A DNA stretch of 64,000 nucleotides. Source: Neobacillus vireti. Lineage in GTDB: Bacteria; Bacillota; Bacilli; Bacillales; Cytobacillaceae. Position 1 is the first letter of the stretch. Each line of letters starts with the position of its first letter. Shown here in pieces: positions 1-64,000 of the stretch. The stretch spans positions 62,206 through 126,205 of the forward strand of contig NZ_LDNB01000017.1 in the NCBI RefSeq assembly GCF_001026695.1, in the 5' to 3' direction. Under the pieces are notes generated by a model. It was not told the origin of the DNA. It saw only the letters and a list, made by a program, of their open reading frames with translations, and ran no database searches. The position numbers were made by a program, and so were the translations under genes.

Positions 1-192
1 TACCAAGGGGCACCATTATTAAGAAAGGAAACGGTGCAAAAATATCCGGAAATCAAAGCTGCTTTAAATAAGCTTGCGGGAAAAATAACGGATGATCAAA
101 TGCGCGAGATGAATTATCAAGTAAATGTCAACGGTAAAAGCGCTAAAGATGTTGCCAAGCAATTTTTACAAGAAGAGGGATTAATTAAATAA
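1..192 (+). CDS. Osmoprotectant ABC transporter substrate-binding protein, 3' end
   Basis: Only the last 63 codons are in the window. The frame is open from base 1 and ends in TAA. The tail (starts [18 protein letters not shown], ends [10 protein letters not shown]) is typical of OpuAC/OpuCC-type glycine betaine or choline binding proteins, whose C-terminus carries the 'L..L.GKI.D..M..MNY.V..' segment. The protein would sit outside the membrane as a lipoprotein and deliver compatible solutes to an ABC importer during osmotic stress. The rest of the operon lies upstream, outside the window, so the exact subclass cannot be settled. Confidence 0.8.
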
Positions 193-295
193 TTATACTT
201 ATTCAAATTAAGGATTAAATCCTTGCTTTCCAGGTTAAATGATTTTAATCTAAGACTAGCATAAAAACACTACCACGAAGCAGGAGAGATAGAAT

Positions 296-610
296 ATGAG
301 GGAAGTCAAAACAGAACAAGAATATCGGGATCAAATCGCAAACGATGAATTGACAGTAGGCATCTTTACCACCACATGGTGTCCGGACTGCAAACGGTTA
401 GCGATGTTCATCGATGAAGTTATTGAAGAGAATCAAGACAAACAGTGGATAAAAATTGACCGTGATGAGTTTCCGGAAATTTCTGAGGAACAAAATGTTA
501 TGGGGATTCCGTCCTTATTAGTATTTAAAAATGGCGAAAAATTAGCTCATTTACATAGTGCCAACGCCAAAACACAAGATCAAGTTAGAGAATTCTTAAA
601 CAATTTTTAA
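296..610 (+). CDS. Thioredoxin family protein
   Basis: A 104-residue protein with the thioredoxin active site W28-C29-P30-D31-C32 and a downstream GIPSLLVF segment carrying the cis-proline. WCPDC replaces the classical WCGPC, as in the small YtpP/YdbP-type Bacillus thioredoxin-like proteins, so it is probably a cytosolic disulfide reductase with a specialised partner rather than the main TrxA. No signal peptide is seen. An AGGAG ribosome site precedes the ATG. It stands alone, followed by a DUF2187 gene. The physiological substrate cannot be inferred. Confidence 0.88.
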   Translation: MREVKTEQEYRDQIANDELTVGIFTTTWCPDCKRLAMFIDEVIEENQDKQWIKIDRDEFPEISEEQNVMGIPSLLVFKNGEKLAHLHSANAKTQDQVREFLNNF

Positions 611-667
611 TTACTATTCATTGTATTTCTTAAGCCTTTTTGGAGATTATAATTGCGAGGTGATTGG

Positions 668-847
668 ATGACCACGGCAAAAATTGGCGATGTGATTTCG
701 TTTAAACGTGAGGGAAAAACCCTCGAAGGTGTCGTTTCAGGCATTAGGGAAAATTCCGTAATAGTCCAATACGGTTTTTCAAAAGCCAAAGATGAACCAC
801 TTACGACGATCGTTAACCATAAAAATTACAAAATTACTAAAAAATAA
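668..847 (+). CDS. DUF2187 (YkvS-like) small protein
   Basis: A 59-residue cytosolic protein beginning MTTAKIGDVISFKR. The pattern GDVI.FKREG....GVV..I.ENSVIVQ, followed by a T.VNHKNYKI ending, is that of the DUF2187/YkvS family found across Bacillaceae; these are small SH3-like beta barrels of unknown function. I chose ATG 668 because GAGGTGAT lies just upstream at proper spacing; the frame continues back to a TTG at 653 but that has no ribosome site. It follows the thioredoxin gene by 57 bases and may be co-transcribed. Confidence 0.82.
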   Translation: MTTAKIGDVISFKREGKTLEGVVSGIRENSVIVQYGFSKAKDEPLTTIVNHKNYKITKK

Positions 848-901
848 TTGGAACAGTGGATGGTATCTCTATAACATAATTGTTCAACTTGAAACTGGAT
901 T

Positions 902-937
902 GGGCACTATCCATAAAATTGGATGGTGTCTTCTTTA
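902..937 (+). terminator. Intrinsic terminator after the DUF2187 gene
   Basis: GGCACTATCCA pairs with TGGATGGTGTC around a short AT loop, followed by a T-rich run (TTCTTTATTT). It separates the thioredoxin/DUF2187 pair from the PLP lyase gene. Confidence 0.7.
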
Positions 938-1067
938 TTTGATTGCAAAACAGTGTAAGTATTCATACTTTGCAATGTTGCCGCTAGAAATTCGCCGAGT
1001 GGTAGATAGCTATGTTTTAATAAAAATAATGATACAATGTAAAAAAATAAACTGGGGGCTATTTCTA

Positions 1068-2099
1068 ATGTACAGCTTTAAGAACGATTATAGCGAAGGC
1101 GCACATCCTAGAATATTGAATGCTTTAGTGGAATCCAACTTCGAGCAGGAGGAGGGCTACGGGCAAGACCGATTTACCCGAAAAGCAATAGAATTATTAA
1201 AGGAAACAATCGGGCGTACTGATGTTGATATTCATCTATTATCAGGCGGAACACAAACGAATTTAACCGCTATTTCAGCTTTCTTAAGACCGCATGAAGC
1301 AGCGATTTCCGCAAGTACTGGCCATATACTGGGTCATGAAACGGGTGCAATCGAAGCAACTGGACATAAAATCCTTTCAATTGAAGCAGAAGATGGAAAA
1401 CTGACTCCGGCACAATTGCAAGCTGTACTAAATGCACATCCAGATGAGCACATGGTGAAGCCGAAGCTCGTTTACATTTCAAATTCGACAGAAATAGGAT
1501 CGATTTATAAGAAAGATGAACTGGTGCAATTAAGGAATTTCTGCGACGAAAACCAGCTTATTTTGTTTATGGATGGTGCGAGATTAGGATCAGCGCTTTG
1601 TTCCGCAGAAAACGACATTTTACTAAGTGACCTACCAAGACTTGTGGATGCTTTTTATATTGGCGGAACCAAGAATGGGGCACTCATAGGGGAAGCGTTA
1701 GTGATTTGTCGTGATGCTCTTAAAGAAGATTTTCGTTATCATTTAAAGCAAAAGGGTGCACTGCTTGCAAAAGGGAGACTGTTGGGGATACAATTTCTTG
1801 AACTATTCCGCGACAATCTGTTCTTTGACTTGGCTTCGCATGCCAACAAGATGGCAGAATTGCTTAGGACTGAAATAAGTGATGCGAAAATTCCATTTCT
1901 GACGGAATCACCATCCAATCAAATTTTTCCAATCCTGCCGAATGCACTGATTACCGAACTTCAAAGGAAGTATTCTTTTCATGTTTGGGAACAAGTTGAT
2001 GCCGATCATTCGGCGATTCGCCTTGTTACCTCTTGGGCAACAAAAGAGGACAAGGTAGCCGCTTTTATTGAGGATTTGAATAAGGCACTTATAAAATAA
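1068..2099 (+). CDS. Low-specificity L-threonine aldolase family protein (PLP)
   Basis: A 343-residue fold-type I PLP enzyme of the beta-eliminating lyase/threonine aldolase family, predicted to cleave L-threonine or L-allo-threonine to glycine and acetaldehyde. The opening (MYSFKNDYSEGAHPRIL) is standard; the cofactor aspartate lies in FMDGARLGSAL and the Schiff-base lysine in FYIGGTKNGAL at about K202. ATG 1068 is chosen because homology starts exactly there; the open frame extends back to about 792 but that part has no family similarity and crosses a terminator. Related to, but clearly different from, the second PLP lyase at 11807. Substrate preference is uncertain. Confidence 0.88.
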   Translation: MYSFKNDYSEGAHPRILNALVESNFEQEEGYGQDRFTRKAIELLKETIGRTDVDIHLLSGGTQTNLTAISAFLRPHEAAISASTGHILGHETGAIEATGHKILSIEAEDGKLTPAQLQAVLNAHPDEHMVKPKLVYISNSTEIGSIYKKDELVQLRNFCDENQLILFMDGARLGSALCSAENDILLSDLPRLVDAFYIGGTKNGALIGEALVICRDALKEDFRYHLKQKGALLAKGRLLGIQFLELFRDNLFFDLASHANKMAELLRTEISDAKIPFLTESPSNQIFPILPNALITELQRKYSFHVWEQVDADHSAIRLVTSWATKEDKVAAFIEDLNKALIK

Positions 2100-2165
2100 A
2101 TGTACATAGTAGTAGAAATCCCCTATATTAAAAAGGTACAGGAAAATTCCTTAGGGGGAAAAATC

Positions 2166-2897
2166 ATGAAGAAAAAACCGATTATTGGCATAACGGGTGC
2201 ATATATAAACCATAACAAAAATATGGAAGGGGTATATGTGCATCATGATTATCATCGAAGTATTGCCGCAAATGACGGTATACCGATTATCCTTCCTTTC
2301 ATTAACCCTGATGTGTCTTTGGAAACACTGCCAATATGCGATGGAATTATTCTCAGTGGGGGAGAGGACGTCGATCCAAAATTTTTCAATCAGGAACCAC
2401 ACCCTCAGCTAGGTCAGGTCATTCTAGAGAGGGATTTAGTAGAGTTAACCATCGTGGAATACGCCATTATGAACAAGATTCCACTGCTTGCGATTTGCAG
2501 AGGTATTCAAATATTGAATGTAGCCCTAGGTGGAACATTAATCCAGGATATCCCAAGTCAAGTCAAAGACTCGATCCAACACACTCAAAAGATAGAAAGA
2601 TACAGGGATTCCCATTGGGTGACTATTTCCAAAGATAGCAAATTATTTCAAATTGTAGGTTCTGAACGTATAAGAGTTAATAGTCTTCATCATCAATCAA
2701 TCGAAACTGTAGCAACCGATTTACGAATTGTCGCTCAGTCATCCGACGGGATCATAGAAGCTGTAGAGTATATTAATCCGGCCGCATTTATGATTGGGGT
2801 TCAGTGGCATCCTGAATCGATGGCAAGTTCAAACCAGTCCATGAATAATTTGTTTGCCGAATTTATTAAAATTAGCTCAAAGGGATCGGATTCGTAA
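2166..2897 (+). CDS. Gamma-glutamyl-gamma-aminobutyrate hydrolase family protein (class I glutamine amidotransferase)
   Basis: A 243-residue class I amidotransferase-like hydrolase (peptidase C26, PuuD type). The nucleophile lies in LLAICRGIQILN (C111) and the His/Glu pair in GVQWHPES (H215, E217), so the triad looks complete. Family members hydrolyse gamma-glutamyl-GABA in putrescine breakdown or related gamma-glutamyl compounds; no polyamine genes are adjacent, so the substrate is open. ATG 2166 follows AGGGGGAAA at good spacing; the frame reads further upstream without a better site. It ends at a strong terminator. Confidence 0.88.
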   Translation: MKKKPIIGITGAYINHNKNMEGVYVHHDYHRSIAANDGIPIILPFINPDVSLETLPICDGIILSGGEDVDPKFFNQEPHPQLGQVILERDLVELTIVEYAIMNKIPLLAICRGIQILNVALGGTLIQDIPSQVKDSIQHTQKIERYRDSHWVTISKDSKLFQIVGSERIRVNSLHHQSIETVATDLRIVAQSSDGIIEAVEYINPAAFMIGVQWHPESMASSNQSMNNLFAEFIKISSKGSDS

Positions 2898-2917
2898 TGG
2901 TTTAGAGCATGCCAATG

Positions 2918-2954
2918 AGAAGAAGGTAATCTAAATGATTGCCTTCTTCTTTTA
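2918..2954 (+). terminator. Intrinsic terminator
   Basis: AGAAGAAGGTAATC pairs with GATTGCCTTCTTCT (one G-T pair), followed by TTT. It closes the amidotransferase transcription unit. Confidence 0.85.
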
Positions 2955-3132
2955 ATATTTCAAGAAGATTATCCCCGCGCTATTACATGCACCACTTGAT
3001 AAAATACATTCTTAATGTTATTAACCTCCGTGATCTTGAGCCCAATTATGAATAATAGGAAGAAAATAACTGAGGACCTTTGGTGTTATTGTGATAAAAT
3101 GTTAGAAAAGTTATTTTTACCAGGGGGGCAAA

Positions 3133-4407
3133 ATGGGAAAACATAAAATATTAACTGTTTTGGAGAAAGAATTAGTTGTTGCCCTTGGCTGCACTGAACC
3201 AGTAGCTATTTGCTTAGCTGCCGCAACGGCAAAGAGCTATGTAAATGGACAAATACAATCAATAACGGTAAAAGCTAGTGGAAATATCATTAAAAATGCA
3301 AAATCCGTTGGGATTCCCGGCATGTCAGCTAAGGGTCTAGAATTCGCGGCTGCCCTCGGAGCGGCAGCTGGAGACCCGGAAAAGAAATTGGAGATATTAG
3401 ATGGGCTCACAATGGAGGATCAGCAGTCGGCATTAACGTTAATTGAGGCGGGGAAGGTAACTGCCGGCCAAGCGGATTCACCAAAAAGACTTTATATTGA
3501 AGTCATTGTGGAAACAGATCAGAAGACTGCAAAAGTAGTGATCTCGGATAATCATAGCAATATCACTTTAATCGAGGTAGACGGTAAAGCAGTGTACCTG
3601 GGCGGATGTGAAAATATCGGAATCCAAACAGATGAAGAGGAATTAGAAGCACTTACAATTGATGAAATCTATGAGTGGGCTTTAACGGCGGATCTTAACG
3701 ACTTAACGCTTATAAAAAAGAGTATCGAATTAAATAAAAGGATTGGCTTAGAAGGGCTTTCTGGTGATTATGGTCTAAATGTTGGGAAAACGATTAAGGA
3801 AAATGTAAAAAAAGGAATTCTATCCGATGATTTAGCTACTGTGGCCATGTCACTAGCTGCCGCTGGCTCTGATGCCAGAATGGCTGGTTCGACACTTCCG
3901 GTTATGGCGAATACGGGGAGTGGAAATCAGGGTATTGCTGTTACACTTCCTGTTGTTGCCGCGGCAGAAAAGCTGCAAGTATCCGAGGAGAAGATGATCC
4001 GCGCGGTTGCCTTAAGTCATCTAATCACGATTCATATCAAATCTAAATTTGGCCGCCTTTCTGCTTTATGCGGTGTTACGGCAGCTGGAATGGGTGCGAG
4101 TGGTGCAATTGTTTATTTGCTTGACGGGGGTCTTCAGCAAATTAAAGCAGCAATTCAAAATACAATCGGAAACGTATCCGGTATGATTTGCGATGGGGCT
4201 AAGGCAGGTTGTGCCATGAAAGTGTCGACTTGTTCTAATGTCGCTGTCCAATCAGCTTTGTTGGCTCTGAACCACCAAGAAATAAAATCAACCGATGGTT
4301 TTATTCACGACGACGTCGAAAAAAGTATCGAAAGCTTCTGCAAACTCGGAAATGAAGGAACGAAGCAAACGGATGATCTTATTTTAAAATTAATGATGGA
4401 GAAATAA
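3133..4407 (+). CDS. CyuA/UPF0597 family Fe-S cysteine desulfidase or serine dehydratase-like protein
   Basis: A 424-residue protein of the UPF0597 (YhaM/CyuA) family, related to the alpha subunit of Fe-S L-serine dehydratase. Conserved cysteines that would hold the [4Fe-4S] cluster are visible at C20 (ALGCTEP), C159 (GGCENIG), C360 and C367 (GAKAGCAMK..TC). Characterised relatives break down L-cysteine to sulfide, ammonia and pyruvate. No transporter or regulator is adjacent. ATG 3133 follows CCAGGGGGGCAAA, a strong ribosome site. It ends at its own terminator, so it is probably monocistronic. Confidence 0.83.
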   Translation: MGKHKILTVLEKELVVALGCTEPVAICLAAATAKSYVNGQIQSITVKASGNIIKNAKSVGIPGMSAKGLEFAAALGAAAGDPEKKLEILDGLTMEDQQSALTLIEAGKVTAGQADSPKRLYIEVIVETDQKTAKVVISDNHSNITLIEVDGKAVYLGGCENIGIQTDEEELEALTIDEIYEWALTADLNDLTLIKKSIELNKRIGLEGLSGDYGLNVGKTIKENVKKGILSDDLATVAMSLAAAGSDARMAGSTLPVMANTGSGNQGIAVTLPVVAAAEKLQVSEEKMIRAVALSHLITIHIKSKFGRLSALCGVTAAGMGASGAIVYLLDGGLQQIKAAIQNTIGNVSGMICDGAKAGCAMKVSTCSNVAVQSALLALNHQEIKSTDGFIHDDVEKSIESFCKLGNEGTKQTDDLILKLMMEK

Positions 4408-4436
4408 TAGGAGAATATTTAATAGGTATGAACAGA

Positions 4437-4463
4437 AGTCGGCGGTCCTTAGCCGGCTTTTTT
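4437..4463 (+). terminator. Intrinsic terminator
   Basis: AGTCGGC pairs with GCCGGCT around an 8-base loop, followed by TTTTT. Confidence 0.85.
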
Positions 4464-4585
4464 CGTGTTTGAGCAGCTGCAAGAATAGTAAGATAATATA
4501 AATTCTCTTGGTTCTATGCTCACAAAGCGTAGTGAATAGTGTTTTTTTTCGAAAAATGGTTTAAGATAGGCATGGGGGTGTTAGT

Positions 4586-5749
4586 ATGCAGGATTTTATT
4601 TTTCAAAACAGTACGAAGATTATTTTTGGCAAGCAAAAAGAGCAATTAGTCGGGCAAGAAGCCGTTGTTTACGGAAAAAAACTTCTTCTTCATTACGGTG
4701 GGGGCCGCATTAAACAAAGCGGCTTATATGACACGGTTGTGAAGTCATTGCAGGACCAGGGAATTGAAATCATTGAGTTAGGCGGAGTTCAGCCCAATCC
4801 TCGAGTAAGTCTAGTTCGAGAAGGTGTTGCCCTTTGCAAGGAGCATGATATCAACTTTATTCTCGCTATAGGCGGCGGGAGTGTAATTGATTCTGCCAAG
4901 GCGATTGCAGCCGGAACAAAGTATGACGGGGATGTATGGGACTTCTTTACTGGGAAAGCAGCAATTTCCGAGTGTTTGCCAATTGGTGTTGTGCTGACGA
5001 TCCCAGCGGCCGGCAGTGAATCGAGTTCAGGCACTGTTATTACAAACGAGGATGGCTGGTATAAGAAATCATCAGGTCATAATACAATGAGGCCACAGTT
5101 CGCCATCCTAAATCCGGAGCTTTCATACACATTGCCAGCCTATCAAACTGCCTGCGGTATTACCGATATGATGGCACATATTTTAGAAAGATACTTTACA
5201 AATGAAAAAAATGTGGATCTAACTGACCGCTTATGTGAAGCTGCCTTAAGAGCGATTATCCATAATGCTCACACTGTTTTAGAGGAGCCAACAAATTATG
5301 ATGCAAGAGCTGAGATTATGTGGTCTGGGACAATTGCGCATAATGATTTGTTAGGGACTGGAAGAATTGGAGATTGGGGAAGCCACGATATCGAGCATGA
5401 AATAAGCGGTATTTACGATATTGCACATGGAGCCGGTTTAGCCATTATTTTTCCGGCGTGGATGAAGTATGTATATAAACATGACGTCAATCGTTTTGTT
5501 CAATTTGCCAACCGAGTATGGAATATCGAAATTGATATGAACAATTTAGAAAAAACCGCATTGGCCGGGATCAAGAAAACAGAAGAATTCTTTAAGTCCA
5601 TTGGCATGCCGATTACCCTCAAAGAGGCTGAAATTGGTGAAGAACACCTAGAGGAAATGGCTAAAAAGGCAACAGAAAACGGACCATTAGGCAACTTTAT
5701 CAAGTTATATGAGACCGATGTCTATCAAATATATCGATTAGCAAAATAA
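4586..5749 (+). CDS. Iron-containing alcohol dehydrogenase (YugJ/butanol dehydrogenase-like)
   Basis: A 387-residue group III alcohol dehydrogenase. The nucleotide-binding GGGSVIDSAKAIA segment is intact and the four metal ligands can be placed at D194 and H198 (TDMMAHI), H271 and H281 (DIEHEISGIYDIAHG). It fits the NADPH-dependent butanol/aldehyde reductases annotated as YugJ/YugK or BdhA, which reduce aldehydes in the cytosol. GGGGGTG lies upstream of ATG 4586. It is flanked by terminators on both sides, so it is a single-gene unit. Physiological substrate unknown. Confidence 0.88.
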   Translation: MQDFIFQNSTKIIFGKQKEQLVGQEAVVYGKKLLLHYGGGRIKQSGLYDTVVKSLQDQGIEIIELGGVQPNPRVSLVREGVALCKEHDINFILAIGGGSVIDSAKAIAAGTKYDGDVWDFFTGKAAISECLPIGVVLTIPAAGSESSSGTVITNEDGWYKKSSGHNTMRPQFAILNPELSYTLPAYQTACGITDMMAHILERYFTNEKNVDLTDRLCEAALRAIIHNAHTVLEEPTNYDARAEIMWSGTIAHNDLLGTGRIGDWGSHDIEHEISGIYDIAHGAGLAIIFPAWMKYVYKHDVNRFVQFANRVWNIEIDMNNLEKTALAGIKKTEEFFKSIGMPITLKEAEIGEEHLEEMAKKATENGPLGNFIKLYETDVYQIYRLAK

Positions 5750-5760
5750 AAATCTAAAAA

Positions 5761-5799
5761 GCCTCGGATACATGAATTTGCATGTAGCGAGGTTTTTTG
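5761..5799 (+). terminator. Intrinsic terminator
   Basis: GCCTCG and an inner TACATG pair with CATGTA and CGAGGT, followed by a run of six T. Confidence 0.85.
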
Positions 5800-5901
5800 G
5801 TAATCAATCGCTTGATAATAAATAATTAATAATATTTCGAGTATTAATAGTATAGTATAGTTAAACCAGTAACTTAAAATATTTAGAAGCGAGGTAATGA
5901 A

Positions 5902-7149
5902 ATGTGTAAGGATTTTTACGAAAATAATCGAAATCGTTTATATGAGAAGCTTGAAGACCGTTCACTGCTTGTTTTGTTTGCTGGAAAGGCACCGCAAAAA
6001 TCGGCAGATGAAGCTTACGGATTTGTACCAAATCGAAATTTTTATTACATAACAGGAATTGACGAACCAAATCTTATCTTTTTTGCCCTTAAAACAAAAA
6101 ATCAAGTAGAAGAATATCTTTTTATCGAAAAATCAGATCCTGTATTAGAAAAATGGATTGGTAAATCTATCTCAAAAGAAGAGGCTGCCGAAGTTTCTGG
6201 AATCGGGAATATCCAATTTATCGAACAATTTGAATCTTTGTTGTCGCGAATTCTTTTTACAAATTCGCTCACGAATATTTATTTAGATCTTGAAAGAAGA
6301 GAGCTAGATCAAATTACGACGAAGGCACAACAATTTGCAGCTAAAATCCAGGCGAATTACCCATACCTGCAAATGAAAAATGTTTATCCGGAAATTTGTG
6401 AACTGCGCGTTTATAAAACACCTGAAGAAATCGAAAAGATCAAAAAGGCAATTGAAATTACCTATAAAGGTATAAAAAACCTTATGAGTCATGCGAAAGC
6501 AGCAACGAAAGAATATCAACTTGAGGCTTATTTTGATTTTACACTTAAGTCAGAAGGTGTAAAACATTATGCTTTCCCAACAATTGTCGCAAGCGGTAAA
6601 AATGGCACGATTCTTCATTATGACAAAAATGATGCGGCAATTGAGAACGAGAGTCTTGTCCTGCTTGATTTAGGTGCCCAATACAACTATTACAATGCGG
6701 ATATAAGCTATACCTTTCCTGCAAATGGTACTTTTACTGAAAAACAAAAAACTTTTTACAACATTGTTTTAAAAGCACTAAGGGAAACGACAGCACTGAT
6801 AAAACCGGGTGTCCCTTTTGCAAAACTGAATGAGCATACAAAGAAAGTGTTAGCCGAAGAGTGCATTAAAGCTGGATTGATTAAGGAAGAAAATGAAATC
6901 GGAAATTATTACTATCATGGAGTCAGCCACTTTCTTGGTCTAGATACGCACGATGTTGGCAGCTATAAGGATTTAATCCTACAACCTGGAATGGTGTTAA
7001 CGATTGAGCCAGGTTTATATATTGAGGAAGAAGGAATCGGAATCCGAATTGAAGATGATGTGTTAGTCACCGACGACGGACACGAGGTACTTTCCAAGGA
7101 TATAATCCGTTCAGTTGAGGAAATTGAAGCATTTATGAACGAACAATAA
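5902..7149 (+). CDS. Xaa-Pro aminopeptidase (M24B metallopeptidase)
   Basis: A 415-residue aminopeptidase P: an N-terminal AMP_N domain (about residues 1-135, with the PNRNFYYITG signature) followed by the pita-bread catalytic domain. The five dinuclear metal ligands are visible: D256 and D267 (LLDLGAQY..ADIS), H343 (GVSHFLGL), E369 (TIEPGLY) and E384 (IRIEDD). It removes the N-terminal residue before proline from peptides in the cytosol. GAGGTAATGA sits upstream of ATG 5902. It is followed by a hairpin at 7168, so it is probably monocistronic. Confidence 0.92.
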   Translation: MCKDFYENNRNRLYEKLEDRSLLVLFAGKAPQKSADEAYGFVPNRNFYYITGIDEPNLIFFALKTKNQVEEYLFIEKSDPVLEKWIGKSISKEEAAEVSGIGNIQFIEQFESLLSRILFTNSLTNIYLDLERRELDQITTKAQQFAAKIQANYPYLQMKNVYPEICELRVYKTPEEIEKIKKAIEITYKGIKNLMSHAKAATKEYQLEAYFDFTLKSEGVKHYAFPTIVASGKNGTILHYDKNDAAIENESLVLLDLGAQYNYYNADISYTFPANGTFTEKQKTFYNIVLKALRETTALIKPGVPFAKLNEHTKKVLAEECIKAGLIKEENEIGNYYYHGVSHFLGLDTHDVGSYKDLILQPGMVLTIEPGLYIEEEGIGIRIEDDVLVTDDGHEVLSKDIIRSVEEIEAFMNEQ

Positions 7150-7167
7150 GAATGGATGTTAGAGATA

Positions 7168-7193
7168 AGTGCGGAATTTAGTTATTCCGCACT
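7168..7193 (+). terminator. Hairpin after the aminopeptidase gene
   Basis: Perfect 10-bp stem AGTGCGGAAT/ATTCCGCACT with a 6-base loop, then a moderately T-rich tail. It lies upstream of the next gene's ribosome site and argues that the methyltransferase starts at 7231, not earlier. Confidence 0.7.
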
Positions 7194-7230
7194 CTTGAAT
7201 TCCTTTTATACATATACGAGGAGTGACCAA

Positions 7231-7791
7231 ATGAATCCGAGAATTAAATGGAATCATAAACACAAAGAACGAATTAATCAACTGGAAGAACCTGCACCGA
7301 ATGACAGATTAAAAACCCTTTGTCCTTATTTGACGGGAGGTCCAGCTCTTGATCTTGCTTGTGGTCTTGGTGGAAACAGCCTGTTCCTGGCACGATTAAA
7401 CTTTCAAGTACAAGCAATCGATATATCTGATGTGGCTGTCAAATATCTCAATGAAATAGTAGCAAAGCAAAAGCTTGCAATTTATCCCAAATTATGTGAT
7501 CTTACGGAAATATCCAACCTTCATTTGCAAAAGAATTCTTTTAGGTTGGTTGTCATTACGAATTACCTTGATCGGTCTCTATTTCCGGTTGTTAAGTCAA
7601 TCGTTAAAGAGGATGGGTATTTCTTCATGGAAACCTTTTATATGTCACCAATGCACGAAAATCAAGGCGTATCTAATCAATATAAACTACAACCAGGAGA
7701 GCTACTGGCGGAATTTGGAGAGTGGAAGGTTCTTTTTTATGAGGAAAATGAACCAAAAGGACGGCAAACTATTTTTTGTCAGAAATGTTAG
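7231..7791 (+). CDS. Class I SAM-dependent methyltransferase
   Basis: A 186-residue protein with the glycine-rich SAM motif ALDLACGLGGNSLFLA followed by the acidic end of beta2 (VQAIDIS). This is the compact TehB/type-11-like fold; the acceptor substrate cannot be told. ATG 7231 is chosen because CGAGGAGTGACC precedes it; the frame runs back to 7156 through a terminator hairpin. Standalone gene. Confidence 0.82.
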   Translation: MNPRIKWNHKHKERINQLEEPAPNDRLKTLCPYLTGGPALDLACGLGGNSLFLARLNFQVQAIDISDVAVKYLNEIVAKQKLAIYPKLCDLTEISNLHLQKNSFRLVVITNYLDRSLFPVVKSIVKEDGYFFMETFYMSPMHENQGVSNQYKLQPGELLAEFGEWKVLFYEENEPKGRQTIFCQKC

Positions 7792-7921
7792 GGTTCCCAA
7801 AAAGGTATCAGACATCCTCCGTATTTGACATCTTTTTTCTTTTTCGACAAATATCTTATATTAGTAAGCAGAATCTGATATTTAGTGATATAATAATGGC
7901 ATTGGAATGGAGGTGAAATAA

Positions 7922-8392
7922 ATGGAGAAGCAGATTTTTACCTTACTACAGAAAATAATTAATAAGCTAGACCGTGTAGAAGGTACTTTGAACGATCACA
8001 GCGAAATTTTGAACGATCACAGCAAAATTTTGAACGATCACAGCAGAATTTTAAACGATCACAGCGAAATTTTGAACGATCACAGTGAAATTTTGAAAGA
8101 GCACAGCGAAATTTTGAACAATCACAGTAAAATTTTGAACGATCACAGTGGTATCTTAGATGGCCAGGGTGAAACTTTAAAAGAGCATGGTGGAATCTTA
8201 AGTGCATTGAGGACAGGGCAAGAATTTCTAAAGGCGGAAATAAGTGAAATGAAACTTCAAAACGCTAAAGATTTTGGCGAAATTAAAGAACAATTAAAGA
8301 ACCAAGAAGACAGCATCGAAATTTTAAAAGAAGAGACATGGAATAATAAGAAAAGTATCTTACGTGTTCAAAAAACTATGGGCCTTTCCTAG
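7922..8392 (+). CDS. Heptad-repeat coiled-coil protein, unknown function
   Basis: A 156-residue cytosolic protein. Residues about 22-92 consist of ten consecutive seven-residue units of the form [IL]LNDHS[EKR], with the DHS core degrading in the last two (LDGQGET, LKEHGGI). Regular leucine/isoleucine spacing predicts a continuous parallel coiled coil; the C-terminal third (KAEISEMKLQNAKDFGEI, EDSIEILKEE) continues as charged helix. No signal peptide or catalytic motif. GGAGGTGAAATA lies upstream of ATG 7922. Such proteins often act as multimerising adaptors, but no function is claimed. Confidence 0.78.
   Translation: MEKQIFTLLQKIINKLDRVEGTLNDHSEILNDHSKILNDHSRILNDHSEILNDHSEILKEHSEILNNHSKILNDHSGILDGQGETLKEHGGILSALRTGQEFLKAEISEMKLQNAKDFGEIKEQLKNQEDSIEILKEETWNNKKSILRVQKTMGLS
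7988..8197 (+). repeat. Tandem 21-bp coding repeat, 10 units
   Basis: Ten back-to-back 21-bp units, each starting TTGAACGATCACAG or a variant and ending AAATT or similar, encoding one heptad each. Units 1-5 and 8 are nearly identical; units 9-10 are diverged. Near-identity at synonymous positions suggests recent expansion by slippage or unequal exchange. Confidence 0.92.
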
Positions 8393-8787
8393 CAACTAAT
8401 TGACAAATACAAGCAAGTGATAAGAAGTGGGGAAAACAATAGGAACAGTATCCGTGTTAAATGAAGAGAAACTCCTCATATGTATTTCATCCATTATAGC
8501 TTCAATTTAAATCCCCATTTAAGCAGCCAGCCAAGCGCTGCAGTGATCAATTATCCATTCCACGTGAGCGACCAATGATCAAAAAGATAAATAACATCTA
8601 ATATTGACGATTTTAAAGAGCCTAATCTTTTCTTAGATTGGGCTCTTTCCTATATTTCAAAGTTTATATAAAAATTTTAAAAAAAATAATGAAAATTTAT
8701 CTCATCCTGTTATATGGTTACTATAATATAAAATAACTGTTGTATAACAAAAAAGATGGTAAATGGAATAGTAAAGGAGAAGAAGAC
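8393..8787. other. Intergenic stretch with one terminator
   Basis: No coding frame with a ribosome site was found. It holds an intrinsic terminator at about 8614-8650 (AAAGAGCCTAATCT pairing with AGATTGGGCTCTTT, then TCC) and an AT-rich stretch (about 8650-8730) that probably contains the promoter of the next gene. Confidence 0.6.
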
Positions 8788-9111
8788 ATGATAAAAATCG
8801 ACTCGATTGGACGGAGAATACTTGGTTGGAAGTTAAATAGATGGGATCGATGGTATGATTATGAAAAGAGGATTTTCATTCATGAGTCTGAATTTCAGCC
8901 AGAACAAAACCTTGACCATGCAATGCTAATTGTTAAGCGATTGGAAGAATTAGGATTTACTTATTCAATAAAAGGATTTTCCAAGGTTTGCTTTGATGAC
9001 ATTTGTTCAACCGGGGAGACGTTGGCACAAGCAATTTCGAATGCCGCCTACTCAATTGTCGAACTAAGTTCAATTCCTGATCACACAAGAATATGGCAGA
9101 AATTATGTTGA
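8788..9111 (+). CDS. Phage ABA sandwich domain (BC1872-like) protein
   Basis: A 107-residue cytosolic protein beginning MIKIDSIGRRILGWKLNRWDRW. The pattern 'ILGW..N.WD.WYD', then a central LDHAM.IV.RL.ELGF and 'AQAISNAAYS' near the end, resembles the Bacillus BC1872-type family with a phage ABA sandwich fold, common in prophages and genomic islands. ATG 8788 follows AAAGGAGAAGAAGAC; sense codons continue upstream but lack a ribosome site. No other phage gene is adjacent, so it is probably domesticated or a leftover. Function unknown. Confidence 0.7.
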   Translation: MIKIDSIGRRILGWKLNRWDRWYDYEKRIFIHESEFQPEQNLDHAMLIVKRLEELGFTYSIKGFSKVCFDDICSTGETLAQAISNAAYSIVELSSIPDHTRIWQKLC

Positions 9112-9118
9112 AAAAAAT

Positions 9119-9163
9119 AGTGCCAGGAACTTGCAAACAAACGAAAGGTTCCTAGCACTTTTT
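9119..9163. terminator. Bidirectional terminator
   Basis: AGTGCCAGGAAC pairs with GGTTCCTAGCACT, flanked by A-run on the left and T-run on the right, between convergent genes. The arm sequence is related to the dispersed GTGCC(A/T)GGCAC palindromes seen elsewhere in the window. Confidence 0.85.
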
Positions 9164-9164
9164 C

Positions 9165-10307
9165 TTATTTAGCATAAAAGTTTTCTGTATAGTAGGGCTG
9201 TGATTGATCATTAAAGGCAACGCCTACGCCTAAATACTTATATCCATCGCGCAATATATTTTCCCGGTGGCCAAGTGAGTTCATTAAACCTTCATGGGCA
9301 AAGATGCTGCTAAATTGTCCATAAGCCAGGTTTTCCCCGGCCAAGTGAAAGATGATATGATCCTCTTTCATTCGGTCAAATGGTGATTGACCTTTACGGT
9401 TAGTATGATCAAAATACTGATTGACTGCCATATCCGTGCTATGTTTACGGGCTGTTTCTTTGACATCGTTATCCCATGTTAGGATTGGGAGCCCGTGTTC
9501 AACGCGTGAAGCATTCGTTAAATCGAATAACTGGTATTCAAATCCTTCTTTCAAATCCGGACTTGCCTCGGTGTAAAGTTCGCGTTTCTTTTGTTCCGTG
9601 TCTTTATTGATCAATTGCATCGCTGTAACCGTATTGTTCTCGTGTTTATCGTAAAAAATAGTTACATAAACGCCATCAAGCAAGAACACATCATTGTCGC
9701 TATTTTCCTGTAATTGATAGATCATCAGACCTTTTTGAATTTTGGTAAGTGGTTCCCCCAAGGTAGCTCGAACACTTTCTTTCGAGCTACCTAACTTAAT
9801 TCCATTGGCAGACGCTATTAAATCCTGGTTTGTGTAAAGACCTGCTGCTTTATTTTTTTCATCATACATGATCATAAAAAAATCTCGGTAGTTGTCGTGG
9901 TAGGCATACCATTTAGCCCCATATTCGTTAAGGGAAGCACGGTTTGCCTGACCTAAATTGTGTTCAATATTTTCAATAGTCTCTCCAAGTTCAACATTAT
10001 GAATAGAAAAGACTTGCTCAACCGGTGTTTTTAACGCTAATTTTTCTCTATCTGCCGGTTTTTCCTTTTGTTGTGACTGCGGTAAATCTTTTAACTTAAG
10101 ATAAAGCTGTTCCCATAATTGTTGAATTTTTCCAGATAAAGTATTAATTGCAGCTAGAACTTCCGGGTTATCTTTGACATCATTTATTTTAGCTTCAACG
10201 TGTCCAATTGCCGGTCCGTATTCGGAGTTTTCTATCTTTTGTTTAATAAAAGGTCCAGAAACATATAATATAAACAATAATGCTAGTATTGAAAAAAAAC
10301 GCATCAT
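9165..10307 (-). CDS. CAP-domain secreted/membrane-anchored protein with CAP-associated N-terminal domain
   Basis: A 380-residue protein. An N-terminal hydrophobic segment (MRFFSILALLFILYVSGPF) is a signal anchor; a linker is followed by a CAP-associated domain (about residues 105-235, with 'GLYTNQDLIASANGIKLG') and a C-terminal CAP/SCP domain (about 255-380) with the HSTDMAVNQYFDHTN, HLAGENLAYG and LMNSLGHRENIL motifs. Bacillus relatives (YkwD, YlbC) are extracytoplasmic and of unknown activity. The start is the ATG ending at 10307, eight bases after GGAGG; twelve more upstream codons are open but lack a ribosome site. Confidence 0.88.
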   Translation of the reverse strand: MMRFFSILALLFILYVSGPFIKQKIENSEYGPAIGHVEAKINDVKDNPEVLAAINTLSGKIQQLWEQLYLKLKDLPQSQQKEKPADREKLALKTPVEQVFSIHNVELGETIENIEHNLGQANRASLNEYGAKWYAYHDNYRDFFMIMYDEKNKAAGLYTNQDLIASANGIKLGSSKESVRATLGEPLTKIQKGLMIYQLQENSDNDVFLLDGVYVTIFYDKHENNTVTAMQLINKDTEQKKRELYTEASPDLKEGFEYQLFDLTNASRVEHGLPILTWDNDVKETARKHSTDMAVNQYFDHTNRKGQSPFDRMKEDHIIFHLAGENLAYGQFSSIFAHEGLMNSLGHRENILRDGYKYLGVGVAFNDQSQPYYTENFYAK

Positions 10308-10481
10308 AATCGTTTCCTCCATTTCTATTAGAATTGTAACCAATCTAGTTAAAATGTATAAGCAATTTGCTTATGATGAATATAAAAAGAGCTGATGAGT
10401 CATTTTTTTCGCGAAGAAAATTGGTTTATTATATGATGAAGTTGAAAAGAGGAGTCTATTATACATGGGAATAGGTGTACT

Positions 10482-11600
10482 ATGCAAAAAATAATCATTA
10501 TTGGAGCAGGAATTCTCGGTGCATCAACGGCCTATCATCTTGCAAAACAAAATGCTGAGGTATTCTTAGTGGATCGCGAGGACACAGGACAGGCAACAGA
10601 CGCAGCAGCCGGGATTGTTTGTCCATGGCTTTCGCAGCGGCGCAATCAAGCGTGGTACAGGTTAGCAAAAGGCGGGGCTCGTTACTATCCGGAATTAATT
10701 GCGCAATTAGAAGCAAACGGAGAACAAGATACAGGTTATAAGCGGGTAGGGGCGTTAAGCCTTCACACTGATATTCATAAACTAGAACAAATGGCGAAAC
10801 GAGCACAAAAACGCCGGGAGGATGCACCTGAAATTGGCGAGATTAAGATTTTATCGCCTTTAGAAACAAAAGAACTTTTTCCACCGTTATCAGAGGAATT
10901 TGGTTCGGTTTACGTTAGCGGCGGTGCACGCGTAAATGGAAGGGCTTTATGTAAAGCATTGATTCGCGATTCAATAAAGCAAGGGATTACTTTTCTGAAA
11001 GGGAATGCTTCCCTTGTGTTTAGCCAAAATCGTGTTATTGGAATTAAACTTGAGGATAAAACCATGTTTGCTGATCAGGTGATTGTTACAGGAGGGGCAT
11101 GGGCAAATGAACTTCTCCAGCCTTTAGGTGTTGATTTTTTAATAAAACCGCAAAAAGCGCAAATCGTTCACCTGGAAATACCTGAGACAGATACTGCCTC
11201 TTGGCCGGTTGTCATGCCGCCCAATAACCAATATCTGCTCACACTTGACAATGGCCGTGTAATCGTCGGTTCAACACACGAAAACGAAGCCGGGTTTGAT
11301 CCCCGCGTAACCGCTGGCAGAGTGAATGAGATTTTAGGCAAAGTATTAGAGACTGCTCCTGGTCTTACGAATAGCACTTTTGTTGAAACACGGGTAGGTT
11401 TCCGGCCGGTTGCACCGGGTTTTCTTCCAGTGGCAGGAGCTTTGCCAAATTATGACGGGATTTTTATAGCAAATGGATTGGGGGCATCTGGACTAACAAG
11501 TGGGCCATATCTCGGCGCAGAACTGGCCAAACTAGTGTTAGGAAAAGAAACAGAAATTGACTTTAGTAGCTATGATGTCGCTGGAGCGCTAAGGGCTTAA
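10482..11600 (+). CDS. DadA-like FAD-dependent amino acid oxidoreductase
   Basis: A 372-residue DAO-family flavoprotein with the N-terminal Rossmann motif IIIIGAGILGASTAYHLA and the C-terminal FAD contact GIFIANGLGASGLTSGP. The substrate region (RVGFRPVAPGFLPVAG) matches D-amino acid dehydrogenase/glycine oxidase-like proteins, which oxidise D-amino acids or secondary amines. No membrane segment or partner subunit is visible. AATAGGTG precedes ATG 10482. It stands alone; the exact amine cannot be predicted. Confidence 0.85.
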   Translation: MQKIIIIGAGILGASTAYHLAKQNAEVFLVDREDTGQATDAAAGIVCPWLSQRRNQAWYRLAKGGARYYPELIAQLEANGEQDTGYKRVGALSLHTDIHKLEQMAKRAQKRREDAPEIGEIKILSPLETKELFPPLSEEFGSVYVSGGARVNGRALCKALIRDSIKQGITFLKGNASLVFSQNRVIGIKLEDKTMFADQVIVTGGAWANELLQPLGVDFLIKPQKAQIVHLEIPETDTASWPVVMPPNNQYLLTLDNGRVIVGSTHENEAGFDPRVTAGRVNEILGKVLETAPGLTNSTFVETRVGFRPVAPGFLPVAGALPNYDGIFIANGLGASGLTSGPYLGAELAKLVLGKETEIDFSSYDVAGALRA

Positions 11601-11806
11601 TATCTTAGAAGAGGTGATAATTTTTATCAATTATTGGTCCACTGCATTCAGAATGGTGGGCTTTTTCCCGTTAAATGACAAAAACTTAAATAATTTACGA
11701 ACGCAATTTTAAAAAAATGCCGAGAGAATAAAAACAAATATTCAAGCTCGTATAGTAAAATTAGGATTAAGATCCAGAGGTTGCAGTTTTGAAGGGAGCG
11801 GGAATA

Positions 11807-12853
11807 ATGAGCGATAAAAATAGTTTACTAGAAGCGTTTAAACAGACAAAATATCAAGTGAATGGCCATGGTGCTAGAAATGTTCAGGTTCTAAAAGATG
11901 TATTCAACGACTTGGATGGTCAACTGGAAAGTGAGATGTATGGGAAGGGGAAAATAATTGAAGAATTCCAGGAGAAAATGGCCGCAATTTTAGGAAAAGA
12001 CTCGGCGGTGTTTTTTCCGAGCGGGACGATGGCCCAGCAAATCGCCCTGCGCATTTGGTGTGATCATAAAGGGATAAAAAAGGTAGCATATCACCCGTTG
12101 AGCCATTTGGAGATTCATGAGGAAGATGGGTTAAAAGAATTGCATCAAATAGAATCCATTTTAATGGCAGATAAAAACAGAGTGATTGAATATGAAGACG
12201 TGAGGGGAATGGAGGAAGAAGTCGCCTGTCTATTGCTGGAATTGCCGCAACGGGAGATTGGCGGTCAGCTCCCTGAATATAAAACGCTTGAAGCAATCGC
12301 CGCTTATTGTAAAGAAAAAGGCATTATATTACATTTGGACGGTGCGCGCCTCTTTGAAATCCTGCCGTATTACGAAAAGTCGGCCGCTGAGATTTGCAGT
12401 TTATTTGATAGTGTCTATATTTCTTTTTATAAAGGTATCGGCGGGATTGCTGGAGCCATTCTTGCGGGGGATGAAGCCTTTACTGAGAAATCAAAAGTAT
12501 GGAAACGACGCCATGGTGGAGATTTAATTAGTTTATATCCTTATTTCCTCAGTGCAGACTATTACTTTGAAAGACGGATTGGCAAAATGAAACAGTACTA
12601 TGAAGGAGCAAAAGAACTCGCTCAATTCTATAATCAATGTTATGCTGTTTCCACCAAACCACAGGTACCTGTCTCAAATATGTTTCATGTTCATTTTGAT
12701 GCACCAAAAGAGGAAATGGAACAAATTTTAACAGTAATCTGTCGGGAAACGGGCATCGGATTATCCAGCTATGTAAGAGAAGCGACAAATAATGCTAGTT
12801 TTTACGAAGTGAGCGTTGGTGATTTGTATGCGAATCTTCCACATGAACAATGA
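11807..12853 (+). CDS. Threonine aldolase/beta-eliminating lyase family protein, probably prematurely stopped
   Basis: A 348-residue PLP lyase-like protein. The cofactor aspartate lies in LHLDGARLFEIL and the Schiff-base lysine in SFYKGIGGIAG. It differs from the 1068 enzyme in having MYGKGKIIEEFQ and an FFPSGTMAQQIAL glycine-loop substitute, so substrate is uncertain. ATG 11807 follows GAAGGGAGCGGGAAT. The stop is TGA at 12851, but the same frame reads IEVFNLLDEKMKKR and stops at TAA 12896: this looks like the natural C-terminal helix of the family, so the TGA is probably a late nonsense mutation. Confidence 0.82.
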   Translation: MSDKNSLLEAFKQTKYQVNGHGARNVQVLKDVFNDLDGQLESEMYGKGKIIEEFQEKMAAILGKDSAVFFPSGTMAQQIALRIWCDHKGIKKVAYHPLSHLEIHEEDGLKELHQIESILMADKNRVIEYEDVRGMEEEVACLLLELPQREIGGQLPEYKTLEAIAAYCKEKGIILHLDGARLFEILPYYEKSAAEICSLFDSVYISFYKGIGGIAGAILAGDEAFTEKSKVWKRRHGGDLISLYPYFLSADYYFERRIGKMKQYYEGAKELAQFYNQCYAVSTKPQVPVSNMFHVHFDAPKEEMEQILTVICRETGIGLSSYVREATNNASFYEVSVGDLYANLPHEQ

Positions 12854-12925
12854 ATCGAAGTGTTTAATCTGCTAGATGAGAAGATGAAAAAACGATAAAA
12901 GTGTACGAAAGGTGGAGGTATAGTA

Positions 12926-13702
12926 ATGAAAAAGCTGCATTCACTATTTCATAAAAGAATTGGCATGCCAGAAAACGAAACCATTACCTTTGAAAAATTA
13001 GCTGACGTTCTTGAAAGGACAGCACAAACGATTCCATTCGAAAATTTAACGATTATTGAAAACAAAACCCGTGATATCACAAGAGAAAACTTGATAAACA
13101 AAATGTTAGAAAATAATGAAGGAGGACTTTGTTACGAATTAAATCCACTTTTCTATTTCTACCTGATAGAAAATGGCTTTAACGCAGCCTTAGCAACCGG
13201 GGTTGTATACAATCATGCTGCCCAAAACTATACAAAACTTGGAAGAACGCATGTAACGATTCTGATAAGACACGAGGAGCAAACATATTTGATTGATACA
13301 GGTTTTGGCAGCAATTTACCATTAAAGCCTGTTCCATTATCAGGTGAAACCATAGTATCTTATAATGGAGAATTTAGAATTAAGAAAGTAAATACTGAAC
13401 ATGGTGATTATGTCCTGGAAATGAGATTGAAGCATAAAGATACAAATTGGAAAATCGGCTATGCTTTTGATTCAAGGAAATCGATTACAAATATGCAGAA
13501 TTTGTATGAAATCCAAACAATTATCAAGGAACACCCAGTGTCTTCATTTAACAAAAATCCATTAATGACCCGGCTGACCGAAAAGGGAAATATCACATTA
13601 ACAAATACCACTTTTACACAATGGGCTGATGGAATGGTCTCAAAGGAGACCATTGATGAGGCGAAATTCAAAGAGCTGGCAAAACACCATTTTGGGATGT
13701 AA
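12926..13702 (+). CDS. nat: Arylamine N-acetyltransferase
   Basis: A 258-residue NAT. The catalytic triad is complete: C69 in GGLCYELNPLF, H109 in GRTHVTIL and D124 in IDTGFGSN. It transfers acetyl from acetyl-CoA to arylamines and hydrazines by a ping-pong mechanism in the cytosol and is usually a detoxification enzyme. GAAAGGTGGAGG lies upstream of ATG 12926. It ends convergently with the DUF2812 gene. A short decayed fragment of a second NAT-like sequence is found at 18677. Confidence 0.93.
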   Translation: MKKLHSLFHKRIGMPENETITFEKLADVLERTAQTIPFENLTIIENKTRDITRENLINKMLENNEGGLCYELNPLFYFYLIENGFNAALATGVVYNHAAQNYTKLGRTHVTILIRHEEQTYLIDTGFGSNLPLKPVPLSGETIVSYNGEFRIKKVNTEHGDYVLEMRLKHKDTNWKIGYAFDSRKSITNMQNLYEIQTIIKEHPVSSFNKNPLMTRLTEKGNITLTNTTFTQWADGMVSKETIDEAKFKELAKHHFGM

Positions 13703-13720
13703 ATACAATACAATTACCAA

Positions 13721-13769
13721 AAAGCGCCAGGGTCCATCGGAAAAATTGTATGGTGCCTGGCACTTTTTT
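13721..13769. terminator. Bidirectional terminator carrying the GGTGCCTGGCAC motif
   Basis: AGCGCCAGGGTCCA pairs imperfectly with TGGTGCCTGGCACT, followed by six T. It lies between the convergent NAT and DUF2812 genes. Its right arm is the core of the dispersed palindrome family. Confidence 0.8.
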
Positions 13770-13770
13770 C

Positions 13771-14322
13771 TTATTCTCTTATTTTCTTTTCATTTTCCAA
13801 TCTATCAATTTTCTTTCGTAAAGGTATGACCAAAAATAAGAGAAGCAGTCCAACTAATGAAAATGAGACAATTGATAGATAGCTATTAATTGGTGGTCTG
13901 CCTGCGGAAGAGATCAAATTGCCCAAAAATAAATTGAGCAGTCCGATAAACATGTTTAATCCGATTACAAACCAGAATAATAGCATGATTCGCTTATAGT
14001 GCCTTAATTTGGAATCATTGTCGGAATAGATAGTAAATTCACCATCTGCCGCTTTTTTTCTGAAATAAACCCACCGATGATAAGAGGTTACAAGTTCTGC
14101 GCCCATTTCCTCCATAAATTGAATATACTCCTGACTTTCTAGATGTTCGACTGGGTGTTCTAGCAATTCAATCCTATAAATGTATTCCCCCTTAGGAGCA
14201 TCCTCAAATACATATTTATTAAAGGAATATTTTGTTAAAGATAGACCGGTTGCTGACATTTCATTTAAAAATTTTTCTTCCTTTTCAAAATCTACAAAGA
14301 TTTTTCTTATTACATGCTTCAT
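13771..14322 (-). CDS. DUF2812 membrane protein
   Basis: A 183-residue protein with the DUF2812 domain (KIFVDFEKEEKFLNEMSATG..L, then a YIYRIELLEH segment) in the first 110 residues, and two C-terminal membrane helices (LLFWFVIGLNMFIGLLNLF and IVSFSLVGLLLLFLVIPL). Such proteins are almost always co-encoded with a PadR repressor, as here: the start overlaps the ribosome-site region of the upstream padR-like stop. GGAGG sits nine bases before the ATG at 14322. The pair is probably an envelope or drug-stress module; the inducer is unknown. Confidence 0.87.
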   Translation of the reverse strand: MKHVIRKIFVDFEKEEKFLNEMSATGLSLTKYSFNKYVFEDAPKGEYIYRIELLEHPVEHLESQEYIQFMEEMGAELVTSYHRWVYFRKKAADGEFTIYSDNDSKLRHYKRIMLLFWFVIGLNMFIGLLNLFLGNLISSAGRPPINSYLSIVSFSLVGLLLLFLVIPLRKKIDRLENEKKIRE

Positions 14323-14327
14323 TACAA

Positions 14328-14651
14328 TCAACCTCCAGCAATGTCATCGCCATTTTTAATTAGTTCATTTAGCCGCAATAACTCAAGCTTAATGATCTCT
14401 TTTCCCACTTCAGTAATTTGATATTCCTTTTTACGCGATTTTTCTTCAGTTACTGCTACAGGGTGTATCCAGCCTTTTTCCAGTAAAGTATTAATCGCAC
14501 CATACATAGTGCCTGCTCCAAGTGATACACGTCCATTACTTAATTCTTTAATGTTTTGCATGATGCCATAGCCATGCATCGGCTTATAAAGGGACAATAG
14601 AATATAATAAACTGCTTCTGTCAATGCACTGTGTTCCATTTTTTCAGCCAT
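14328..14651 (-). CDS. PadR family transcriptional regulator
   Basis: A 107-residue PadR repressor: winged helix with LTEAVYYILLSLYKPMHGYGIMQNI, LGAGTMYGAINTLLEKGWI and the EYQITEVGKEI wing. It lacks the long C-terminal domain of large PadR proteins. GGGGTGAG precedes ATG 14651. It is the first gene of a two-gene operon with DUF2812 and probably represses its own promoter through the palindromes at 14679-14721. Confidence 0.9.
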   Translation of the reverse strand: MAEKMEHSALTEAVYYILLSLYKPMHGYGIMQNIKELSNGRVSLGAGTMYGAINTLLEKGWIHPVAVTEEKSRKKEYQITEVGKEIIKLELLRLNELIKNGDDIAGG

Positions 14652-14678
14652 TTACTCACCCCTAAACTATTACGTTTG

Positions 14679-14721
14679 ACGATATATCGTTCGCAGTTAT
14701 ATTATATCGGCTACTGATATA
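14679..14721 (-). promoter_or_regulatory. Putative PadR operator pair
   Basis: A perfect 12-bp palindrome ACGATATATCGT (14679-14690) is followed by TATATC-N7-GATATA (14703-14721). PadR sites are usually dyads in AT-rich context over the promoter; both lie just upstream of the padR start. Operator assignment is inference. Confidence 0.6.
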
Positions 14722-14889
14722 AATATCAACAATTGATTCAATTTTTTTCATTGAGGGTCTAACGGGTTTTTAGATTGATAATCAGGTGAGAAGTTTAAAA
14801 AGAAATAATTTGTAAAAATTTAATCACATATTCTAACTTTCATCATATATTAACTTCTGTGTGAGAAATATTAGGAAAGAAGGATGAAT

Positions 14890-15027
14890 ATGAATAACAT
14901 TCAAATCATTACCACAGGGAAAAATGAGTACAAAGATGGAGAAAGTGGCTATAAAATTATTGAATTTAATGTATCAGACCCTGCCGAAAATTTATATGCA
15001 GTAGTTACTCCTGTCAAAAAACAATAA
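14890..15027 (+). CDS. Hypothetical 45-residue protein
   Basis: A short gene encoding MNNIQIITTGKNEYKDGESG followed by YKIIEFNVSDPAENLYAVV and a basic tail. GAAAGAAGG stands six bases before ATG 14890, and a strong terminator follows ten bases after the stop, so it looks like a real monocistronic small gene. No family recognised; no membrane segment. Confidence 0.6.
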   Translation: MNNIQIITTGKNEYKDGESGYKIIEFNVSDPAENLYAVVTPVKKQ

Positions 15028-15036
15028 AAGAAAAAG

Positions 15037-15080
15037 AAAAACTATCTTTTTTGTAAGTTACATAGAAAGATAGTTTTTTT
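15037..15080 (+). terminator. Intrinsic terminator
   Basis: AAAACTATCTTTT pairs with AAAGATAGTTTTTTT around a 15-base loop. Confidence 0.8.
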
Positions 15081-15272
15081 CTATTTAAAGTGAGGGGGAC
15101 AGTCTCCCGGCGGACTAAAGCTTTATCCACCGATAGATTGTCCAATTTTACATTAAAAAACCTCCATTTTATTGATGGAGGCGGGGTGTGTTAATCAGTT
15201 CTGGAATATTAGCTGATTCCATAAAGATATCTTTGATAGTTCAATTTAGGGTTTGATCTCGATGGCTCAAAA

Positions 15273-15632
15273 TTAATAGCCAACTTCGACCGACGCAACA
15301 ACTATGTACATCAGATCATTTTTGTCACCCTTATCCTCGAGGACAATTCCGCTGGTGGTCTTCATTCCTCCATCCATTATTTCCACAGTGACTATCCCAT
15401 ATGGTAAGGCATCTTTGACAGCGTTAATATCGAGTTTTTCTTTATCACAAGGAACTGCAAGCTTCACGTTTACCCTCATATTATCTAAGTTGTTATCAGG
15501 GAGCACAGAACGAATACCTGGCATCGAATTATAGTGAATTGCATTTTTTACAGCACGAACTGCGGCAGACGTAATATCTTGACCATGTACATCTATCCCC
15601 ATCCCGGTTTCTATAAACATTAATTTTTCCAT
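15273..15632 (-). CDS. Lin0512 family protein
   Basis: A 119-residue cytosolic protein matching the Lin0512 family: opening MEKLMFIETGMGIDVHGQD, DITSAAVRAVKNAI, an IHYNSMPGIRSVLPDN segment and a VASVEVGY end. The family is conserved in Firmicutes and archaea with no known function. AGAAGG lies about eleven bases before the ATG. The gene is isolated. Confidence is in the family, not in any activity. Confidence 0.85.
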   Translation of the reverse strand: MEKLMFIETGMGIDVHGQDITSAAVRAVKNAIHYNSMPGIRSVLPDNNLDNMRVNVKLAVPCDKEKLDINAVKDALPYGIVTVEIMDGGMKTTSGIVLEDKGDKNDLMYIVVASVEVGY

Positions 15633-15943
15633 AATAGACTCAACCTTCTTTCGATTTCCTTTTCCACTCTATTTTATCGTATTTAATTATTAATGTTAAA
15701 TAATCGGAGTAAGGGTTATGTAGGATGAGGAAGGATATAGCGATAAAGGTACGCATATCATTGATAATTTCTCGAGTTTGAATGTCATTCCAATATACAG
15801 CATAATACACCGTTTTTTGGGCTTTGTGTGCCCTGGAATTCAATGATAAGCTTAGAACTATGCAAAAGAACACTTCGCCATATGGAAAAAACTGAAAGGA
15901 ATGATTTGTTATCGATCATTTACAATTAAGTTATACGTGCGAG

Positions 15944-16114
15944 ATGGAAAAAGCGATGCATTGTGCTCATGGTGTAGGTTATGAAGAGTACATGAGACAT
16001 CATTCAGTAAGAATGAGAGTCGAAAAAAGTCGTGAAAAGGATTATAATTTGTGTCGCAGAATGGTTGCTGATTTAGACCGTCTTGTTCATTATAATAATC
16101 GCTTAACGACATGA
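15944..16114 (+). CDS. Hypothetical 56-residue protein, possibly a gene remnant
   Basis: Encodes MEKAMHCAHGVGYEEYMRHH and ends RRMVADLDRLVHYNNRLTT. It has plausible coding composition and is followed immediately by a strong terminator, but there is no clear ribosome site and sense codons continue upstream of the ATG to a stop at about 15900, so its 5' end may be lost. No family recognised. Confidence 0.4.
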   Translation: MEKAMHCAHGVGYEEYMRHHSVRMRVEKSREKDYNLCRRMVADLDRLVHYNNRLTT

Positions 16115-16116
16115 AT

Positions 16117-16151
16117 AAAAAGGGAAACCAATGACTGGTTTCCCTTTTTAT
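16117..16151 (+). terminator. Intrinsic terminator
   Basis: AAAAAGGGAAACCA pairs with TGGTTTCCCTTTTT around a short loop; perfect stem. It can act in either direction. Confidence 0.85.
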
Positions 16152-16157
16152 CATACT

Positions 16158-16345
16158 TTAACCCTTAAAATCTGGGCCAACTTCGCTTGATCAAACCCTA
16201 GGATAACTTCTTCGCTTTTTTGTCTTTGATTATGGTTGCTGGCGTAGCAGCTGCAACTAGTTCAATATGTTCTTGCAGATATTGATCGTCTTTTCGTATG
16301 TCTCTTTCTTCAAACTCAATCCCATTTTCTTTTAACCATTTCCTC
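16158..16345 (-). pseudogene. Glutaredoxin-like fragment, 5' truncated and frameshifted (copy 1)
   Basis: About 188 bp nearly identical to 17276-17468. Translated, it reads RKWLKENGIEFEERDIRKDD then an AAATPATIIKD segment, then a one-base deletion (relative to copy 2) in the 'GAAAATAGC' region shifts the frame to an early stop. The N-terminal beta strand and the CPPC active site are absent: similarity ends at GAGGAAATGG. It cannot make a working glutaredoxin. It lies upstream of the potassium channel gene. Confidence 0.8.
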
Positions 16346-16410
16346 GAAAAACTATAAAAATTATGGAATTATGATACTATCAAATTATATTAATTAACAA
16401 GTATTATGCT

Positions 16411-16458
16411 GCATCGGACCAAAGTTTTTACGCACCAGGGGGCTGACCTCATTTTCAG
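16411..16458. repeat. Degenerate dispersed palindrome (half element)
   Basis: GCATCGGACC, a TTTTTACGCACC spacer and GGGGGCTGACC correspond to the right half of the dispersed palindrome family. It lies in the leader of the potassium channel gene. Confidence 0.5.
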
Positions 16459-16485
16459 TGAAACAAGAGTTAGAAGGTGAAAAAG

Positions 16486-17196
16486 TTGCAAAGAAAGATT
16501 GGTTTTATTTATGAATTAATTTTAGCAGGAATAATTATTTATTCGTTAATGGTTGATTTGCCCAAAAGAGAAGATTTTGTTTTAGGCTGGATGGTGTGGG
16601 GGCTTTTTGCCGCTGATTATGTGATTCGTTTTTTCCTAAGCAAGCGTAAATGGGAATTTGTCAAAAGTCACCCGATTGAGCTCCTTGCACTCATCCCTTT
16701 CGATCATCTATTTAGAACCATCCGTTTAATTCGCTTAGTTCGCTTAGTTAGGCTCATTCTCGTAGTAAAAAGAAATAATTCGATTTTAGATCTATTGATT
16801 GAAAAATATCGCTTAGATAAATTATTTGTAACAGTTATTGCTTTATTATTTATAACTGCGATTCCTATGACATGGATAGAACCAAGTTTTCATAGCTATG
16901 GAGATGCTTTATGGTGGACAGTGGTAACGACAACAACCGTTGGCTATGGAGATTTATATCCTGAAACAAATGTCGGGCGGATAATTGCTAGTATACTTAT
17001 GTTTGTTGGGATCGGGTTAATTGGGGTCGTAACCGGAACGGTGGCTTCGATATTTTCTAATAAAAAAGGGGACTTGCCTGAACGATTGAAATACGTAAGG
17101 GATAAGATTGATGATTATCCGTCGCTTACGGAACCAGAGCTTCTCGTCATGATTGAACAATTGAAAGCTTACCAAAAAGAACAAAGCAAAGAATGA
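16486..17196 (+). CDS. Voltage-gated-like potassium channel family protein
   Basis: A 236-residue membrane protein with Kv-like organisation: hydrophobic helices near residues 5-20 and 30-50, an S4-like helix with regularly spaced arginines (RTIRLIRLVRLVRLI), S5, a pore loop with the K+ selectivity filter TTVGYGD (V152-D156) and S6 (ILMFVGIGLIGVVTG). The short C-terminus ends in a charged helix and has no RCK domain. TTG 16486 is preferred because AGAAGG lies eight bases upstream; a GTG at 16477 overlaps that site. It is flanked by two broken copies of a glutaredoxin gene. Confidence 0.88.
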   Translation: MQRKIGFIYELILAGIIIYSLMVDLPKREDFVLGWMVWGLFAADYVIRFFLSKRKWEFVKSHPIELLALIPFDHLFRTIRLIRLVRLVRLILVVKRNNSILDLLIEKYRLDKLFVTVIALLFITAIPMTWIEPSFHSYGDALWWTVVTTTTVGYGDLYPETNVGRIIASILMFVGIGLIGVVTGTVASIFSNKKGDLPERLKYVRDKIDDYPSLTEPELLVMIEQLKAYQKEQSKE

Positions 17197-17234
17197 AACC
17201 CTATGATGGTGAAATATATAACTTGATTTTCAGG

Positions 17235-17273
17235 AAAAAAGCGGTCGAATGAATATCATAGTGACCGCTTTTT
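17235..17273. terminator. Bidirectional terminator
   Basis: AAAAAAGCGGTC pairs with GACCGCTTTTT, between the channel gene and the oppositely oriented glutaredoxin pseudogene. Confidence 0.85.
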
Positions 17274-17278
17274 ATACT

Positions 17279-17516
17279 TTATATCCCTAAGATCTGGGCC
17301 AATTTCGCTTGATCAAACCCTAGGATAACTTCTTCGCTATTTTCGTCTTTGATAATGGTTGCTGGCGTAGCAGCTGCACCTAGTTCAATAAGTTCTTGCA
17401 GATATTGATCGTCTTTTCGTATGTCTCTTTCTTCAAACTCAATCCCATTTTCTTTTAACCTTTTCCTCATGACATGGCGGGCACGTCACTTGTGAATAAA
17501 TAATCACTTTTTTCAT
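17279..17516 (-). pseudogene. Glutaredoxin family gene with N-terminal frameshift (copy 2)
   Basis: From ATG 17516 the frame reads MKKVIIYSQVTCPPCHEE, a normal glutaredoxin beta strand and CPPC active site, then runs out of frame to a stop. The rest of the protein (RKRLKENGIEFEERDIRKDD..., AAATPATIIKD, VILGFDQAKLAQILGI) continues in another frame from about 17470. An indel just after CPPCH explains this. The C-terminal part could only be translated from ATG 17470 without the active site. Unless the indel is a sequencing error, the gene is dead. Confidence 0.78.
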
Positions 17517-17656
17517 TAAATTACCTCCACTTCATTAATGTTATTGTACAATGAATCCTGGTTTCATGGGTACAATTAAATACTTTAGATTAATATTTTG
17601 TTAAGTAGTTGGTGATATTATTTTTAGATGTATTTATTGTGTAGGAGGGCGTTCAG

Positions 17657-18661
17657 GTGAAAGAAAAAGAAAATATTCGTTTAACGGCTGGTGAAATGTC
17701 TGCATTATGGACTCAATATATTAACGATACATTAGCTACTTGTGTGAACAGCTATTTTTTAGAAAAAGTAGAAGATGAAGAAGTGCGTCCAGTTGTGGAA
17801 TGGGTGCTGGATACAGCCAAAGAGAATATTTCTATTATGCAGGAACTGTTTAGGAGGAATGACTTTCCGATACCTATAGGTTTTACTGAACAAGATGTAA
17901 ATCCACAAGCCCCAAGACTTTTCTCCGATACATTTTTCTTAATGTATTTACGACATATGTCAAATATTGCAATGGCAGCAAGCAGCGCAGCACTTGGATT
18001 GGTAACACGACCAGATGTGGTTGATTTTCATAAGCGTATTTTACAAAAGGCAGTCAGATTGCAGGATAGGACACGCGATTTAATGTTAAAACAAGGGACT
18101 TATGTAAGACCACCATATATATCTACTCCTGATAAGGTAGGTTTTGTAGAAAAACAACATTTCCTTGCCGGATTTTTTGGGAATAAGAGGACACTTTCTT
18201 CAGTCGAAGTTTCTAATTTGTTTTTAAATGTTCAATCGAATGCCGTTGGAAAAGTCTTAATAACCGGATTTGCTCAAACTGCACAAGATGGGGAAGTAAG
18301 AGAATTTTTCAATAAAGGAAAACAGCTTTCCCAAAAATATATTGATGTTTTTAGCTCTTTTTTAATAAAAGATAACCTGCCTGCTCCTATGAGTTGGGAT
18401 TCGGCTGTTTCAAACACAACCCGAGGTATTTTTTCCGATAAATTAATGATGTACCATGTTTCAGCCATGATTGCCACAGGAATTGGCAATTTTGGAATGG
18501 GAATCGCAGCAAGCCCAAGAAGAGACTTAGGATTAAAATATGCATCTTTAATTCCGGAAATTTCGCTATATGCCGAAGATGGAGCCAAGATTATGATTAA
18601 GCATGGATGGTTAGAAGAGCCGCCACTGGCAGATGACCGTGATCAATTAATAAAGAGTTAA
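17657..18661 (+). CDS. DUF3231 family protein
   Basis: A 334-residue protein made of two related DUF3231 halves: residues about 10-165 (LTAGEMSALWTQYINDT, then SDTFFLMYLRHMSNIAMAA) and 175-325 (LSSVEVSNLFLNVQSNAV, then SDKLMMYHVSAMIATGIG). The family has ferritin-like/CotF-like four-helix bundles and is common in spore formers, often linked to spore coat or stress. GTAGGAGGGCG precedes the GTG start at 17657. Single gene. Function in this organism is unknown. Confidence 0.88.
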   Translation: MKEKENIRLTAGEMSALWTQYINDTLATCVNSYFLEKVEDEEVRPVVEWVLDTAKENISIMQELFRRNDFPIPIGFTEQDVNPQAPRLFSDTFFLMYLRHMSNIAMAASSAALGLVTRPDVVDFHKRILQKAVRLQDRTRDLMLKQGTYVRPPYISTPDKVGFVEKQHFLAGFFGNKRTLSSVEVSNLFLNVQSNAVGKVLITGFAQTAQDGEVREFFNKGKQLSQKYIDVFSSFLIKDNLPAPMSWDSAVSNTTRGIFSDKLMMYHVSAMIATGIGNFGMGIAASPRRDLGLKYASLIPEISLYAEDGAKIMIKHGWLEEPPLADDRDQLIKS

Positions 18662-18676
18662 TACGATGAATGAAAA

Positions 18677-18745
18677 AGTAAGAACGAAGACTATATTCTG
18701 AAAATGAAATTGAAACAAAATAATACAGCTTGGAAAATTGCATAA
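18677..18745 (+). pseudogene. Short remnant of an arylamine N-acetyltransferase gene
   Basis: One frame reads SKNEDYILKMKLKQNNTAW then KIA-stop. This aligns with the intact NAT at 12926 (HGDYVLEMRLKHKDTNW, KIGYA), both in protein and in DNA. Only about 23 codons survive, ending exactly where a dispersed palindrome begins. It has no start and is not a gene. Confidence 0.6.
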
Positions 18746-18748
18746 TCA

Positions 18749-18802
18749 GGTGCCAGTCCCCCAGCGCTTATACTTTGCAAAGTGGTGGGGGACTGGCTTT
18801 AT
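18749..18802. repeat. Dispersed palindrome copy acting as terminator
   Basis: GCCAGTCCCCCA pairs with TGGGGGACTGGC around a variable middle, followed by TTTATTT. It matches the dispersed palindrome family and lies between the DUF3231 gene/NAT remnant and the convergent 41-residue gene. Confidence 0.8.
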
Positions 18803-18924
18803 TTAGTAGAAAAGACCTTATGAGATTCTGAATATTTGGTTCGGTTTTCCAATATCGCTAATCGAATTAGCTTTACTTTTATTTCTTTACTTAAAGAAAG
18901 CCATTCAGGTTTATTAATTTTCAT
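18799..18924 (-). CDS. Hypothetical 41-residue protein
   Basis: Encodes MKINKPEWLSLSKEIKVKL, then IRLAILENRTKYSESHK and a short tail. GGAGGGATGTATC precedes the ATG (ending at 18924), an excellent ribosome site that supports translation. Lysine-rich, no membrane segment, no recognised family. Confidence 0.6.
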   Translation of the reverse strand: MKINKPEWLSLSKEIKVKLIRLAILENRTKYSESHKVFSTK

Positions 18925-19157
18925 GATACATCCCTCCATTAACTTTTTGTTCGTTTAAAGAGAGCCATAAAAAACATGTTAATACATCTTGATCTAGAAC
19001 TAAATTTTCATCTTTCTACTATTCGTATACCCAATTTTTTCAAATTCGTAAACCTATTATTCTATTCTATTTTCTTTTATCATTCTACATATTTTTTGAA
19101 AATGGTTAAAACCCTTAAAGTTGTGGTAAACATACAAAAAGATAGGAGATGAATCGA

Positions 19158-19505
19158 ATGGGTGAACAAAAACAAAGTTATTATATTAATATTCAATCTC
19201 ACGATATTCTCAGGGACCCTTTCGAAGGAGAATGGGATGTTAAAATTGAAGCAACAGAATCCCAACTAGCTGTTCTGGAACGACTTTTTGATCAAAACGA
19301 CGAAACGGACTGGGAAAGCTTTTTTCGTGCACAATTTCCTTTTCTTGAATACCATCATCAGCCTGAAAATATGGAATATGACCAGCAAATGCTGCTGATC
19401 TATACCATGCTATTTTACCTAGGGGATGAAAAAACCCGTGCACATATTAGACAAATGGGAATCTTAAATGAAGATATTGTAAACCAACAAAAGGACAGAT
19501 TTTAA
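19158..19505 (+). CDS. Conserved hypothetical protein (Bacillus small acidic protein)
   Basis: A 115-residue acidic cytosolic protein starting MGEQKQSYYINIQSHDIL, with EGEWDVKIEATESQL, WESFFRAQFPFLEYHH and an IYTMLFYLGDEKTR segment. It resembles conserved Bacillaceae proteins sometimes labelled 'hydrolase' without evidence; no catalytic motif is visible. ATG 19158 is eight bases from TAGGAGAT; an ATG at 19149 overlaps that site. Function unknown. Confidence 0.72.
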   Translation: MGEQKQSYYINIQSHDILRDPFEGEWDVKIEATESQLAVLERLFDQNDETDWESFFRAQFPFLEYHHQPENMEYDQQMLLIYTMLFYLGDEKTRAHIRQMGILNEDIVNQQKDRF

Positions 19506-19551
19506 ACTTGCGGCATCTTGAGATGAGATAGTTATTTTGAAATTGCAATTG

Positions 19552-19576
19552 GTTTATTAACCTACACAAAGGGTAT
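19552..19576 (+). promoter_or_regulatory. SigB-type promoter
   Basis: GTTTAT at 19552 and GGGTAT at 19571, separated by 13 bases, match the SigB consensus GTTTAA-N12-15-GGGTAT almost exactly. It lies about 40 bases before a gene of the general stress protein 39 family, a known SigB-type target in Bacillus. Confidence 0.78.
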
Positions 19577-19615
19577 TACCCTTGCTATCACCCATCTATA
19601 GGAGGAAACACAAGC

Positions 19616-20485
19616 ATGAACAATGAAAAATACCCAACTAAATTACCTGCACAAGAACAAAAGCAACAACCTGGAATCGAGAGGGAAATGACGCCAGCTC
19701 CTGAGACAATAAATCCAGAATACAAAGGGAGCGGCAAACTAAAAGGCAAGAACGTGATTATAACCGGCGGAGATAGTGGCATAGGACGAGCTGTATCGAT
19801 TGCGTTTGCAAAAGAAGGAGCCAATATAGCGATTGTTTTCTTAAATGAAAGTCATGATGCGGAAGAAACGAAACACCTGGTCGAGGAAGAACGTGTAAAA
19901 TGCCTGTTATTGACTGGTGATATTGGTGATGAAACCTTTTGTCAGCAAGCTGTTCAACAAACTGTCGATGAATTTGGCGGGCTTGATATACTGGTGAATA
20001 ATGCTGGGGAACAACACCCTCAAGAAAGCATCCTTGACATTTCCACGGAGCAGCTGGAGCAAACCTTCCGAACTAATATTTTCTCGATGTTCCATCTGAC
20101 AAAAGCCGCTTTACCGCATCTTAAGGAAGGCAGTGCCATCATTAATACCTCATCGATTACAGCCTATAAAGGTAATCCAAAGTTAATCGACTATTCTTCA
20201 ACAAAAGGTGCCATCACATCCTTTACCCGTTCTCTTGCAATTCAGTTAGTAGAGAAGGGAATCAGGGTTAACGGAGTCGCTCCAGGACCTATCTGGACAC
20301 CACTTATTCCCTCTACTTTTTCGGAAGGAGAAGTAAGTAAATTTGGGCAAAATTCCCCAATGAAGCGGCCAGGACAGCCCGAAGAACTCGCGCCTGCTTA
20401 TGTATATCTCGCATCCAATATAGATTCTTCCTATGTAACAGGACAAATTCTGCATGTTAATGGGGGAACCATCGTAAATGGCTAA
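19616..20485 (+). CDS. SDR family oxidoreductase, general stress protein 39-like
   Basis: A 289-residue short-chain dehydrogenase with the N-terminal extension typical of the YdaD/YhdF/YhxC group (YPTKLPAQEQKQQPGIE, MTPAP). Motifs: TGGDSGIGRA cofactor loop, LVNNAGEQHP, catalytic S..Y..K (NTSSITAYKG..LIDYSSTKG) and VAPGPIWTPL. Cytosolic NAD(P)H oxidoreductase; substrate unknown. TAGGAGGAAACAC precedes ATG 19616 and a SigB-like promoter lies upstream, so induction by general stress is likely. Confidence 0.92.
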   Translation: MNNEKYPTKLPAQEQKQQPGIEREMTPAPETINPEYKGSGKLKGKNVIITGGDSGIGRAVSIAFAKEGANIAIVFLNESHDAEETKHLVEEERVKCLLLTGDIGDETFCQQAVQQTVDEFGGLDILVNNAGEQHPQESILDISTEQLEQTFRTNIFSMFHLTKAALPHLKEGSAIINTSSITAYKGNPKLIDYSSTKGAITSFTRSLAIQLVEKGIRVNGVAPGPIWTPLIPSTFSEGEVSKFGQNSPMKRPGQPEELAPAYVYLASNIDSSYVTGQILHVNGGTIVNG

Positions 20486-20586
20486 ATTCATTGGTATCTT
20501 TCCCTTTTTTATTGATTTCCTATTTACTTTTCAGAAGATAAACTAAATCCAAATCGAGAATAATAAAGCTGTTGGTCTACAGAACA

Positions 20587-20617
20587 GGGTTTACCATTTT
20601 TGGTAAACCTCTTTTTT
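20587..20617 (+). terminator. Intrinsic terminator
   Basis: GGTTTACCA pairs with TGGTAAACC, then CTCTTTTTT. It ends the stress SDR unit; the remaining stretch 20618-20849 holds no gene. Confidence 0.85.
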
Positions 20618-20849
20618 CCGTTAGGTCTGAGTCTTTGTGGTATTTTTGAAAGAAAACAGAAAATCAGTAACCATTTTGAAATTTAATTCTTTAGAATTCA
20701 ATCGAGAAAAAACTACTAAACTTCGAGTATGTCAAGAGGTGTATATATGATAATATTAGAGTATGGCGAATTATGCCAATCTATGAAATAAAATGTCGAA
20801 AAAAATATCAATTGATATATTAGGATTATTAAGAAAATGAAGGTGTGTT

Positions 20850-21939
20850 ATGAACAAATATAAACAAACTTTGGTTAAAAACGTTAGAACGCAGCTTGAG
20901 CAATGGTTAAATGAACAAGGGGCTATTAAACATAATGAAATATATAGGTTCCTACATTCTATTGCAGGGACTGCTGCGACAATTGGATTTAGATGTCCAA
21001 AGAATGGAAGCAGGAAAACAAACCTATGAAAAAAAATATGTGGATGTAGTCCCGATTCTTTGTAACATTCTTGAGACGTATGAACCTAATAATCGAAATC
21101 ATACGATTCATTTTGAGGCAGAGATTAGAAATACAATCGTTTTTGGAGACAAAGATAAACTATCTCAAGTATTTAATAATTTAATAAGTAATGCGATTAA
21201 ATATTCCCCTGAGGGTGGAAATATATTTGTTACCATCTATGAAAAGGGTTCCAATTTGAAAATTGCCATAAAAGATGAAGGGCTTGGTATCCCAGCAGAT
21301 TCCCTCGATAAATTATTTACGGAATTTTACAGAGTAGATAATTCGAATCGGCGGAAAATCGGTGGAACGGGGCTTGGATTAGCGATTGTGAAGGAAATAG
21401 TCAAAGCCCATGATGGGGATATTTCTATTCAATCTGTTACGAAAGAAGGCAGTATATTTACAGTAAGTTTTCCACTTGTTTCAGGTATTACTGAAAACAC
21501 GAAAGAGATGAGATCAGAGCCAGTCCCTGATCAAACAGGGAAAGTAAATGTCATTATCGTGGAAGACGACATTAGCCATGCAAACCTCCTGCTAACTGAA
21601 TTAGAGGAAAATAGCTTTTACGTAAAGGTATTTTCAAATGGGGAAACGGCGCTAGCGGCAGTCAAAGCAGATCAACCGGATGTCATCGTTCTTGATATTA
21701 TGCTGGGTGAAAATGCCATGAACGGTTGGGACTTCATTAAACAGGTTAAGGAAATAGAGGAACTAAAAACAATACCAATCTTTATTTCTTCAGCATTAGA
21801 TGATAAGGAAAAGGGAAAAGCACTCGGCGCAAATGAGTATTTAATAAAGCCAAATCGGCCAAGTAAACTATCAAAAATTATTTTTCAAACATTATTGCTA
21901 CAGGATCGGACTGGACAAATCCATATTCCGAGTGAGTAA
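20850..21939 (+). pseudogene. Hybrid sensor kinase/response regulator with internal deletion
   Basis: From ATG 20850 (AAGGTGTGTT ribosome site) the frame reads MNKYKQTLVKNVRTQLEQW then an Hpt-like FLHSIAGTAATIG, then stops at 21027. In another frame the protein continues as LDLDVQRMEAGK (end of the DHp domain), followed by the ATPase N box (NNLISNAIKYSP), DEGLGIP, GGTGLGLAIV and a receiver domain (IIVEDDISHANLL, VIVLDIML, IKP). The middle, including sensor and H-box, is missing: an out-of-frame deletion joins the two parts near 20985. The phosphoacceptor histidine is lost. Confidence 0.8.
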
Positions 21940-22053
21940 TCTCTTTGGGATGTGAGTAAAGAATCGAATGCCAGGCACTATCCATGGGCAAATGAGTCGA
22001 AATTGCTGCTGATGAAAGATGAAATCGAGAAAATTTATGATTTGTATTCGTAT

Positions 22054-22081
22054 GGGTGTGCCATTTTCGGTACACCTTTTT
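22054..22081 (+). terminator. Intrinsic terminator
   Basis: GGTGTGCC pairs with GGTACACC, then TTTTTA. Downstream of the broken sensor kinase. Confidence 0.7.
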
Positions 22082-22132
22082 AGTTTACTTCAGATTGTAA
22101 GACAATTTCATAAATAAATAGAAGGAGTTACT

Positions 22133-22213
22133 GTGAAAAAATATTTGAAAATCGGAGGAATTGATTATTTGAACGTTTGTCTTAATCATTATTGGATCAG
22201 GTTTTGTGTGTGA
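22133..22213 (+). pseudogene. Possible remnant of a small membrane-protein gene
   Basis: GAAGGAGTTACT precedes a GTG and MKKYLKIGGIDYL; the frame then breaks while an adjacent frame reads TFVLIIIGSGFVC, a typical signal/membrane helix. It looks like a frameshifted small secreted or membrane protein. Too short for any family call. The stretch to 22410 is otherwise empty. Confidence 0.3.
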
Positions 22214-22410
22214 ACTTTGCGAAGTGGATAGTAAAATGTTCAAAATGGGCAATTTTTTAAACTGTGAATTAGTCAATTAGTCTTGTTCAATTTTCCGTCA
22301 AAACATTTCAAACAAACTGTGAACTTATCACTATAGCCATGTTAGTAAAGTGAAGAATGGAATATAGTGTAACTATAAAGAACAAATAAATTTGAAGGGC
22401 GGAAAACAAT

Positions 22411-22920
22411 ATGTTTAACAAATTTTTAAGAGAAAAGAAAACCTCTGCTGCTATCTTAACAATCATTCGTTTATATCTTGGCTATTCTTGGTTTACTGCA
22501 GGTCTTCATAAATTAACTGGTGGCTTCGATGCTGCAGGATTTCTAAAAGGAGTAACCGCAAATCCCGTTAAAGGTCCAGATGGTGCTATAGTTTATGGCT
22601 GGTATGTTGAATTCTTAAATAGCTTTGCTCTACCAAATGTGGATGTGTTCAACTTTATCGTCCCTTGGGGCGAAACGTTAATTGGCCTAGGACTTCTCCT
22701 TGGATGCCTAACTACAACAGCGATGTTCTTTGGCTTAGTAATGAACTTTTCATTCTTCATGGCCGGTACCGTATCTCACAACCCGACAGATATTTTCTTA
22801 GGCTTTATCATCCTCACTGCTGGATATAACGCAGGCAGAATCGGCTTAGACCGCTGGGTGGTTCCTTTCATTCGCAAAGCGGCTAAGACCAAAAATGTGC
22901 AAAATAAAGTAGTTGCTTAA
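22411..22920 (+). CDS. DoxX family membrane protein
   Basis: A 169-residue protein with about four membrane helices (ILTIIRLYLGYSWFTAGLHK, VPWGETLIGLGLLLGCL, TTAMFFGLVMNFSFFMAG, IFLGFIILTAGYNAG). The R-x-x-L-G-x-x-W/F...G..K signature at the first helix and the GE.LIGLGLLLG motif mark the DoxX/DoxD family. Relatives act in redox or thiosulfate metabolism or in membrane complexes with SOD; no partner is seen here. GAAGGGCGG precedes ATG 22411. Monocistronic. Confidence 0.87.
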   Translation: MFNKFLREKKTSAAILTIIRLYLGYSWFTAGLHKLTGGFDAAGFLKGVTANPVKGPDGAIVYGWYVEFLNSFALPNVDVFNFIVPWGETLIGLGLLLGCLTTTAMFFGLVMNFSFFMAGTVSHNPTDIFLGFIILTAGYNAGRIGLDRWVVPFIRKAAKTKNVQNKVVA

Positions 22921-22931
22921 CTAGAAGTAAT

Positions 22932-22967
22932 AAAAAAGACGATTCGGGCTCCGAATCGTCTTTTTTG
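22932..22967 (+). terminator. Intrinsic terminator
   Basis: AAAAAAGACGATTCGG pairs with CCGAATCGTCTTTTTT: a very strong, symmetrical hairpin. Confidence 0.92.
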
Positions 22968-23197
22968 TAGTCACTCAGTGAACAGGAAATTGGATAGTAT
23001 ATAGTTTAGGAATTGGAACGGTGTTTACCTTGTTTGCGGGAGTAACGGAACCAATTTTTACCCTGAAAGCAGTGTAAAGCCCCTGCAAATGGTGCCTGAC
23101 CCCAATGTAAATGGTGCAAATTTGCCTTTGTTTTGAAATAGCAGCACTTTCGGTATAATAAAAGGAAACAATACAGACCAGAGATGAGGGAGACCAG

Positions 23198-24073
23198 ATG
23201 ATGATTGTTATTGAAAATGATTGGTTGAAGGTGGAAATTAGTCCCCTTGGGGCAGAAGTCCGCAAAGTTAAGCACAAGAAAAATGGGCTGGACTATATGT
23301 GGACGGGAGATCCTGCCTATTGGGGACGTGTCTCACCCGTGTTATTTCCGATTGTAGGACGTTTAAAGGAAGACCGCTATAAACTTGAGGGTGAGACCTA
23401 CGAAATGTCACAACATGGTTTTTTGCGTGATGTGGAATTTGAGGTGGATGGTCAGTCTCAAGCAGACGTTTCTTTTCGTTTCGAGTCTGGCGGACGTTTC
23501 GGCCATGTTTATCCTTACGAGTTTATAGCGATAATTCGTTATACACTCAATGAGGACCTACTCACTGTTCATTGGGAAATCGTAAATAAAAACAGGGATG
23601 AGATGTATTTTTCTATTGGTGCCCATCCCGCATTTAGGATTCCACTCATAGAAAAGGAAACAATAGGGGACTATAATTTGCATTTGATTCCTATTGCAAA
23701 TAAGAATGTGATGGAATATGTGATAGAGAATTCTCTGATTCGCGAGAAAGGAACTGCCAATGATCTAGTATCGATTCCACTCACAGACTCACTATTTGCG
23801 CAAGATGCACTTATTTATAACAATATTGATCAAGTTACACTTTCATCGAATAAGTCGAATCATGGTGTAGAAGTAAGGTTTGAAGGATTTCCGTTCGTTG
23901 GAATTTGGTCGAAATACACAGATGGTAAGATGGCTCCGTTTGTTTGCATTGAACCGTGGCACGGCATTGCTGATACATACGATACAAATGGAAACTTGAA
24001 AGAGAAATTTGGAATCAATAAGATTGAACCAAGAGAAGCATTCAGGGCAGAGTATAAAATGAGATTTATATGA
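23198..24073 (+). CDS. Aldose 1-epimerase family protein (LacX-like)
   Basis: A 291-residue galactose-mutarotase-like protein. Visible family marks: LKVEISPLGAEV, the RVSPVLFPIVGRL and MSQHGFLRD motifs, SIGAHPAFRIP and the catalytic-Glu region CIEPWHGIAD. It would interconvert sugar anomers in the cytosol; LacX-type members have uncertain substrates. GATGAGGGAGACC precedes ATG 23198. A half copy of the dispersed palindrome (GGTGCCTGACCCC, 23091-23103) lies in its upstream region. Confidence 0.88.
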   Translation: MMIVIENDWLKVEISPLGAEVRKVKHKKNGLDYMWTGDPAYWGRVSPVLFPIVGRLKEDRYKLEGETYEMSQHGFLRDVEFEVDGQSQADVSFRFESGGRFGHVYPYEFIAIIRYTLNEDLLTVHWEIVNKNRDEMYFSIGAHPAFRIPLIEKETIGDYNLHLIPIANKNVMEYVIENSLIREKGTANDLVSIPLTDSLFAQDALIYNNIDQVTLSSNKSNHGVEVRFEGFPFVGIWSKYTDGKMAPFVCIEPWHGIADTYDTNGNLKEKFGINKIEPREAFRAEYKMRFI

Positions 24074-24085
24074 GCCGTATAAAAA

Positions 24086-24106
24086 CCGGCAGACACTGTC
24101 TGCCGG
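24086..24106 (+). terminator. Hairpin after the aldose epimerase gene
   Basis: Perfect 9-bp stem CCGGCAGAC/GTCTGCCGG with a 3-base loop; the following T content is weak, so termination strength is uncertain. Confidence 0.65.
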
Positions 24107-24155
24107 AGTCATTATCGTTTTGCTAAGAGTGAATGATCAAACCAAAACTTTACAA

Positions 24156-24191
24156 TTGACAAAATGTACTGTAACGAATAAAATTACAGTA
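24156..24191 (+). promoter_or_regulatory. Promoter with palindromic operator, spx-like gene
   Basis: -35 TTGACA (24156) and -10 TAAAAT (24179), 17 bp apart. Between and over them lies TACTGTAA-N9-TTACAGTA (24167-24191). The core TGTAA-N-TTACA arrangement recurs upstream of the Rrf2 and IDEAL genes, indicating a common repressor, most likely the nearby Rrf2 protein. Confidence 0.78.
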
Positions 24192-24259
24192 TGATAACTG
24201 TAAGTCTTTTTATTACACTTAAATAAACTTGCCAAATACACTAAGGAGTGTGTAAAAGT

Positions 24260-24655
24260 ATGGTGACTGTCTATACAACAACAAGTTGTGCTTCATGCCG
24301 AAAAGCAAAAGCTTGGCTTGAAGAGCATCAAATTGACTATATGGAAAGAAACATAGTATCTAATCCTCTTACAGTTGATGAAATTAAATCGATTCTTCGC
24401 TTGACAGAAGAGGGGACTAGTGAAATTATTTCAACAAATTCAAAGGCGTTCCAAGAATTAAACGTAAATATTGAATCTCTTCCGCTTAATGAATTGTATA
24501 AATTAATCATGGAGCATCCCAAAATGGTACGCCGGCCAATTATCCTGGACGAAAAGAGATTACAAGTTGGATATAACGAGGACGAAATACGTAGTTTTCT
24601 GCCCCGTAGGATCCGAAACTTTTTGTACACCGAATTGCAAAAAGCGGCAAATTAA
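24260..24655 (+). CDS. spx: Spx family transcriptional regulator (SpxA2-like)
   Basis: A 131-residue Spx paralogue: the length and almost every family motif match, including the redox switch C10-A-S-C13, '[12 protein letters not shown]', [21 protein letters not shown] and a final AN. Spx binds the RNA polymerase alpha C-terminal domain and redirects transcription under disulfide stress. Codons upstream of ATG 24260 are open to a GTG but homology begins at MVTVY. Its promoter carries an operator shared with a neighbouring Rrf2 gene, as in the SaiR-SpxA2 arrangement described in Bacillus anthracis; that assignment is by analogy. Confidence 0.92.
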
Positions 24656-24739
24656 TATGAAAATATAAGGAAAAATGCTAAGCCTTTAAAAAAACCTTAA
24701 TATATTTTATTGAAATATGTTGTTTAAAAGGAGGAAAAA

Positions 24740-24877
24740 ATGATGATTGAAGTATTCGTGACAGTAAATTATAAAAATCGAAATTACCATACCAATGTAT
24801 TAGTGAAAAAAGATATGACATGGGAAAAAATTAACCGGATAGCAGAAAAGCAAGTCAAAAAACAATGGGATATTTAA
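24740..24877 (+). CDS. BA3454 family stress response protein
   Basis: A 45-residue protein, MMIEVFVTVNYKNRNYHTNV followed by LVKKDMTWEKINRIAEKQVK and a KQWDI end. This short pattern (EV.VTVNYK...Y.TNV, then an amphipathic helix ending in KQW) is that of the BA3454 family of Bacillus stress proteins. AAAGGAGG lies just upstream; ATG 24740 or 24743 could be used. It follows the spx-like gene and probably belongs to the same response. Confidence 0.75.
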   Translation: MMIEVFVTVNYKNRNYHTNVLVKKDMTWEKINRIAEKQVKKQWDI

Positions 24878-24915
24878 AAAAACTGCATTGCTACGGACTT
24901 AGAAAAGCAAAGTGC

Positions 24916-24949
24916 TTGACTAGTCAATCTGTAATGATTACTATTACAG
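24916..24949 (+). promoter_or_regulatory. Promoter with palindromic operator, Rrf2 gene
   Basis: -35 TTGACT (24916) and -10 TACTAT (24939), 17 bp apart, with CTGTAAT-N7-ATTACAG (24929-24949) across the spacer and -10. Same geometry as the spx-like promoter, suggesting autoregulation by the Rrf2 protein. Confidence 0.75.
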
Positions 24950-25031
24950 TACGTTGATAATTTAAAAAGATGCAGACAATAGATGTAATAGTAAAAAACG
25001 TGAGAAGATTTATTACTTAGGAGGCATGCTC

Positions 25032-25445
25032 ATGAATAGTGATTTTACCCTTGCCATTCATAGTTTAACTTTTCTTGCACTACAGCCGGATCGCATGTCA
25101 ACTAGCGATTCGATTTCGGAAAGTGCTGGCGTCCATCCGGTTCGCATTCGAAAAGTGTTAAGTTTGTTAAAAAAACATGGATTTATCAAATCAAAAGAGG
25201 GAATTGGCGGCGGATTTATTTTTGGGTTAGATCTAAGTGAAGTGAATCTTTGGGATATATATAAAATAACCTCAGAAGGTGCACTAAAGCCTAAATGTCC
25301 TGAATCCAATGAAAACTGTATTGTCGGGGCGAATATGCAAAAAGTCTTATGCAGCATTTTCTTTGGTGCGGAAGAGCATATGGGAGAATATTTAAAGGAT
25401 TATACAATTAAAGAAGTAGTTGACCTTGTTAAAAAGAGTCAGTAA
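25032..25445 (+). CDS. Rrf2 family transcriptional regulator (YwnA/SaiR-like)
   Basis: A 137-residue Rrf2 repressor: winged helix with LAIHSLTFLALQP, VHPVRIRKVLSLLKKHGFI and the GIGGGF wing, then a cysteine-containing region (CPESNENCIV...LCSIF) that could sense redox or electrophile stress. ATG 25032 is seven bases from AGGAGG; an ATG at 25026 abuts it. It lies between the spx-like and IDEAL-domain genes, each with a matching TGTAAT-N7-ATTACA palindrome, so it probably represses the set and itself. The name saiR is by analogy with B. anthracis. Confidence 0.9.
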   Translation: MNSDFTLAIHSLTFLALQPDRMSTSDSISESAGVHPVRIRKVLSLLKKHGFIKSKEGIGGGFIFGLDLSEVNLWDIYKITSEGALKPKCPESNENCIVGANMQKVLCSIFFGAEEHMGEYLKDYTIKEVVDLVKKSQ

Positions 25446-25479
25446 CTGGATATATGACTGCATAAATCTATAAATAAAA

Positions 25480-25498
25480 TGTAATAAAAAAAATTACA
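25480..25498 (+). promoter_or_regulatory. Third TGTAAT-N7-ATTACA operator
   Basis: TGTAAT (25480) and ATTACA (25493) separated by seven A residues, upstream of the IDEAL-domain gene. It has the same arms and spacing as the Rrf2-promoter site. Confidence 0.72.
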
Positions 25499-25559
25499 GA
25501 TCAATGAAAGCTAGCGTAATCTATGATGAAACAAAAAAATTAAGAAGGTGAAAAAAACC

Positions 25560-25901
25560 ATGTTCTCCAACAATAATACGATTTTAAAAACAGGTGATTG
25601 GATTAAGGCAGAATCACGGGATGGCGAATTAATAATTGGTTATGTTGAATCGCTGTCACCGGATACACTAGAAGGAGTAGTGAAGGTAACCGTTGTTACA
25701 AGTGACCTTAATCAAACGATTGGAAAAACAATACCTATTCTAAGTAAACGGGTGAAAAAACTGCCTGTTTCCAATGTAACCAACAAGGCACAAATTGAAT
25801 TCCTCCTGGACTTGGCATTATCAACAGGGGATAAGGAATGGTTTTTGGCGCTTTCTTCGGAGTTAAACGCAATGAAGCAGCTTGTAAATGGAGTCCAATA
25901 A
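25560..25901 (+). CDS. IDEAL-domain protein
   Basis: A 113-residue cytosolic protein. The N-terminal half (KTGDWIKAESRDGELIIGYV..L) is a small beta domain; the C-terminal part NKAQIEFLLDLALSTGDKEW with a following 'LS.EL' is an IDEAL domain, named for a short acidic helix seen in several Bacillus regulatory proteins. ATG 25560 is used; a GTG at 25548 overlaps the AGAAGG ribosome site. It is the last member of the Spx-like stress block and ends at a terminator. Confidence 0.78.
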   Translation: MFSNNNTILKTGDWIKAESRDGELIIGYVESLSPDTLEGVVKVTVVTSDLNQTIGKTIPILSKRVKKLPVSNVTNKAQIEFLLDLALSTGDKEWFLALSSELNAMKQLVNGVQ

Positions 25902-25931
25902 AATACACAAAGAATTTCGTTTAGTTGAACT

Positions 25932-25974
25932 AAAGGTGCATTTATCCAGTAACGAATGAATGCACCTTTTTATA
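25932..25974 (+). terminator. Intrinsic terminator
   Basis: AAAGGTGCATT pairs with AATGCACCTTTT, then TATATA. It closes the Spx-like/IDEAL block. Confidence 0.8.
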
Positions 25975-26009
25975 TAACCGTGTTATAGCAGCATATCCAT
26001 TTAACAATG

Positions 26010-26408
26010 TTAGAACATGCTGTTCTCATTAGGGGAATTCTCTGGTATGGATTGTCCGATATCCCACAATTCAACGATTTGGTTATTTTGGAAGCGGAAG
26101 ATATGTACAACAGCTGCTCCAAGATCTTCGGGATTTTGCTTTACATGGGAGTGAACCACAACCGTATCTCTCTCTTGAATAGCAAGTTTGACCCTAAATA
26201 TTTTATTAGGGTTGATAGCTGCATTCTCTTCCATTGCAAGCAAGAGTGATTCTGCATCACCAGGGAAATGGGGGTTGTGGTGACGAAAGTCAGGACCAAT
26301 GTATGTCTGGTATGCTTCACGAACTTTCCCTGATGCTACGATTTGTAGAAAAGACACAGCTTTCTCTTTGAGTGGGAGGTTCGTTGTAAACTCCTGTTCC
26401 ATGCCCAT
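26010..26408 (-). CDS. Nuclear transport factor 2 / SnoaL-like family protein
   Basis: A 132-residue protein with an NTF2-like fold: KEKAVSFLQIVASGKVREAY, YIGPDFRHHNPHFPGD and a VELWDIGQSIPE tail. The HHNPH motif and W-D-x-x-Q ending are typical of Bacillus SnoaL-like polyketide-cyclase-type proteins whose substrate is unknown. The start is the ATG ending at 26408, nine bases from AAAGG. No operon partner except a broken VOC gene upstream on the same strand. Confidence 0.8.
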   Translation of the reverse strand: MGMEQEFTTNLPLKEKAVSFLQIVASGKVREAYQTYIGPDFRHHNPHFPGDAESLLLAMEENAAINPNKIFRVKLAIQERDTVVVHSHVKQNPEDLGAAVVHIFRFQNNQIVELWDIGQSIPENSPNENSMF

Positions 26409-26494
26409 TTCAATCATCCTTTCCTTTCAAGAATTATCCTGGTTAGAAATAAAAGAAGTGTACTAACCCCTCATGGCTGTTAGTTACTCTTAAC

Positions 26495-26707
26495 TCATCG
26501 ATGTTGATCGACAAGAATTTGATTTCCGTCTGGATCTTCAATGACAAAATGTGCTGGTCCTTCATTTGTTTCAACTGCTGCAGTCAGCATGTTTATTCCT
26601 TCAGCCTTAAGTTGTTTTTGAATGTCTCGAATGTCCGTAAACGATTCAAGTTTCACAGCATTTTCATTCCAGCCTGGATTAAAGGTCAGAATGTTCTTTT
26701 CAAACAT
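26495..26707 (-). pseudogene. VOC/glyoxalase family protein, C-terminal fragment
   Basis: Seventy residues matching only the second half of a VOC-fold protein (VKLESFTDIRDIQKQLKAEG, HFVIEDPDGNQILVDQH). A normal family member has about 120-130 residues in paired beta-alpha-beta-beta-beta units. The frame is closed by a TAA just upstream of the ATG at 26707, so the N-terminal half is gone. It is probably a remnant, although a half-size dimerising protein cannot be fully ruled out. Confidence 0.65.
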
Positions 26708-26792
26708 TCCTTGGAAACATTATTAATATCTATTTTTTCTCCCGCCAACCATAAAAGAGCGGACCCAGATGAGGAATCAACATGGTTTGATA

Positions 26793-26980
26793 AATAAGCG
26801 GAGAAATTTCTCTTAAATAGGAAATAGCACTAAAAATAGCTCAAATAGACGGAAAAATTCCGACTATTGACTCAAAAAACGTGAAAATGGGTAATTTTGC
26901 TTTGCTTAATCGGAAAAACTCCGCTTATATCCCCCAAACTGGGCTCTTCTCGGCGGACTAACCGGAAAATCTCCGCTTAT
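26793..26980. repeat. Cluster of four CGGAAAAA(C/T)TCCGCTTAT elements
   Basis: Short imperfect dyads start near 26793 (inverted), 26845, 26908 and 26960, each close to CGGAAAAANTCCGCTTAT. The first-second and third-fourth distances are both 52 bp. The region carries no gene; 26709-27357 is otherwise empty apart from the palindrome at 27097. Confidence 0.7.
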
Positions 26981-27096
26981 TTTAAAAATCATTGGTTACT
27001 AAATTAAGGATAAGACATCATCTTAACATATATATCCAATTATTATGTGTTGAGTAGCATTTTTTGTAAGACAAATTGTATACCAAATTGAAGGTT

Positions 27097-27136
27097 AAAT
27101 TGTAGAGGTACAACAGCCATTGTACCCCTACAATTT
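27097..27136. repeat. 40-bp near-perfect palindrome in a gene-free stretch
   Basis: AAATTGTAGAGGTACAA and TTGTACCCCTACAATTT form a 17-bp stem with one mismatch and a 6-base loop (CAGCCA). There is no T-run, so it is not a typical terminator. It may be an RNA structure or a protein-binding site. Confidence 0.75.
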
Positions 27137-27357
27137 AGGGTGCATTTTCCAATGCAAATTATGTAATTTCGTCAAAAATTGCTTTACTCCAATAAAAAAT
27201 GAATGTCAATTTCATATGCAAATTGGCACTCATTTTATCTTACATTTTTAATGTTTGTGATAGAAAACGGTACCATATGATGGAAGGGTTATAAAATGTA
27301 GAATAATAAAACATCTCATGCCCTTGAAACTCTGTTTTTTTGCTAATTATTTTCAAT

Positions 27358-28413
27358 TCACCTCAGCTTATAAAAACGAATCACATTTTTAAGGGTTACT
27401 TTAACAACCGAGTAGAGTGGAATGGCGATAATGATTCCTACAAATCCATAAATAGCCCCTGAAATTAACAAAATGAAAATGACTGTTAACGGGTGAATAT
27501 TTAGTTTTTTTCCCATAACTCTTGGTGTAACAAGATTTCCATCTATTTGCTGGGCCACGATTACAACTAAAACGACTTTCAAAACCATAAATGGACTTTG
27601 TAAAAGTGCGACAAGGACGGCCGGGACCATTCCAATCACAGGGCCAATAAAGGGAACAATCGTCATACACATGGCGAAAATGGCAAGCAATAGACTATTA
27701 TTCAGGCCAATAATGCAAAAACCGATATACAGCAGGATTCCATCGGATAATGCGATGATACATTGTCCGATTATATAGGCGGATAAAGTCTTATCTATAT
27801 CAACAAGAATCAAATTTCCCGCTTCCACATGTTCGACGGGAAGATTTTTTAAGAGAGCGGGCTTAAGTTTCTCGTCATCTCGTAAAAAATAAAAAACAAT
27901 AAACGGAACAACTGCAAGCACCGTTGCAATACTAGTGATTGTTGATAGGATATTCGTTATATTTTGTTCAACATGATGAAAAAAGGAGTTTGAGAGGGAA
28001 CTTGCTTTTTCTTCAATCATTCTTAATGAACTGTTTCCAAAGCTATTATGCTTAACCATGTTATGGGACACATTTGATATTTTTTCAACCTTATTTGGAA
28101 ATTGGTCTGAAAGCTGCTGGACTTGTTGTGCAATCGGTGTACCAGTAAAAAGAACAAAAAGATATCCAGTACCGATGAATAGTAAATAAACCATCAATAT
28201 ACTCCAATTTTTACTGATATATTTGGAGAAAAAGGTTACAAATGGTCTCATTAAATAATAAATGACTCCGGAAATGAGAATCGGAAAAAATATAGTAGCA
28301 ATGAATTTTTTAAAGGGCCAAACAAAGTAATCAATTTTCCCAAAGAAGAAAATGATTAATAAAATTAACAGGATAGCTGTTGCATATTTAAAAAAAGGTC
28401 TCTTGATCCACAT
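27358..28413 (-). CDS. AI-2E family transporter (YueF/YdbI-like)
   Basis: A 351-residue membrane protein with about seven to eight helices. The family core is clear: a proline/glycine-rich block IVPFIGPVIGMVPAVLVAL and the C-terminal GNLVTPRVMGKKLNIHPL. Bacillus members have been linked to Na+(Li+)/H+ antiport or peptide/autoinducer export. The start is the ATG ending at 28413 (MWIKRPFFK) after AGGGTGG. Monocistronic; substrate unknown. Confidence 0.9.
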   Translation of the reverse strand: MWIKRPFFKYATAILLILLIIFFFGKIDYFVWPFKKFIATIFFPILISGVIYYLMRPFVTFFSKYISKNWSILMVYLLFIGTGYLFVLFTGTPIAQQVQQLSDQFPNKVEKISNVSHNMVKHNSFGNSSLRMIEEKASSLSNSFFHHVEQNITNILSTITSIATVLAVVPFIVFYFLRDDEKLKPALLKNLPVEHVEAGNLILVDIDKTLSAYIIGQCIIALSDGILLYIGFCIIGLNNSLLLAIFAMCMTIVPFIGPVIGMVPAVLVALLQSPFMVLKVVLVVIVAQQIDGNLVTPRVMGKKLNIHPLTVIFILLISGAIYGFVGIIIAIPLYSVVKVTLKNVIRFYKLR

Positions 28414-28580
28414 ACCATCCACCCTAGAAGAAAATATTTATAAAAATACAGGAATTTAATTTGCTGCTAATATTTTTCTATATAACTATCCTCTTTTTGT
28501 CCTACATAAACGTATAAAGAAAAATCTCCTAACTATTTCAACAAAATTAAGGCGTTATAAATTTTAGGTCCAAATTCAAA

Positions 28581-28625
28581 GTCCCCCGGCAAGCTAATGC
28601 TTTAACGCACCGAGGACTTAGCCCA
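28581..28625. repeat. Dispersed palindrome copy, partly degenerate
   Basis: GTCCCCCGGC on the left, a central GCTTTAACGCACCG and GGACTTAGCCC on the right. The central sequence matches the family core. The stretch 28414-28708 holds no gene. Confidence 0.7.
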
Positions 28626-28708
28626 ATTTCCATTTCCTTCTTTTACTTATTTATCTTCTTTGAAAGAAAATTATTAGAAGAAAGGAAAGTGGTTGAAGAT
28701 GGCGAAGT

Positions 28709-29041
28709 TTAGAATGATATGTACTGATTTTTGAAAGCGAATACAAGTGCCACAGGCACTAACCAGAAAACCGGAAGGTGCCTGGCACTTTTTTTATGAT
28801 AAGAACTGATAGAGCTCTTGCTTAAATTTTTATTAAATAAACAGAAAAAAATAAACATGCTGTATAGGTCATAAATGAAAACAAATTTTGCAACAGGAGA
28901 TTTGAAAATCCAAATGAGATAATTTTTGGGCAGAAACAGCTTTTCTTGGATAAATGAGATGAAAATAGAAATAACGAAAGTGAAAATTAGCACAGCTACA
29001 AGCGATAGCAGCCATAATATAAACGATTTAATTGTTTTCAA
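28709..29041 (-). CDS. Hypothetical membrane protein, C-terminus altered by a palindrome
   Basis: Codes for a 110-residue protein with an N-terminal membrane helix (FILWLLSLVAVLIFTFVISI) and a second one (FVFIYDLYSMFIFFCLF). From about residue 83 onward (KKSARHLPVFWLVPVALVF) the reading frame passes through the dispersed palindrome at 28746-28797, which suggests the original C-terminus was replaced. The start (TTG ending at 29041) has a weak ribosome site. Could be a truncated pseudogene. Confidence 0.45.
   Translation of the reverse strand: MKTIKSFILWLLSLVAVLIFTFVISIFISFIQEKLFLPKNYLIWIFKSPVAKFVFIYDLYSMFIFFCLFNKNLSKSSISSYHKKSARHLPVFWLVPVALVFAFKNQYISF
28746..28797. repeat. Dispersed palindrome with GTGCC(A/T)GGCAC arms
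   Basis: AGTGCCACAGGCACT is itself a small dyad, followed by AGGTGCCTGGCACT and seven T. On the right side it can serve as a terminator. It overlaps the 3' end of the reading frame at 28709-29041. Confidence 0.7.
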
Positions 29042-29357
29042 GATAGGTGCCCCAATCTGTTCTTGATTACTTTATTAGTAATAGAAGAAATAGGCCCACT
29101 ATAAAATATATAAAATTCCAAACTTATTGCCTTTCATAACTCTCCATTAGTTGAATTTTGTGCCGTTTTTAGTACTGAGTGTCTGGCACCACCCAGTATT
29201 TGTTGTATTTTGTCGTAAGATTACAAACTTCTTGGAGGGGGAGAGGGAAAAGGATCATTTCCCTTCCCTATAGAAAACCCACCAATACCTGTTTTTGATA
29301 AATATTTTTAATAAAGTTATCAAAAAATAAGTTCATCATAAATAAGGAGCGTATTCA

Positions 29358-30158
29358 ATGAAAAAAACTTTGCTCATTCCAATTCTTTTAATAATTCCTT
29401 TATTTAACTTTCAAGTAAATGCCGCTGCAACCACTAATAGTCGAGAAGCATTTGAAAAAACAGGGCGTGTTATTTGGGAAGTAAACACTCAGGAAAAGTT
29501 AGTTGCCCTTACTTTCGATGATGGTCCACATCCTATTTTCACTCCACAAATACTTGATATATTGGCAAAACATGATGCTAAAGCTACATTTTTTGTAGCT
29601 GGCAATAAAGTAGTCAGATTTCCTGATCTGTTAAAAAGAGAAGTGAAAGAGGGGCATGAAATTGCTAATCATACTTTCCACCATATTTATGGAAATATAA
29701 CCTCGGCAAAACTATCATCCGAATTAGAAGAAACAGATAAATTGATTAAGCAATTCACTGGGGTAAATCCGTCACTTTATCGGCCCGTAGGAGGTTTTTA
29801 TAATGATGTCATTATCAATACGGCTTTAAAAAATGGTAAAACGGTCGTATTATGGTCATGGTATCAAGATTCCCGTGATTGGGCAAATCCACCGGCAAAT
29901 CAAATGTGCAGTTATATAAAAAAAGGAATAAAGCCTGGTAATATTATTCTTTTTCACGATTGGCATGGAAGTGAATATACTCAAACCTGTTCTACTGTTA
30001 AAGCATTAGATAAGATTTTGGACTTTTTAGACAAGAACGGATATAAGAGTGTAACGGTATCTGAATTGCTTTACCATTCAACACAAAAAATTCCAGAGTC
30101 TTACGGGATCTATCCTTTAAAGAAAGGAAAAACTTCTCACATTGATTTAATATATTAA
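29358..30158 (+). CDS. Polysaccharide deacetylase family protein (secreted)
   Basis: A 266-residue NodB-domain protein with a signal peptide (KKTLLIPILLIIPLFNFQVNA). Catalytic motifs are intact: TFDDGPH (D54, D55), the metal H105-x3-H109 in NHTFHH, RPVGG and a C-terminal LFHDWHG. It resembles PdaB/PdaA-type enzymes that remove acetyl groups from N-acetylglucosamine or N-acetylmuramic acid in the wall or spore cortex. TAAGGAGCG precedes ATG 29358. The stretch 29042-29357 has a half palindrome (GTGTCTGGCACC, about 29179) and no gene. Confidence 0.9.
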   Translation: MKKTLLIPILLIIPLFNFQVNAAATTNSREAFEKTGRVIWEVNTQEKLVALTFDDGPHPIFTPQILDILAKHDAKATFFVAGNKVVRFPDLLKREVKEGHEIANHTFHHIYGNITSAKLSSELEETDKLIKQFTGVNPSLYRPVGGFYNDVIINTALKNGKTVVLWSWYQDSRDWANPPANQMCSYIKKGIKPGNIILFHDWHGSEYTQTCSTVKALDKILDFLDKNGYKSVTVSELLYHSTQKIPESYGIYPLKKGKTSHIDLIY

Positions 30159-30286
30159 ATGTATTTTTACAGAGGGATAGAATACTGATTATTAACATTA
30201 TTTGAAAAATGTGCTATTTTAAAAGGAACAGATTGCGAGGTAGTTATGTGAAAATGATTTTGTAAATGGTTAAAGGAGGCCAAAAA

Positions 30287-31027
30287 ATGAATATATTTTA
30301 TGAACTACATAAAGAAATCCCAAGAGAAGGACCTGGGAATAATGAGACAACAAGAAAAGCCTATCAGACGATTGAGAAATTCGTTTCTAAGCCAACCATA
30401 TTAGATATCGGCTGTGGTCCGGGAATGCAAACAATGGAGCTAGCCTCATTGACTGATGGGAAGATAATAGCAACTGATATGAATGACGGGTTCTTGGACG
30501 AATTACGCGAGAAGGTAAACCAGCAGTATTTTTCCAATAAAGTTAGCGTCGAAAAGGCAAATATGAAGTCACTGCCATACTCTGAGGGAGAATTTGATGT
30601 CATTTGGTCAGAAGGAGCCATTTATATTATCGGCTATGAAAATGGTTTGAAGGAATGGAAGCGATTTCTAAATGAAGATGGTATCTTAGTTGTTTCAGAG
30701 CTTTCATGGCTAAAAGAAAATCCCCCTCAAGAGCCCGTTGATTTCTGGAAAATTGCTTACCCAGGCGCGGACTCAATAAATAAAAACAGGGAAAAGGCTG
30801 AAAAGCATGGGTATGAAGTAATCGATACCATTGTGTTACCGGAATCCGGCTGGTGGGAGCATTACTATACGCCATTAGAAAAAAGAATTAGCTTGTTCAG
30901 AGAAAAATATCAACATAATCAAAAGGCATTAAATACATTAATTGAATTTCAAACGGAAATTGACTTATACAGAAATTACTCTGAGTATTATGGCTATGTA
31001 TTCTATCTGCTTCGCAAAAAATCATAA
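30287..31027 (+). CDS. Class I SAM-dependent methyltransferase
   Basis: A 246-residue methyltransferase with the SAM motif ILDIGCGPGMQTMELA, acidic IATDMNDGFL, 'FDVIWSEGAIYIIG' post-motif and WKRFLNEDGILVVSE. Close to the UbiE/type-11 group that acts on small molecules; acceptor unknown. ATG 30287 follows AAAGGAGGCC; the frame extends back without a better site. A 55-residue gene follows 26 bases later and is probably co-transcribed. Confidence 0.87.
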   Translation: MNIFYELHKEIPREGPGNNETTRKAYQTIEKFVSKPTILDIGCGPGMQTMELASLTDGKIIATDMNDGFLDELREKVNQQYFSNKVSVEKANMKSLPYSEGEFDVIWSEGAIYIIGYENGLKEWKRFLNEDGILVVSELSWLKENPPQEPVDFWKIAYPGADSINKNREKAEKHGYEVIDTIVLPESGWWEHYYTPLEKRISLFREKYQHNQKALNTLIEFQTEIDLYRNYSEYYGYVFYLLRKKS

Positions 31028-31053
31028 AAATATGATAGAAGGGAAGGGAGAAA

Positions 31054-31221
31054 ATGCTGCGAAATGTCATCGTTGTAACGGATGAAGAAGAAAGTGTGAA
31101 AAATGCAATCAGAGAAATTTTGCGATCGAAACATAAAGGCCATGAAGTGGTCCTTGATTTGACAAGAATAAATGACAAGCAAAGAAAAACAGAAATCATG
31201 AAAAAATTAACAAAGTATTAA
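31054..31221 (+). CDS. Hypothetical 55-residue protein
   Basis: Encodes MLRNVIVVTDEEESVKNAI, then REILRSKHKGHEVVLDLTR and a lysine-rich end. GGGAAGGGAG precedes ATG 31054 at good spacing. Charged, soluble, no family recognised. It lies directly after the methyltransferase gene, which suggests shared expression. Confidence 0.6.
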   Translation: MLRNVIVVTDEEESVKNAIREILRSKHKGHEVVLDLTRINDKQRKTEIMKKLTKY

Positions 31222-31326
31222 CAAGGAGAATTGAATGTGGGTAAATTGAATTTTAGGCTATAGTGGAATTTATAAATAATGAGTTGCTATTTGTTGAATT
31301 AATAAACTGTAAATATTAAAATTACA

Positions 31327-31367
31327 TCCCCGGTCTACAACTTTAACGCACCGGGCGACTGACCCCA
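31327..31367. repeat. Dispersed palindrome copy
   Basis: TCCCCGGTC, a core ACTTTAACGCACCGGG and CGACTGACCCC. It lies in the 289-base gap before the Trp-rich repeat protein, which otherwise holds no gene. Confidence 0.7.
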
Positions 31368-31510
31368 TTTTCCCCATTTTCTGAAATGATAACCACGTAC
31401 CCATTCTTTTAAATATGGGCTTGTACGCCTAGTTATTTAACCAGCCAAAAAAAGGAATATCACATAGGCTAAGTCTAACAATACGTTTTTAAAATGAGGG
31501 GAATAGGCAT

Positions 31511-32665
31511 ATGCACCAGAATTGGTATGTAAATTCAAGGGGGAGCGGGCAGCTATATAATAACCAAAATTCAGTACCACCATTATATTCACAGCCCCAA
31601 ATACCCAAACTTGGAGGAATAAATGGACTTGAGATTCCAGAGGATTGGCGTGGTCGAGTCCATCGGGCTGGTTGGAAGAGACCTGGGAGGTTAGAGTGTT
31701 TTGAGCGTATGGAACAACCTGTTAATTGGACTTCTCCCGCTGGCCAAATGGGTTTGACAGCACAAGAACCTTCTTCTGGTTGGACAACACCGGCTGACAA
31801 CGGGAATTCGATGACGCCGATTGATCATGACGATTGGAAGGCGAATGTGCAGCCAGCCAACTGGTCGCAATCGGCTGACCATGAGGGATTCACGTCTCAA
31901 AAACAACTCGGAAATTGGTTATCGCCGGTCAATCACGACGATTGGGAGTCACATGAACAGTCTACCAAATGGCCACAGCTTCCCGAACATCCAGGTTTCA
32001 TGTCTCAAGAATACAACGGGAATTGGTTGCTGCCGGTCGATCACGACGATTGGGAGTCGCAAGAGCAGTCGGCCAACTTGCCACAGCTTCCCGAACATCC
32101 AAGTTTCGCGCCTCAAGGACAGCCCACTCCTTGGGTGCAACCAATCAACCATGTTGGAATGATCGCACAAGGACAGCCTCTTGGTTGGGCTCCATTAGCT
32201 GGCAATAAGGGTTTTAACCCTAAAAAACAGCCCTTACCTTGGGCGCAACCAAACAACCAGACGGGAATGATGACTCAAGTACATCCGGATAGCTGGGCCC
32301 CACCAGCCGGCAATAAGGGTTTCAATTCCCAAATACAGCCCTTCCCTTGGGCACAACCGGTCAATCATGCTGGGATATTCGGACAAGGACATACTACGGC
32401 TTTGCTGCCGCCGCCCGCCAATCCTTTTGGTTTTAGCGCCAGTGGGCAACAGGCGAACTGGGGCGGTTTTGGAAACCCAGCAGGCTTAGGGGGACAGGTA
32501 AATCCAATGGGCTGGGGTGGTCCGTGGACCCCGATGGGCTGGGGGAATAACGGAGGTAAAGGCCAGCCGGGAATACTTGGAGGCTTACTTAAAGTGGGAA
32601 AAGGCACCATGAATGGAATGGGAATTATTAGCAGTCTATTCGGTGTGGGAAAGTTCCTATTTTAG
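31511..32665 (+). CDS. Trp/Gln/Pro-rich 18-residue repeat protein with hydrophobic C-terminus
   Basis: A 384-residue low-complexity protein. Residues about 68-345 contain roughly fifteen units of about 18 residues with the pattern Q-P-x2-W-x2-P-x-N/D-H/N-x-G-F/M-x2-Q (for example QPTPWVQPINHVGM, QPFPWAQPVNHAGIF), some replaced by a HDDWES variant. The C-terminus is Gly/Trp-rich (NPMGWGGPWTPMGWG) and ends with a GGLLKVGKGTMNGMGIISSL helix, reminiscent of Bacillus spore-coat-associated proteins such as YppG or YqfQ. No signal peptide. GAGGGGAATAGGC precedes the ATG. A spore-surface role is inference. Confidence 0.75.
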   Translation: MHQNWYVNSRGSGQLYNNQNSVPPLYSQPQIPKLGGINGLEIPEDWRGRVHRAGWKRPGRLECFERMEQPVNWTSPAGQMGLTAQEPSSGWTTPADNGNSMTPIDHDDWKANVQPANWSQSADHEGFTSQKQLGNWLSPVNHDDWESHEQSTKWPQLPEHPGFMSQEYNGNWLLPVDHDDWESQEQSANLPQLPEHPSFAPQGQPTPWVQPINHVGMIAQGQPLGWAPLAGNKGFNPKKQPLPWAQPNNQTGMMTQVHPDSWAPPAGNKGFNSQIQPFPWAQPVNHAGIFGQGHTTALLPPPANPFGFSASGQQANWGGFGNPAGLGGQVNPMGWGGPWTPMGWGNNGGKGQPGILGGLLKVGKGTMNGMGIISSLFGVGKFLF

Positions 32666-32810
32666 CGAATTGAGTCGAGGGGACAGGTTCCCGTTACACC
32701 GTTTCAATTTCTTCTAAATTGTATGCGTCTCTTGACGAACTGAAAGGTGAATTCGCAGCTAATCTTAGCACTCGGTTATTCAAGAATATGGCGCGTATAC
32801 GGAAAATTAT

Positions 32811-32854
32811 CAGCCTAATTCCTCGCTAAAAATACGGAGGGATTAGGCTTTTTT
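32811..32854 (+). terminator. Intrinsic terminator
   Basis: AGCCTAATTCCTC pairs with GAGGGATTAGGCT, then TTTTTT. It is about 150 bases after the repeat protein; 32666-33040 holds no other feature except a half palindrome (GGGGACAGGTTCCC, about 32679). Confidence 0.8.
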
Positions 32855-33040
32855 ACCTTTAAAATCCTTATCATTATATATTCAGTTTCATAACGTCACA
32901 CATTGGTAAAAACGCCAATTAAACAAGATCCTAGCTGTTACTACTAAGCTATTCTGCCCAAAATTTGGTGATACAAGTTTACCTCTTTTTGACGAAATAA
33001 ATGTCCAATTGCTGTTTTCATTTCATTTTGGAAAACTGTG

Positions 33041-34234
33041 TTATCCCTCTATTTTTTGGCTTTGTGATTTGTCTTTTATTGAATTAAGTTTTAAAGCGGA
33101 AGCTAGAACGATAACCATGCTTACTACTCCAATCCATACCAGAGTAGATAAAGGGGAACTCCAGGTTAATCCTTTTCCGAAGAAGAACAATTCACGTAAA
33201 CCTTGAATCATAAATCGCATTGGCAACCAAGAATAAACCCAATCTCGATAAAATGGTGACATCATTTCTGGAGCCATTGCCAGCAATGGTGCACCAAAGA
33301 ATAACATTAAGGCAAATACAGCAATACTCCTAATTCCCAACAATGAAAATACAGCTGAAATCATTAGGAAAAAGCTAAAAGAAGTAATCGATAGGAATAA
33401 AGCAGTATCCATATAATGTGGAATATGGAGTCCAATCATCCCATCTGCCAACCAAGGTAAACCAAATCCAACAACAAGAGCGACAATTGCCCCCATTACT
33501 AATTGTCCTATCTTTGCGATAAGGTTCTCTTTCCGATTTGTAATGGATAATTTACTAACAGCGATAAAGATAATAGCAGCACTTGCCAAGCTTGCTATCC
33601 ATAATGGCTGAAATAAGGAAATAGGAGAATTTCCGTTTGCGCTATTAGTACCAATTTCATTAACATTGGTGACTTTTTTTGTAATAGGAGTTGCAAGACC
33701 TGCAGCTTGCTTTACTGTTAATGTTGCTCCAAGATTTTCAAAACCATCAAGTATTTGTGTACGAATAGTATTATTCATATTGTCAATTATGCCGTTCAAT
33801 ATCTGCCCCGCTGCGGTTGATGCTGCCATATTCATACCTTGATTAATATATATTTCAACTTCGGGCGATGATGGTGTAGGAGTCCGTAAAGAAGCCTGTC
33901 TAGCACTGAAATCTTTCGGGATTACCAAAGCCGCGTAATATTCTTGATTATCTAACCCTTTTTGTACTTCCTCTGAACTTTTTACTACAACCCATTTTAC
34001 AGCAGGGTTTTGATCAATTGTTGTTTTTGAATTTTTTTGTATCATGTCAAGGATTGTTTGACCCATATTCATCTTTGGTTGATTAGGAATTTCCACCCCT
34101 ACATCCTCATTTACAATTGCAATGGGCAAATTTTTTGGTTGAGGTTGAACCGATGGAAATAATGTTAATGAAAAAATAAAAATAACTGCCAATGCGATAA
34201 TCGGTGAAACGATTAACAGTTTGTTTTTGAACAT
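33041..34234 (-). CDS. YhgE/Pip-type ABC-2 membrane protein
   Basis: A 397-residue protein: N-terminal membrane helix (LLIVSPIIALAVIFIFSLT), a large outside domain (about 30-215, beginning with the family's 'PIAIVNEDVGV' motif), then five to six C-terminal helices of ABC-2 permease type (LWIASLASAAIIFIAV, MGAIVALVVGFGLPWL). No ATPase gene is adjacent. The group is linked to export or phage-receptor functions; substrate unknown. GGGAGGATAACAT precedes the ATG at 34234. It is divergent from a TetR gene with a dyad between them. Confidence 0.85.
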   Translation of the reverse strand: MFKNKLLIVSPIIALAVIFIFSLTLFPSVQPQPKNLPIAIVNEDVGVEIPNQPKMNMGQTILDMIQKNSKTTIDQNPAVKWVVVKSSEEVQKGLDNQEYYAALVIPKDFSARQASLRTPTPSSPEVEIYINQGMNMAASTAAGQILNGIIDNMNNTIRTQILDGFENLGATLTVKQAAGLATPITKKVTNVNEIGTNSANGNSPISLFQPLWIASLASAAIIFIAVSKLSITNRKENLIAKIGQLVMGAIVALVVGFGLPWLADGMIGLHIPHYMDTALFLSITSFSFFLMISAVFSLLGIRSIAVFALMLFFGAPLLAMAPEMMSPFYRDWVYSWLPMRFMIQGLRELFFFGKGLTWSSPLSTLVWIGVVSMVIVLASALKLNSIKDKSQSQKIEG

Positions 34235-34262
34235 ATGTTATCCTCCCTGTTTTTTTGTTATA

Positions 34263-34288
34263 ATAATGAACAACCTGTCGTTCATTAT
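34263..34288. promoter_or_regulatory. Putative TetR operator
   Basis: ATAATGAAC-N8-GTTCATTAT, a perfect 9-bp dyad in the divergent region between the YhgE-type gene and the TetR gene. Placement and symmetry fit a TetR-family site. Confidence 0.72.
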
Positions 34289-34400
34289 GTATAAATTTTA
34301 TAATTGAATCCATTGCTGTTCAATAATCAAAAATGGAAGATGTGTTGGTTATGGAACATCTTTTATAAATGTGTTGGATAAAATGAAGGAGGAAAGTAGC

Positions 34401-35018
34401 TTGCGAGATCGAAATACGGATTTACGAATCATTCGGACAAAAGAATCAATCCGAGATGCACTCGTGGAATTAATCGATGAAAAAAGTTTTGAAGCAATCA
34501 CGGTTAAAGACATAACAACCAGAGCGAAGATTAATCGAGGAACATTTTATGCACACTATCAAGACAAATTTGATTTAATGACGAAATGCGAAGACGAAAT
34601 TATGCTTGAAATGTCCAAAATTGCAAAACAGAACTTTCCAGGTGTTCTTACCGCATTTGAAACTAACTCACCGACTGCAACACTATTTCCCATTGCCGTT
34701 TTAATATTTGAGTATCTTAATGAAAAAAGTGGTTTTATGAAAGCTGTGCTAGGTCCAAAAGGAGATTTATCATTTCAAACAAGACTGAAAGATTTTATGT
34801 GGAAAACACTGTTTGGCAATGATCCAGGTGCACTTATTAAGGAGCAAAATTTACTCGTTCCAGGACAATATTTAGCTTCTTATATTGCATCTGCACATAT
34901 AGGAGTCATTCAAAAATGGTTAGATAGTGGCAGGAAAGAATCTCCTCAAGAAATGGCTCGAATTCTCTCAACAATGTCAATTAATGGTCCCTTCTTTGCT
35001 GCTGGTTTGAAAAAATAA
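34401..35018 (+). CDS. TetR/AcrR family transcriptional regulator
   Basis: A 205-residue TetR repressor. The N-terminal helix-turn-helix is clear: RTKESIRDALVELIDEKSFE, AITVKDITTRAKINRGTFYA, HYQDKFDLM. The C-terminal ligand domain is of the TetR_C YhgE-linked type. TTG 34401 is eight bases from AAGGAGG; earlier TTG/ATG codons overlap or precede that site. Divergent from the membrane protein at 33041, whose expression it most likely represses. Confidence 0.9.
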   Translation: MRDRNTDLRIIRTKESIRDALVELIDEKSFEAITVKDITTRAKINRGTFYAHYQDKFDLMTKCEDEIMLEMSKIAKQNFPGVLTAFETNSPTATLFPIAVLIFEYLNEKSGFMKAVLGPKGDLSFQTRLKDFMWKTLFGNDPGALIKEQNLLVPGQYLASYIASAHIGVIQKWLDSGRKESPQEMARILSTMSINGPFFAAGLKK

Positions 35019-35032
35019 ATCCTTCAAGGAGA

Positions 35033-35066
35033 AGGGATAGTACCAATATCTGGTGCTATCCCTTTA
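35033..35066 (+). terminator. Intrinsic terminator
   Basis: GGGATAGTACCA pairs with TGGTGCTATCCC, then TTTATTATTT. Confidence 0.8.
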
Positions 35067-35117
35067 TTATTTATATGTTTATTAAACTAAAAGAGTCCAA
35101 TAAGCATTGCTCTATTT

Positions 35118-35170
35118 CGGTGCCTGACCCCCAGTAAGTTAAATCGTTAACGCAGTGGGGGCAGACACCG
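35118..35170. repeat. Dispersed palindrome, near-complete copy
   Basis: CGGTGCCTGACCCCCA and TGGGGGCAGACACCG are the arms; a TTAACGCA core lies near the right arm. It immediately adjoins the truncated helicase reading frame that begins at 35171. Confidence 0.85.
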
Positions 35171-36238
35171 ATTCCCTTTGTAACATTCGGAAATGGCGGT
35201 ACATTCTACGAGCAATCGATTGTAAAACCAGTCATTGATCACCTAAGGGTTGCAATGGATGAGAAAAATATAGAGGCAGTTAAAGGTATAATACCTACTC
35301 TTTATCTTAATCGTGAGAGGACATATGAATTTATACAAATTAGGGAACTAACAAATCCCGCTAATAATTTATTATTGCATACATTAGAAATTGCTAACCT
35401 AAAGGGTTTCCAGAAAAATCAAATCATTAATCGTTTAACGTTATTACAAAATATCAAAACAATGGAGCCTGTTAATGCCATTAAATTAATCCGAAAGGTC
35501 TATGACAAATATTTGGAGGCAGATGAGCGAAAGAACGTAACAATGCATAAAGAAATGGTAAAAGAAACGCTAGCCGAAATAGAGTCATCGGCAGCCCGTT
35601 TTAAAACGATTTCAGAATTTTTAGCTTTTGTAGAAGAAATCATTGAAAAAAATAAAAGGATGGAAGAGTTAAGGAAGGACCCAAAAGCTGACGTAGTTAA
35701 ATTAATGACCATTCACAAATCTAAGGGTTTAGAATTTCCCATCGTGTATTTAATTGGTGTTTCAGAAACTTTCCTCCTTCATGCATCTTCTTTGGATATA
35801 GAAGAACGAAGAGACGTAATCTTAACATCTAAAGGACCAGATAAAATTCACTCTGCCATTGAAGCAGAACGTCGACTTGTTTATGTTGCAGTAACAAGAG
35901 CGGAAGAGGAGTTATATATTAGCTCGCCGACTGAACCCAGAGGGCAAAAAGTGGTCACATCAAGATTTATTTTGGATGTATTTACTCAACCGAATGTAGT
36001 TAAAACAAATAATAATCAACAATTAAACCAAAGATCAACTAAAAATAGAAAACAACCATTGCTGCCAAAATCAACTAAGAGAGTAGTCGAGAGTTCTCTT
36101 GTATGGGAATGTACAACTGTGACATGTTATTCATGGAAACGAATAGCTTCCTATGAGGAAATGCTTAATGAACAAATACCATGTTCGGTTTGCGGTGGTA
36201 GGATGGTTAAGGAAGTAAGAGAAATATATTCAAATTGA
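35171..36238 (+). pseudogene. UvrD/Rep-type helicase, C-terminal fragment
   Basis: The open frame begins at the edge of a dispersed palindrome with PFVTFGNGGTFYEQSIVKPV and runs to TAA. It contains UvrD_C motifs (KLMTIHKSKGLEFPIVYLIG and ERRLVYVAVTRAEEELYI) and ends with a possible zinc ribbon (WECTTVTC, IPCSVCGGRMV). The ATP-binding first half (Walker A and B) is absent. A translation start at ATG 35255 is possible but the product could not hydrolyse ATP, so this is a decay product of a larger SF1 helicase. Confidence 0.8.
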
Positions 36239-36343
36239 TGGATGCGGTTATAATAGAATAGTTAGCTTGTTTGTATAAAGAGTTTTGATAAACACAAGCT
36301 AGATTGCTAGAAAAAATATATTAATTAAAGTGAAAAACACAAG

Positions 36344-36381
36344 AAAAGAGAGTCTGGACAACAATGTGCCGACTCTCTTTT
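36344..36381 (+). terminator. Intrinsic terminator
   Basis: AAAAGAGAGTC pairs with GACTCTCTTTT. It is downstream of the helicase fragment. The gap 36239-36776 holds this, a palindrome copy at 36557 and nothing else. Confidence 0.8.
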
Positions 36382-36556
36382 GATGCCCCTGCCAAGGAAT
36401 TATATTTTACCATAAATCGTTTGTTTATAGAAAATTTTCTATAGGCCTCGAAATCGTTATTGGCAGTATTACCTTTTCAAAAATCTAATCAATAGCTTGT
36501 ACCTCATCTAGTGTTAATACTACTGGATGATGCATGGCATGTTATCTCATGTACTT

Positions 36557-36604
36557 GATCCCCGGTCCGGTAATGCTTTAATTGCACCGGGGGTCAGGCA
36601 CCAA
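36557..36604. repeat. Dispersed palindrome copy
   Basis: Left ATCCCCGGTCCGG, core GCTTTAATTGCACCGG, right GGGGTCAGGCACC. The right arm is the most complete version of the family consensus in this window. Confidence 0.8.
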
Positions 36605-36776
36605 ACTTCAGCCAAGGAAATGTACCGACGTTGATATACTATTTACCACTAAATGACAAGGGATGTACCAGTAAATCACAGGTGATTACCACCACATCTT
36701 CCGGCTGATTAAAGTTAAAAGCCAAATGTGTTAGAATATAAGCAAAGTAAAAATATTTAGAAAGGAGATGCCAAAT

Positions 36777-36950
36777 ATGACTATGAGTATTATTATTTTA
36801 GCTTCCGTGCTTTTATGGGGTGCAGTAATCAATGAACTAAGTAAGCCTTCAAAAAAGCAAAACAACCGAAAAATTGTATCTTTGGTATCTTTAAGCTCTT
36901 TATTAACAATAATAATTACTATTTCGCTTTTTCAAAACCTTCCGTTTTAA
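36777..36950 (+). CDS. Small hydrophobic membrane protein
   Basis: A 57-residue protein with two membrane helices (MSIIILASVLLWGAVI and IVSLVSLSSLLTIIITISLF) separated by a short basic loop (KPSKKQNNRK). AAAGGAG precedes at a good distance from ATG 36777; an ATG at 36768 overlaps it. No family recognised. A second small membrane protein follows about 120 bases later. Confidence 0.6.
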   Translation: MTMSIIILASVLLWGAVINELSKPSKKQNNRKIVSLVSLSSLLTIIITISLFQNLPF

Positions 36951-37070
36951 TTTTGTTTTCCGATATAGGACGCAATAATGGAATAAGGTTTGTGCCTGTT
37001 TCCATTAAAGGACCATTATGTTTAAGAGTAGCAGGTATGATCTGATTAAAAAGTGAAAGGAGGTTCTAAC

Positions 37071-37379
37071 ATGTGGTTAGTCATGGCAATTACGCCTGTT
37101 GTAATAGTGGGAGGAATTGTAGTATATGTAATTGAACGGCTTAAACATAAATATAACCAAGGCAACCTAGGTAAGAAAAAATCAAAAGGTGCTCAAGATT
37201 TATTAGATAGTTTAATACCAATGGGCATGCTTTTTGGTTGTGCTATCGGTGTAATTTTTGGCATGTTTTTCCCGATCTCTCTAGTATTTACAGTTAGTAT
37301 AGGAGCTGGAATAGGCTATTTATTTGGTTTTTTGCTTATGAAATTTATAGTAAGAAAAGAAACAATTATTCATAAATAG
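37071..37379 (+). CDS. Small membrane protein, unknown function
   Basis: A 102-residue protein with an N-terminal helix (MAITPVVIVGGIVVYVI), a basic loop (LGKKKSKGAQD) and two glycine-rich C-terminal helices (MLFGCAIGVIFGMFFPISL, SIGAGIGYLFGFLLM). AAAGGAGGTTCTAAC precedes ATG 37071. The GxxxG pattern suggests tight helix packing. No known family. Confidence 0.65.
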   Translation: MWLVMAITPVVIVGGIVVYVIERLKHKYNQGNLGKKKSKGAQDLLDSLIPMGMLFGCAIGVIFGMFFPISLVFTVSIGAGIGYLFGFLLMKFIVRKETIIHK

Positions 37380-37464
37380 CTATCCAGCATATAGACCTGG
37401 CCCTATTGAGGGTTGGATAAAACCCTGCACTATGCAAGAATTTAACAAATGTAATACAAAAGGT

Positions 37465-37503
37465 AAACAATGCTGCAGCCAATAATAAGCTGCAGCATTG
37501 TTT
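37465..37503. terminator. Long perfect hairpin, probable bidirectional terminator
   Basis: AAACAATGCTGCAGC and GCTGCAGCATTGTTT form a 15-bp perfect stem. It lies between the small membrane protein (plus strand) and the helicase remnant (minus strand). Confidence 0.8.
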
Positions 37504-37568
37504 CAATACAAAACCCAATTTACCTAACCGGTTATAGGGTTGAGCTAAGAATTCCAATTTCCTCACCA

Positions 37569-38213
37569 CTAAAACAATTGCATTTGCTCGGTTGAATTGT
37601 TTTCTTTATTATTCAATGAAACATATCCTAATGACTTATACCCACTTTGTCGTTTTTCAAACATTGTTTTCAATACAGGGACATGCCCATCAACATAATC
37701 AAAGACTTTTACCTCCTGCTTGTTAGAGTGAATTCGGTGCAACCGTCCAACATATTGCTGGAGTGTACCTTTCCAAGATATGGGCATGGCTAAAAACAAA
37801 GTGTCCAAACGTGGATCATCAAAACCCTCACCAATGTATTTACCAGTTGCAATTATTAGTCGCTCTTCGTTATCGGGGATGTTAGCCAGGCGTACCAATT
37901 CCGTCCTACGTTCTTTTTTATTCATTTTCCCTGTAAGGATAATAATGTTTTTGGCAAAACCTTTAAATTTATCACGAAGGAATTCAAGATGTTCAATTCT
38001 CTCTGTCAAAACAATTGGGGAACTTCCTTTATCTAATTCATTTAAAACATCATCAAATAGTAATTGATTCCGCTGCTCATCCTTTGATATGGACTGGTAG
38101 ATTTCTTGAAGATTAGTGTGTTGATAAGGAAAAATCCTTCTTAACTTCTTATGAAAATGGAGACTTAAGGTTTTATATGGAACAGGACAGGAAGATAGTT
38201 TTTTATTATAGAA
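37569..38213 (-). pseudogene. SF2 helicase C-terminal fragment (TOTE conflict-system-like)
   Basis: The open frame on the minus strand covers 214 codons from a stop at 38214 to TAA. It reads KKLSSCPVPYKTLSLHFHKK, QRNQLLFDDVLNELDKG, then helicase domain-2 motifs (IVLTERIEHLEFL, IATGKYIGEGFDDPRLDTLF, YVGRLHRIH) and a KVFDYVDGHVPVLKTMFEKR tail. Walker A, DEAH box and any N-terminal primase domain are absent. The tail resembles archaeo-eukaryotic primase/helicase proteins of mobile 'TOTE' conflict systems. It may start at TTG 38009 but would lack ATPase function. Confidence 0.75.
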
Positions 38214-38465
38214 TCAAGACCTGACTTTGTTTCGTTTCAGACTGGTGTGTATTGGCGATGGTAATACTAGCAGCGACGATCAATGAGACAGTTTATTGGA
38301 TACTAGGTAAAATATGAGACTTAAAACTTATTATCGAATCGAGCATTTTTTATTTGCATGGTAAGCATTTTGTTTGAAGAGGGAGTGAATGATCCCACCT
38401 GAGTAATGTAGAATTGTCGATACCGCATTTTCTAAAAACAGTACCAACCACAGATAGGAATTTTT

Positions 38466-38720
38466 TTAAATTTCAAGGGGGTTGTGTACCCTATCTATTA
38501 GGCGATAACTCTTAAATTCTAGTTTCCTTGTCGTTTCATGCCGAATTAATTCTCTATGTTTCAAATCAATCCTTTTTGAAAATAAAGGTCCATCATATAC
38601 AAAGGTATGATATTCACCTGATTCGCCCATTGGACAGTTAGGTTTCTTTTGTATATCTTGCAAAAATGAATCATCAATGATTCTCCTAAGCCACGTTTCA
38701 TCTAATACATCTTCTCCCAC
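38466..38720 (-). pseudogene. Dph6-like ATP-binding protein, C-terminal fragment
   Basis: Eighty-four residues, GEDVLDETWLRRIIDDSFLQ and a GESGEYHTFVYDGPLFSKRI motif, match only the end of the diphthine-ammonia ligase (Dph6/MJ0570) family of ATP pyrophosphatases. The SGGKDS nucleotide motif and N-terminal half are missing, and the frame is closed by a stop near 38740. The 250 bases between this fragment and the helicase fragment hold no gene. A function is unlikely. Confidence 0.7.
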
Positions 38721-38960
38721 ACTGATCCCATTTTTCGGTTACCCCTTTTAGTTATAAATTCGTACCTGCAAATATAAGAATATATTTGTTTATGTGTATA
38801 TTACATTTTGAAAATGGGTTGGTGCGAGATAATCTTTGAATTTGAATAGGCGGCTTTGGCCCGTCCTATTTTTTTTGAATAAAAGCATATAAATTAAAGG
38901 GAAATGACAATCCAGTGGTGAAATAATTATATGAATATTCGAATAAAGGGGCTGGTTTTG

Positions 38961-40447
38961 ATGATTTCTCCGTTAACACCATTGGACTGGAAGCGCAGGG
39001 CGGTGAAATATTATCCGCAGAAGGTCGCCGTCATCGATGGCGAAAAGGAATTTACTTATCGTGAATTTGGCAGGCGTGTTGACCAGTTGTCTTCCGCATT
39101 AAATCAAGCAGGTATTGATCAGGGCGACCATGTTGCCGTAATGCATATATCATCAGTCACAGCGATGCGAAAATGTTAATTGTTGATTCGGAATTTAGCG
39201 CACCAATTGAAAAAATCGTCGATCTTCTGTCTCTCGAACAAATCGTCATCGTACCAGTAGAGGGACATGAAAGTTCATTAAATGGTGTCTCTTATGAGGA
39301 TTTTCTTGAACATGCTGGTGAATCATTTCCCGAGGTGGAAATTGATGAAAATCAGCTTCTCACTCTAAATTATACGAGCGGCACGACTTCCAAGCCAAAA
39401 GGGGTCATGCTGACACATCGCGGCAACTACCTGAATGCGGCCAATTTCCTATATCATCTGAACGTTCAGCATGATGATGTCTATCTTCATACATTGCCCA
39501 TGTTCCATGCCAATGGCTGGGGCGGTGTCTGGGGAATCACAGCTGCAGGAGGCACCCATGTCTGCTTACGTAAAGTAGACCCACCGATTATTCTAGAATT
39601 GTTTGAAAGCAAACAAATTTCGTTATTATGCGGTGCACCGACAGTGGTCAATATGCTTGTCAATGACCCTCGGGCCAAGGAAGTCGAGATTAAGACGAGC
39701 CCAAGAATGGCGACGGCAGGGGCTCCGCCGGCAGCTGCCCTCATTCATAAAGCCCAAGAAATTCTTGGCTTAAATATGATTCATGTCTATGGTCTGACAG
39801 AAACATCGCCATTTATTCTCTATTGTGAATGGAAAATGGAATTTGCGGAACTATCTGCGGATGAACAAGCGACAATTAAGGCAAGACAAGGAATTGAGCT
39901 CGTATTTAACGGGGAAACGAAGGTTGTTCGCCAAGACGGTGAAGAAGTAGCCTGGAACGGGCAGGAATTGGGAGAAATCGTAACCCGCGGGAATGTCGTC
40001 ATGGCGGGATATTACAAGGATCCGGTTACGACTGCCGCGGCAATAAGGGGTGGCTGGTTCCATACCGGTGATTTAGCTGTTACCTATCCGGATGGCTATA
40101 TCGAAGTCCGGGATCGTGCCAAGGACTTGATTATTTCCGGCGGAGAAAATATTTCTTCCACCGAGGTTGAGGGAATACTCTACAAGCATCCTGATGTTTT
40201 GGAGACAGCGGTCATCGCCATCCCTGATGAAAAATGGGGTGAGGTGCCAAAAGCGATCATCGTGTTGAAGCCTGAGGCTAAGGTAACGGAAGCTGAGATA
40301 ATTGAATTCTGCCGTTTGGTTATGGCTCATTTTAAAGCTCCTAAGGCAGTGGAGTTTGTGGATTCCTTGCCAAAAACCGCAACAGGAAAACTACAAAAAT
40401 ATCGGTTAAGGGAAATGCACTGGTCAGGACCGAAGAAAGTTAATTAA
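38961..40447 (+). pseudogene. Acyl-CoA synthetase (AMP-dependent) with out-of-frame internal deletion
   Basis: AAAGGGG precedes ATG 38961 and an N-terminal ligase sequence (PLTPLDWKRRAVKYYPQKVA, GDHVAVM). At about 39144 the frame is lost; the correct protein continues in another frame as YIISHSDAKMLIVDSE and on through the AMP motif (LNYTSGTTSKPKGVMLTH), YGLTETSP, HTGDLAV, GGENISSTEVEG and PKTATGKLQK. About 40 residues between VAVM and YIISHSD are missing, so this is a deletion with frame loss. A thioesterase gene follows. The large 3' part can be read from ATG 39173 but is unlikely to fold. Confidence 0.85.
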
Positions 40448-40483
40448 TTATTCTATGAAAGGGCAGTAAAAGGTGATGATCAA

Positions 40484-40885
40484 ATGCAAACAACAACAGA
40501 AATAATTGTTCAGGAAGAAGACCTGGATTATCTGGGCCATGTGAACTATAACAAATATATTGCCTACTTAGAGCAAGGTGTGGGGGATTGGTACGAAGGT
40601 GTGGGAGTATCTCATGCTTATCTTGCGGAAAATAAAATCGGCACCGTATTAGTTAAATTGGAGGTATCTTACTTAAAGGAAGCTAGATTGGGAGATGTCC
40701 TCAGAGTGGTCACAACCCCGAGCAAAGTTGGCACGAAAAGCTTTGTCATGAGGCAGGAAATCTACAATCAACTTGAAGAGCTTATTACCGAATCTACGAA
40801 AATCTTTGTCATGTTTGATATTTCATCAAGAAAAAGCTTGCCAGTCATCGAGCAAATCAGATCCGGATTCGTGGATGAAGATTAA
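40484..40885 (+). CDS. Acyl-CoA thioesterase (hotdog fold)
   Basis: A 133-residue hotdog-fold thioesterase of the 4-hydroxybenzoyl-CoA type: EEDLDYLGHVNYNKYIAYLE contains the D-x-x-G-H-V-N-x-x-x-Y signature, where the aspartate is catalytic. It hydrolyses an acyl-CoA in the cytosol; chain length unknown. AGGTGATGATCAA precedes ATG 40484. It follows the disrupted acyl-CoA ligase by 36 bases and probably formed an operon with it, now partly disabled. Confidence 0.88.
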   Translation: MQTTTEIIVQEEDLDYLGHVNYNKYIAYLEQGVGDWYEGVGVSHAYLAENKIGTVLVKLEVSYLKEARLGDVLRVVTTPSKVGTKSFVMRQEIYNQLEELITESTKIFVMFDISSRKSLPVIEQIRSGFVDED

Positions 40886-40898
40886 AATTTATAGAGAT

Positions 40899-40936
40899 AA
40901 TCGGCTTTGCTGTGATGAGCAAGGCCGATTTTTTTA
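40899..40936 (+). terminator. Intrinsic terminator
   Basis: AATCGGCTTTGCT pairs with AGCAAGGCCGATT, then seven T. Confidence 0.88.
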
Positions 40937-41122
40937 TTCGTAAGATTATTATTGCGGTTATTTGCTGCAAATAGCATTTATTGTATTTAAGCGATAAAAT
41001 AAGTAAGAATGAATGAAGTGAGGGGAAAAGTGTTTTCATCAGATAAGTATAACCAAAGTACTACCAGCAGTCCTTGTATCCATTTTTTCATAGGACTAAT
41101 TCATTGAATATTCTAAATATAA

Positions 41123-41151
41123 TTGACATCATAATGTAAGCGGTTTACCAT
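41123..41151 (+). promoter_or_regulatory. Promoter with cre-like CcpA site, GH84 gene
   Basis: -35 TTGACA (41123), 17-bp spacer, -10 TACCAT (41146). The spacer holds ATGTAAGCGGTTTAC (from 41134), which fits the relaxed cre pattern WTGNAANCGNWNNCW except near its 3' end. Catabolite repression of a glycosidase would be expected. The site assignment is inference. Confidence 0.6.
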
Positions 41152-41188
41152 TGAGGTAAATATTGGTTTCATGTTACTAGATGATACT

Positions 41189-41241
41189 AGGCATGGAAAA
41201 CAAAGCGGGATTAACCCACTTCGTTTTCTATGCCTTTTTTT
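41189..41241 (+). terminator. Leader terminator upstream of the GH84 gene
   Basis: AGGCATGGAAAACAAAG pairs imperfectly with CTTCGTTTTCTATGCCT, then TTTTTT. It lies between the promoter at 41123 and the start codon at 41309, so read-through or antitermination may control the gene. The 5' part of the stem is close to the start of the transcript. Confidence 0.65.
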
Positions 41242-41308
41242 CATAGAAATCTAGAATAGCCAATATTTGTTCGTAATTCAATTCTATTTGAAGGAGGAGT
41301 AGTGAGGG

Positions 41309-43867
41309 ATGAATGGATTAAAAAGGTTGAAAAGGGCACTGGTTGTTTCTTCCGCTTTGCTGTTATGTATTCCAGGTGTACAGGGGGTGCAAAAAGCGTC
41401 AGCAGCAAGCAATGTCACTTTGTCTATTAACCCCACACCACAGGAAGCCAAAATAAGGGATCAAGGTTTTCCGCTGACGCCGAAAGTGGGAATCGTTACC
41501 GGGAAGAAAACCGATGAACAAGCATTTAAAGAGGTTGTTGGCGCCTTGAAAGCTGCGGATGTAAAGCAAATCATTCAATATAACGCCGGCGAAAAGGCTA
41601 CAACACCCGTCACGATATGGATTGGCGGTCCTGCCGAAAATCAAGACTCCAAAAAAGTGTTGGAGCAAATGGGAATTAAAGGTCCAGATGCCTTGAAGGA
41701 TGAGGGGTATGTCCTGGCATCAAGCAGCAAAGGTAAAAATCAGATTGTTCTGGCTGGAAAGGACACGACAGGCACTTTTTATGCAGCAAAGACATTTAAA
41801 CAAATCATCCAGGAACAAAAGGGAAGAGATCGGTTTCCGGGGGTAGAAATCCGTGACTGGCCTGACATGGCCATCCGCGGTTCGATTGAGGGATTCTACG
41901 GACCGCCTTGGACACAGGAGGACAGGCTGAGCCAGTTGGATTTTTACGGTGACAATAAACTCAATACGTATATTTACGCGCCCAAAGATGATCCATATCA
42001 CCGAGACAATTGGCGTGACCCCTACCCAGAGCAAGAAATTGCGAAATTAAAGGAGCTCATTGATCGGGCAAAAAAGAATCATGTGAAATTTACGTTCTCC
42101 CTATCTCCAGGTAATTCCATTTGCTTCTCGAATGACCAAGACTTTGAATTTTTGAAAAAGAAGATGGAAAAGGTGTGGGATTTAGGTGTGCGTTCCTATG
42201 CCATTTTCCTGGACGATATTGATTCGAGTTTAAAGTATCAGCAAGATAAAGATAAATTTGGAAAGGACAAAAATCCTGCCGCTGCTGCACAAGCTTACTT
42301 GTTGAATCGTTTTACGAAGGAATTTATTCAAACCCATCCAGGTGCCGAGCGATTAATAACCGTCCCGACGGACTATGCCGGTAACGGGCCGACACCTTAC
42401 CGTGATCGGTTTGCCGAATTACTCGATAAAGATACGATTGTGATGTGGACCGGTGAGAAGGTCGTATCGGAACAAGTCACTTCCGAAGAAGCCAAACAGG
42501 TTCAAGGCGCATTTAACCACGATATGTTATTATGGGACAATTACCCGGTTAACGATTATGATCGCAACAGCCTGTTTATTGGCCCAATCGTAGGACGTGA
42601 TGCAGATTTATCCAAACAAGGAGTCCTTGGGATAACGGCTAATCCAATGAACGAGGCAGAGGCTTCCAAAATACCATTGTATACCATTGCCGATTATACT
42701 TGGAACGGGGCGGCCTATAACCCGGAAGAATCGTGGAAGCGCAGTATTCAATCCTTTGGCGGGGATGGTGCAGATGCGTTAAAAACCTTTGCTGAAAATA
42801 CCTACTCTTCACCGATTAATAAAACGGAATCGCTTACACTCACTCCCTTGATTGATGCGTTTTGGAAAGCTTATGTATCCAATAAAAATCTAGATCAAGC
42901 TGCATCAAACTTGATTGGGGAATTCAAGAAATTGCAACAGGTTCCGGCAACTCTTCAGCAAAAAATGAAGAATGACAACTTTCTGCAGGAAATCAAACCT
43001 TACAATGAAAAATTGAAATTATATGGTGAGGCCGGCGAAGCGGCTGTTCACTACCTAACGGCAGAAAAAAAAGGGAAAACCACTGAGGCAAAAGCGTACA
43101 AGGATAAACTGATTACATTGTTCAATCAGTCTGAACAAATTCCGCAAAAAATCGGACAAGGTGTCATCAAACCCTTCCTTGTAGAGAGCGTTTTAGAATT
43201 GCCGCCGTTATCATTAACCTTAAAACCGGAAATAGAAGCATTCTGGAAAGCGCTTGATGGAAATGATGGAGCCCAAGCTGCAGAACAGTTGATGGCCGAA
43301 TTTGATCGGCTTCGGCAAATTCCTGAAAATTTTCGGAAAGAAAGCAGCAGCGAGGAATTCCTGATTTCCATTAATTCACATCTGCAAAACCTTAAGGTAT
43401 TTGGTGATGCCGGGTATGTTGCGGTTCAGTACTTAATGGCCCAAAAAGCGGGACAGGCAAACGAAGTAAGTGTATTAAAAAATCAATTAAAAACCTTAAT
43501 GATTCAGGCTTATCAGATGCCGCAAGAAATCGGAGACCAGGTGGTCAAACCGTTCTTAATCGAATCCATGTGGAGGAATCGCCATGTCAGCGATTATCGA
43601 AAGTTAGACGGTGTAAATAGAGGTCGCGGTGCCGGTGAACTCATTCAGTACACTCCTGTACGCGGAAAGACGACCGGAACTAATATTTGGGGATACGAAG
43701 TAACGGTAGTTGATGGCAAGGTCGTACAAAGAGGGGGCAACGATTCCGTCATCCCTGCTAACGGATATGTATTAAGTATCCATGCGAACGATTGGCTGCG
43801 GGACAATACGACGATTGGGACCACCATTCAAATCGAGGATGGAATTGTGCTGATTATTGCACCATAG
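41309..43867 (+). CDS. Secreted GH84 beta-N-acetylglucosaminidase with C-terminal extra domain
   Basis: An 852-residue exported enzyme: signal peptide (LKRALVVSSALLLCIPGVQG..ASA), a GH20b/NagH-like N domain (about 35-180), then the GH84 barrel (IRGSIEGFYGPPWTQEDRL, FSLSPGNSICFS, catalytic pair D302-D303 in FLDDIDSS, WDNYPVND). Two related helical segments follow (about 495-620 and 640-760: 'IEAFWKAL' and 'IDAFWKAY'). The C-terminal ~85 residues (GRGAGELIQYTPVRG, TGTNIWGYEVTVVDG) look like the N domain of phosphodiester glycosidases. It should remove GlcNAc from glycans or hyaluronan outside the cell. GAAGGAGGAGTAG precedes the ATG. Confidence 0.88.
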   Translation: MNGLKRLKRALVVSSALLLCIPGVQGVQKASAASNVTLSINPTPQEAKIRDQGFPLTPKVGIVTGKKTDEQAFKEVVGALKAADVKQIIQYNAGEKATTPVTIWIGGPAENQDSKKVLEQMGIKGPDALKDEGYVLASSSKGKNQIVLAGKDTTGTFYAAKTFKQIIQEQKGRDRFPGVEIRDWPDMAIRGSIEGFYGPPWTQEDRLSQLDFYGDNKLNTYIYAPKDDPYHRDNWRDPYPEQEIAKLKELIDRAKKNHVKFTFSLSPGNSICFSNDQDFEFLKKKMEKVWDLGVRSYAIFLDDIDSSLKYQQDKDKFGKDKNPAAAAQAYLLNRFTKEFIQTHPGAERLITVPTDYAGNGPTPYRDRFAELLDKDTIVMWTGEKVVSEQVTSEEAKQVQGAFNHDMLLWDNYPVNDYDRNSLFIGPIVGRDADLSKQGVLGITANPMNEAEASKIPLYTIADYTWNGAAYNPEESWKRSIQSFGGDGADALKTFAENTYSSPINKTESLTLTPLIDAFWKAYVSNKNLDQAASNLIGEFKKLQQVPATLQQKMKNDNFLQEIKPYNEKLKLYGEAGEAAVHYLTAEKKGKTTEAKAYKDKLITLFNQSEQIPQKIGQGVIKPFLVESVLELPPLSLTLKPEIEAFWKALDGNDGAQAAEQLMAEFDRLRQIPENFRKESSSEEFLISINSHLQNLKVFGDAGYVAVQYLMAQKAGQANEVSVLKNQLKTLMIQAYQMPQEIGDQVVKPFLIESMWRNRHVSDYRKLDGVNRGRGAGELIQYTPVRGKTTGTNIWGYEVTVVDGKVVQRGGNDSVIPANGYVLSIHANDWLRDNTTIGTTIQIEDGIVLIIAP

Positions 43868-43878
43868 CGAATTTTGGG

Positions 43879-43925
43879 CCAGTCCCCCGTTGCATTAACG
43901 CTTTATTTCGGCGGGGGACTGACCC
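43879..43925. repeat. Dispersed palindrome copy
   Basis: CCAGTCCCCCG and CGGGGGACTGACC are the arms, with a TTAACGCTTTA core. It begins a few bases after the GH84 stop and adjoins the integrase remnant. Confidence 0.8.
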
Positions 43926-43939
43926 TATTTTTAGGGGCT

Positions 43940-44692
43940 ATAACGGCTCAAGATATTAAAAATAACGTAATAAAAGCTATGCAGGGTGCGAATATTAAAC
44001 CTGTAAGCATAAACACACGCTTAACGGCATTCAAGGCGTTGTTTAATTGGCTACACAAATAACGTTACATTAAGCGTAACCCTGGAAGAGGTAAGCAAGT
44101 TACGGACCGTAAAGAGGTTATGGAAACAATTACCTTTTAACAAATAGAGGAACTACTAAACGCCTGCAACTTGCTTACTTTAACGGGCGTAAGGGATTAT
44201 ACGATTTTACTGTTATTTATTGAAACGGGCTTACGTGAAACGAATTAGCGGGTATTACTGCTAATGACATTGATTTTGCTAACGGTAACATACGGTTTAG
44301 AAACGCTAAAAGTTATAGGTAGCGTTTAGTGCCGATACAAGCCAGAATTAAAGAGTAGCTACGCAAATGGATAAAGTTAAAGGGGACTCTATTACCGAAA
44401 GCCTTTTTATTACGCTTAAAGGTACTGCGTTAAGTAAACGGCAAAAACAATCCCGTGTTATTGAATACGGTAAGAAATTGGGTATTAAGGGCGTGCGTGT
44501 TAGTTGCCATCCACTACGGCATACATTTGCAAAACTATGCGTATTAAACGGTGCTAATACGTTTCAGCTAATGAGTATTTTGGGGCATACAACGTTGAAA
44601 TGACGAAGGTTTACGTTAACCTATTTAGTAGCGAAGTAGCCGAAGGACATAAGAAGTTTAGTCCGTTGAACAGTTTAAAAAAGCGTAAATAA
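43940..44692 (+). pseudogene. Tyrosine recombinase (integrase) remnant
   Basis: Pieces in several frames: an N-terminal core-binding part (TAQDIKNNVIKAMQG, INTRLTAFKALFNWLHK), IEELLNACNLLTLTGVRDYT with the Arg-I box LRET broken by TAG at 44246, then CHPLRHTFAKLCVLNGA (His-x-x-Arg box), GHTTL and, in another frame, the tyrosine in MTKVYVNLF. At least two frameshifts and several stops. It derives from a phage or conjugative-element integrase. No att site could be located by eye. Confidence 0.8.
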
Positions 44693-44697
44693 TGCTA

Positions 44698-44728
44698 GGG
44701 TAGCCATATAACGGCTACTCTTTTTTTA
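44698..44728 (+). terminator. Intrinsic terminator
   Basis: GGGTAGCC pairs with GGCTACTC, then seven T. It ends the integrase remnant. Confidence 0.8.
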
Positions 44729-44789
44729 CTTACATAAAGAAGTATTTGATATAATTTATTCAACTTGTTTTAAAGAAAGGATGTTAGTT

Positions 44790-45131
44790 TTGAGTTATAG
44801 CAACGGTACATTTAACGTAACTTCTACTAAGTTAAAAAAATGGCATTTAAGTGCTAATCATAATAATAAAGAAGGATGTATTTATTGCGCAGGTGACATG
44901 GAACAAATCGCAGAAGAATTTTATAAACATGATATAGAAATTCTTAGTGTGGGACATGCGTGGATAAAGATAAAAGCAGTAAAAAATTATACTCCTTACG
45001 GCGGAGGTAGAACCGACGAAATAAAATTAATTTACAATTTGATTTCAGGACAAGACCCTAACCAATATTCCCATCGTTATGAAGAGCAACCCGTAGTAAA
45101 AGGACATTATAATGAATTAAATAAAATTTAG
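44790..45131 (+). CDS. Hypothetical protein next to integrase remnant
   Basis: A 113-residue soluble protein: SYSNGTFNVTSTKLKKWHL, a CIYCAGDMEQIAEEFYKHD segment with a CxxC, AWIKIKAVKNYTPYGGGRTD, ending NELNKI. TTG 44790 is nine bases from GAAAGG; an in-frame ATG at 44781 abuts it. It lies beside integrase debris, so it may be mobile-element cargo. No family recognised; the stretch to 45586 after it holds only degenerate coding fragments and a palindrome copy. Confidence 0.5.
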   Translation: MSYSNGTFNVTSTKLKKWHLSANHNNKEGCIYCAGDMEQIAEEFYKHDIEILSVGHAWIKIKAVKNYTPYGGGRTDEIKLIYNLISGQDPNQYSHRYEEQPVVKGHYNELNKI

Positions 45132-45330
45132 AATAAATTAGATAGCTTAAGTAAACCACATGGCAGTTATTCAGATGGTTGGGGTGTTTTTGTCGATTAA
45201 AGGATTGAGGGAATCAAAAGCATGTTTGCACTTCTTTAAGAAGAATAAGGAAACAGTCGATAAAGTAATAAAAACCTTGTAGCATTGAAGGAGAAGTCAC
45301 TTTATAAGAGGTATTTTAATTAATAGAGTA

Positions 45331-45379
45331 GGTGCCTGGACCAGTGTGCTGAAACTCTAGCGCAGCGAGTGTAGGCACC
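45331..45379. repeat. Dispersed palindrome copy
   Basis: Terminal GGTGCCT and AGGCACC arms with GGACCAGTGTGCTG and CAGCGAGTGT inside. The middle is more diverged than in other copies. It lies between two gene fragments. Confidence 0.7.
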
Positions 45380-45586
45380 AATTCCGGAACGTGGAATGAA
45401 TAATTCGAGTTTGCACAATTAGCAGAAAAAAATGTTCGTCTAAATCCAAATTCAACATTAATAAAATTGCGGTTGTTTGGGATGAAACTATAAAAATTGT
45501 ACTAACCTATGATCCAAAAATCTCTGTTTAAATAGATTGCATTTGCTGTGGAAACGATGGAGGAAGATATCGTAGAATAGGGTTAG

Positions 45587-46030
45587 ATTGAAAGGATAGT
45601 TCACCATGCTAACCAATCAACAGGAAATATTCCTGATGAAGCATTTGTTAAATTTGGCGAAACCCGAGGGAGAACTATGGACAATTATTGTTTTCAAAGT
45701 CGTAACATTTCATTCCTTTTACCAGCGTTTCGTGAACTTAAACAAACCTATGGAAGTACATGTGAGAAATGGTTGGGGCATAACAGTACGTTCACTTTTT
45801 GGTTTGAACGGTTAAAAGATGATCGCTTAAAGTTAACTCTGGAAATTGGTCCCTTGAATGTAGAGCAACGCTTAGGAAACATAAAAACCCTTGAATCCTT
45901 GGTTCTGCAGTTTTCACCGAAATCGAAGCAGACAACTTCAAGATATACACGATTATTTTCAAAATCAAAATTAATCACAAATTGGGATGATGAGGAAACG
46001 CTTTATGTAAATGGAAGAGTTGTGCAATGA
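45587..46030 (+). pseudogene. C-terminal fragment of an unidentified, possibly PD-(D/E)XK nuclease-like protein
   Basis: Open frame of 147 codons from a TAG to TGA, reading IVHHANQSTGNIPDEAFVKF, then NISFLLPAFRELKQTYGST and FTFWFERLKDDRLKLTLEIG. The last block (FTFWF....D.LKL.LEIGP) resembles the tail of bacterial PD-(D/E)XK nuclease-superfamily proteins; the nuclease core is absent. No ribosome site is seen near any start. Both identification and functionality are uncertain. Confidence 0.4.
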
Positions 46031-46325
46031 TTTAAAAAATCAATCTATCTTGAGCATGATTGAAACTGTAAAAGAAAATCCTGTGGAGTGGGAACCTGAC
46101 TGAGGATTCTTGTTTTCATTTTTAGTGACCTTAATCTTTCAAAAACTAGAAAAGAGACAATGGAAGGAGAAAAAAGCCTTATCAGAAAAAATTGAAGTTA
46201 CACCCTATCCGTACTGGAGGTAGTTTTAAATATATATGAATATAATATAATTCGAAAAAGAGTATATATAAAAACAATTTATACTGCAGATACTTATTTA
46301 ATCGGTTTTCATTAGGTAAGCCTTA

Positions 46326-46355
46326 TGAAACCGTTTACTCTAGACCAATGGTCTA
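46326..46355 (+). promoter_or_regulatory. cre-like site and 15-bp palindrome upstream of the IclR gene
   Basis: TGAAACCGTTTACT (46326) matches the cre consensus at 13 of 14 positions. Two bases after it is TAGACC-AAT-GGTCTA (46341-46355), a perfect dyad. The first suggests CcpA control of the regulator; the second is of unknown ownership. The gap 46031-46466 holds nothing else. Confidence 0.55.
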
Positions 46356-46466
46356 AATTATTTTAAACTAATAGACATATGTGATAGTAGAGCCCATGAA
46401 AATAGGGAATAAAAATATATGCTTAGAGCAATAAAGTGCTACATTTTATTTGGGAGAAGGGATTAC

Positions 46467-47237
46467 ATGGAAGATACGAGAGATAAATCGATAATTCAAT
46501 CAGTAGAAAAGGTTGCGGTTATATTAAAACTTTTTACTAAAAAAAAACCAATGTTAACTCTTCACGATATTCACCAAATATCAGGTTTTAGTAAGACGAC
46601 GGCGATGAGGTTTTGTAATACACTTACTAGTATTGGTTATTTAGAAAAGGTGTATATTGGTCAAGTCCCTTATTATCGTTTAGGGATCGAACTTTTTACA
46701 ATAGGTAGCATGGCAATTAATGCGGTTAATATTCCTGAGAGAGCTAAAAAACATCTACAAGAAATCTCAAATCAATTAGAGGATAGCTCCTATTTGTTCA
46801 TTGAGCGTAATAACAAGGCATATTGTATTGATGCCGTTAAGGGGAGCTATTTTATACAGGATGCAACAACCAATATTGGGGATGTTTTACCATTAAATCG
46901 TGGTGGAGCACCTCTTGCAATTCTTGCTAATATGGATACGAGTAGACAATACGAAATCATGGAAACATTTAATCTAAGCAATGATGAAAAAAAATATTTC
47001 TTAAACAGGTTAGAACTTATAAAATCAAATGGATATTCATTTAGTAGTAACGAAGTAAATCAAAGTACTGCCGCGGTAGGGGTTCCTATATTTAACCATG
47101 AAGGAATCGTGGTTTCAGCAATTAGTGTTGGTGGTATAGAGATGAGATTTAGTAACGAGAGACTACCAAAGATTGTGGAAATATTAAAAGAGGCTGCAAA
47201 TAAGTTGTCCCGTGAACTTGGATGGAATGGTCAATAA
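46467..47237 (+). CDS. IclR family transcriptional regulator
   Basis: A 256-residue IclR protein: N-terminal winged helix (SVEKVAVILKLFTKKKPMLT, IHQISGFSKTTAMRFCNTLT, YLEKVYIGQVPYYRLG) and a GAF-like effector domain (about 85-250, with INRGGAPLAILA-type and AAVGVPIFNHEGIVVSAISVGG segments). ATG 46467 follows AGAAGGGATTAC; codons upstream are open but unsupported. It directly precedes the catabolic operons, whose promoters share a TTCCG-N5-CGGAA dyad typical of IclR targets. It is thus the likely pathway regulator. Confidence 0.9.
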   Translation: MEDTRDKSIIQSVEKVAVILKLFTKKKPMLTLHDIHQISGFSKTTAMRFCNTLTSIGYLEKVYIGQVPYYRLGIELFTIGSMAINAVNIPERAKKHLQEISNQLEDSSYLFIERNNKAYCIDAVKGSYFIQDATTNIGDVLPLNRGGAPLAILANMDTSRQYEIMETFNLSNDEKKYFLNRLELIKSNGYSFSSNEVNQSTAAVGVPIFNHEGIVVSAISVGGIEMRFSNERLPKIVEILKEAANKLSRELGWNGQ

Positions 47238-47245
47238 GAGAAGAC

Positions 47246-47280
47246 AAAGCGCTTAGTATACAAAACTAGGTGCTTTTTTA
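47246..47280 (+). terminator. Intrinsic terminator
   Basis: AAAGCGCTTAGT pairs (with wobbles) with ACTAGGTGCTTTT, then TTA. It separates the regulator from operon A. Confidence 0.7.
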
Positions 47281-47349
47281 TTTCTTTACTATTCGTATGA
47301 TGGTGAGCATGAGAAAAAAGTCAGTATTCTGAAAATTTAAAAAAATAAA

Positions 47350-47420
47350 TTGACAACGTTTTCATTTGCGGTTATTATTTTCACATACCGTATCGTGTTA
47401 CTATATTCCGTAATGCGGAA
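47350..47420 (+). promoter_or_regulatory. Operon A promoter with cre and IclR-type dyad
   Basis: -35 TTGACA (47350), 17 bp, -10 TATTAT (47373). TGACAACGTTTTCA (47351) matches cre at 13 of 14 positions and overlaps the -35. Downstream lie a TACCG half-site (47386) and the dyad TTCCG-N5-CGGAA (47406-47420), 20 bp later. The same order and nearly the same distances occur at 55118-55189. Confidence 0.75.
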
Positions 47421-47533
47421 TTCGTATCAAAGACTCTCCATTATTTTAGAAATAATGGGGAGGATAAAGTATGTAAAGTGACTGAAAATTTATACGTACT
47501 TAGCAAACAAATAAAGAGGGGGTATTTTTTTAA

Positions 47534-48556
47534 ATGGAATGCGTTTTATTAAAAGAGGGAAAAAATGTAGTCCTGGATGATAAAGACATACCACAATTAG
47601 GAGAATACGAACTACTAGCCAGAGTGAAGCGAGCAGGTATTTGTGGGACAGATTTAAAGTTATATACAGGAAATTACCATATTGATAGTAAAGCACTTCC
47701 AATCGTTCTTGGCCATGAATTTATCGGTGAGGTGGTAGCCGTTGGCGACAAGGTTACTAAAGTCGCCATAAGTGATCGTATCGTTGCACAGCCGACCTAT
47801 AGTAGCTGTGAAGAATGTACGTACTGTAATCGAGGCGAATTTAACCTATGCAATAACAGAAAACGAATCGGTTTCGATTACGATGGTGTATTTGCTCAGT
47901 ATGTCAAACTGCATGAAAAACAAATTTATCATGTTCCTGATAGTATATCTGATGATGCTGGTGCCCTAATTGAACCGCTAACAGTTGCGGTAAGGGGAGT
48001 TTACAAGACGGATATAAGGCCTACAGATACGGTTCTCGTTATTGGTCCAGGTACAATCGGTTTATTTACGGCCCTTGTAGCAAAACAATTTGGTGCTAAA
48101 GTAATTGTTTGTGGAACACTCGCAGATGCTGAGCGTTTAGAGATTGCTTCCCAAATGGGCGTTGATATGACAGACATGTCCGGAGATTTGCATGAGATGT
48201 TGAGGCGAAAAAAAATAACAGTCGACATTGTGTTTGAATGTTCTGGTAATCCTCACGGGATTAACCTAGGTCTCAATATACTACGTCCAAAAGGTCAATA
48301 TGTTCAAATTGGTACATCCTCAAAGATGCAAAATATTTCTTTTATGGATATTGCATATAAGGAATTAAAAGTAACTGGAAGTATCAGTGCAATAAGAGAA
48401 GATTGGAATACAGCGATTAAATTGATGGAAAAGCTCCAATCAAAAGCGCTGTTAATAGTAAAAAAGTACCTTGAGCTTAAGGATTTCGAAAAGGGTTTTG
48501 AAGAATGCCTTAATAATGGCGGACCGAAGATATTATTTACCCCCTATCCAAAATAA
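47534..48556 (+). CDS. Zinc-dependent alcohol dehydrogenase (MDR family)
   Basis: A 340-residue medium-chain dehydrogenase. Catalytic zinc ligands are in AGICGTDLKLY (Cys) and LGHEFIGEV (His-Glu); the four structural-zinc cysteines are in SCEECTYCNRGEFNLC; the Rossmann motif is VIGPGTIGLFTA. It is close to sorbitol/threonine-type NAD dehydrogenases, oxidising a secondary alcohol or polyol. GAGGGGG lies upstream of ATG 47534. First gene of operon A, ahead of the amidohydrolases and the importer, suggesting that it oxidises the imported compound or an early product. Confidence 0.9.
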   Translation: MECVLLKEGKNVVLDDKDIPQLGEYELLARVKRAGICGTDLKLYTGNYHIDSKALPIVLGHEFIGEVVAVGDKVTKVAISDRIVAQPTYSSCEECTYCNRGEFNLCNNRKRIGFDYDGVFAQYVKLHEKQIYHVPDSISDDAGALIEPLTVAVRGVYKTDIRPTDTVLVIGPGTIGLFTALVAKQFGAKVIVCGTLADAERLEIASQMGVDMTDMSGDLHEMLRRKKITVDIVFECSGNPHGINLGLNILRPKGQYVQIGTSSKMQNISFMDIAYKELKVTGSISAIREDWNTAIKLMEKLQSKALLIVKKYLELKDFEKGFEECLNNGGPKILFTPYPK

Positions 48557-48728
48557 TACAGAAATTTAAACACCTCTAGAAAAACACTTCATGTACTATG
48601 TTTTTTGCGAATGCTTTCTATAATTGTCCAGACCCCTAGTTAAAGCAACATGGTGGAAAGAACCATTTAATGATTTACAATAATTAATATATTTGTAGAT
48701 TAATAATCAAAAAGAACGGAGGACACGC

Positions 48729-49490
48729 ATGATAATTGATGTTCATACCCATCTCTTAACAAATCCATTTTCCGTGAAGGAAGTTGAGGAGGTTTTAGAC
48801 GGGGCCGATAGATTTGGAATAAAAAAGCTATGTGTTGCTTCATTAGGTCCTGGATGCTATTACCCAACCAAACTCATCCATGAACCTACACAGGAACAAT
48901 GCGCTTCCTTCAATGCCGATTTGTTTGAGATTATGAAATTGTATCCCGACCGTATTTGGGGATGGGCATATATCAATCCAGCATATCCTGGAGCAGTCGA
49001 CGAAGTTAAACGGGGCATTGAGGAGTACGGAATGATTGGTGTAAAAATGTGGACAGGAACAAAATGTAATGACCCTAGGTTTTTTCCTGTGGTAGAGGAG
49101 GCCATTAAGTATGGTGTACCGATTTTACAACACACTTGGGATAAAGTAACAGGTTATTTTCCAAATGAATCAAGGTCTTTTGATGTAGCCGATCTTGCAG
49201 AAAAGTATCCTGAGGTGAAAATTGTCATGGCTCATAACGAACGAGCAGTATTAAAAGTGAAACATTGTCCAAATGTTTTTATGGATACAGCAAGTCCGAT
49301 TGCTGAGCTAGGAATGATTGAAAAAGCAGTGGACCATATTGGTGTTGACCGCTTGGTATTTGGATCAGATTGTATTGGTGTAGACTTCGCATCCACAATA
49401 GGTAAAATAATCGGGTCAGACTTACCGGAGGATGATAAGTCAAAAATATTAGGAGAAAATTTCCTTCGGATTTTAGGGAGGGATCAATAA
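48729..49490 (+). CDS. Amidohydrolase family protein (amidohydrolase 2, metal-binding type)
   Basis: A 253-residue TIM-barrel protein of the amidohydrolase-2 (ACMSD/gamma-resorcylate decarboxylase-like) group. Metal-binding marks: MIIDVHTHLL (H6, H8), HTW about residue 137, VMAHNERAV about 168 and GSDCIGVDF (catalytic Asp region). Members hydrolyse or decarboxylate small cyclic or aromatic acids or lactones. AACGGAGGACACGC precedes ATG 48729. The stop TAATG overlaps the next gene, so the two are translationally coupled. Confidence 0.88.
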   Translation: MIIDVHTHLLTNPFSVKEVEEVLDGADRFGIKKLCVASLGPGCYYPTKLIHEPTQEQCASFNADLFEIMKLYPDRIWGWAYINPAYPGAVDEVKRGIEEYGMIGVKMWTGTKCNDPRFFPVVEEAIKYGVPILQHTWDKVTGYFPNESRSFDVADLAEKYPEVKIVMAHNERAVLKVKHCPNVFMDTASPIAELGMIEKAVDHIGVDRLVFGSDCIGVDFASTIGKIIGSDLPEDDKSKILGENFLRILGRDQ

Positions 49491-50284
49491 TGACAAAGCT
49501 TACCTACTTTGACTCAAATATTTTCATCGGTAATTGGCCATTTCATCAACTTAGATATAACAATTTAGAAGGTATTTTTCATCTAATGGAAAGGGTAAAC
49601 ATTGAAAAAGCGTTCATCTCTAGTTTAGATAGTGTATTTTGCATAGACCGTGACATTCCTGATGTTAACCATAAATTATTTAAGACGGTGAAGGAATATC
49701 CAGAAAAATTACTTCCATTTTATACTATTAATCCTAATGTATTTAATAGTAGGGAGTACGTTGAAATGCTGGTTAATAACTGTAATTTACATGGAATACG
49801 TTTGTACCCAACCTATCATGACTATTCCCTCCATACTACCGAGGTAGATGGTATTGCGGAACACGCAAGTGAACTTAATGTTCCAATCTTTATCACTTTT
49901 CGATTTGAAGATGAACGAGTACATCATCCGGTAGCAAAGGTTCCGCCTTTAATCATAGAAGAACTCTCAAAATTCTTGAATAATCATCCGGAAACAACAT
50001 TTATTATTGGTGGAATGAGAATTACTGATGCGGAGGAACTACTTAACCAATTAACTCATCAAAAAGTATTTTTCGAGCTTTCGTTTGTCCAAACTCCTTT
50101 TCGTTCATTGGAACTACTTGTTGAAAAGGTTGGAGTTGACCGAGTCCTGTTTGGTACAGGTCTGCCTTACTGGTACCCAGAATGCACAACGTTAAAATTA
50201 GAAACATCGATTCTTCCTTATGATGACCTCCAAAAAATTGCTAAAGATAATTTCCAAAAAATTATAGACCAACGAGTGAGGTGA
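49490..50284 (+). CDS. Amidohydrolase-2-like protein lacking the HxH metal motif
   Basis: A 264-residue TIM-barrel protein of the same superfamily, but the first-strand motif reads FDSNIFIGNWPFHQLR, with Asp-Ser-Asn replacing His-x-His. Later positions also differ (FITFRFEDER, IIGGMRITDA, VLFGTGLPYWYP), so the usual metal site is largely missing. It overlaps the preceding gene by one base (TAATG). It may form a heteromer with the upstream amidohydrolase as a non-catalytic partner, or use a different mechanism. Confidence 0.8.
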   Translation: MTKLTYFDSNIFIGNWPFHQLRYNNLEGIFHLMERVNIEKAFISSLDSVFCIDRDIPDVNHKLFKTVKEYPEKLLPFYTINPNVFNSREYVEMLVNNCNLHGIRLYPTYHDYSLHTTEVDGIAEHASELNVPIFITFRFEDERVHHPVAKVPPLIIEELSKFLNNHPETTFIIGGMRITDAEELLNQLTHQKVFFELSFVQTPFRSLELLVEKVGVDRVLFGTGLPYWYPECTTLKLETSILPYDDLQKIAKDNFQKIIDQRVR

Positions 50285-50291
50285 AGTAATA

Positions 50292-51170
50292 ATGATTCTC
50301 CAAATACTAATATCAGGAATTTTATTAGGTGGAGTTTATATTTTAGCTAGTATTGGATTGACATTGATATTCGGGGTAGCAAAAGTAGTCAATTTTGCTC
50401 ATGGTGAAATCCTAATGCTTGGGATGTATCTAACGTTTTGGCTATATTCAATATTTAATCTGGATCCTACCTATTCAATTGCTATCGTGATTCCTATCTT
50501 CTTTTTATTAGGAACCTTGATGTACTTGTTTGTCATTCGGCCATCCTTAAATGCTCCCGAACTTACACAGGTTTTTGCGACCTTAGGGTTATCCATTCTT
50601 TTACAAAATCTAGCATTATTACTTTGGGGTGCAGATTATCGAACTGTAAAAACTTTTTACTCAAATACGGCAGTAACAATTAGCCCTGAAATAAGTATCA
50701 GTGTTTCTCGGGTCGTAGCTTTTGTTACTTCATTACTAATTTTGTTAGTTCTTATCATTTTTCTTAAAAAAACGTACATTGGTAAAGCCATTCAAGCTGT
50801 TTCGCAAGATCGCTCAGCAGCCATGCTAATGGGAATAAGTGTGAAAAGAATTTATATGTATGCAGTAGGAATTGGGTGTGCATGTGCGGGACTAGCTGGT
50901 GCCTTGTTAATACCACAATATTATGCATTTCCAACTGCAGGTGTTTCATTTATCCTAATATCCTTCGTTGTTGTTGTTCTCGGAGGGATTGGTAGTATAC
51001 CAGGGGCAATCGTTGGTGGAATTATTGTGGGATTACTGGAATCTATAACTGGTGTTTTTGTCCCAGAACTTAAAGAGGCTTCTTATTTCATATTTTTTAT
51101 CGTCATATTATTAATTAGACCAAATGGCTTGTTTGGTGTAAAAGGTGCAGGAGAGGAGGGCGCACGATGA
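50292..51170 (+). CDS. livH: Branched-chain amino acid-type ABC transporter permease LivH
   Basis: A 292-residue inner-membrane permease with about eight helices. Opening ILISGILLGGVYILASIGL and the family signature VNFAHGEILMLGMYLTFW are typical LivH; VVVLGGIGSIPGAIVGG near the C-terminus contacts the ATPase. It begins seven bases after the amidohydrolase stop. With livM, livG, livF and a binding protein it forms a complete HAAT importer. Because of the operon, the substrate is probably not a simple amino acid. Confidence 0.93.
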   Translation: MILQILISGILLGGVYILASIGLTLIFGVAKVVNFAHGEILMLGMYLTFWLYSIFNLDPTYSIAIVIPIFFLLGTLMYLFVIRPSLNAPELTQVFATLGLSILLQNLALLLWGADYRTVKTFYSNTAVTISPEISISVSRVVAFVTSLLILLVLIIFLKKTYIGKAIQAVSQDRSAAMLMGISVKRIYMYAVGIGCACAGLAGALLIPQYYAFPTAGVSFILISFVVVVLGGIGSIPGAIVGGIIVGLLESITGVFVPELKEASYFIFFIVILLIRPNGLFGVKGAGEEGAR

Positions 51171-52165
51171 ATAAACAGAAAAAGGGAATGCTAATTGGCC
51201 TCCTCATTGTAACTTTGTTACTTCCATATTTAATACAAAATGAATTTTACCTCCATGTTTTAACTTCAGTGCTGGTTTATGCTGGTCTAGCCAGTAGCTG
51301 GAATATCCTTGGCGGATTTGCTGGACAATTATCTTTAGGTCATACAGCTTTTTTTGGAATAGGGGCCTATACTTCGACATTACTTTATGTTTACCTTGGG
51401 ATTTCTCCATGGATAGGAATGCTAGTTGGTGGTTTTTTAGCAGTCATAGTTAGCTTTATAACTCTTTATCCAAGTTTTCGTTTACGTGGCGTATTCTTTG
51501 CAATGGTGACAATATCATTTGGAGAAGTCATTCGAATATTATTCGTTTATTTTAGGAACAAAACGACTATTCCATATGGGGTAACAATTAACTATGAACC
51601 TTCTTTCACAAATATGATATTTGATGGTCCAATGGGCTACTTCTATGTCAGTTTTGTTTACCTACTTATTATTTTAGTGATTTCATGGAAGGTAAAAAAT
51701 AGCCGCCTTGGATTTTTCCTAAATGCATTAAAAGAGAATGATGAGGCAGCACAAGCACTTGGAGTTCCAACTAGTGCCTCCAAGTTTAAAGCACTTGCAA
51801 TCAGCGCCTTTTTTACAGCGATTGGTGGGACAATATTAGTTCAGAATATTCTTTATATTGAACCTGAAAGCGCCTTTTCCACCTCTATATCTACGGAACT
51901 TGCTCTAATTTCAATTATTGGTGGGATTGGTACAGTAGCTGGTCCAGTTATTGGGGCTATCATATTAATTCCATTGGGTGAATCTCTAAGAGCTTTGTTT
52001 AGTGGTTCTGTACAGGGATTACACTTGGTACTCTATGGAGTGCTATTAATGGTTGTTGTCTTAAAGAATCCAAACGGGATTATGGGCTTTATTTCCTCAT
52101 TCAATAAGAAAAGGAAGAAAAAAAGAGAAGTACAACTTGAGGAGGTACCTGATGTTAGAGGTTAA
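51167..52165 (+). CDS. livM: Branched-chain amino acid-type ABC transporter permease LivM
   Basis: A 332-residue permease with about nine helices and the LivM marks SWNILGGFAGQLSLGHTAFF and GGIGTVAGPVIGA. The C-terminus is highly basic (KKRKKKREVQ). ATG 51167 overlaps the LivH stop (ATGA), indicating coupled translation. Pairs with LivH as the transmembrane channel of the importer. Confidence 0.93.
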   Translation: MNKQKKGMLIGLLIVTLLLPYLIQNEFYLHVLTSVLVYAGLASSWNILGGFAGQLSLGHTAFFGIGAYTSTLLYVYLGISPWIGMLVGGFLAVIVSFITLYPSFRLRGVFFAMVTISFGEVIRILFVYFRNKTTIPYGVTINYEPSFTNMIFDGPMGYFYVSFVYLLIILVISWKVKNSRLGFFLNALKENDEAAQALGVPTSASKFKALAISAFFTAIGGTILVQNILYIEPESAFSTSISTELALISIIGGIGTVAGPVIGAIILIPLGESLRALFSGSVQGLHLVLYGVLLMVVVLKNPNGIMGFISSFNKKRKKKREVQLEEVPDVRG

Positions 52166-52868
52166 TAATCTGGTGAAAAGCTTTGGCGGCTTACAGGTGA
52201 CTAAAAAAGTAAGCTTTGAAGTAAAAAAAGGAGAAATATTTGGAATTATTGGACCAAATGGTGCTGGGAAAACAACCATGTTCAACCAAATTTCTGGATT
52301 CATTAAACCAGACAGTGGATCGATTACTTTTAAAGGAAATTCAATTGAAAAAAGGTCTCCAAAGGATATTTGTAAACTGGGTATTGGTAGGACGTTTCAA
52401 ATAGCACAACCCTTTCCCAAAATGTCAGTTCTTGAAAACGTGATGGTTGGGAGTTTGTTAAGAACAAAATCTATTAATCAAGCAAGAGAAAAGGCAAAAG
52501 AAGTTTTAGATTTTGTACAACTTAATGTTCCTTATGATACACCTTCTTCAAACTTAACGATTTCTGATCGAAAAAGATTAGAAGTGGCGAAGGCGCTTGC
52601 AACGGAGCCAGAGTTAATTCTTTTGGATGAAGTAATGGCCGGATTGAATCAAACTGGTGTGAAAGAATTTATTAATCTCATTTTCGAATTAAAAAAACGT
52701 GGAACAAGCGTTTTAATTATCGAGCATATTATGGAAGCTATGATGACTCTATCAGACAGAATTCTTGTACTAAATTATGGAGAGGAAGTATTAACCGGAA
52801 AACCTCAAGAAGTTGCGAATAATCCAAAGGTAATTGAGGCCTATTTGGGAGATGAAATCCATGCTTGA
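52152..52868 (+). CDS. livG: ABC transporter ATP-binding protein LivG
   Basis: A 238-residue ATPase: Walker A GPNGAGKTTMFN, Q-loop near IGRTFQIAQPFP, a variant signature LTISDRKRLEVAKALA (SDRK in place of SGG/SGQ), Walker B LILLDEVMAGL and the H-loop IIEHIMEAM. ATG 52152 follows GAGGAGGTACCTG and overlaps the LivM end by 14 bases. It powers the importer together with LivF. The altered C-loop is worth noting, though LivG proteins often vary there. Confidence 0.92.
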   Translation: MLEVNNLVKSFGGLQVTKKVSFEVKKGEIFGIIGPNGAGKTTMFNQISGFIKPDSGSITFKGNSIEKRSPKDICKLGIGRTFQIAQPFPKMSVLENVMVGSLLRTKSINQAREKAKEVLDFVQLNVPYDTPSSNLTISDRKRLEVAKALATEPELILLDEVMAGLNQTGVKEFINLIFELKKRGTSVLIIEHIMEAMMTLSDRILVLNYGEEVLTGKPQEVANNPKVIEAYLGDEIHA

Positions 52869-53565
52869 TATAAAAAATATCGATGTGTTTTATGGTGATG
52901 TTCAAGTTCTCTTCGACGTTTCCTTACAGGTGCGACCAGGTGAAATAGTAGCCCTTGTTGGTGCAAATGCAGCGGGGAAATCCACTACTTTAAAAACAAT
53001 CTCTGGTTTGTTAAAACCAAAAGCAGGAGAGATACTTTTTCATGAGAAGAACATCCATACATTGGATTCAGACAAAATTGTTGAAAAGGGAATTATCCAA
53101 GTTCCCGAAGGGAGGAGGCTATTTCCAAGGCTCTCGGTTGAAGCAAATTTAGAATTAGGGTCATATCCAAAACGAGCTAGGGCTAAAGCTCAAGATAATC
53201 TAAAAAACATGTATGAAATATTTCCACAATTGTATGATCGAAGACATCAATTAACCGGTTCATTAAGTGGTGGGGAACAACAGATGTGTGCGATAGCAAG
53301 AGGTTTGATGTCGATGCCTGAGGTATTAATGGTGGATGAAACATCCTTGGGACTATCACCACTATTGGTGAAACATACAATCAGGACAATCAAGGAAATT
53401 AATGAATTGGGTACCACTATTTTACTTATCGACCAAAATGTAAATTATGCGCTTCGAATAGCCCACAGAGCGTATGTTTTAGAAAATGGAAGAATTGTAA
53501 TGCAAGGAGAAGGTAATTCTTTATTAGAAGATCCTTATCTAAGGAAAGCTTATTTAGGTATATAA
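52861..53565 (+). CDS. livF: ABC transporter ATP-binding protein LivF
   Basis: A 234-residue ATPase with Walker A VGANAAGKSTTLKT (Ala in place of Gly before the second Gly), signature LSGGEQQMCAIARGL, Walker B VLMVDETSLGLSP (Thr where Pro is common) and H-switch replaced by LLIDQNV, as is usual in LivF. ATG 52861 overlaps the LivG stop (ATGCTTGA). Completes the ATPase heterodimer. Confidence 0.92.
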   Translation: MLDIKNIDVFYGDVQVLFDVSLQVRPGEIVALVGANAAGKSTTLKTISGLLKPKAGEILFHEKNIHTLDSDKIVEKGIIQVPEGRRLFPRLSVEANLELGSYPKRARAKAQDNLKNMYEIFPQLYDRRHQLTGSLSGGEQQMCAIARGLMSMPEVLMVDETSLGLSPLLVKHTIRTIKEINELGTTILLIDQNVNYALRIAHRAYVLENGRIVMQGEGNSLLEDPYLRKAYLGI

Positions 53566-53592
53566 TCAACTACATTCAAAGGGGGAATTTAA

Positions 53593-54882
53593 GTGAAAAA
53601 TAAGTTTAGTATTCTATTTTTAACCTTGGTTATGTTAATTGGGATAGTTGGATGTGCTAAGGAATCTGGTTCTGATGGTAAATCCGGGTCTAAAGGTTCT
53701 GAAAAAGTGGGCGTTATTCTTCCTCTAAGTGGACCACTGGCACAGTTAGGAAATGAAGTAAAGCGTGGCTTTGATATTGCTCAAGAAATGGTGAATGAAC
53801 AAGACGGGGTTCTTGGAAAGCAAGTTAAATTTGCGGTTGCAGATGCCCCAGATTCTAATTCAGCCACCTCATCAGCGAATCGCTTGATTCAAAATGATAA
53901 GGTTAGTGTTATTACAGGTTCTTATTCAAGTGCCATATCGTTTGCAGCAAGTCAGGTAGCTGAAAGGAATAAGGTAATATTTTGGGAACAAGGCGCGGTA
54001 GCGGATGATATTACAGAAAGAGGCTTTAAATATTTATTTCGTTTAATTTACCCTGCGTCAGATTTAGGAAGAGCAGCAGCAAACTTCCTTGTGGATGAGG
54101 TATCTCCTAAGCTAGACATGAAGACTGAAGATATTAAAGTTGCGATTATTCATGAAGATTCTTCTTATGGCTCAAAAGTAGCTGAGGGTGCAAAAGAAGT
54201 AGTGGAAAAGGCTGGAATGCAGTTAGTTGCATCGGAAGCTTACAGCTATAAAACGAATGATCTTTCTTCCACTGTGTCTAAGTTAAAATCCCTGAAACCT
54301 GATGTGATTATTGCCTGTCAATATACTGCTGATGGTATTCTGTTTTGGCGTCAAGCAAAAGAAGCGGGCTTAAATCTTAAAGCTATGATCGGAAATGGTG
54401 GTGCACATAATATTCCGGATTTTGCAGCAGCAATGGGTGATGATGCAAATGGTATTTTTAATGCCGGAACATCTTCGAATTTTAACACGGATGGTTTAGA
54501 TGCAGATGCAAAGAAACTATATGAAGAGTTCCAAGAACGTTATGCGGCAAAAAATGATGGTAATTTACCTTCTGCACATGCAGCAATGGGCTTCAATGCC
54601 ATGTATCTTCTATTAAAAGAGGTCATTCCTGCAGCTGGATCCTTTAAACCAGAAGATATTAGAAAAGCTGCATTAGCAATGGACAAGCCAATTGGTTCAA
54701 CCATTGTTGGCTGGGGTGTAAAATTTGATCCGAAGACGCAAAATAACACGCTTGCATTCCCTATGATTGACCAGTGGCAAGAACAAAAAATTATAACTAT
54801 TTATCCTAAAGAGTTTGGATTGACCGAAAAGGTTACGATTCCACTACCAGAATGGGGTAATCGTGCCAACGTAGGAAAATAA
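53593..54882 (+). CDS. ABC transporter substrate-binding lipoprotein (LivJ/K type)
   Basis: A 429-residue periplasmic-binding-type I protein. Signal peptide with lipobox LIGIVGC (lipid-modified C21), a Gly/Ser linker, then VGVILPLSGPLAQLGNEVKR, ITGSYSSAISFAASQVAERN and VAIIHEDSSYGSKVAEGAK. It binds the substrate outside the cell and hands it to LivHMGF. Length and the acidic pocket region differ from classic LivJ, consistent with a ligand such as an aromatic acid, amide or urea; this is inference. GGGGGAATTTAA precedes the GTG start. Confidence 0.92.
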   Translation: MKNKFSILFLTLVMLIGIVGCAKESGSDGKSGSKGSEKVGVILPLSGPLAQLGNEVKRGFDIAQEMVNEQDGVLGKQVKFAVADAPDSNSATSSANRLIQNDKVSVITGSYSSAISFAASQVAERNKVIFWEQGAVADDITERGFKYLFRLIYPASDLGRAAANFLVDEVSPKLDMKTEDIKVAIIHEDSSYGSKVAEGAKEVVEKAGMQLVASEAYSYKTNDLSSTVSKLKSLKPDVIIACQYTADGILFWRQAKEAGLNLKAMIGNGGAHNIPDFAAAMGDDANGIFNAGTSSNFNTDGLDADAKKLYEEFQERYAAKNDGNLPSAHAAMGFNAMYLLLKEVIPAAGSFKPEDIRKAALAMDKPIGSTIVGWGVKFDPKTQNNTLAFPMIDQWQEQKIITIYPKEFGLTEKVTIPLPEWGNRANVGK

Positions 54883-54965
54883 TAGAATAAGAAGGTTCTT
54901 TTCTAATGGGTATATCAAATTCGCTTCTAATTTACCCCACATCCTTAATGTAGAACTATCATTTT

Positions 54966-55011
54966 AAGAACCTATTTTTGATATACATTTTCAAAAATAG
55001 GTTCTTTTTAT
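54966..55011 (+). terminator. Intrinsic terminator, end of operon A
   Basis: AAGAACCTATTTTTGA pairs with TCAAAAATAGGTTCTT, then TTTAT. A perfect 16-bp stem closes operon A. Confidence 0.9.
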
Positions 55012-55117
55012 CATTTATATTTTCTAAATTTTAATTAGTAGCTTTTAACCAGTGAAAAGTAGATTAATTAATTGCTACTCTAAATTGAATAATATTTTTA
55101 AATATTCTAACATTTTA

Positions 55118-55189
55118 TTGACAACGCTTTCAAAAGGGTGTTATATTTTTAATATACCGAATTGCGCAATTCGATTCCGCAATTCGGAA
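55118..55189 (+). promoter_or_regulatory. Operon B promoter with cre and IclR-type dyads
   Basis: -35 TTGACA (55118) and -10 TTATAT (55141). TGACAACGCTTTCA (55119) matches cre at 13 of 14 positions over the -35. TACCG-N5-CGCAA (55155-55169, part of GAATTGCGCAATTC) and TTCCG-N5-CGGAA (55175-55189) are 20 bp apart. Both cre and dyads match the operon A promoter closely in sequence and position. Confidence 0.75.
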
Positions 55190-55217
55190 TCATGTGGGCG
55201 TAAAGGAGATGAATGTA

Positions 55218-55979
55218 TTGGGGTCCAATAATAAAGTTGTACTTGTTACCGGGGCAGCGCAGGGAATAGGGCTAGCGATCGCCGAGCGCTTAGCTAATGA
55301 TGGAGCTTTGGTAGTAATGACCGACTTACTTAAAGATAAATTGGAACAGGAGACTTTTCGGTTAAGAGAGGAGGGGAAACAAGTTGAAAGTTTCACAGTT
55401 GATGTCAGTAGCGAAATCGATATAAAACTGCTTATTTCAAAAATTAAAGAAACGTATGGACGCTTAGATATTTTGGTTAATAATGCGGGAATATCACCAA
55501 AAATAAAAGGGGTAAGGACTAAGATTATAGATATGCCACTTGAAGAATGGAATAAAGTTTTACAGGTTAACTTGACAGGTGCATTTTTATGTGCGCGTGA
55601 AGCATTACCATTGATGATGATAAATAACTGGGGAAGAGTCGTGAATATCTCCTCCCAGGCAGCCAGAACATTTAGTCGGGTAGCCGGAACGCATTATGCG
55701 GCAAGTAAAAGTGGCTTAATAGCATTATCTCGTAATATTGCAACTGAATATGGCTCGCATGGGATTACATCGAACTGTATTGCTCCAGGAAGAATCATGT
55801 CACCTATGGCAAAAATTGTACCCAAAGAAAAAAATGAAGAATTTGTAAAGTTATCCGCGTTAGGTCGACTTGGTACACAAGAAGAAGTTGCTGCTGCAGT
55901 ATCCTTCTTGTGTTCTGATGACGCGGGTTATATAACTGGTGCCACGCTCGATGTTAATGGTGGGACGTTCATGAATTAA
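55218..55979 (+). CDS. SDR family NAD(P)-dependent oxidoreductase (FabG-like)
   Basis: A 253-residue classical short-chain dehydrogenase: VVLVTGAAQGIGLAIAERLA, ILVNNAGISP, catalytic serine in NISSQAARTF, Tyr/Lys in HYAASKSGLI and a GYITGATLDVNGGT end. It is likely an alcohol/ketone dehydrogenase of the pathway. TTG 55218 is nine bases from AAAGGAG; ATG 55209 abuts that site and GTG 55194 has none. First gene of operon B. Confidence 0.9.
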   Translation: MGSNNKVVLVTGAAQGIGLAIAERLANDGALVVMTDLLKDKLEQETFRLREEGKQVESFTVDVSSEIDIKLLISKIKETYGRLDILVNNAGISPKIKGVRTKIIDMPLEEWNKVLQVNLTGAFLCAREALPLMMINNWGRVVNISSQAARTFSRVAGTHYAASKSGLIALSRNIATEYGSHGITSNCIAPGRIMSPMAKIVPKEKNEEFVKLSALGRLGTQEEVAAAVSFLCSDDAGYITGATLDVNGGTFMN

Positions 55980-56015
55980 GCGAGGAGACTAATGAAATGA
56001 AAGGTGGATGTCCAT

Positions 56016-56993
56016 TTGAAAGCAGTACTTGTGGATGAAAGAAATCAAAATCTTTTTATAGATAATGTAAAGGAACCAATACCTAAAGAAGGAGAATTGC
56101 TTGTAAAAATCAAAGCTACTGCCATTAATCGGGCAGATCTCCTTCAGCGTAAAGGATTATATCCTCCTCCTCCCGGTGCCCCAACAATTCTTGGATTAGA
56201 AATGGCTGGGGTGGTAGAAAAAGTGGGAACTGGAGTATCAAGTTGGAAGGAAGGAGATTGTGTTTCAGCTTTATTACCTGGTGGTGGATATGCAGAAAAG
56301 GTAGTTATTCCTGCTGATATGGGTATGAGAATACCAGAGACGATGTCCTTCGAACAAGCTGCGGCGATTCCAGAAGCATTCCTAACAGCCTATTTAAATC
56401 TTGTTGAAATTGGTCAATTGACATCCGGAGAACATGTTCTTATTCATGCGGGTGCTAGTGGAGTTGGAACAGCTGCGATACAGATATCAAAGGAAATAGG
56501 TGCTACTTCTATTGTAACCGCTGGTTCTGACGAAAAATTACAGCGTTGCTCAGTTCTTGGGGCGAATTACATAGTAAATTATAAGGAAGCGGATTTTTCG
56601 GAAAAAGTACAGAAAGTTACGAACGGTAAGGGAGTTCAGCTCATTCTTGACTTTGTTGGGGCTTCCTACTGGGATAGAAATATTAGGTCAATTGGGGTCG
56701 ATGGAAGATGGATACTCGTTGGATCTCTAGGGGGACGGGAAGTTTCCAATGTTAATTTGGGTCCATTCCTGCAGAAGCGTTTACAGTTTGTTGGTTCAAC
56801 CCTAAGGTCAAGGACCACTGCATTTAAAATTGAATTAACACGTAAATTTGAGGCCTTCTCGAAAGAAAAATTTTCAAATGGCTCATTAGCTCCCATTATT
56901 GATCGTGTGTTTGATTGGCACGATGTAGCTGATGCGCACAGGTATATGGAGAGCAACCAGAATATTGGGAAGATTGTCTTGAAGGTGAAATAA
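56016..56993 (+). CDS. Quinone oxidoreductase-like NAD(P)H enoyl reductase (PIG3/MDR type)
   Basis: A 325-residue zinc-free MDR protein: MKAVLVDERNQ, INRADLLQRKGLYPPPPGAP (the PIG3/QOR signature), LIHAGASGVGTAAIQ cofactor loop and a C-terminal FDWHDVADAHRYMESNQNIG. These enzymes reduce quinones or alpha,beta-unsaturated carbonyls with NADPH. TTG 56016 is chosen (AAAGGTGG eight bases upstream, and homology begins there); a GTG at 56004 is open too. Lies 36 bases after the SDR gene. Confidence 0.9.
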   Translation: MKAVLVDERNQNLFIDNVKEPIPKEGELLVKIKATAINRADLLQRKGLYPPPPGAPTILGLEMAGVVEKVGTGVSSWKEGDCVSALLPGGGYAEKVVIPADMGMRIPETMSFEQAAAIPEAFLTAYLNLVEIGQLTSGEHVLIHAGASGVGTAAIQISKEIGATSIVTAGSDEKLQRCSVLGANYIVNYKEADFSEKVQKVTNGKGVQLILDFVGASYWDRNIRSIGVDGRWILVGSLGGREVSNVNLGPFLQKRLQFVGSTLRSRTTAFKIELTRKFEAFSKEKFSNGSLAPIIDRVFDWHDVADAHRYMESNQNIGKIVLKVK

Positions 56994-57007
56994 AAGGAGG
57001 AAATCGA

Positions 57008-58444
57008 GTGATTAAAAGTTTGGTAAAAAAGAAGTTACTTATTGATGGTCAATGGGTAGAAGCAAAGGAATATAAAAGCCTTATTTCACCTTACTCTGGT
57101 GAGGAAATTAGTAAAATCCCTGTTGCCTCGGTTGAGGAAGTAGAGATGGCGATTGAAGCGGCTTACAATGCAAGATCAGTAATGGGGAAAATGGCAGCAC
57201 ATCAACGCTCCGCTATTTTGGAGAAATTAGCCGTTTCTTTAACCACTAAAGCAGAAGAAGCAGCCGAAATAATCGTTTCCGAAGCAGCAAAGCCAATTGA
57301 AGCTGCTCGTGTTGAAGTAGCACGTACGATTCAAACGTATAAATTTGCGGCTGAAGAAGCAAAACGGATTAGTGGTGAGACCATTCCATTAGACGCTGCA
57401 CCAGGAGGCGAAGGAAGGATAGCGTATACAGTACACGAGCCATTAGGTGTCATTGGTGCAATCACTCCATTTAATTTTCCCATGAATCTTGTTGCACATA
57501 AAATTGGTCCTGCCATTGCTACTGGCAATACGATTGTGCTAAAACCAGCATCACAAACGCCTTTATCGTCATTCTTCATTGGAGAATTACTGGTAGAGGC
57601 AGGCTTGCCTGCCGGTGCACTAAATATCATAACCGGAAGTGGAAGTCTAATTGGAGATAAGATTGTTAGAGATAGGCGTATTAAAATGATTACCTTTACA
57701 GGAAGTCCAACAGTTGGGATTGATATTCGAAATAAAGCAGGGTTGAAGCGTGTTACACTTGAGCTTGGCTCCAACGCAGCCGTTATTATTGATGACGGTG
57801 TAAGCCTTGAAAAGGTAATTCCACGTTGTGTAACGGGAGCCTTTTCCTATCAAGGTCAAATATGTATTTCACTACAAAGAATCTACGTCCATGAGAATCT
57901 TTATGATACCTTCGTTGAAAAATTTGTAGCTGAGACAAAAAAATTAAAGTTAGGTAATCCCCTAGACCCTTCTACAAATGTATCTGCCCTTATTAATCCG
58001 AATGAAACTGCAAGAGTGGTGGAGTGGATTCAGGAAGCCCAAAATGGCGGGGCAAGGATTGAAACGGGTGGTTCAGTTGAAGGAAATATTCTTCAGCCAA
58101 CGGTTCTCGTTGCTGTAAAACCGACAGTAAAAGTCTCCTGCCAAGAAGTATTTGCTCCAGTCGTAATTATTGAAAAATATAGTTCAATTGATCAGGCAGT
58201 CGATAGGGTGAATGATTCCCGTTATGGTCTACAAGCTGGGGTTTATACAGAAAACATCCACACTGCCCTTGATGTAGCAGAGAAACTTCATGTAGGCGGT
58301 GTACTCATCAACGATATTCCAACATTTAGAGTCGACAATATGCCATATGGGGGTGTAAAGGAAAGTGGAATGGGACGGGAAGGAATTAAATATGCTGTCG
58401 AAGAGATGACGGAACTAAAGCTCATTGTCTTTAATCGTAACTAA
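57008..58444 (+). CDS. Aldehyde dehydrogenase family protein
   Basis: A 478-residue NAD(P)-dependent aldehyde dehydrogenase. Substrate anchoring N in GAITPFNFPMNLV, general-base E252 in LELGSNAAVII, catalytic C286 in SYQGQICISLQR and the C-terminal YGGVKESGMGREG. Close to the lactaldehyde/glyceraldehyde-type (non-phosphorylating) ALDH group. It probably oxidises the aldehyde released by the ThDP enzyme encoded next. AGGAGGAAATCGA precedes the GTG start. Confidence 0.93.
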   Translation: MIKSLVKKKLLIDGQWVEAKEYKSLISPYSGEEISKIPVASVEEVEMAIEAAYNARSVMGKMAAHQRSAILEKLAVSLTTKAEEAAEIIVSEAAKPIEAARVEVARTIQTYKFAAEEAKRISGETIPLDAAPGGEGRIAYTVHEPLGVIGAITPFNFPMNLVAHKIGPAIATGNTIVLKPASQTPLSSFFIGELLVEAGLPAGALNIITGSGSLIGDKIVRDRRIKMITFTGSPTVGIDIRNKAGLKRVTLELGSNAAVIIDDGVSLEKVIPRCVTGAFSYQGQICISLQRIYVHENLYDTFVEKFVAETKKLKLGNPLDPSTNVSALINPNETARVVEWIQEAQNGGARIETGGSVEGNILQPTVLVAVKPTVKVSCQEVFAPVVIIEKYSSIDQAVDRVNDSRYGLQAGVYTENIHTALDVAEKLHVGGVLINDIPTFRVDNMPYGGVKESGMGREGIKYAVEEMTELKLIVFNRN

Positions 58445-58509
58445 TTTGGTTCACTCATATTAAAAATATTTTTTTATAAATGAATTGAGAGGTAAAAGGA
58501 GATTAGATT

Positions 58510-60252
58510 ATGAATAATTTAACAGAAACCCATAAGGAAACGGATGATTCAATAAAGGAATTAACAAATGCGCAGAGATTTGCTCTAGCTTTAAAGCGAA
58601 ACAGTGTGAAGTATATATTTGGACAAAGCAACCCGCAAACGATTATGTTAGCATGTGCAGATCTTGGAATCGAACAAATCGGATTTAGACAAGAGAATGC
58701 TGGTTCATACATGGCTCAAGCCTATGCGATGTGTTCAGGTTCGGTGCCCGTTGTAGCCGCACAAAATGGACCTGCAGCGACATTATTAGTTCCAGGTTTA
58801 GCAGAATGTTTAAAAGCTTCTCACCCGGTGGTTGCACTTGTGGACGATGTCCCAATTTCAGAAGAGGAGAAAAACTCATTTCAGGATCTTGACCATATAA
58901 AGCTATTTTCAGGAGTCGCAAAATGGGTGAAAAAGATCCCTTTAGAAGCAAGAATTGAAGATTATGTAGACATGGCCTTTACTGCGGCTGCAAGTGGAAG
59001 ACCTGGTCCAGCTGTCTTACTTTGCCCAAAAGATCTTACATTTGACACGAAGAAAAATCCAGTAAGAACGGAAAGAAAGGCATCGCTGGGAAATTATCCT
59101 TTAGACAGAACCACCGCAGATTCTGAAAGAATCGAAGAGGCAGCAAAACTCCTTGTAAATGCGGAGCGACCTTTTATTTATGCAGGTGGTGGCGTGATTT
59201 CATCACGTGCGACAGATGTTTTACGACAAATTCAGGAAGAATGCTCTATCCCGGTAGCAACTACCACTATGGGAAAAGGCTCGGTTGATGAAGAGCACGC
59301 GTTGACAATGGGACCAATTGGTTATTACATGGGCAAAGGTGGGGCCACAAAATATTTAAAGCCAATGGTACAAACTGCTGATGTTATCTTATTAGTTGGC
59401 AATCGAACAAATCAGAATGGAACAGATTCATGGTCATTATTTTCAAAAGATGCAAGCATCATTCATATCGATATTGATCCAATGGAAGTTGGTAGAAACT
59501 ATGAATCACTAAGGTTAGTAGGAGATGCGAAGCTAACATTAACTGCACTAAAAAATGCACTATTAAGAAATAGTTTGGATAAAAGAACAAAGGCACGTCC
59601 ATCGATTGAAGAAACAATTGAAAAAGCAAGAGTTGCTCATATTGAAGAGGCGAAAACAATTCAAAATACAGACGTCTCACCAATTAAAGTAGAAAGATTC
59701 CTAGCTGAGCTTGAAAAACAGTTATCAGATGATCATATCATTGTTGCTGATGCTTCTTTTTCATCCATATGGCTGGCAAACTATATCAAAGCAAAAGGGA
59801 ATCGGAAATTTATCTTTCCTAGAGGACTAGCTGGTCTGGGCTGGGGTCTTCCATTGGCAATGGGGGCAAAGGTAGCCCAACCGGATAGGAAGGTTTTTTG
59901 TCTTGCCGGTGATGGCGGTTTCGCTCATGTTTGGAGTGAACTTGAAACATGTAAGCGTCACGGAATAGAAGTTGTTGTTGCAGTAATCAACAACGAGGTT
60001 CTTGCCTATCAAAAATTAGCAGAGCTCGCTCGCTGGGGAAGGAATACATCTGCTTGCGATTTGACAGCAGTAGACCATTCGAAAGTGGCGGAGGCATGTG
60101 GTGTTAAAGGAATCCGGGTTGATTCTTCAGAGAAAATAGCAGGAGCTTTGAAAGAGGCATTTGAAACAAAAGGTTCTGTTGTCCTAGATTTGATTTCAGA
60201 TCCTACATCTATTCCACCACTACCGTTTATGAGTGTACTTCAAAATGTGTAA
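58510..60252 (+). CDS. Thiamine-diphosphate-dependent enzyme, acetolactate synthase large-subunit-like
   Basis: A 580-residue ThDP enzyme with the three acetolactate-synthase-like domains: Pyr (conserved Glu E62 in FRQENAGSYMA), central FAD-like domain (PFIYAGGGVISSRA) and PP domain with GDGGFAHVWSELE (G467-D468-G469) and N494/N495 of the GDG-N metal motif. No regulatory subunit gene is near, so true branched-chain biosynthesis is unlikely; relatives decarboxylate 2-oxo acids or cleave 1,2-diketones. Flanked by aldehyde dehydrogenase and reductases. AAAAGGAGATTAG precedes the ATG. Confidence 0.88.
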   Translation: MNNLTETHKETDDSIKELTNAQRFALALKRNSVKYIFGQSNPQTIMLACADLGIEQIGFRQENAGSYMAQAYAMCSGSVPVVAAQNGPAATLLVPGLAECLKASHPVVALVDDVPISEEEKNSFQDLDHIKLFSGVAKWVKKIPLEARIEDYVDMAFTAAASGRPGPAVLLCPKDLTFDTKKNPVRTERKASLGNYPLDRTTADSERIEEAAKLLVNAERPFIYAGGGVISSRATDVLRQIQEECSIPVATTTMGKGSVDEEHALTMGPIGYYMGKGGATKYLKPMVQTADVILLVGNRTNQNGTDSWSLFSKDASIIHIDIDPMEVGRNYESLRLVGDAKLTLTALKNALLRNSLDKRTKARPSIEETIEKARVAHIEEAKTIQNTDVSPIKVERFLAELEKQLSDDHIIVADASFSSIWLANYIKAKGNRKFIFPRGLAGLGWGLPLAMGAKVAQPDRKVFCLAGDGGFAHVWSELETCKRHGIEVVVAVINNEVLAYQKLAELARWGRNTSACDLTAVDHSKVAEACGVKGIRVDSSEKIAGALKEAFETKGSVVLDLISDPTSIPPLPFMSVLQNV

Positions 60253-60294
60253 GAGTATTAAAGAAAATTCAAGATTGATATGGAAGACAGTAGA

Positions 60295-61389
60295 ATGAGT
60301 GGGAAAAAGGTATTAATTATTGGAGCGACCGGACTAGTTGGCCATGCGGCACTTAAACATTTCAGCACCCAGGAGGATTGCAATGTTATTTCTGTATCTC
60401 GTAGGACACCAGAACAATCTTACGGAGCAAAGCACATCTCTGTTGATTTAAATAATGAGAAGCAGTGCTCGGAAGTATTCGGGAGTATGAATGATATTAC
60501 ACATATTGTTTATTCGGCCCTATATGAAAAACCAGATGATCTAATCTCAGGCTGGGTGGACCAGGAGCAAATTGATACGAATTCACGAATGCTCCGCAAT
60601 GTGTTCGAACCATTGGAACGTTCCTCTAAAGACCTGAAGCATGTAACCTTAATGCAGGGTGCCAAAGCTTATGGAGTACATGTAAAATCGATTCAAAACC
60701 CCGCTCGTGAGGGCAAGTCAGAGATGTACGAACAACCAAATTTCTATTGGTTACAAGAGGATTATATAAAAGAAAAACAAAAAGGGAAGGATTGGAATTG
60801 GACTATTTTTCGGCCCGCAGTCATTTTTGGTGAATCAATCGGTAGTCCGATGAATCTTCTTACAGCATTTGGTGTGTACGCCGCTCTATTGAAGGAAGAA
60901 GGAAAGCCGCTTCATTTTCCTGGTGGAGTCGAAACCATTCTTGTTGCCACCGATGTTGATCTGCTCGCGCGGGCGATAGCTTGGGCAGGTGAATCAGAAA
61001 AAGCAGAAGGTGAAGCATTTAATATCACAAATGGGGATGTATTTGTCTGGTCAACATTATGGCCCACCTTAGCTGAAACTTTGGGTATGGAGCCGGGTGA
61101 GCATGTTCCTCTATCGCTAACAGAGGAAATCCCTAAACGTGAGGTAGAATGGAGACACATTTGTGAGAAACATAATCTTGTTGCGCCGGGGATAAAAGAT
61201 TTTGTCGGTTTGTCCGTAGAATTTGCCGACCGATACTTCGCCTACGGGCAAAGAGAAATGCGCTATCCACCATTATATTCTGATATTAAGCTGCGACAAG
61301 CAGGCTTTCATGAGTGTATTGACACGGAAGAAATGTTTATCAAATGGTTAAAATTGTTCCAGGAAAAAAGACTTTTACCTCAAAACTAA
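60295..61389 (+). CDS. PRISE-like (progesterone 5-beta-reductase/iridoid synthase family) SDR
   Basis: A 364-residue extended SDR: VLIIGATGLVGHAALKHF nucleotide motif, a VTLMQGAKAYGVHV segment and EMYEQPNFYWLQEDYIKEK, which holds the unusual active-site Tyr of the PRISE family (Y..QED), then FRPAVIFG and GEAFNITNGDVF. PRISE enzymes reduce the C=C bond of enals and enones with NADPH. ATG 60295 has GGAAG upstream; ATG 60280 is also open. Last gene of operon B. Together with the PIG3-like gene it suggests an unsaturated carbonyl intermediate. Confidence 0.83.
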   Translation: MSGKKVLIIGATGLVGHAALKHFSTQEDCNVISVSRRTPEQSYGAKHISVDLNNEKQCSEVFGSMNDITHIVYSALYEKPDDLISGWVDQEQIDTNSRMLRNVFEPLERSSKDLKHVTLMQGAKAYGVHVKSIQNPAREGKSEMYEQPNFYWLQEDYIKEKQKGKDWNWTIFRPAVIFGESIGSPMNLLTAFGVYAALLKEEGKPLHFPGGVETILVATDVDLLARAIAWAGESEKAEGEAFNITNGDVFVWSTLWPTLAETLGMEPGEHVPLSLTEEIPKREVEWRHICEKHNLVAPGIKDFVGLSVEFADRYFAYGQREMRYPPLYSDIKLRQAGFHECIDTEEMFIKWLKLFQEKRLLPQN

Positions 61390-61436
61390 TCTTCCTATCA
61401 TATAGGAAAAACTATATAATTATTCTTACTTTTTTT

Positions 61437-61494
61437 GATGCCTGACTCCCCGTCGTCTTTATGTATTAGCACACCGGGGGTCAGGTACTTATTT
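61437..61494. repeat. Dispersed palindrome copy, probable terminator of operon B
   Basis: TGCCTGACTCCCCG and CGGGGGTCAGGTA are the arms, followed by CTTATTTTT. It lies between operon B and the convergent GntR gene. Confidence 0.8.
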
Positions 61495-61544
61495 TTGTCA
61501 ATAAATATAATTTATCAACAAATTATTGATCCCTATTTATTTCT

Positions 61545-62198
61545 TTATCTAAAATCTTTCAATGTCATTTGCTTAATAGTTTCGATGTGATCCTCCATAA
61601 GATTTTGCGCTAAAAGGATATCTGAATTTAAAAGCGCACTTAGAATTTCTTTATGTTCGTTATTTGCCTGCCGCGGTCTTTCCTGGGAGTGAGCAATCAT
61701 GACACCAATCCAGTTAATTTGAGCTTCAAGTGACTCCATCATTTTTATTAAGCGGTTGTTTCCTGAATAGGTTATTAGGGTTTTGTGAAGATTTCTATCG
61801 GACTGAAAAAAGGAGTTGAAGTCCCCTGAATCGATATCGTGATCAACTTCCAGGACATTTTGATAAATTTTTTCTATAATTGAGCGCGGCATATTTGTCA
61901 TTGATAATTTTATTGCATGCCTTTCCAGCGCTTTTCTTACTTCATATATTTCCTCAATGTCTTTTACATTTGGTTGACTAACAAATGTGCCAGACCTGCT
62001 TTTTACATCCACTAAACCATCTTGAGAGAGTAGTTGCAATGCGTCTCTCACAGGAGTTTTACTGACACCCAACTCATTTGCGATTTCATTATAATCAATT
62101 CTTGTCCCCGGTGGTAATTCATTATTTACTATTTTATTCCTCAAAAAGTAATAAATCTTTTCATTTAAATTACGGTTATCGAAAGCAGCATTTATCAT
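61545..62198 (-). CDS. GntR family regulator, FCD (FadR) subfamily
   Basis: A 217-residue GntR/FadR protein: KIYYFLRNKIVNNELPPGTR, IANELGVSKTPVRDALQLLS (recognition helix), SRSGTFVSQP, then an all-helical FCD domain with a metal site (ALERHAIKLS, SDRNLHKTLI, EHKEILSALL). The start is the ATG ending at 62198, eight bases from GGAGG; two earlier ATGs overlap that site. Divergent from the oxidoreductase at 62335, whose promoter carries an AT-rich dyad it likely binds. The effector is probably an organic acid. Confidence 0.9.
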   Translation of the reverse strand: MINAAFDNRNLNEKIYYFLRNKIVNNELPPGTRIDYNEIANELGVSKTPVRDALQLLSQDGLVDVKSRSGTFVSQPNVKDIEEIYEVRKALERHAIKLSMTNMPRSIIEKIYQNVLEVDHDIDSGDFNSFFQSDRNLHKTLITYSGNNRLIKMMESLEAQINWIGVMIAHSQERPRQANNEHKEILSALLNSDILLAQNLMEDHIETIKQMTLKDFR

Positions 62199-62244
62199 AT
62201 TCATTTCCTCCATATATAAAAATATATTTTATTTTCAGAAATTA

Positions 62245-62290
62245 TTGACAACTAAAATTATTGGTATTAATATCTAATATATCAGATATT
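62245..62290 (+). promoter_or_regulatory. Promoter with GntR-type operator
   Basis: -35 TTGACA (62245), 17 bp, -10 TAATAT (62268). AATATCT-N8-AGATATT (62269-62290) overlaps the -10 and the start region. Position between the divergent GntR gene and the oxidoreductase supports repression by GntR. Confidence 0.7.
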
Positions 62291-62334
62291 ATATATCAAC
62301 GCTAGATAATATCATTGCAAAAGGAGGAAATTTT

Positions 62335-64000
62335 TTGAAAAGTATAGCACTATTTGGATTAACGGGTCAGGGGGTTGAAACTGCCGGTGAAATCCTTTCA
62401 AAAGTTATTGAATCCCTTGGATATACTCATCGAAATTGGCGTGATTTTTCAACCATCATTCGTGGTGGAAATACTTCTTTTGAGATTTATATTGCCGATA
62501 AGTTTGAAACTGAATCCCCGCCAAGAATGGAAGAAATCGATTTGGCCATTGTTTGGACCGATGAAGGTGTCGATCGGTATTTATCCAGGTTAAAAGATAA
62601 GTCCATGATATTTGGTCCTAATAATGTTAAGAGCATACCAAGTGAGCATCAAGAAAATCCTCCTAAACTTGGATTTAACGTTTGGTCTTTAGGGATTATA
62701 TGTGGACATCTAGGTATTCCGTATCAACAGGTATTGAAAGAGGTGGAAATGAAATTTAAAAAGGAGAAAAATACCGATTTATTCGAGGCAGGTTATCAAT
62801 TGGGATTAACAGTTTTATCTGGTGAACCATTAATCGACCTTGGGATTGAAAATGTAACCATCTCTGGAAATGATGCATTATGCCTTGGGGGAATTGCCGC
62901 AGATGTAAGGTATTATTACGGATATCCAATAACTCCAGCTTCCGAAATATTGGAGAACTTCTCAAAGTGGCTGCCGCCTTTAGGGGGAGGAACCTTTCAG
63001 GTAGAAGATGAGATAGCAGCAATCCATGCTGCATTAGGATGCAGTTATGCCGGTAAACGTACATTTGTTGCAACTAGTGGACCTGGATTAGCGTTAATGA
63101 CCGAAGGGTTGGGTTATGCAGCGGCAACAGAAATCCCACTGGTGTTAGTAGATAATCAACGCGGTGGACCTTCAACTGGAATGCCAACCAAAACCGAACA
63201 AAGTGATTTATTACACCTTATGAATGCAGGACATGGGGAATTTGCCCGTATCCTACTCACCCCAACAAGTGTGTTAGATTGTATCGTCACAATTCAAGAA
63301 GCACTCAACCTCTCAGAATATTATCAATGCCCCGTGATTATTGCATTAGATTTAGATCTTGCACTTAGGAAGATATCCATTCCATGGGAAAAAGTTGAAA
63401 GCGCTATCAGGTCTGTTGAAATCGACCGTGGACCTACTATTTTAGAATCACAAATTGAAGGAACTTATAAAAGATTTGAAGCAGTAGGCAGTTCTCCTCC
63501 ACTTCGAACTGTTCCTGGGGTAAAAGGTGGAGCATACGTAGCCAGTGGAGATGAGCATGATGAAAGAGGCTTAATGGAACCTGACTTTAAAAAGGTTCGA
63601 AGTACATTGCATATCAGAAGGTTAAATAAGGCTAACTCCATTCGATATAATAGACCCTTCTCCACAATCGGTGATAAAGACGCCCCAATTACTATCATTG
63701 GAACAGGGGCAATGGGAGAATTAATTGAAAACTTTGTAAAGGATAACCCTAGTGTTTATCAAGGCTTGCTCATACGTCAGCTTGCTCCTTTACCAAAGGA
63801 AGAATTAACAGTAGCATTGAAAAATTCCAAGAGAATTGTTGTCGCAGAGTATAATGCTAAAGCCCAAATACGAACTATTTTAAAACCTGGGTTAGAGAAT
63901 AAAGAAGTTCATTCACTTTTAAGGTTTGATGGTGAACACTTTACTGACAAAGAATTTAATGAAGAAATCTTTACCATTTTAAACGAAGTTACAAGTAATC
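62335..64000 (+). CDS. 2-oxoacid:acceptor oxidoreductase, fused gamma-alpha subunit (KorA-like), 5' part
   Basis: Starts at TTG 62335 after AAAGGAGGAAA and stays open to the window end (555 codons). The first ~180 residues are a gamma domain (IALFGLTGQGVETAGEILSK, FSTIIRGGNTSFEIYI); the alpha/Pyr domain follows (YYYGYPITPASEILENFS, EDEIAAIHAALGCSYAGKRT, TSGPGLALMTEGLGYA), with a later transketolase-C-like part (ITIIGTGAMGELIE). It oxidatively decarboxylates a 2-oxo acid to acyl-CoA with ferredoxin as acceptor; a beta subunit should follow outside the window. Confidence 0.88.
   Translation, partial: MKSIALFGLTGQGVETAGEILSKVIESLGYTHRNWRDFSTIIRGGNTSFEIYIADKFETESPPRMEEIDLAIVWTDEGVDRYLSRLKDKSMIFGPNNVKSIPSEHQENPPKLGFNVWSLGIICGHLGIPYQQVLKEVEMKFKKEKNTDLFEAGYQLGLTVLSGEPLIDLGIENVTISGNDALCLGGIAADVRYYYGYPITPASEILENFSKWLPPLGGGTFQVEDEIAAIHAALGCSYAGKRTFVATSGPGLALMTEGLGYAAATEIPLVLVDNQRGGPSTGMPTKTEQSDLLHLMNAGHGEFARILLTPTSVLDCIVTIQEALNLSEYYQCPVIIALDLDLALRKISIPWEKVESAIRSVEIDRGPTILESQIEGTYKRFEAVGSSPPLRTVPGVKGGAYVASGDEHDERGLMEPDFKKVRSTLHIRRLNKANSIRYNRPFSTIGDKDAPITIIGTGAMGELIENFVKDNPSVYQGLLIRQLAPLPKEELTVALKNSKRIVVAEYNAKAQIRTILKPGLENKEVHSLLRFDGEHFTDKEFNEEIFTILNEVTSN

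Follow-up and report, generated by a model that had tools for sequence, protein, structure and literature searches.

Within a 64,000-nucleotide stretch of DNA (the window) from Neobacillus vireti, a soil-type relative of Bacillus, we found a contiguous unit of 14 genes, 46467-61389, that may form a catabolic regulon for one small oxygenated carbon source, with diol oxidation followed by ThDP-dependent C-C cleavage and then aldehyde oxidation; we give this reading a probability of about 0.5. The unit extends from an IclR-family regulator to a PRISE-type reductase (Table 1), and all of the genes named in the initial annotation are indeed present as contiguous open frames, as judged from the ORF list and domain searches. 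The four permease and ATPase genes were named through similarity to annotated LIV genes and the others by domain or profile matches. The earlier view of a catabolic unit built around a ThDP enzyme with its own LIV-type importer is supported, the LIV/HAAT set being complete and contiguous (two permeases, two ATPases and a Peripla_BP_6 binding protein, SBP). Against the branched-chain amino-acid subfamily model, the SBP scores 126.6 (cutoff 477). As the initial annotation had also stated, no described pathway with exactly this gene set was found in the open-access literature.

Table 1. Features of the 14-gene unit, its control regions and the adjoining genes (window positions)
Feature	Position	Strand	Evidence or remark
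IclR-family regulator	46467..47237	+	PF09339 + PF01614; first gene of cluster in G142, 78% identical
Terminator-like hairpin 3' of IclR	47246..47276	+	Similar hairpin in G142 stretch
Promoter A, TTGACA-17-TATTAT	47350..47378	+	cre-like TTGACAACGTTTTCA at 47350-47364
Operator A, ATTCCG-TAATG-CGGAAT	47405..47421	+	26 bp past -10
Zinc alcohol dehydrogenase (Zn-ADH), threonine/scyllo-inosose dehydrogenase-like	47534..48556	+	PF08240, PF00107; under NCBIfam cutoffs
AHS1, amidohydrolase-2 family	48729..49490	+	PF04909; 5/5 metal ligands (HxH, two further His, Asp)
AHS2, amidohydrolase-2 family pseudo-hydrolase partner	49490..50284	+	PF04909, 43.4 bits (cutoff 26.4); 0/5 metal ligands of AHS1
LIV-type ABC permease, LivH-like	50292..51170	+	46% identical to annotated S. 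meliloti LIV permease
LIV-type ABC permease, LivM-like	51167..52165	+	ORF list; sequence matches
LIV-type ABC ATPase, LivG-like	52137..52868	+	TTG start listed; real start maybe slightly downstream
LIV-type ABC ATPase, LivF-like	52834..53565	+	TTG start listed; real start maybe slightly downstream
LIV-type substrate-binding protein (SBP)	53593..54882	+	PF13458
Inter-operon hairpin AAGAACCTATTTTTGA...TCAAAAATAGGTTCTT, then T-run	54966..55006	+	Read by eye; similar hairpin at same place in G142
Promoter B, TTGACA-18-TATATT	55118..55147	+	cre-like TTGACAACGCTTTCA at 55118-55132
Operator B, ATTCCG-CAATT-CGGAAT	55174..55190	+	26 bp past -10
SDR oxidoreductase	55194..55979	+	PF13561; GTG start listed, true start maybe ATG 55209 or TTG 55218
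PIG3-type quinone/enone oxidoreductase (QOR)	56004..56993	+	TIGR02824, 394.5 bits (cutoff 296.8)
Aldehyde dehydrogenase (ALDH)	57008..58444	+	Nearest lactaldehyde dehydrogenase NF040648, 547 bits, under cutoff 650
ThDP enzyme, subfamily PRK06112, proposed C-C lyase	58510..60252	+	NF004772, 780.4 bits (cutoff 673); PF02775/PF00205/PF02776
PRISE-type 1,4-enone reductase	60280..61389	+	PF22917, 55.8 bits (cutoff 27); last gene of unit
GntR regulator	61545-62213	minus	Outside conserved unit
KorA-type gene (2-oxoacid:ferredoxin oxidoreductase)	from 62335		Runs off window, then KorB; outside conserved unit

Checking gene order in other genomes had been proposed at the outset, and it bears the unit out: the congener G142 has the same 14 genes in identical order, with 73-91% protein identity and different flanks. 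Partial gene order recurs more widely, as ThDP-LIV-SBP-ADH-SDR-QOR on two Rhodobacterales plasmids, as ThDP-LIV-SBP-ADH-cyclase-SDR in Bordetella, and in rhizobia. Because the order is kept in G142 and in part in these other groups, it is not due to chance. Other genomes retain smaller sets, with ADH-QOR-ThDP staying together in G102 and G127 and ADH-SDR-ALDH-ThDP in G180. The GntR regulator and the 2-oxoacid:ferredoxin oxidoreductase, previously counted as members, have no match within the 38-kb G142 stretch and no exact match to the shared operator beside them, and we place them outside the unit; the single regulator that had been described is present and is of the IclR family. Among 61 genomes of the genus, only two, one of them the window genome, carry AHS1 and AHS2, and three carry PRISE (one of them in a different context), so that the roles of these three proteins may be peripheral.

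Two operons follow the regulator gene, operon A encoding Zn-ADH, AHS1, AHS2 and the LIV importer and operon B encoding SDR, QOR, ALDH, the ThDP enzyme and PRISE. In both the window genome (G000) and G142, each operon opens with a promoter whose -35 region is cre-like, and a perfect palindrome, ATTCCG-N5-CGGAAT, follows 26 bases downstream of the -10 element at all four promoters; a weaker copy with two mismatches lies near operator B (55154-55170). Perfect matches to the cre-like string occur in the window only at promoters A and B, and the operator pattern occurs in the G142 genome only at the two operon promoters. Given these shared elements and the restriction of the operator pattern to two places in G142, operons A and B very likely form one regulon, which answers an earlier doubt about their co-regulation. 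G000 contains three further palindrome copies (two within ORFs, one between convergent genes), and the palindrome is about 20 times commoner there than base composition predicts (5 observed versus 0.2 expected), which means that inverted repeats of this kind also arise for other reasons. Judging by its position and conservation, the palindrome would be bound by the IclR protein, which would sense the substrate or an early intermediate. The cre-like string is presumably a CcpA site, as its resemblance to the cre consensus suggests; CcpA would repress both operons, and the two would be induced together. The regulator-operator pair would be a ready reporter for substrate screening, making the question 'what does it eat' directly testable.

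The central enzyme belongs to a subfamily (NF004772/PRK06112) labeled 'acetolactate synthase catalytic subunit', and we compared its active-site columns across 89 family members, the window protein counted. The cofactor-activating Glu is kept in 88 (Asp in one), and the cofactor columns Gln (window Gln125) and Lys (Lys138) in all 89. The acceptor-binding Arg of AHAS, which we take to be yeast R380, is replaced by Asn in 89/89, and the acceptor-pocket Trp, presumably yeast W586, is lost in every member as well (Ala in 87, Thr in one, Ser in one). L002, the biosynthetic AHAS encoded in the same genome and 27% identical to the window enzyme, has Arg, Trp and Val as expected. At the position of AcHACL E493, 78 of the 89 members have Gln, including the window protein (Gln501), and 11 have Glu. 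The available part of PMC13327070 gives Glu, Asn or Thr here for several cleaving ThDP enzymes, Val or Ile for AHAS, glyoxylate carboligase and POX, and Leu or Ile for some carbanion-protonating enzymes; Gln is absent from the published table rows seen, and the E493 to Gln exchange slows AcHACL. Four more distant ThDP controls show that a polar residue at 501 is not exclusive to this family: Val is present in L002, but Glu in L003 (scored acetolactate synthase, PRK08322), His in L004 and Ser in the second ThDP enzyme of L109.

Taken on these residues, the 'acetolactate synthase' label is probably wrong for what would be a carbon-carbon cleaving enzyme. That the protein is instead a true carboligase used for ligation in a catabolic route, like glyoxylate carboligase, would agree with the subfamily name and score and with the retained cofactor columns; the loss of both acceptor residues and of Val/Ile throughout the family, set against the intact set in L002, makes this quite improbable. 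We also consider it unlikely that the enzyme is a simple 2-oxo-acid decarboxylase whose aldehyde product is oxidized by ALDH. Operon B does hold an ALDH gene, and the polar residue at 501 may be compared with the Glu listed for pyruvate and indolepyruvate decarboxylases in the part of PMC13327070 available, but the enzyme matches AHAS-type synthases, BbmA and glyoxylate carboligase best, not decarboxylases, and only 16 of the 84 loci have an ALDH gene no more than seven genes away from the ThDP gene. Within the same distance, SDR is found at 41 and ADH at 21 of the 84 loci, and these SDR, ADH and ALDH neighbors count in favor of the pathway proposed below; against it speak the fact that ADH and SDR adjoin only part of the ThDP loci and the quite different context, with CoA transferase and dihydroxyacetone kinase, seen at 20/84.

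Of the accessory proteins, the two amidohydrolases described initially do both match PF04909, but their reading as two separate enzymes is not supported: AHS2 has none of the five metal ligands, and an AHS2-like half is fused to an AHS1-like half in two haloarchaea. The PRISE protein has K129 and Y156 aligned with the Lys and Tyr of P5betaR, the catalytic pair Lys147 and Tyr179, whose numbers fit the printed chain positions. In the pathway that we propose, the imported compound would be a hydroxyl-bearing acid, ketone or lactone. A lactone-like or similar bond would be hydrolyzed by AHS1 together with AHS2 as its non-catalytic partner, and PRISE and QOR would act on conjugated C=C bonds by reducing them. 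Oxidation of neighboring hydroxyls by Zn-ADH and SDR would give an alpha-hydroxyketone or 1,2-diketone, the ThDP enzyme would cut the bond between those oxidized carbons as a lyase or hydrolase rather than an acetolactate synthase, and ALDH would oxidize the released aldehyde to an acid entering central metabolism. Conversion to acyl-CoA, as first suggested, finds no support, because the 14 genes include neither a CoA ligase nor a CoA transferase nor a thiolase.

As to the substrate, the enone-type reductases PRISE and QOR suit a cyclic compound; the resemblance of ALDH to lactaldehyde dehydrogenase, and genes of lactonase type close to several related clusters, suit an acyclic hydroxy acid or lactone. 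In an alicyclic route, possible but on balance improbable, PRISE/QOR would reduce an alicyclic enone, ketol or acid, and its oxidation by ADH and SDR would give a cyclic 1,2-dione, which the ThDP enzyme would ring-open in the manner of cyclohexane-1,2-dione hydrolase, with ALDH oxidizing the oxo acid to a dicarboxylate. The retained Lys and Tyr of PRISE favor this, as do the surroundings read for five PRISE relatives: in four of them (Methylobacterium, Blastomonas, Azospirillum and G106) the neighboring genes belong to CoA-dependent catabolism, and a LIV importer is present in two of the four and an old-yellow-enzyme-like gene in one; the fifth, from Priestia, has none of these neighbors, and the window unit itself lacks CoA enzymes. 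Cyclohexane-1,2-dione hydrolase has an amide, Asn (N484), where the window protein has Gln, according to the part of PMC13327070 seen, yet the ThDP enzyme is less similar to it (E 3e-39) than to AHAS (E 8e-58).

Rather doubtful, too, is an acyclic route in which a polyhydroxylated acid or lactone is imported, AHS opens the lactone, ADH/SDR form a keto acid, and a C2-C3 hydroxyaldehyde split off by the ThDP enzyme is oxidized by ALDH. It would suit the nearest relatives of ALDH and ADH (lactaldehyde, and threonine and scyllo-inosose dehydrogenases, all under cutoff), the PTE family at 4/84 ThDP loci, SMP-30/gluconolactonase in L109 and L110, a GlcD-like oxidase (under cutoff) at the end of the S. 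meliloti cluster, and aldose 1-epimerase genes near the haloarchaeal fused AHS proteins. Sugar-type ABC genes (names read from sequence) adjoin AHS relatives in four of seven Bacillota stretches, but these have a single AHS copy or two near-intact partners, and none lie alongside the three pairs in which one partner is degenerate, all of them from G538. We know of no LIV-type binding proteins for sugars, and PRISE and QOR are left with no clear job.

Beyond the catabolic regulon itself, we put forward as speculative, and rather improbable, that PRK06112 is an uncharacterized family of catabolic ThDP lyases cleaving hydroxy-carbonyl or dicarbonyl compounds. The window branch would act with diol-oxidizing ADH/SDR and an IclR-controlled importer; a second branch (alphaproteobacteria and Erwiniaceae, with CoA transferases, dihydroxyacetone kinase and, in 11 members, Glu at the E493 position) would be a 2-hydroxyacyl-CoA lyase yielding dihydroxyacetone and formyl-CoA, and AHS1-AHS2 would represent a new type of hydrolase made of two subunits. 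ThDP relatives at the 80 best loci lie in Bacillota and Pseudomonadota, and 158 plasmid records match at E <= 1e-80. If true, a subfamily across these two phyla is annotated with the wrong reaction, and the window, from an ordinary bacillus, offers a compact and co-regulated system for finding the right one.

Compared with known systems, the ThDP enzyme resembles AHAS in fold family and cofactor columns and differs in its acceptor residues, in Gln501 or Glu for Val, and in its catabolic gene context. Cyclohexane-1,2-dione hydrolase (Azoarcus), compared as an enzyme, is a POX-family C-C cleaver, as the window enzyme would be, with an amide, like Gln501, at its carbanion-protonating position; sequence similarity is low. 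In the catabolic cluster described in the accessible part of PMC7176365, a ThDP lyase likewise adjoins alcohol and aldehyde dehydrogenase genes, and Glu at the E493 position is found in the 11 family members noted above; the window unit differs in having neither CoA ligase nor CoA transferase and in its Gln. Plant PRISE (progesterone 5beta-reductase/iridoid synthase) is alike in PF22917, in similarity (E 3e-39 to P5betaR) and in the aligned Lys and Tyr, with its 'phenylalanine clamp' residue F153 falling in an alignment gap. The ThDP-LIV-ADH-SDR-QOR clusters of Pseudohalocynthiibacter, Sulfitobacter and Sinorhizobium, and that of Bordetella without QOR, have GntR where the unit has IclR, other accessory hydrolases (SMP-30 lactonase, cyclase family), and neither an AHS pair nor PRISE in the stretches read. 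They share the core of the unit, and the Rhodobacterales and Bordetella SBPs are 53-59% identical to that of the window over the full length (Pseudohalocynthiibacter 54%, Sulfitobacter 53%, Bordetella 59%; Sinorhizobium 37%).

The initial annotation had proposed looking for the gene order of this catabolic cluster in other Bacillaceae, and a congener (G142) was found to carry all 14 genes, from the IclR regulator to PRISE, in unchanged order and at 73-91% protein identity, with flanks that differ from those of the window on either side. Identities are 90.5% for the first amidohydrolase-2 family protein (AHS1), 72.7% for the second (AHS2), 82% for the LIV-type substrate-binding protein (SBP), 76% for both the SDR and the PIG3-type quinone/enone oxidoreductase (QOR), 85% for the ThDP enzyme and 78% for both ALDH and PRISE. 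Within the genus, AHS1 and AHS2 were each detected in 2 of 61 genomes (E <= 1e-20) and PRISE relatives in 3 of 61 (E <= 1e-60), and the ThDP protein in 6 of the 193 genomes of the family sample (E <= 1e-120); each count includes the 5.3 Mb genome holding the window (G000:C9:62206-126205). Directly upstream of the G142 copy lie what appear to be reverse-transcriptase/group II intron-like ORFs, with a putative LsrF-like gene ahead of them.

Coordinates and composition of features in the window and in the stretches read around related genes (L numbers)
Feature	Location	Strand	Remarks
14-gene unit	46467-61389	+	IclR, then operon A, then operon B
Operon A		+	Zn-ADH, AHS1, AHS2, two LIV permeases, two LIV ATPases, binding protein
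Operon B		+	SDR, PIG3-type QOR, ALDH, ThDP enzyme, PRISE
Promoter A			TTGACA-17-TATTAT
Promoter B			TTGACA-18-TATATT
Perfect palindromes	47405-47421; 55174-55190		ATTCCG-N5-CGGAAT
KorA/KorB-type genes	window 62335-64000; L007 1-6500
HpaB-like flavoenzyme	L007 13982-15439		TIGR02309, below cutoff
Helicase-fragment-like ORFs	35255-36238; 37569-38009		by eye
Repeat-rich ORF	31511-32665		by eye
Intron-like ORFs, G142	L018 4665-5932
Haloarchaeal AHS1-AHS2 fusions	L111 10001-11704; L112 8001-9698		second half without metal ligands
PRISE-relative cluster, G106	L145 6207-19501
DhaK-type loci	L015, L017, L049, L059, L061, L063, L069 and others
Genes divergent from ThDP-LIV operon	L109 5203-8583; L110 5239-8627

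The GntR gene and the 2-oxoacid:ferredoxin oxidoreductase, previously counted as members, fall outside the unit: the GntR and KorA-type queries had no match in the G142 stretch and no perfect operator lies alongside these genes, and on these grounds GntR and KorA/KorB were rejected as members. In the window genome KorB comes next, and after it an amino-acid-dehydrogenase-like gene, an SDR, an EutQ-like cupin, a PutP-like sodium symporter and a DAO-type oxidase, and the KorA/KorB-type genes belong to another, second catabolic-looking unit. The earlier idea that acyl-CoA is formed within the unit was likewise rejected, as no CoA enzyme was seen among the 14 genes. A further cluster in the same genome contains an HpaB-like flavoenzyme with apparent AMP-ligase-like, 3-hydroxyacyl-CoA-dehydrogenase-like and thiolase-like neighbours. 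Elsewhere in the window, two short ORFs resemble helicase fragments and another holds many Trp- and Pro-rich repeats of about 20 residues each.

Operons A and B very likely form one regulon, judging from elements common to their promoters. A promoter scan of the window returned 60 promoter-like sites versus 54 in shuffles and on its own is no evidence. The -35 regions of promoters A and B both lie inside the motif TTGACAACG(T/C)TTTCA, which matches perfectly in the window only at these two promoters (three matches with up to two mismatches, versus 0.41 expected) and which we take to be a cre-like site with one mismatch to the consensus. The palindrome is likewise perfect at only two places in the window (seven matches with up to two mismatches, versus 2.59 expected), and its distance from the -10 element is 26 bases at promoters A and B and at both G142 promoters. 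Counted over whole genomes, G000 has five perfect copies, G142 two (which lie upstream of the ADH and SDR genes) and the relative G127 one, with none in G102, G180 or G052; the remaining three in G000 lie within ORFs (two) and between convergent genes (one). Base composition would give about 0.2 copies per genome (2e-5 for the two upstream gaps), so the five in G000 exceed this simple model; the regulon argument is based on the position and conservation of the palindrome. G180, in which the cluster likewise begins with IclR, has the palindrome with one mismatch at its ADH promoter; none with up to one mismatch was found in the G102 and G127 stretches. Ungapped comparison of promoters A and B gave at best 46 of 81 identical bases; no other place in the window exceeds 40. 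Hairpins are located between IclR and operon A and, by eye, between operons A and B. We infer that IclR would be the protein binding the palindrome.

The two amidohydrolases reported earlier are indeed present as a pair, but not as two independent hydrolases, a reading rejected for the loss of metal ligands from AHS2. We aligned ten pairs (from the window, G142, three of G538, G590, G801 and G825, and two haloarchaeal proteins split into their halves), with the order of partners assigned by us. All five metal ligands are kept by partner 1 in 10 of 10 pairs; partner 2 has none in seven and retains 5, 4 and 4 of the five in G590, G801 and G825, respectively. On the two haloarchaeal plasmids a single protein, 567 or 565 residues long, contains both halves, and aldose 1-epimerase and sulfatase genes lie in its vicinity. 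Of the 348 genomes in the order sample, 1 has AHS1 at E <= 1e-35 (G142 evidently not having been drawn); at E <= 1e-20 it was detected in 6 of the 398 in the phylum sample. Probable sugar-type ABC genes are close to AHS genes in four of seven Bacillota stretches (L128-L131), those with a single AHS copy or two near-intact partners, and none were seen in the other three, all from G538 (L125-L127), where one partner is degenerate. No description of a hydrolase/pseudo-hydrolase pair was found in the open-access literature, which was searched for other parts of the system.

PRISE matches progesterone 5beta-reductase (E 3e-39), and the catalytic Lys and Tyr are kept in the alignment. PRISE relatives turned up on 48 plasmid records, of which four were read for their surroundings. 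In Methylobacterium and Azospirillum the neighbours include LIV importers and CoA-dependent catabolic genes; those in Blastomonas include a gene of the cyclase family, one for an adenylate-forming enzyme and one for an acyl-CoA dehydrogenase; in Priestia none of these was present. A relative with 61% identity in the congener G106 appears to sit inside an acyl-CoA-type catabolic cluster with putative paired acyl-CoA-dehydrogenase-like, MaoC-like, thiolase-like and old-yellow-enzyme-like genes. According to PMC11643720, PRISE enzymes reduce carbonyl-activated C=C bonds and have these two catalytic residues in motifs V and VI.

Although the ThDP enzyme scores above the cutoff of PRK06112, a subfamily named acetolactate synthase, its active-site columns led us to reject that function as such. 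We compared 89 family members, comprising 80 genome-contig loci, four plasmid loci, the window, G142, G102, L109 and L110, with G127, G180 and G052 included only as L028, L029 and L032. The acceptor Arg column of yeast acetohydroxyacid synthase (AHAS) is Asn in 89 of 89, the Trp is replaced by Ala in 87, with one Ser and one Thr, and at the column of yeast V583 and AcHACL E493 there are 78 Gln and 11 Glu; 88 of 89 retain the cofactor Glu, and the AcHACL Q128 column is Gln throughout. At the three AHAS columns, four distant controls gave Arg, Trp and Val (L002, the biosynthetic AHAS of the same genome), Lys, Thr and Glu (L003, PRK08322, also labelled acetolactate synthase), a gap, Gly and His (L004), and Ser, Ser and Ser (the second ThDP enzyme of L109), these columns being less sure since identity is only 23-27%. 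A table in PMC13327070 gives Glu, Asn or Thr at the E493 position for AcHACL, pyruvate decarboxylase, cyclohexane-1,2-dione hydrolase and benzaldehyde lyase; AHAS, glyoxylate carboligase and POX have Val or Ile there, and Leu or Ile also occurs in some carbanion-protonating enzymes. In the same paper, E493 to Gln slowed AcHACL. The case against an AHAS reaction is therefore firmer than that for any single lyase. No description of the PRK06112 reaction was found in the open-access literature, and open-access work on BbmA/CsmA and on 8WCH yielded nothing on this family.

Gene contexts were counted in 84 loci, namely four plasmid loci and the best 80 of at least 323 places where a relative reached E <= 1e-3, among which other ThDP families may be present. 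Genes were called by codon score, neighbourhoods were cut at seven genes or 9 kb and several loci stop at contig ends, so the following counts are lower bounds: within seven genes of the ThDP gene, SDR occurs in 41 loci, ADH (two pooled protein clusters) in 21, DhaK in 20, ALDH in 16, LIV-type SBP in 15 and QOR in 11. A 2,3-butanediol or acetoin pathway was left aside as an unlikely but possible reading: acetoin-dehydrogenase-like genes (one protein cluster) lie within seven genes in 3 of these 84 loci, transketolase-type pairs are annotated near the Paracoccus copy (L016), and a possible E1-like gene starts at the edge of the G052 stretch. No DhaK locus in this set of the best 80 plus four plasmid loci was counted with ADH, QOR or LIV-type SBP. 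Around the ThDP gene of the 20 DhaK loci there are CoA transferases of the A/B type, of family III or both, in most cases DhaL and LacI, and transporter genes of the sugar ABC, MFS or TRAP kind. A family III CoA transferase lies close by in all 11 rows with Glu, and DhaK in 10 of these; the remaining 10 DhaK loci have Gln. This context suggests a 2-hydroxyacyl-CoA lyase branch, and the DhaK-type clusters might lead to dihydroxyacetone and formyl-CoA; the L015 CoA transferase comes closest to formyl-CoA transferase without reaching the cutoff. On the ThDP tree, built by a quick method with no bootstrap, parsimony requires four changes to explain the Glu rows, with two or more of them forced by starred branches, and LIV-ADH contexts are scattered. 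In anaerobic Clostridia (L035, L038, L039), a ThDP relative is accompanied by ALDH, apparent FMN-reductase-like, MatE and symporter-like genes and B12-binding-domain proteins (domain shown for L035; seemingly two each in L038 and L039).

Returning to the C-C lyase proposed for the window, the unit would work through co-induction of operons A and B, substrate uptake, lactone-type hydrolysis, enone reduction, diol oxidation, C-C cleavage by the ThDP enzyme and aldehyde oxidation. The substrate may be alicyclic or acyclic, and we prefer neither version. The individual parts are of known kinds; in keeping with the initial annotation, which knew of no pathway with exactly this set, no description of the 14-gene combination was found in the open-access literature.

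The solved chains nearest to the window SBP are LIV-type, the best being 8wch, and its ligand is not readable from them. In L109 and L110, a GntR gene, a distant second ThDP enzyme (25% identity in L109) and an SMP-30/gluconolactonase-like gene lie divergent from the ThDP-LIV operon. Among the clusters closest to that of the window are those on Pseudohalocynthiibacter and Sulfitobacter plasmids, which bring together ThDP, LIV, SBP, ADH, SDR and QOR genes, and likewise those of two Bordetella species. Their SBPs are 53-59% identical to the window SBP over the full length, compared with 47-50% for the ThDP enzymes, which points to a ligand common to the window and these clusters.
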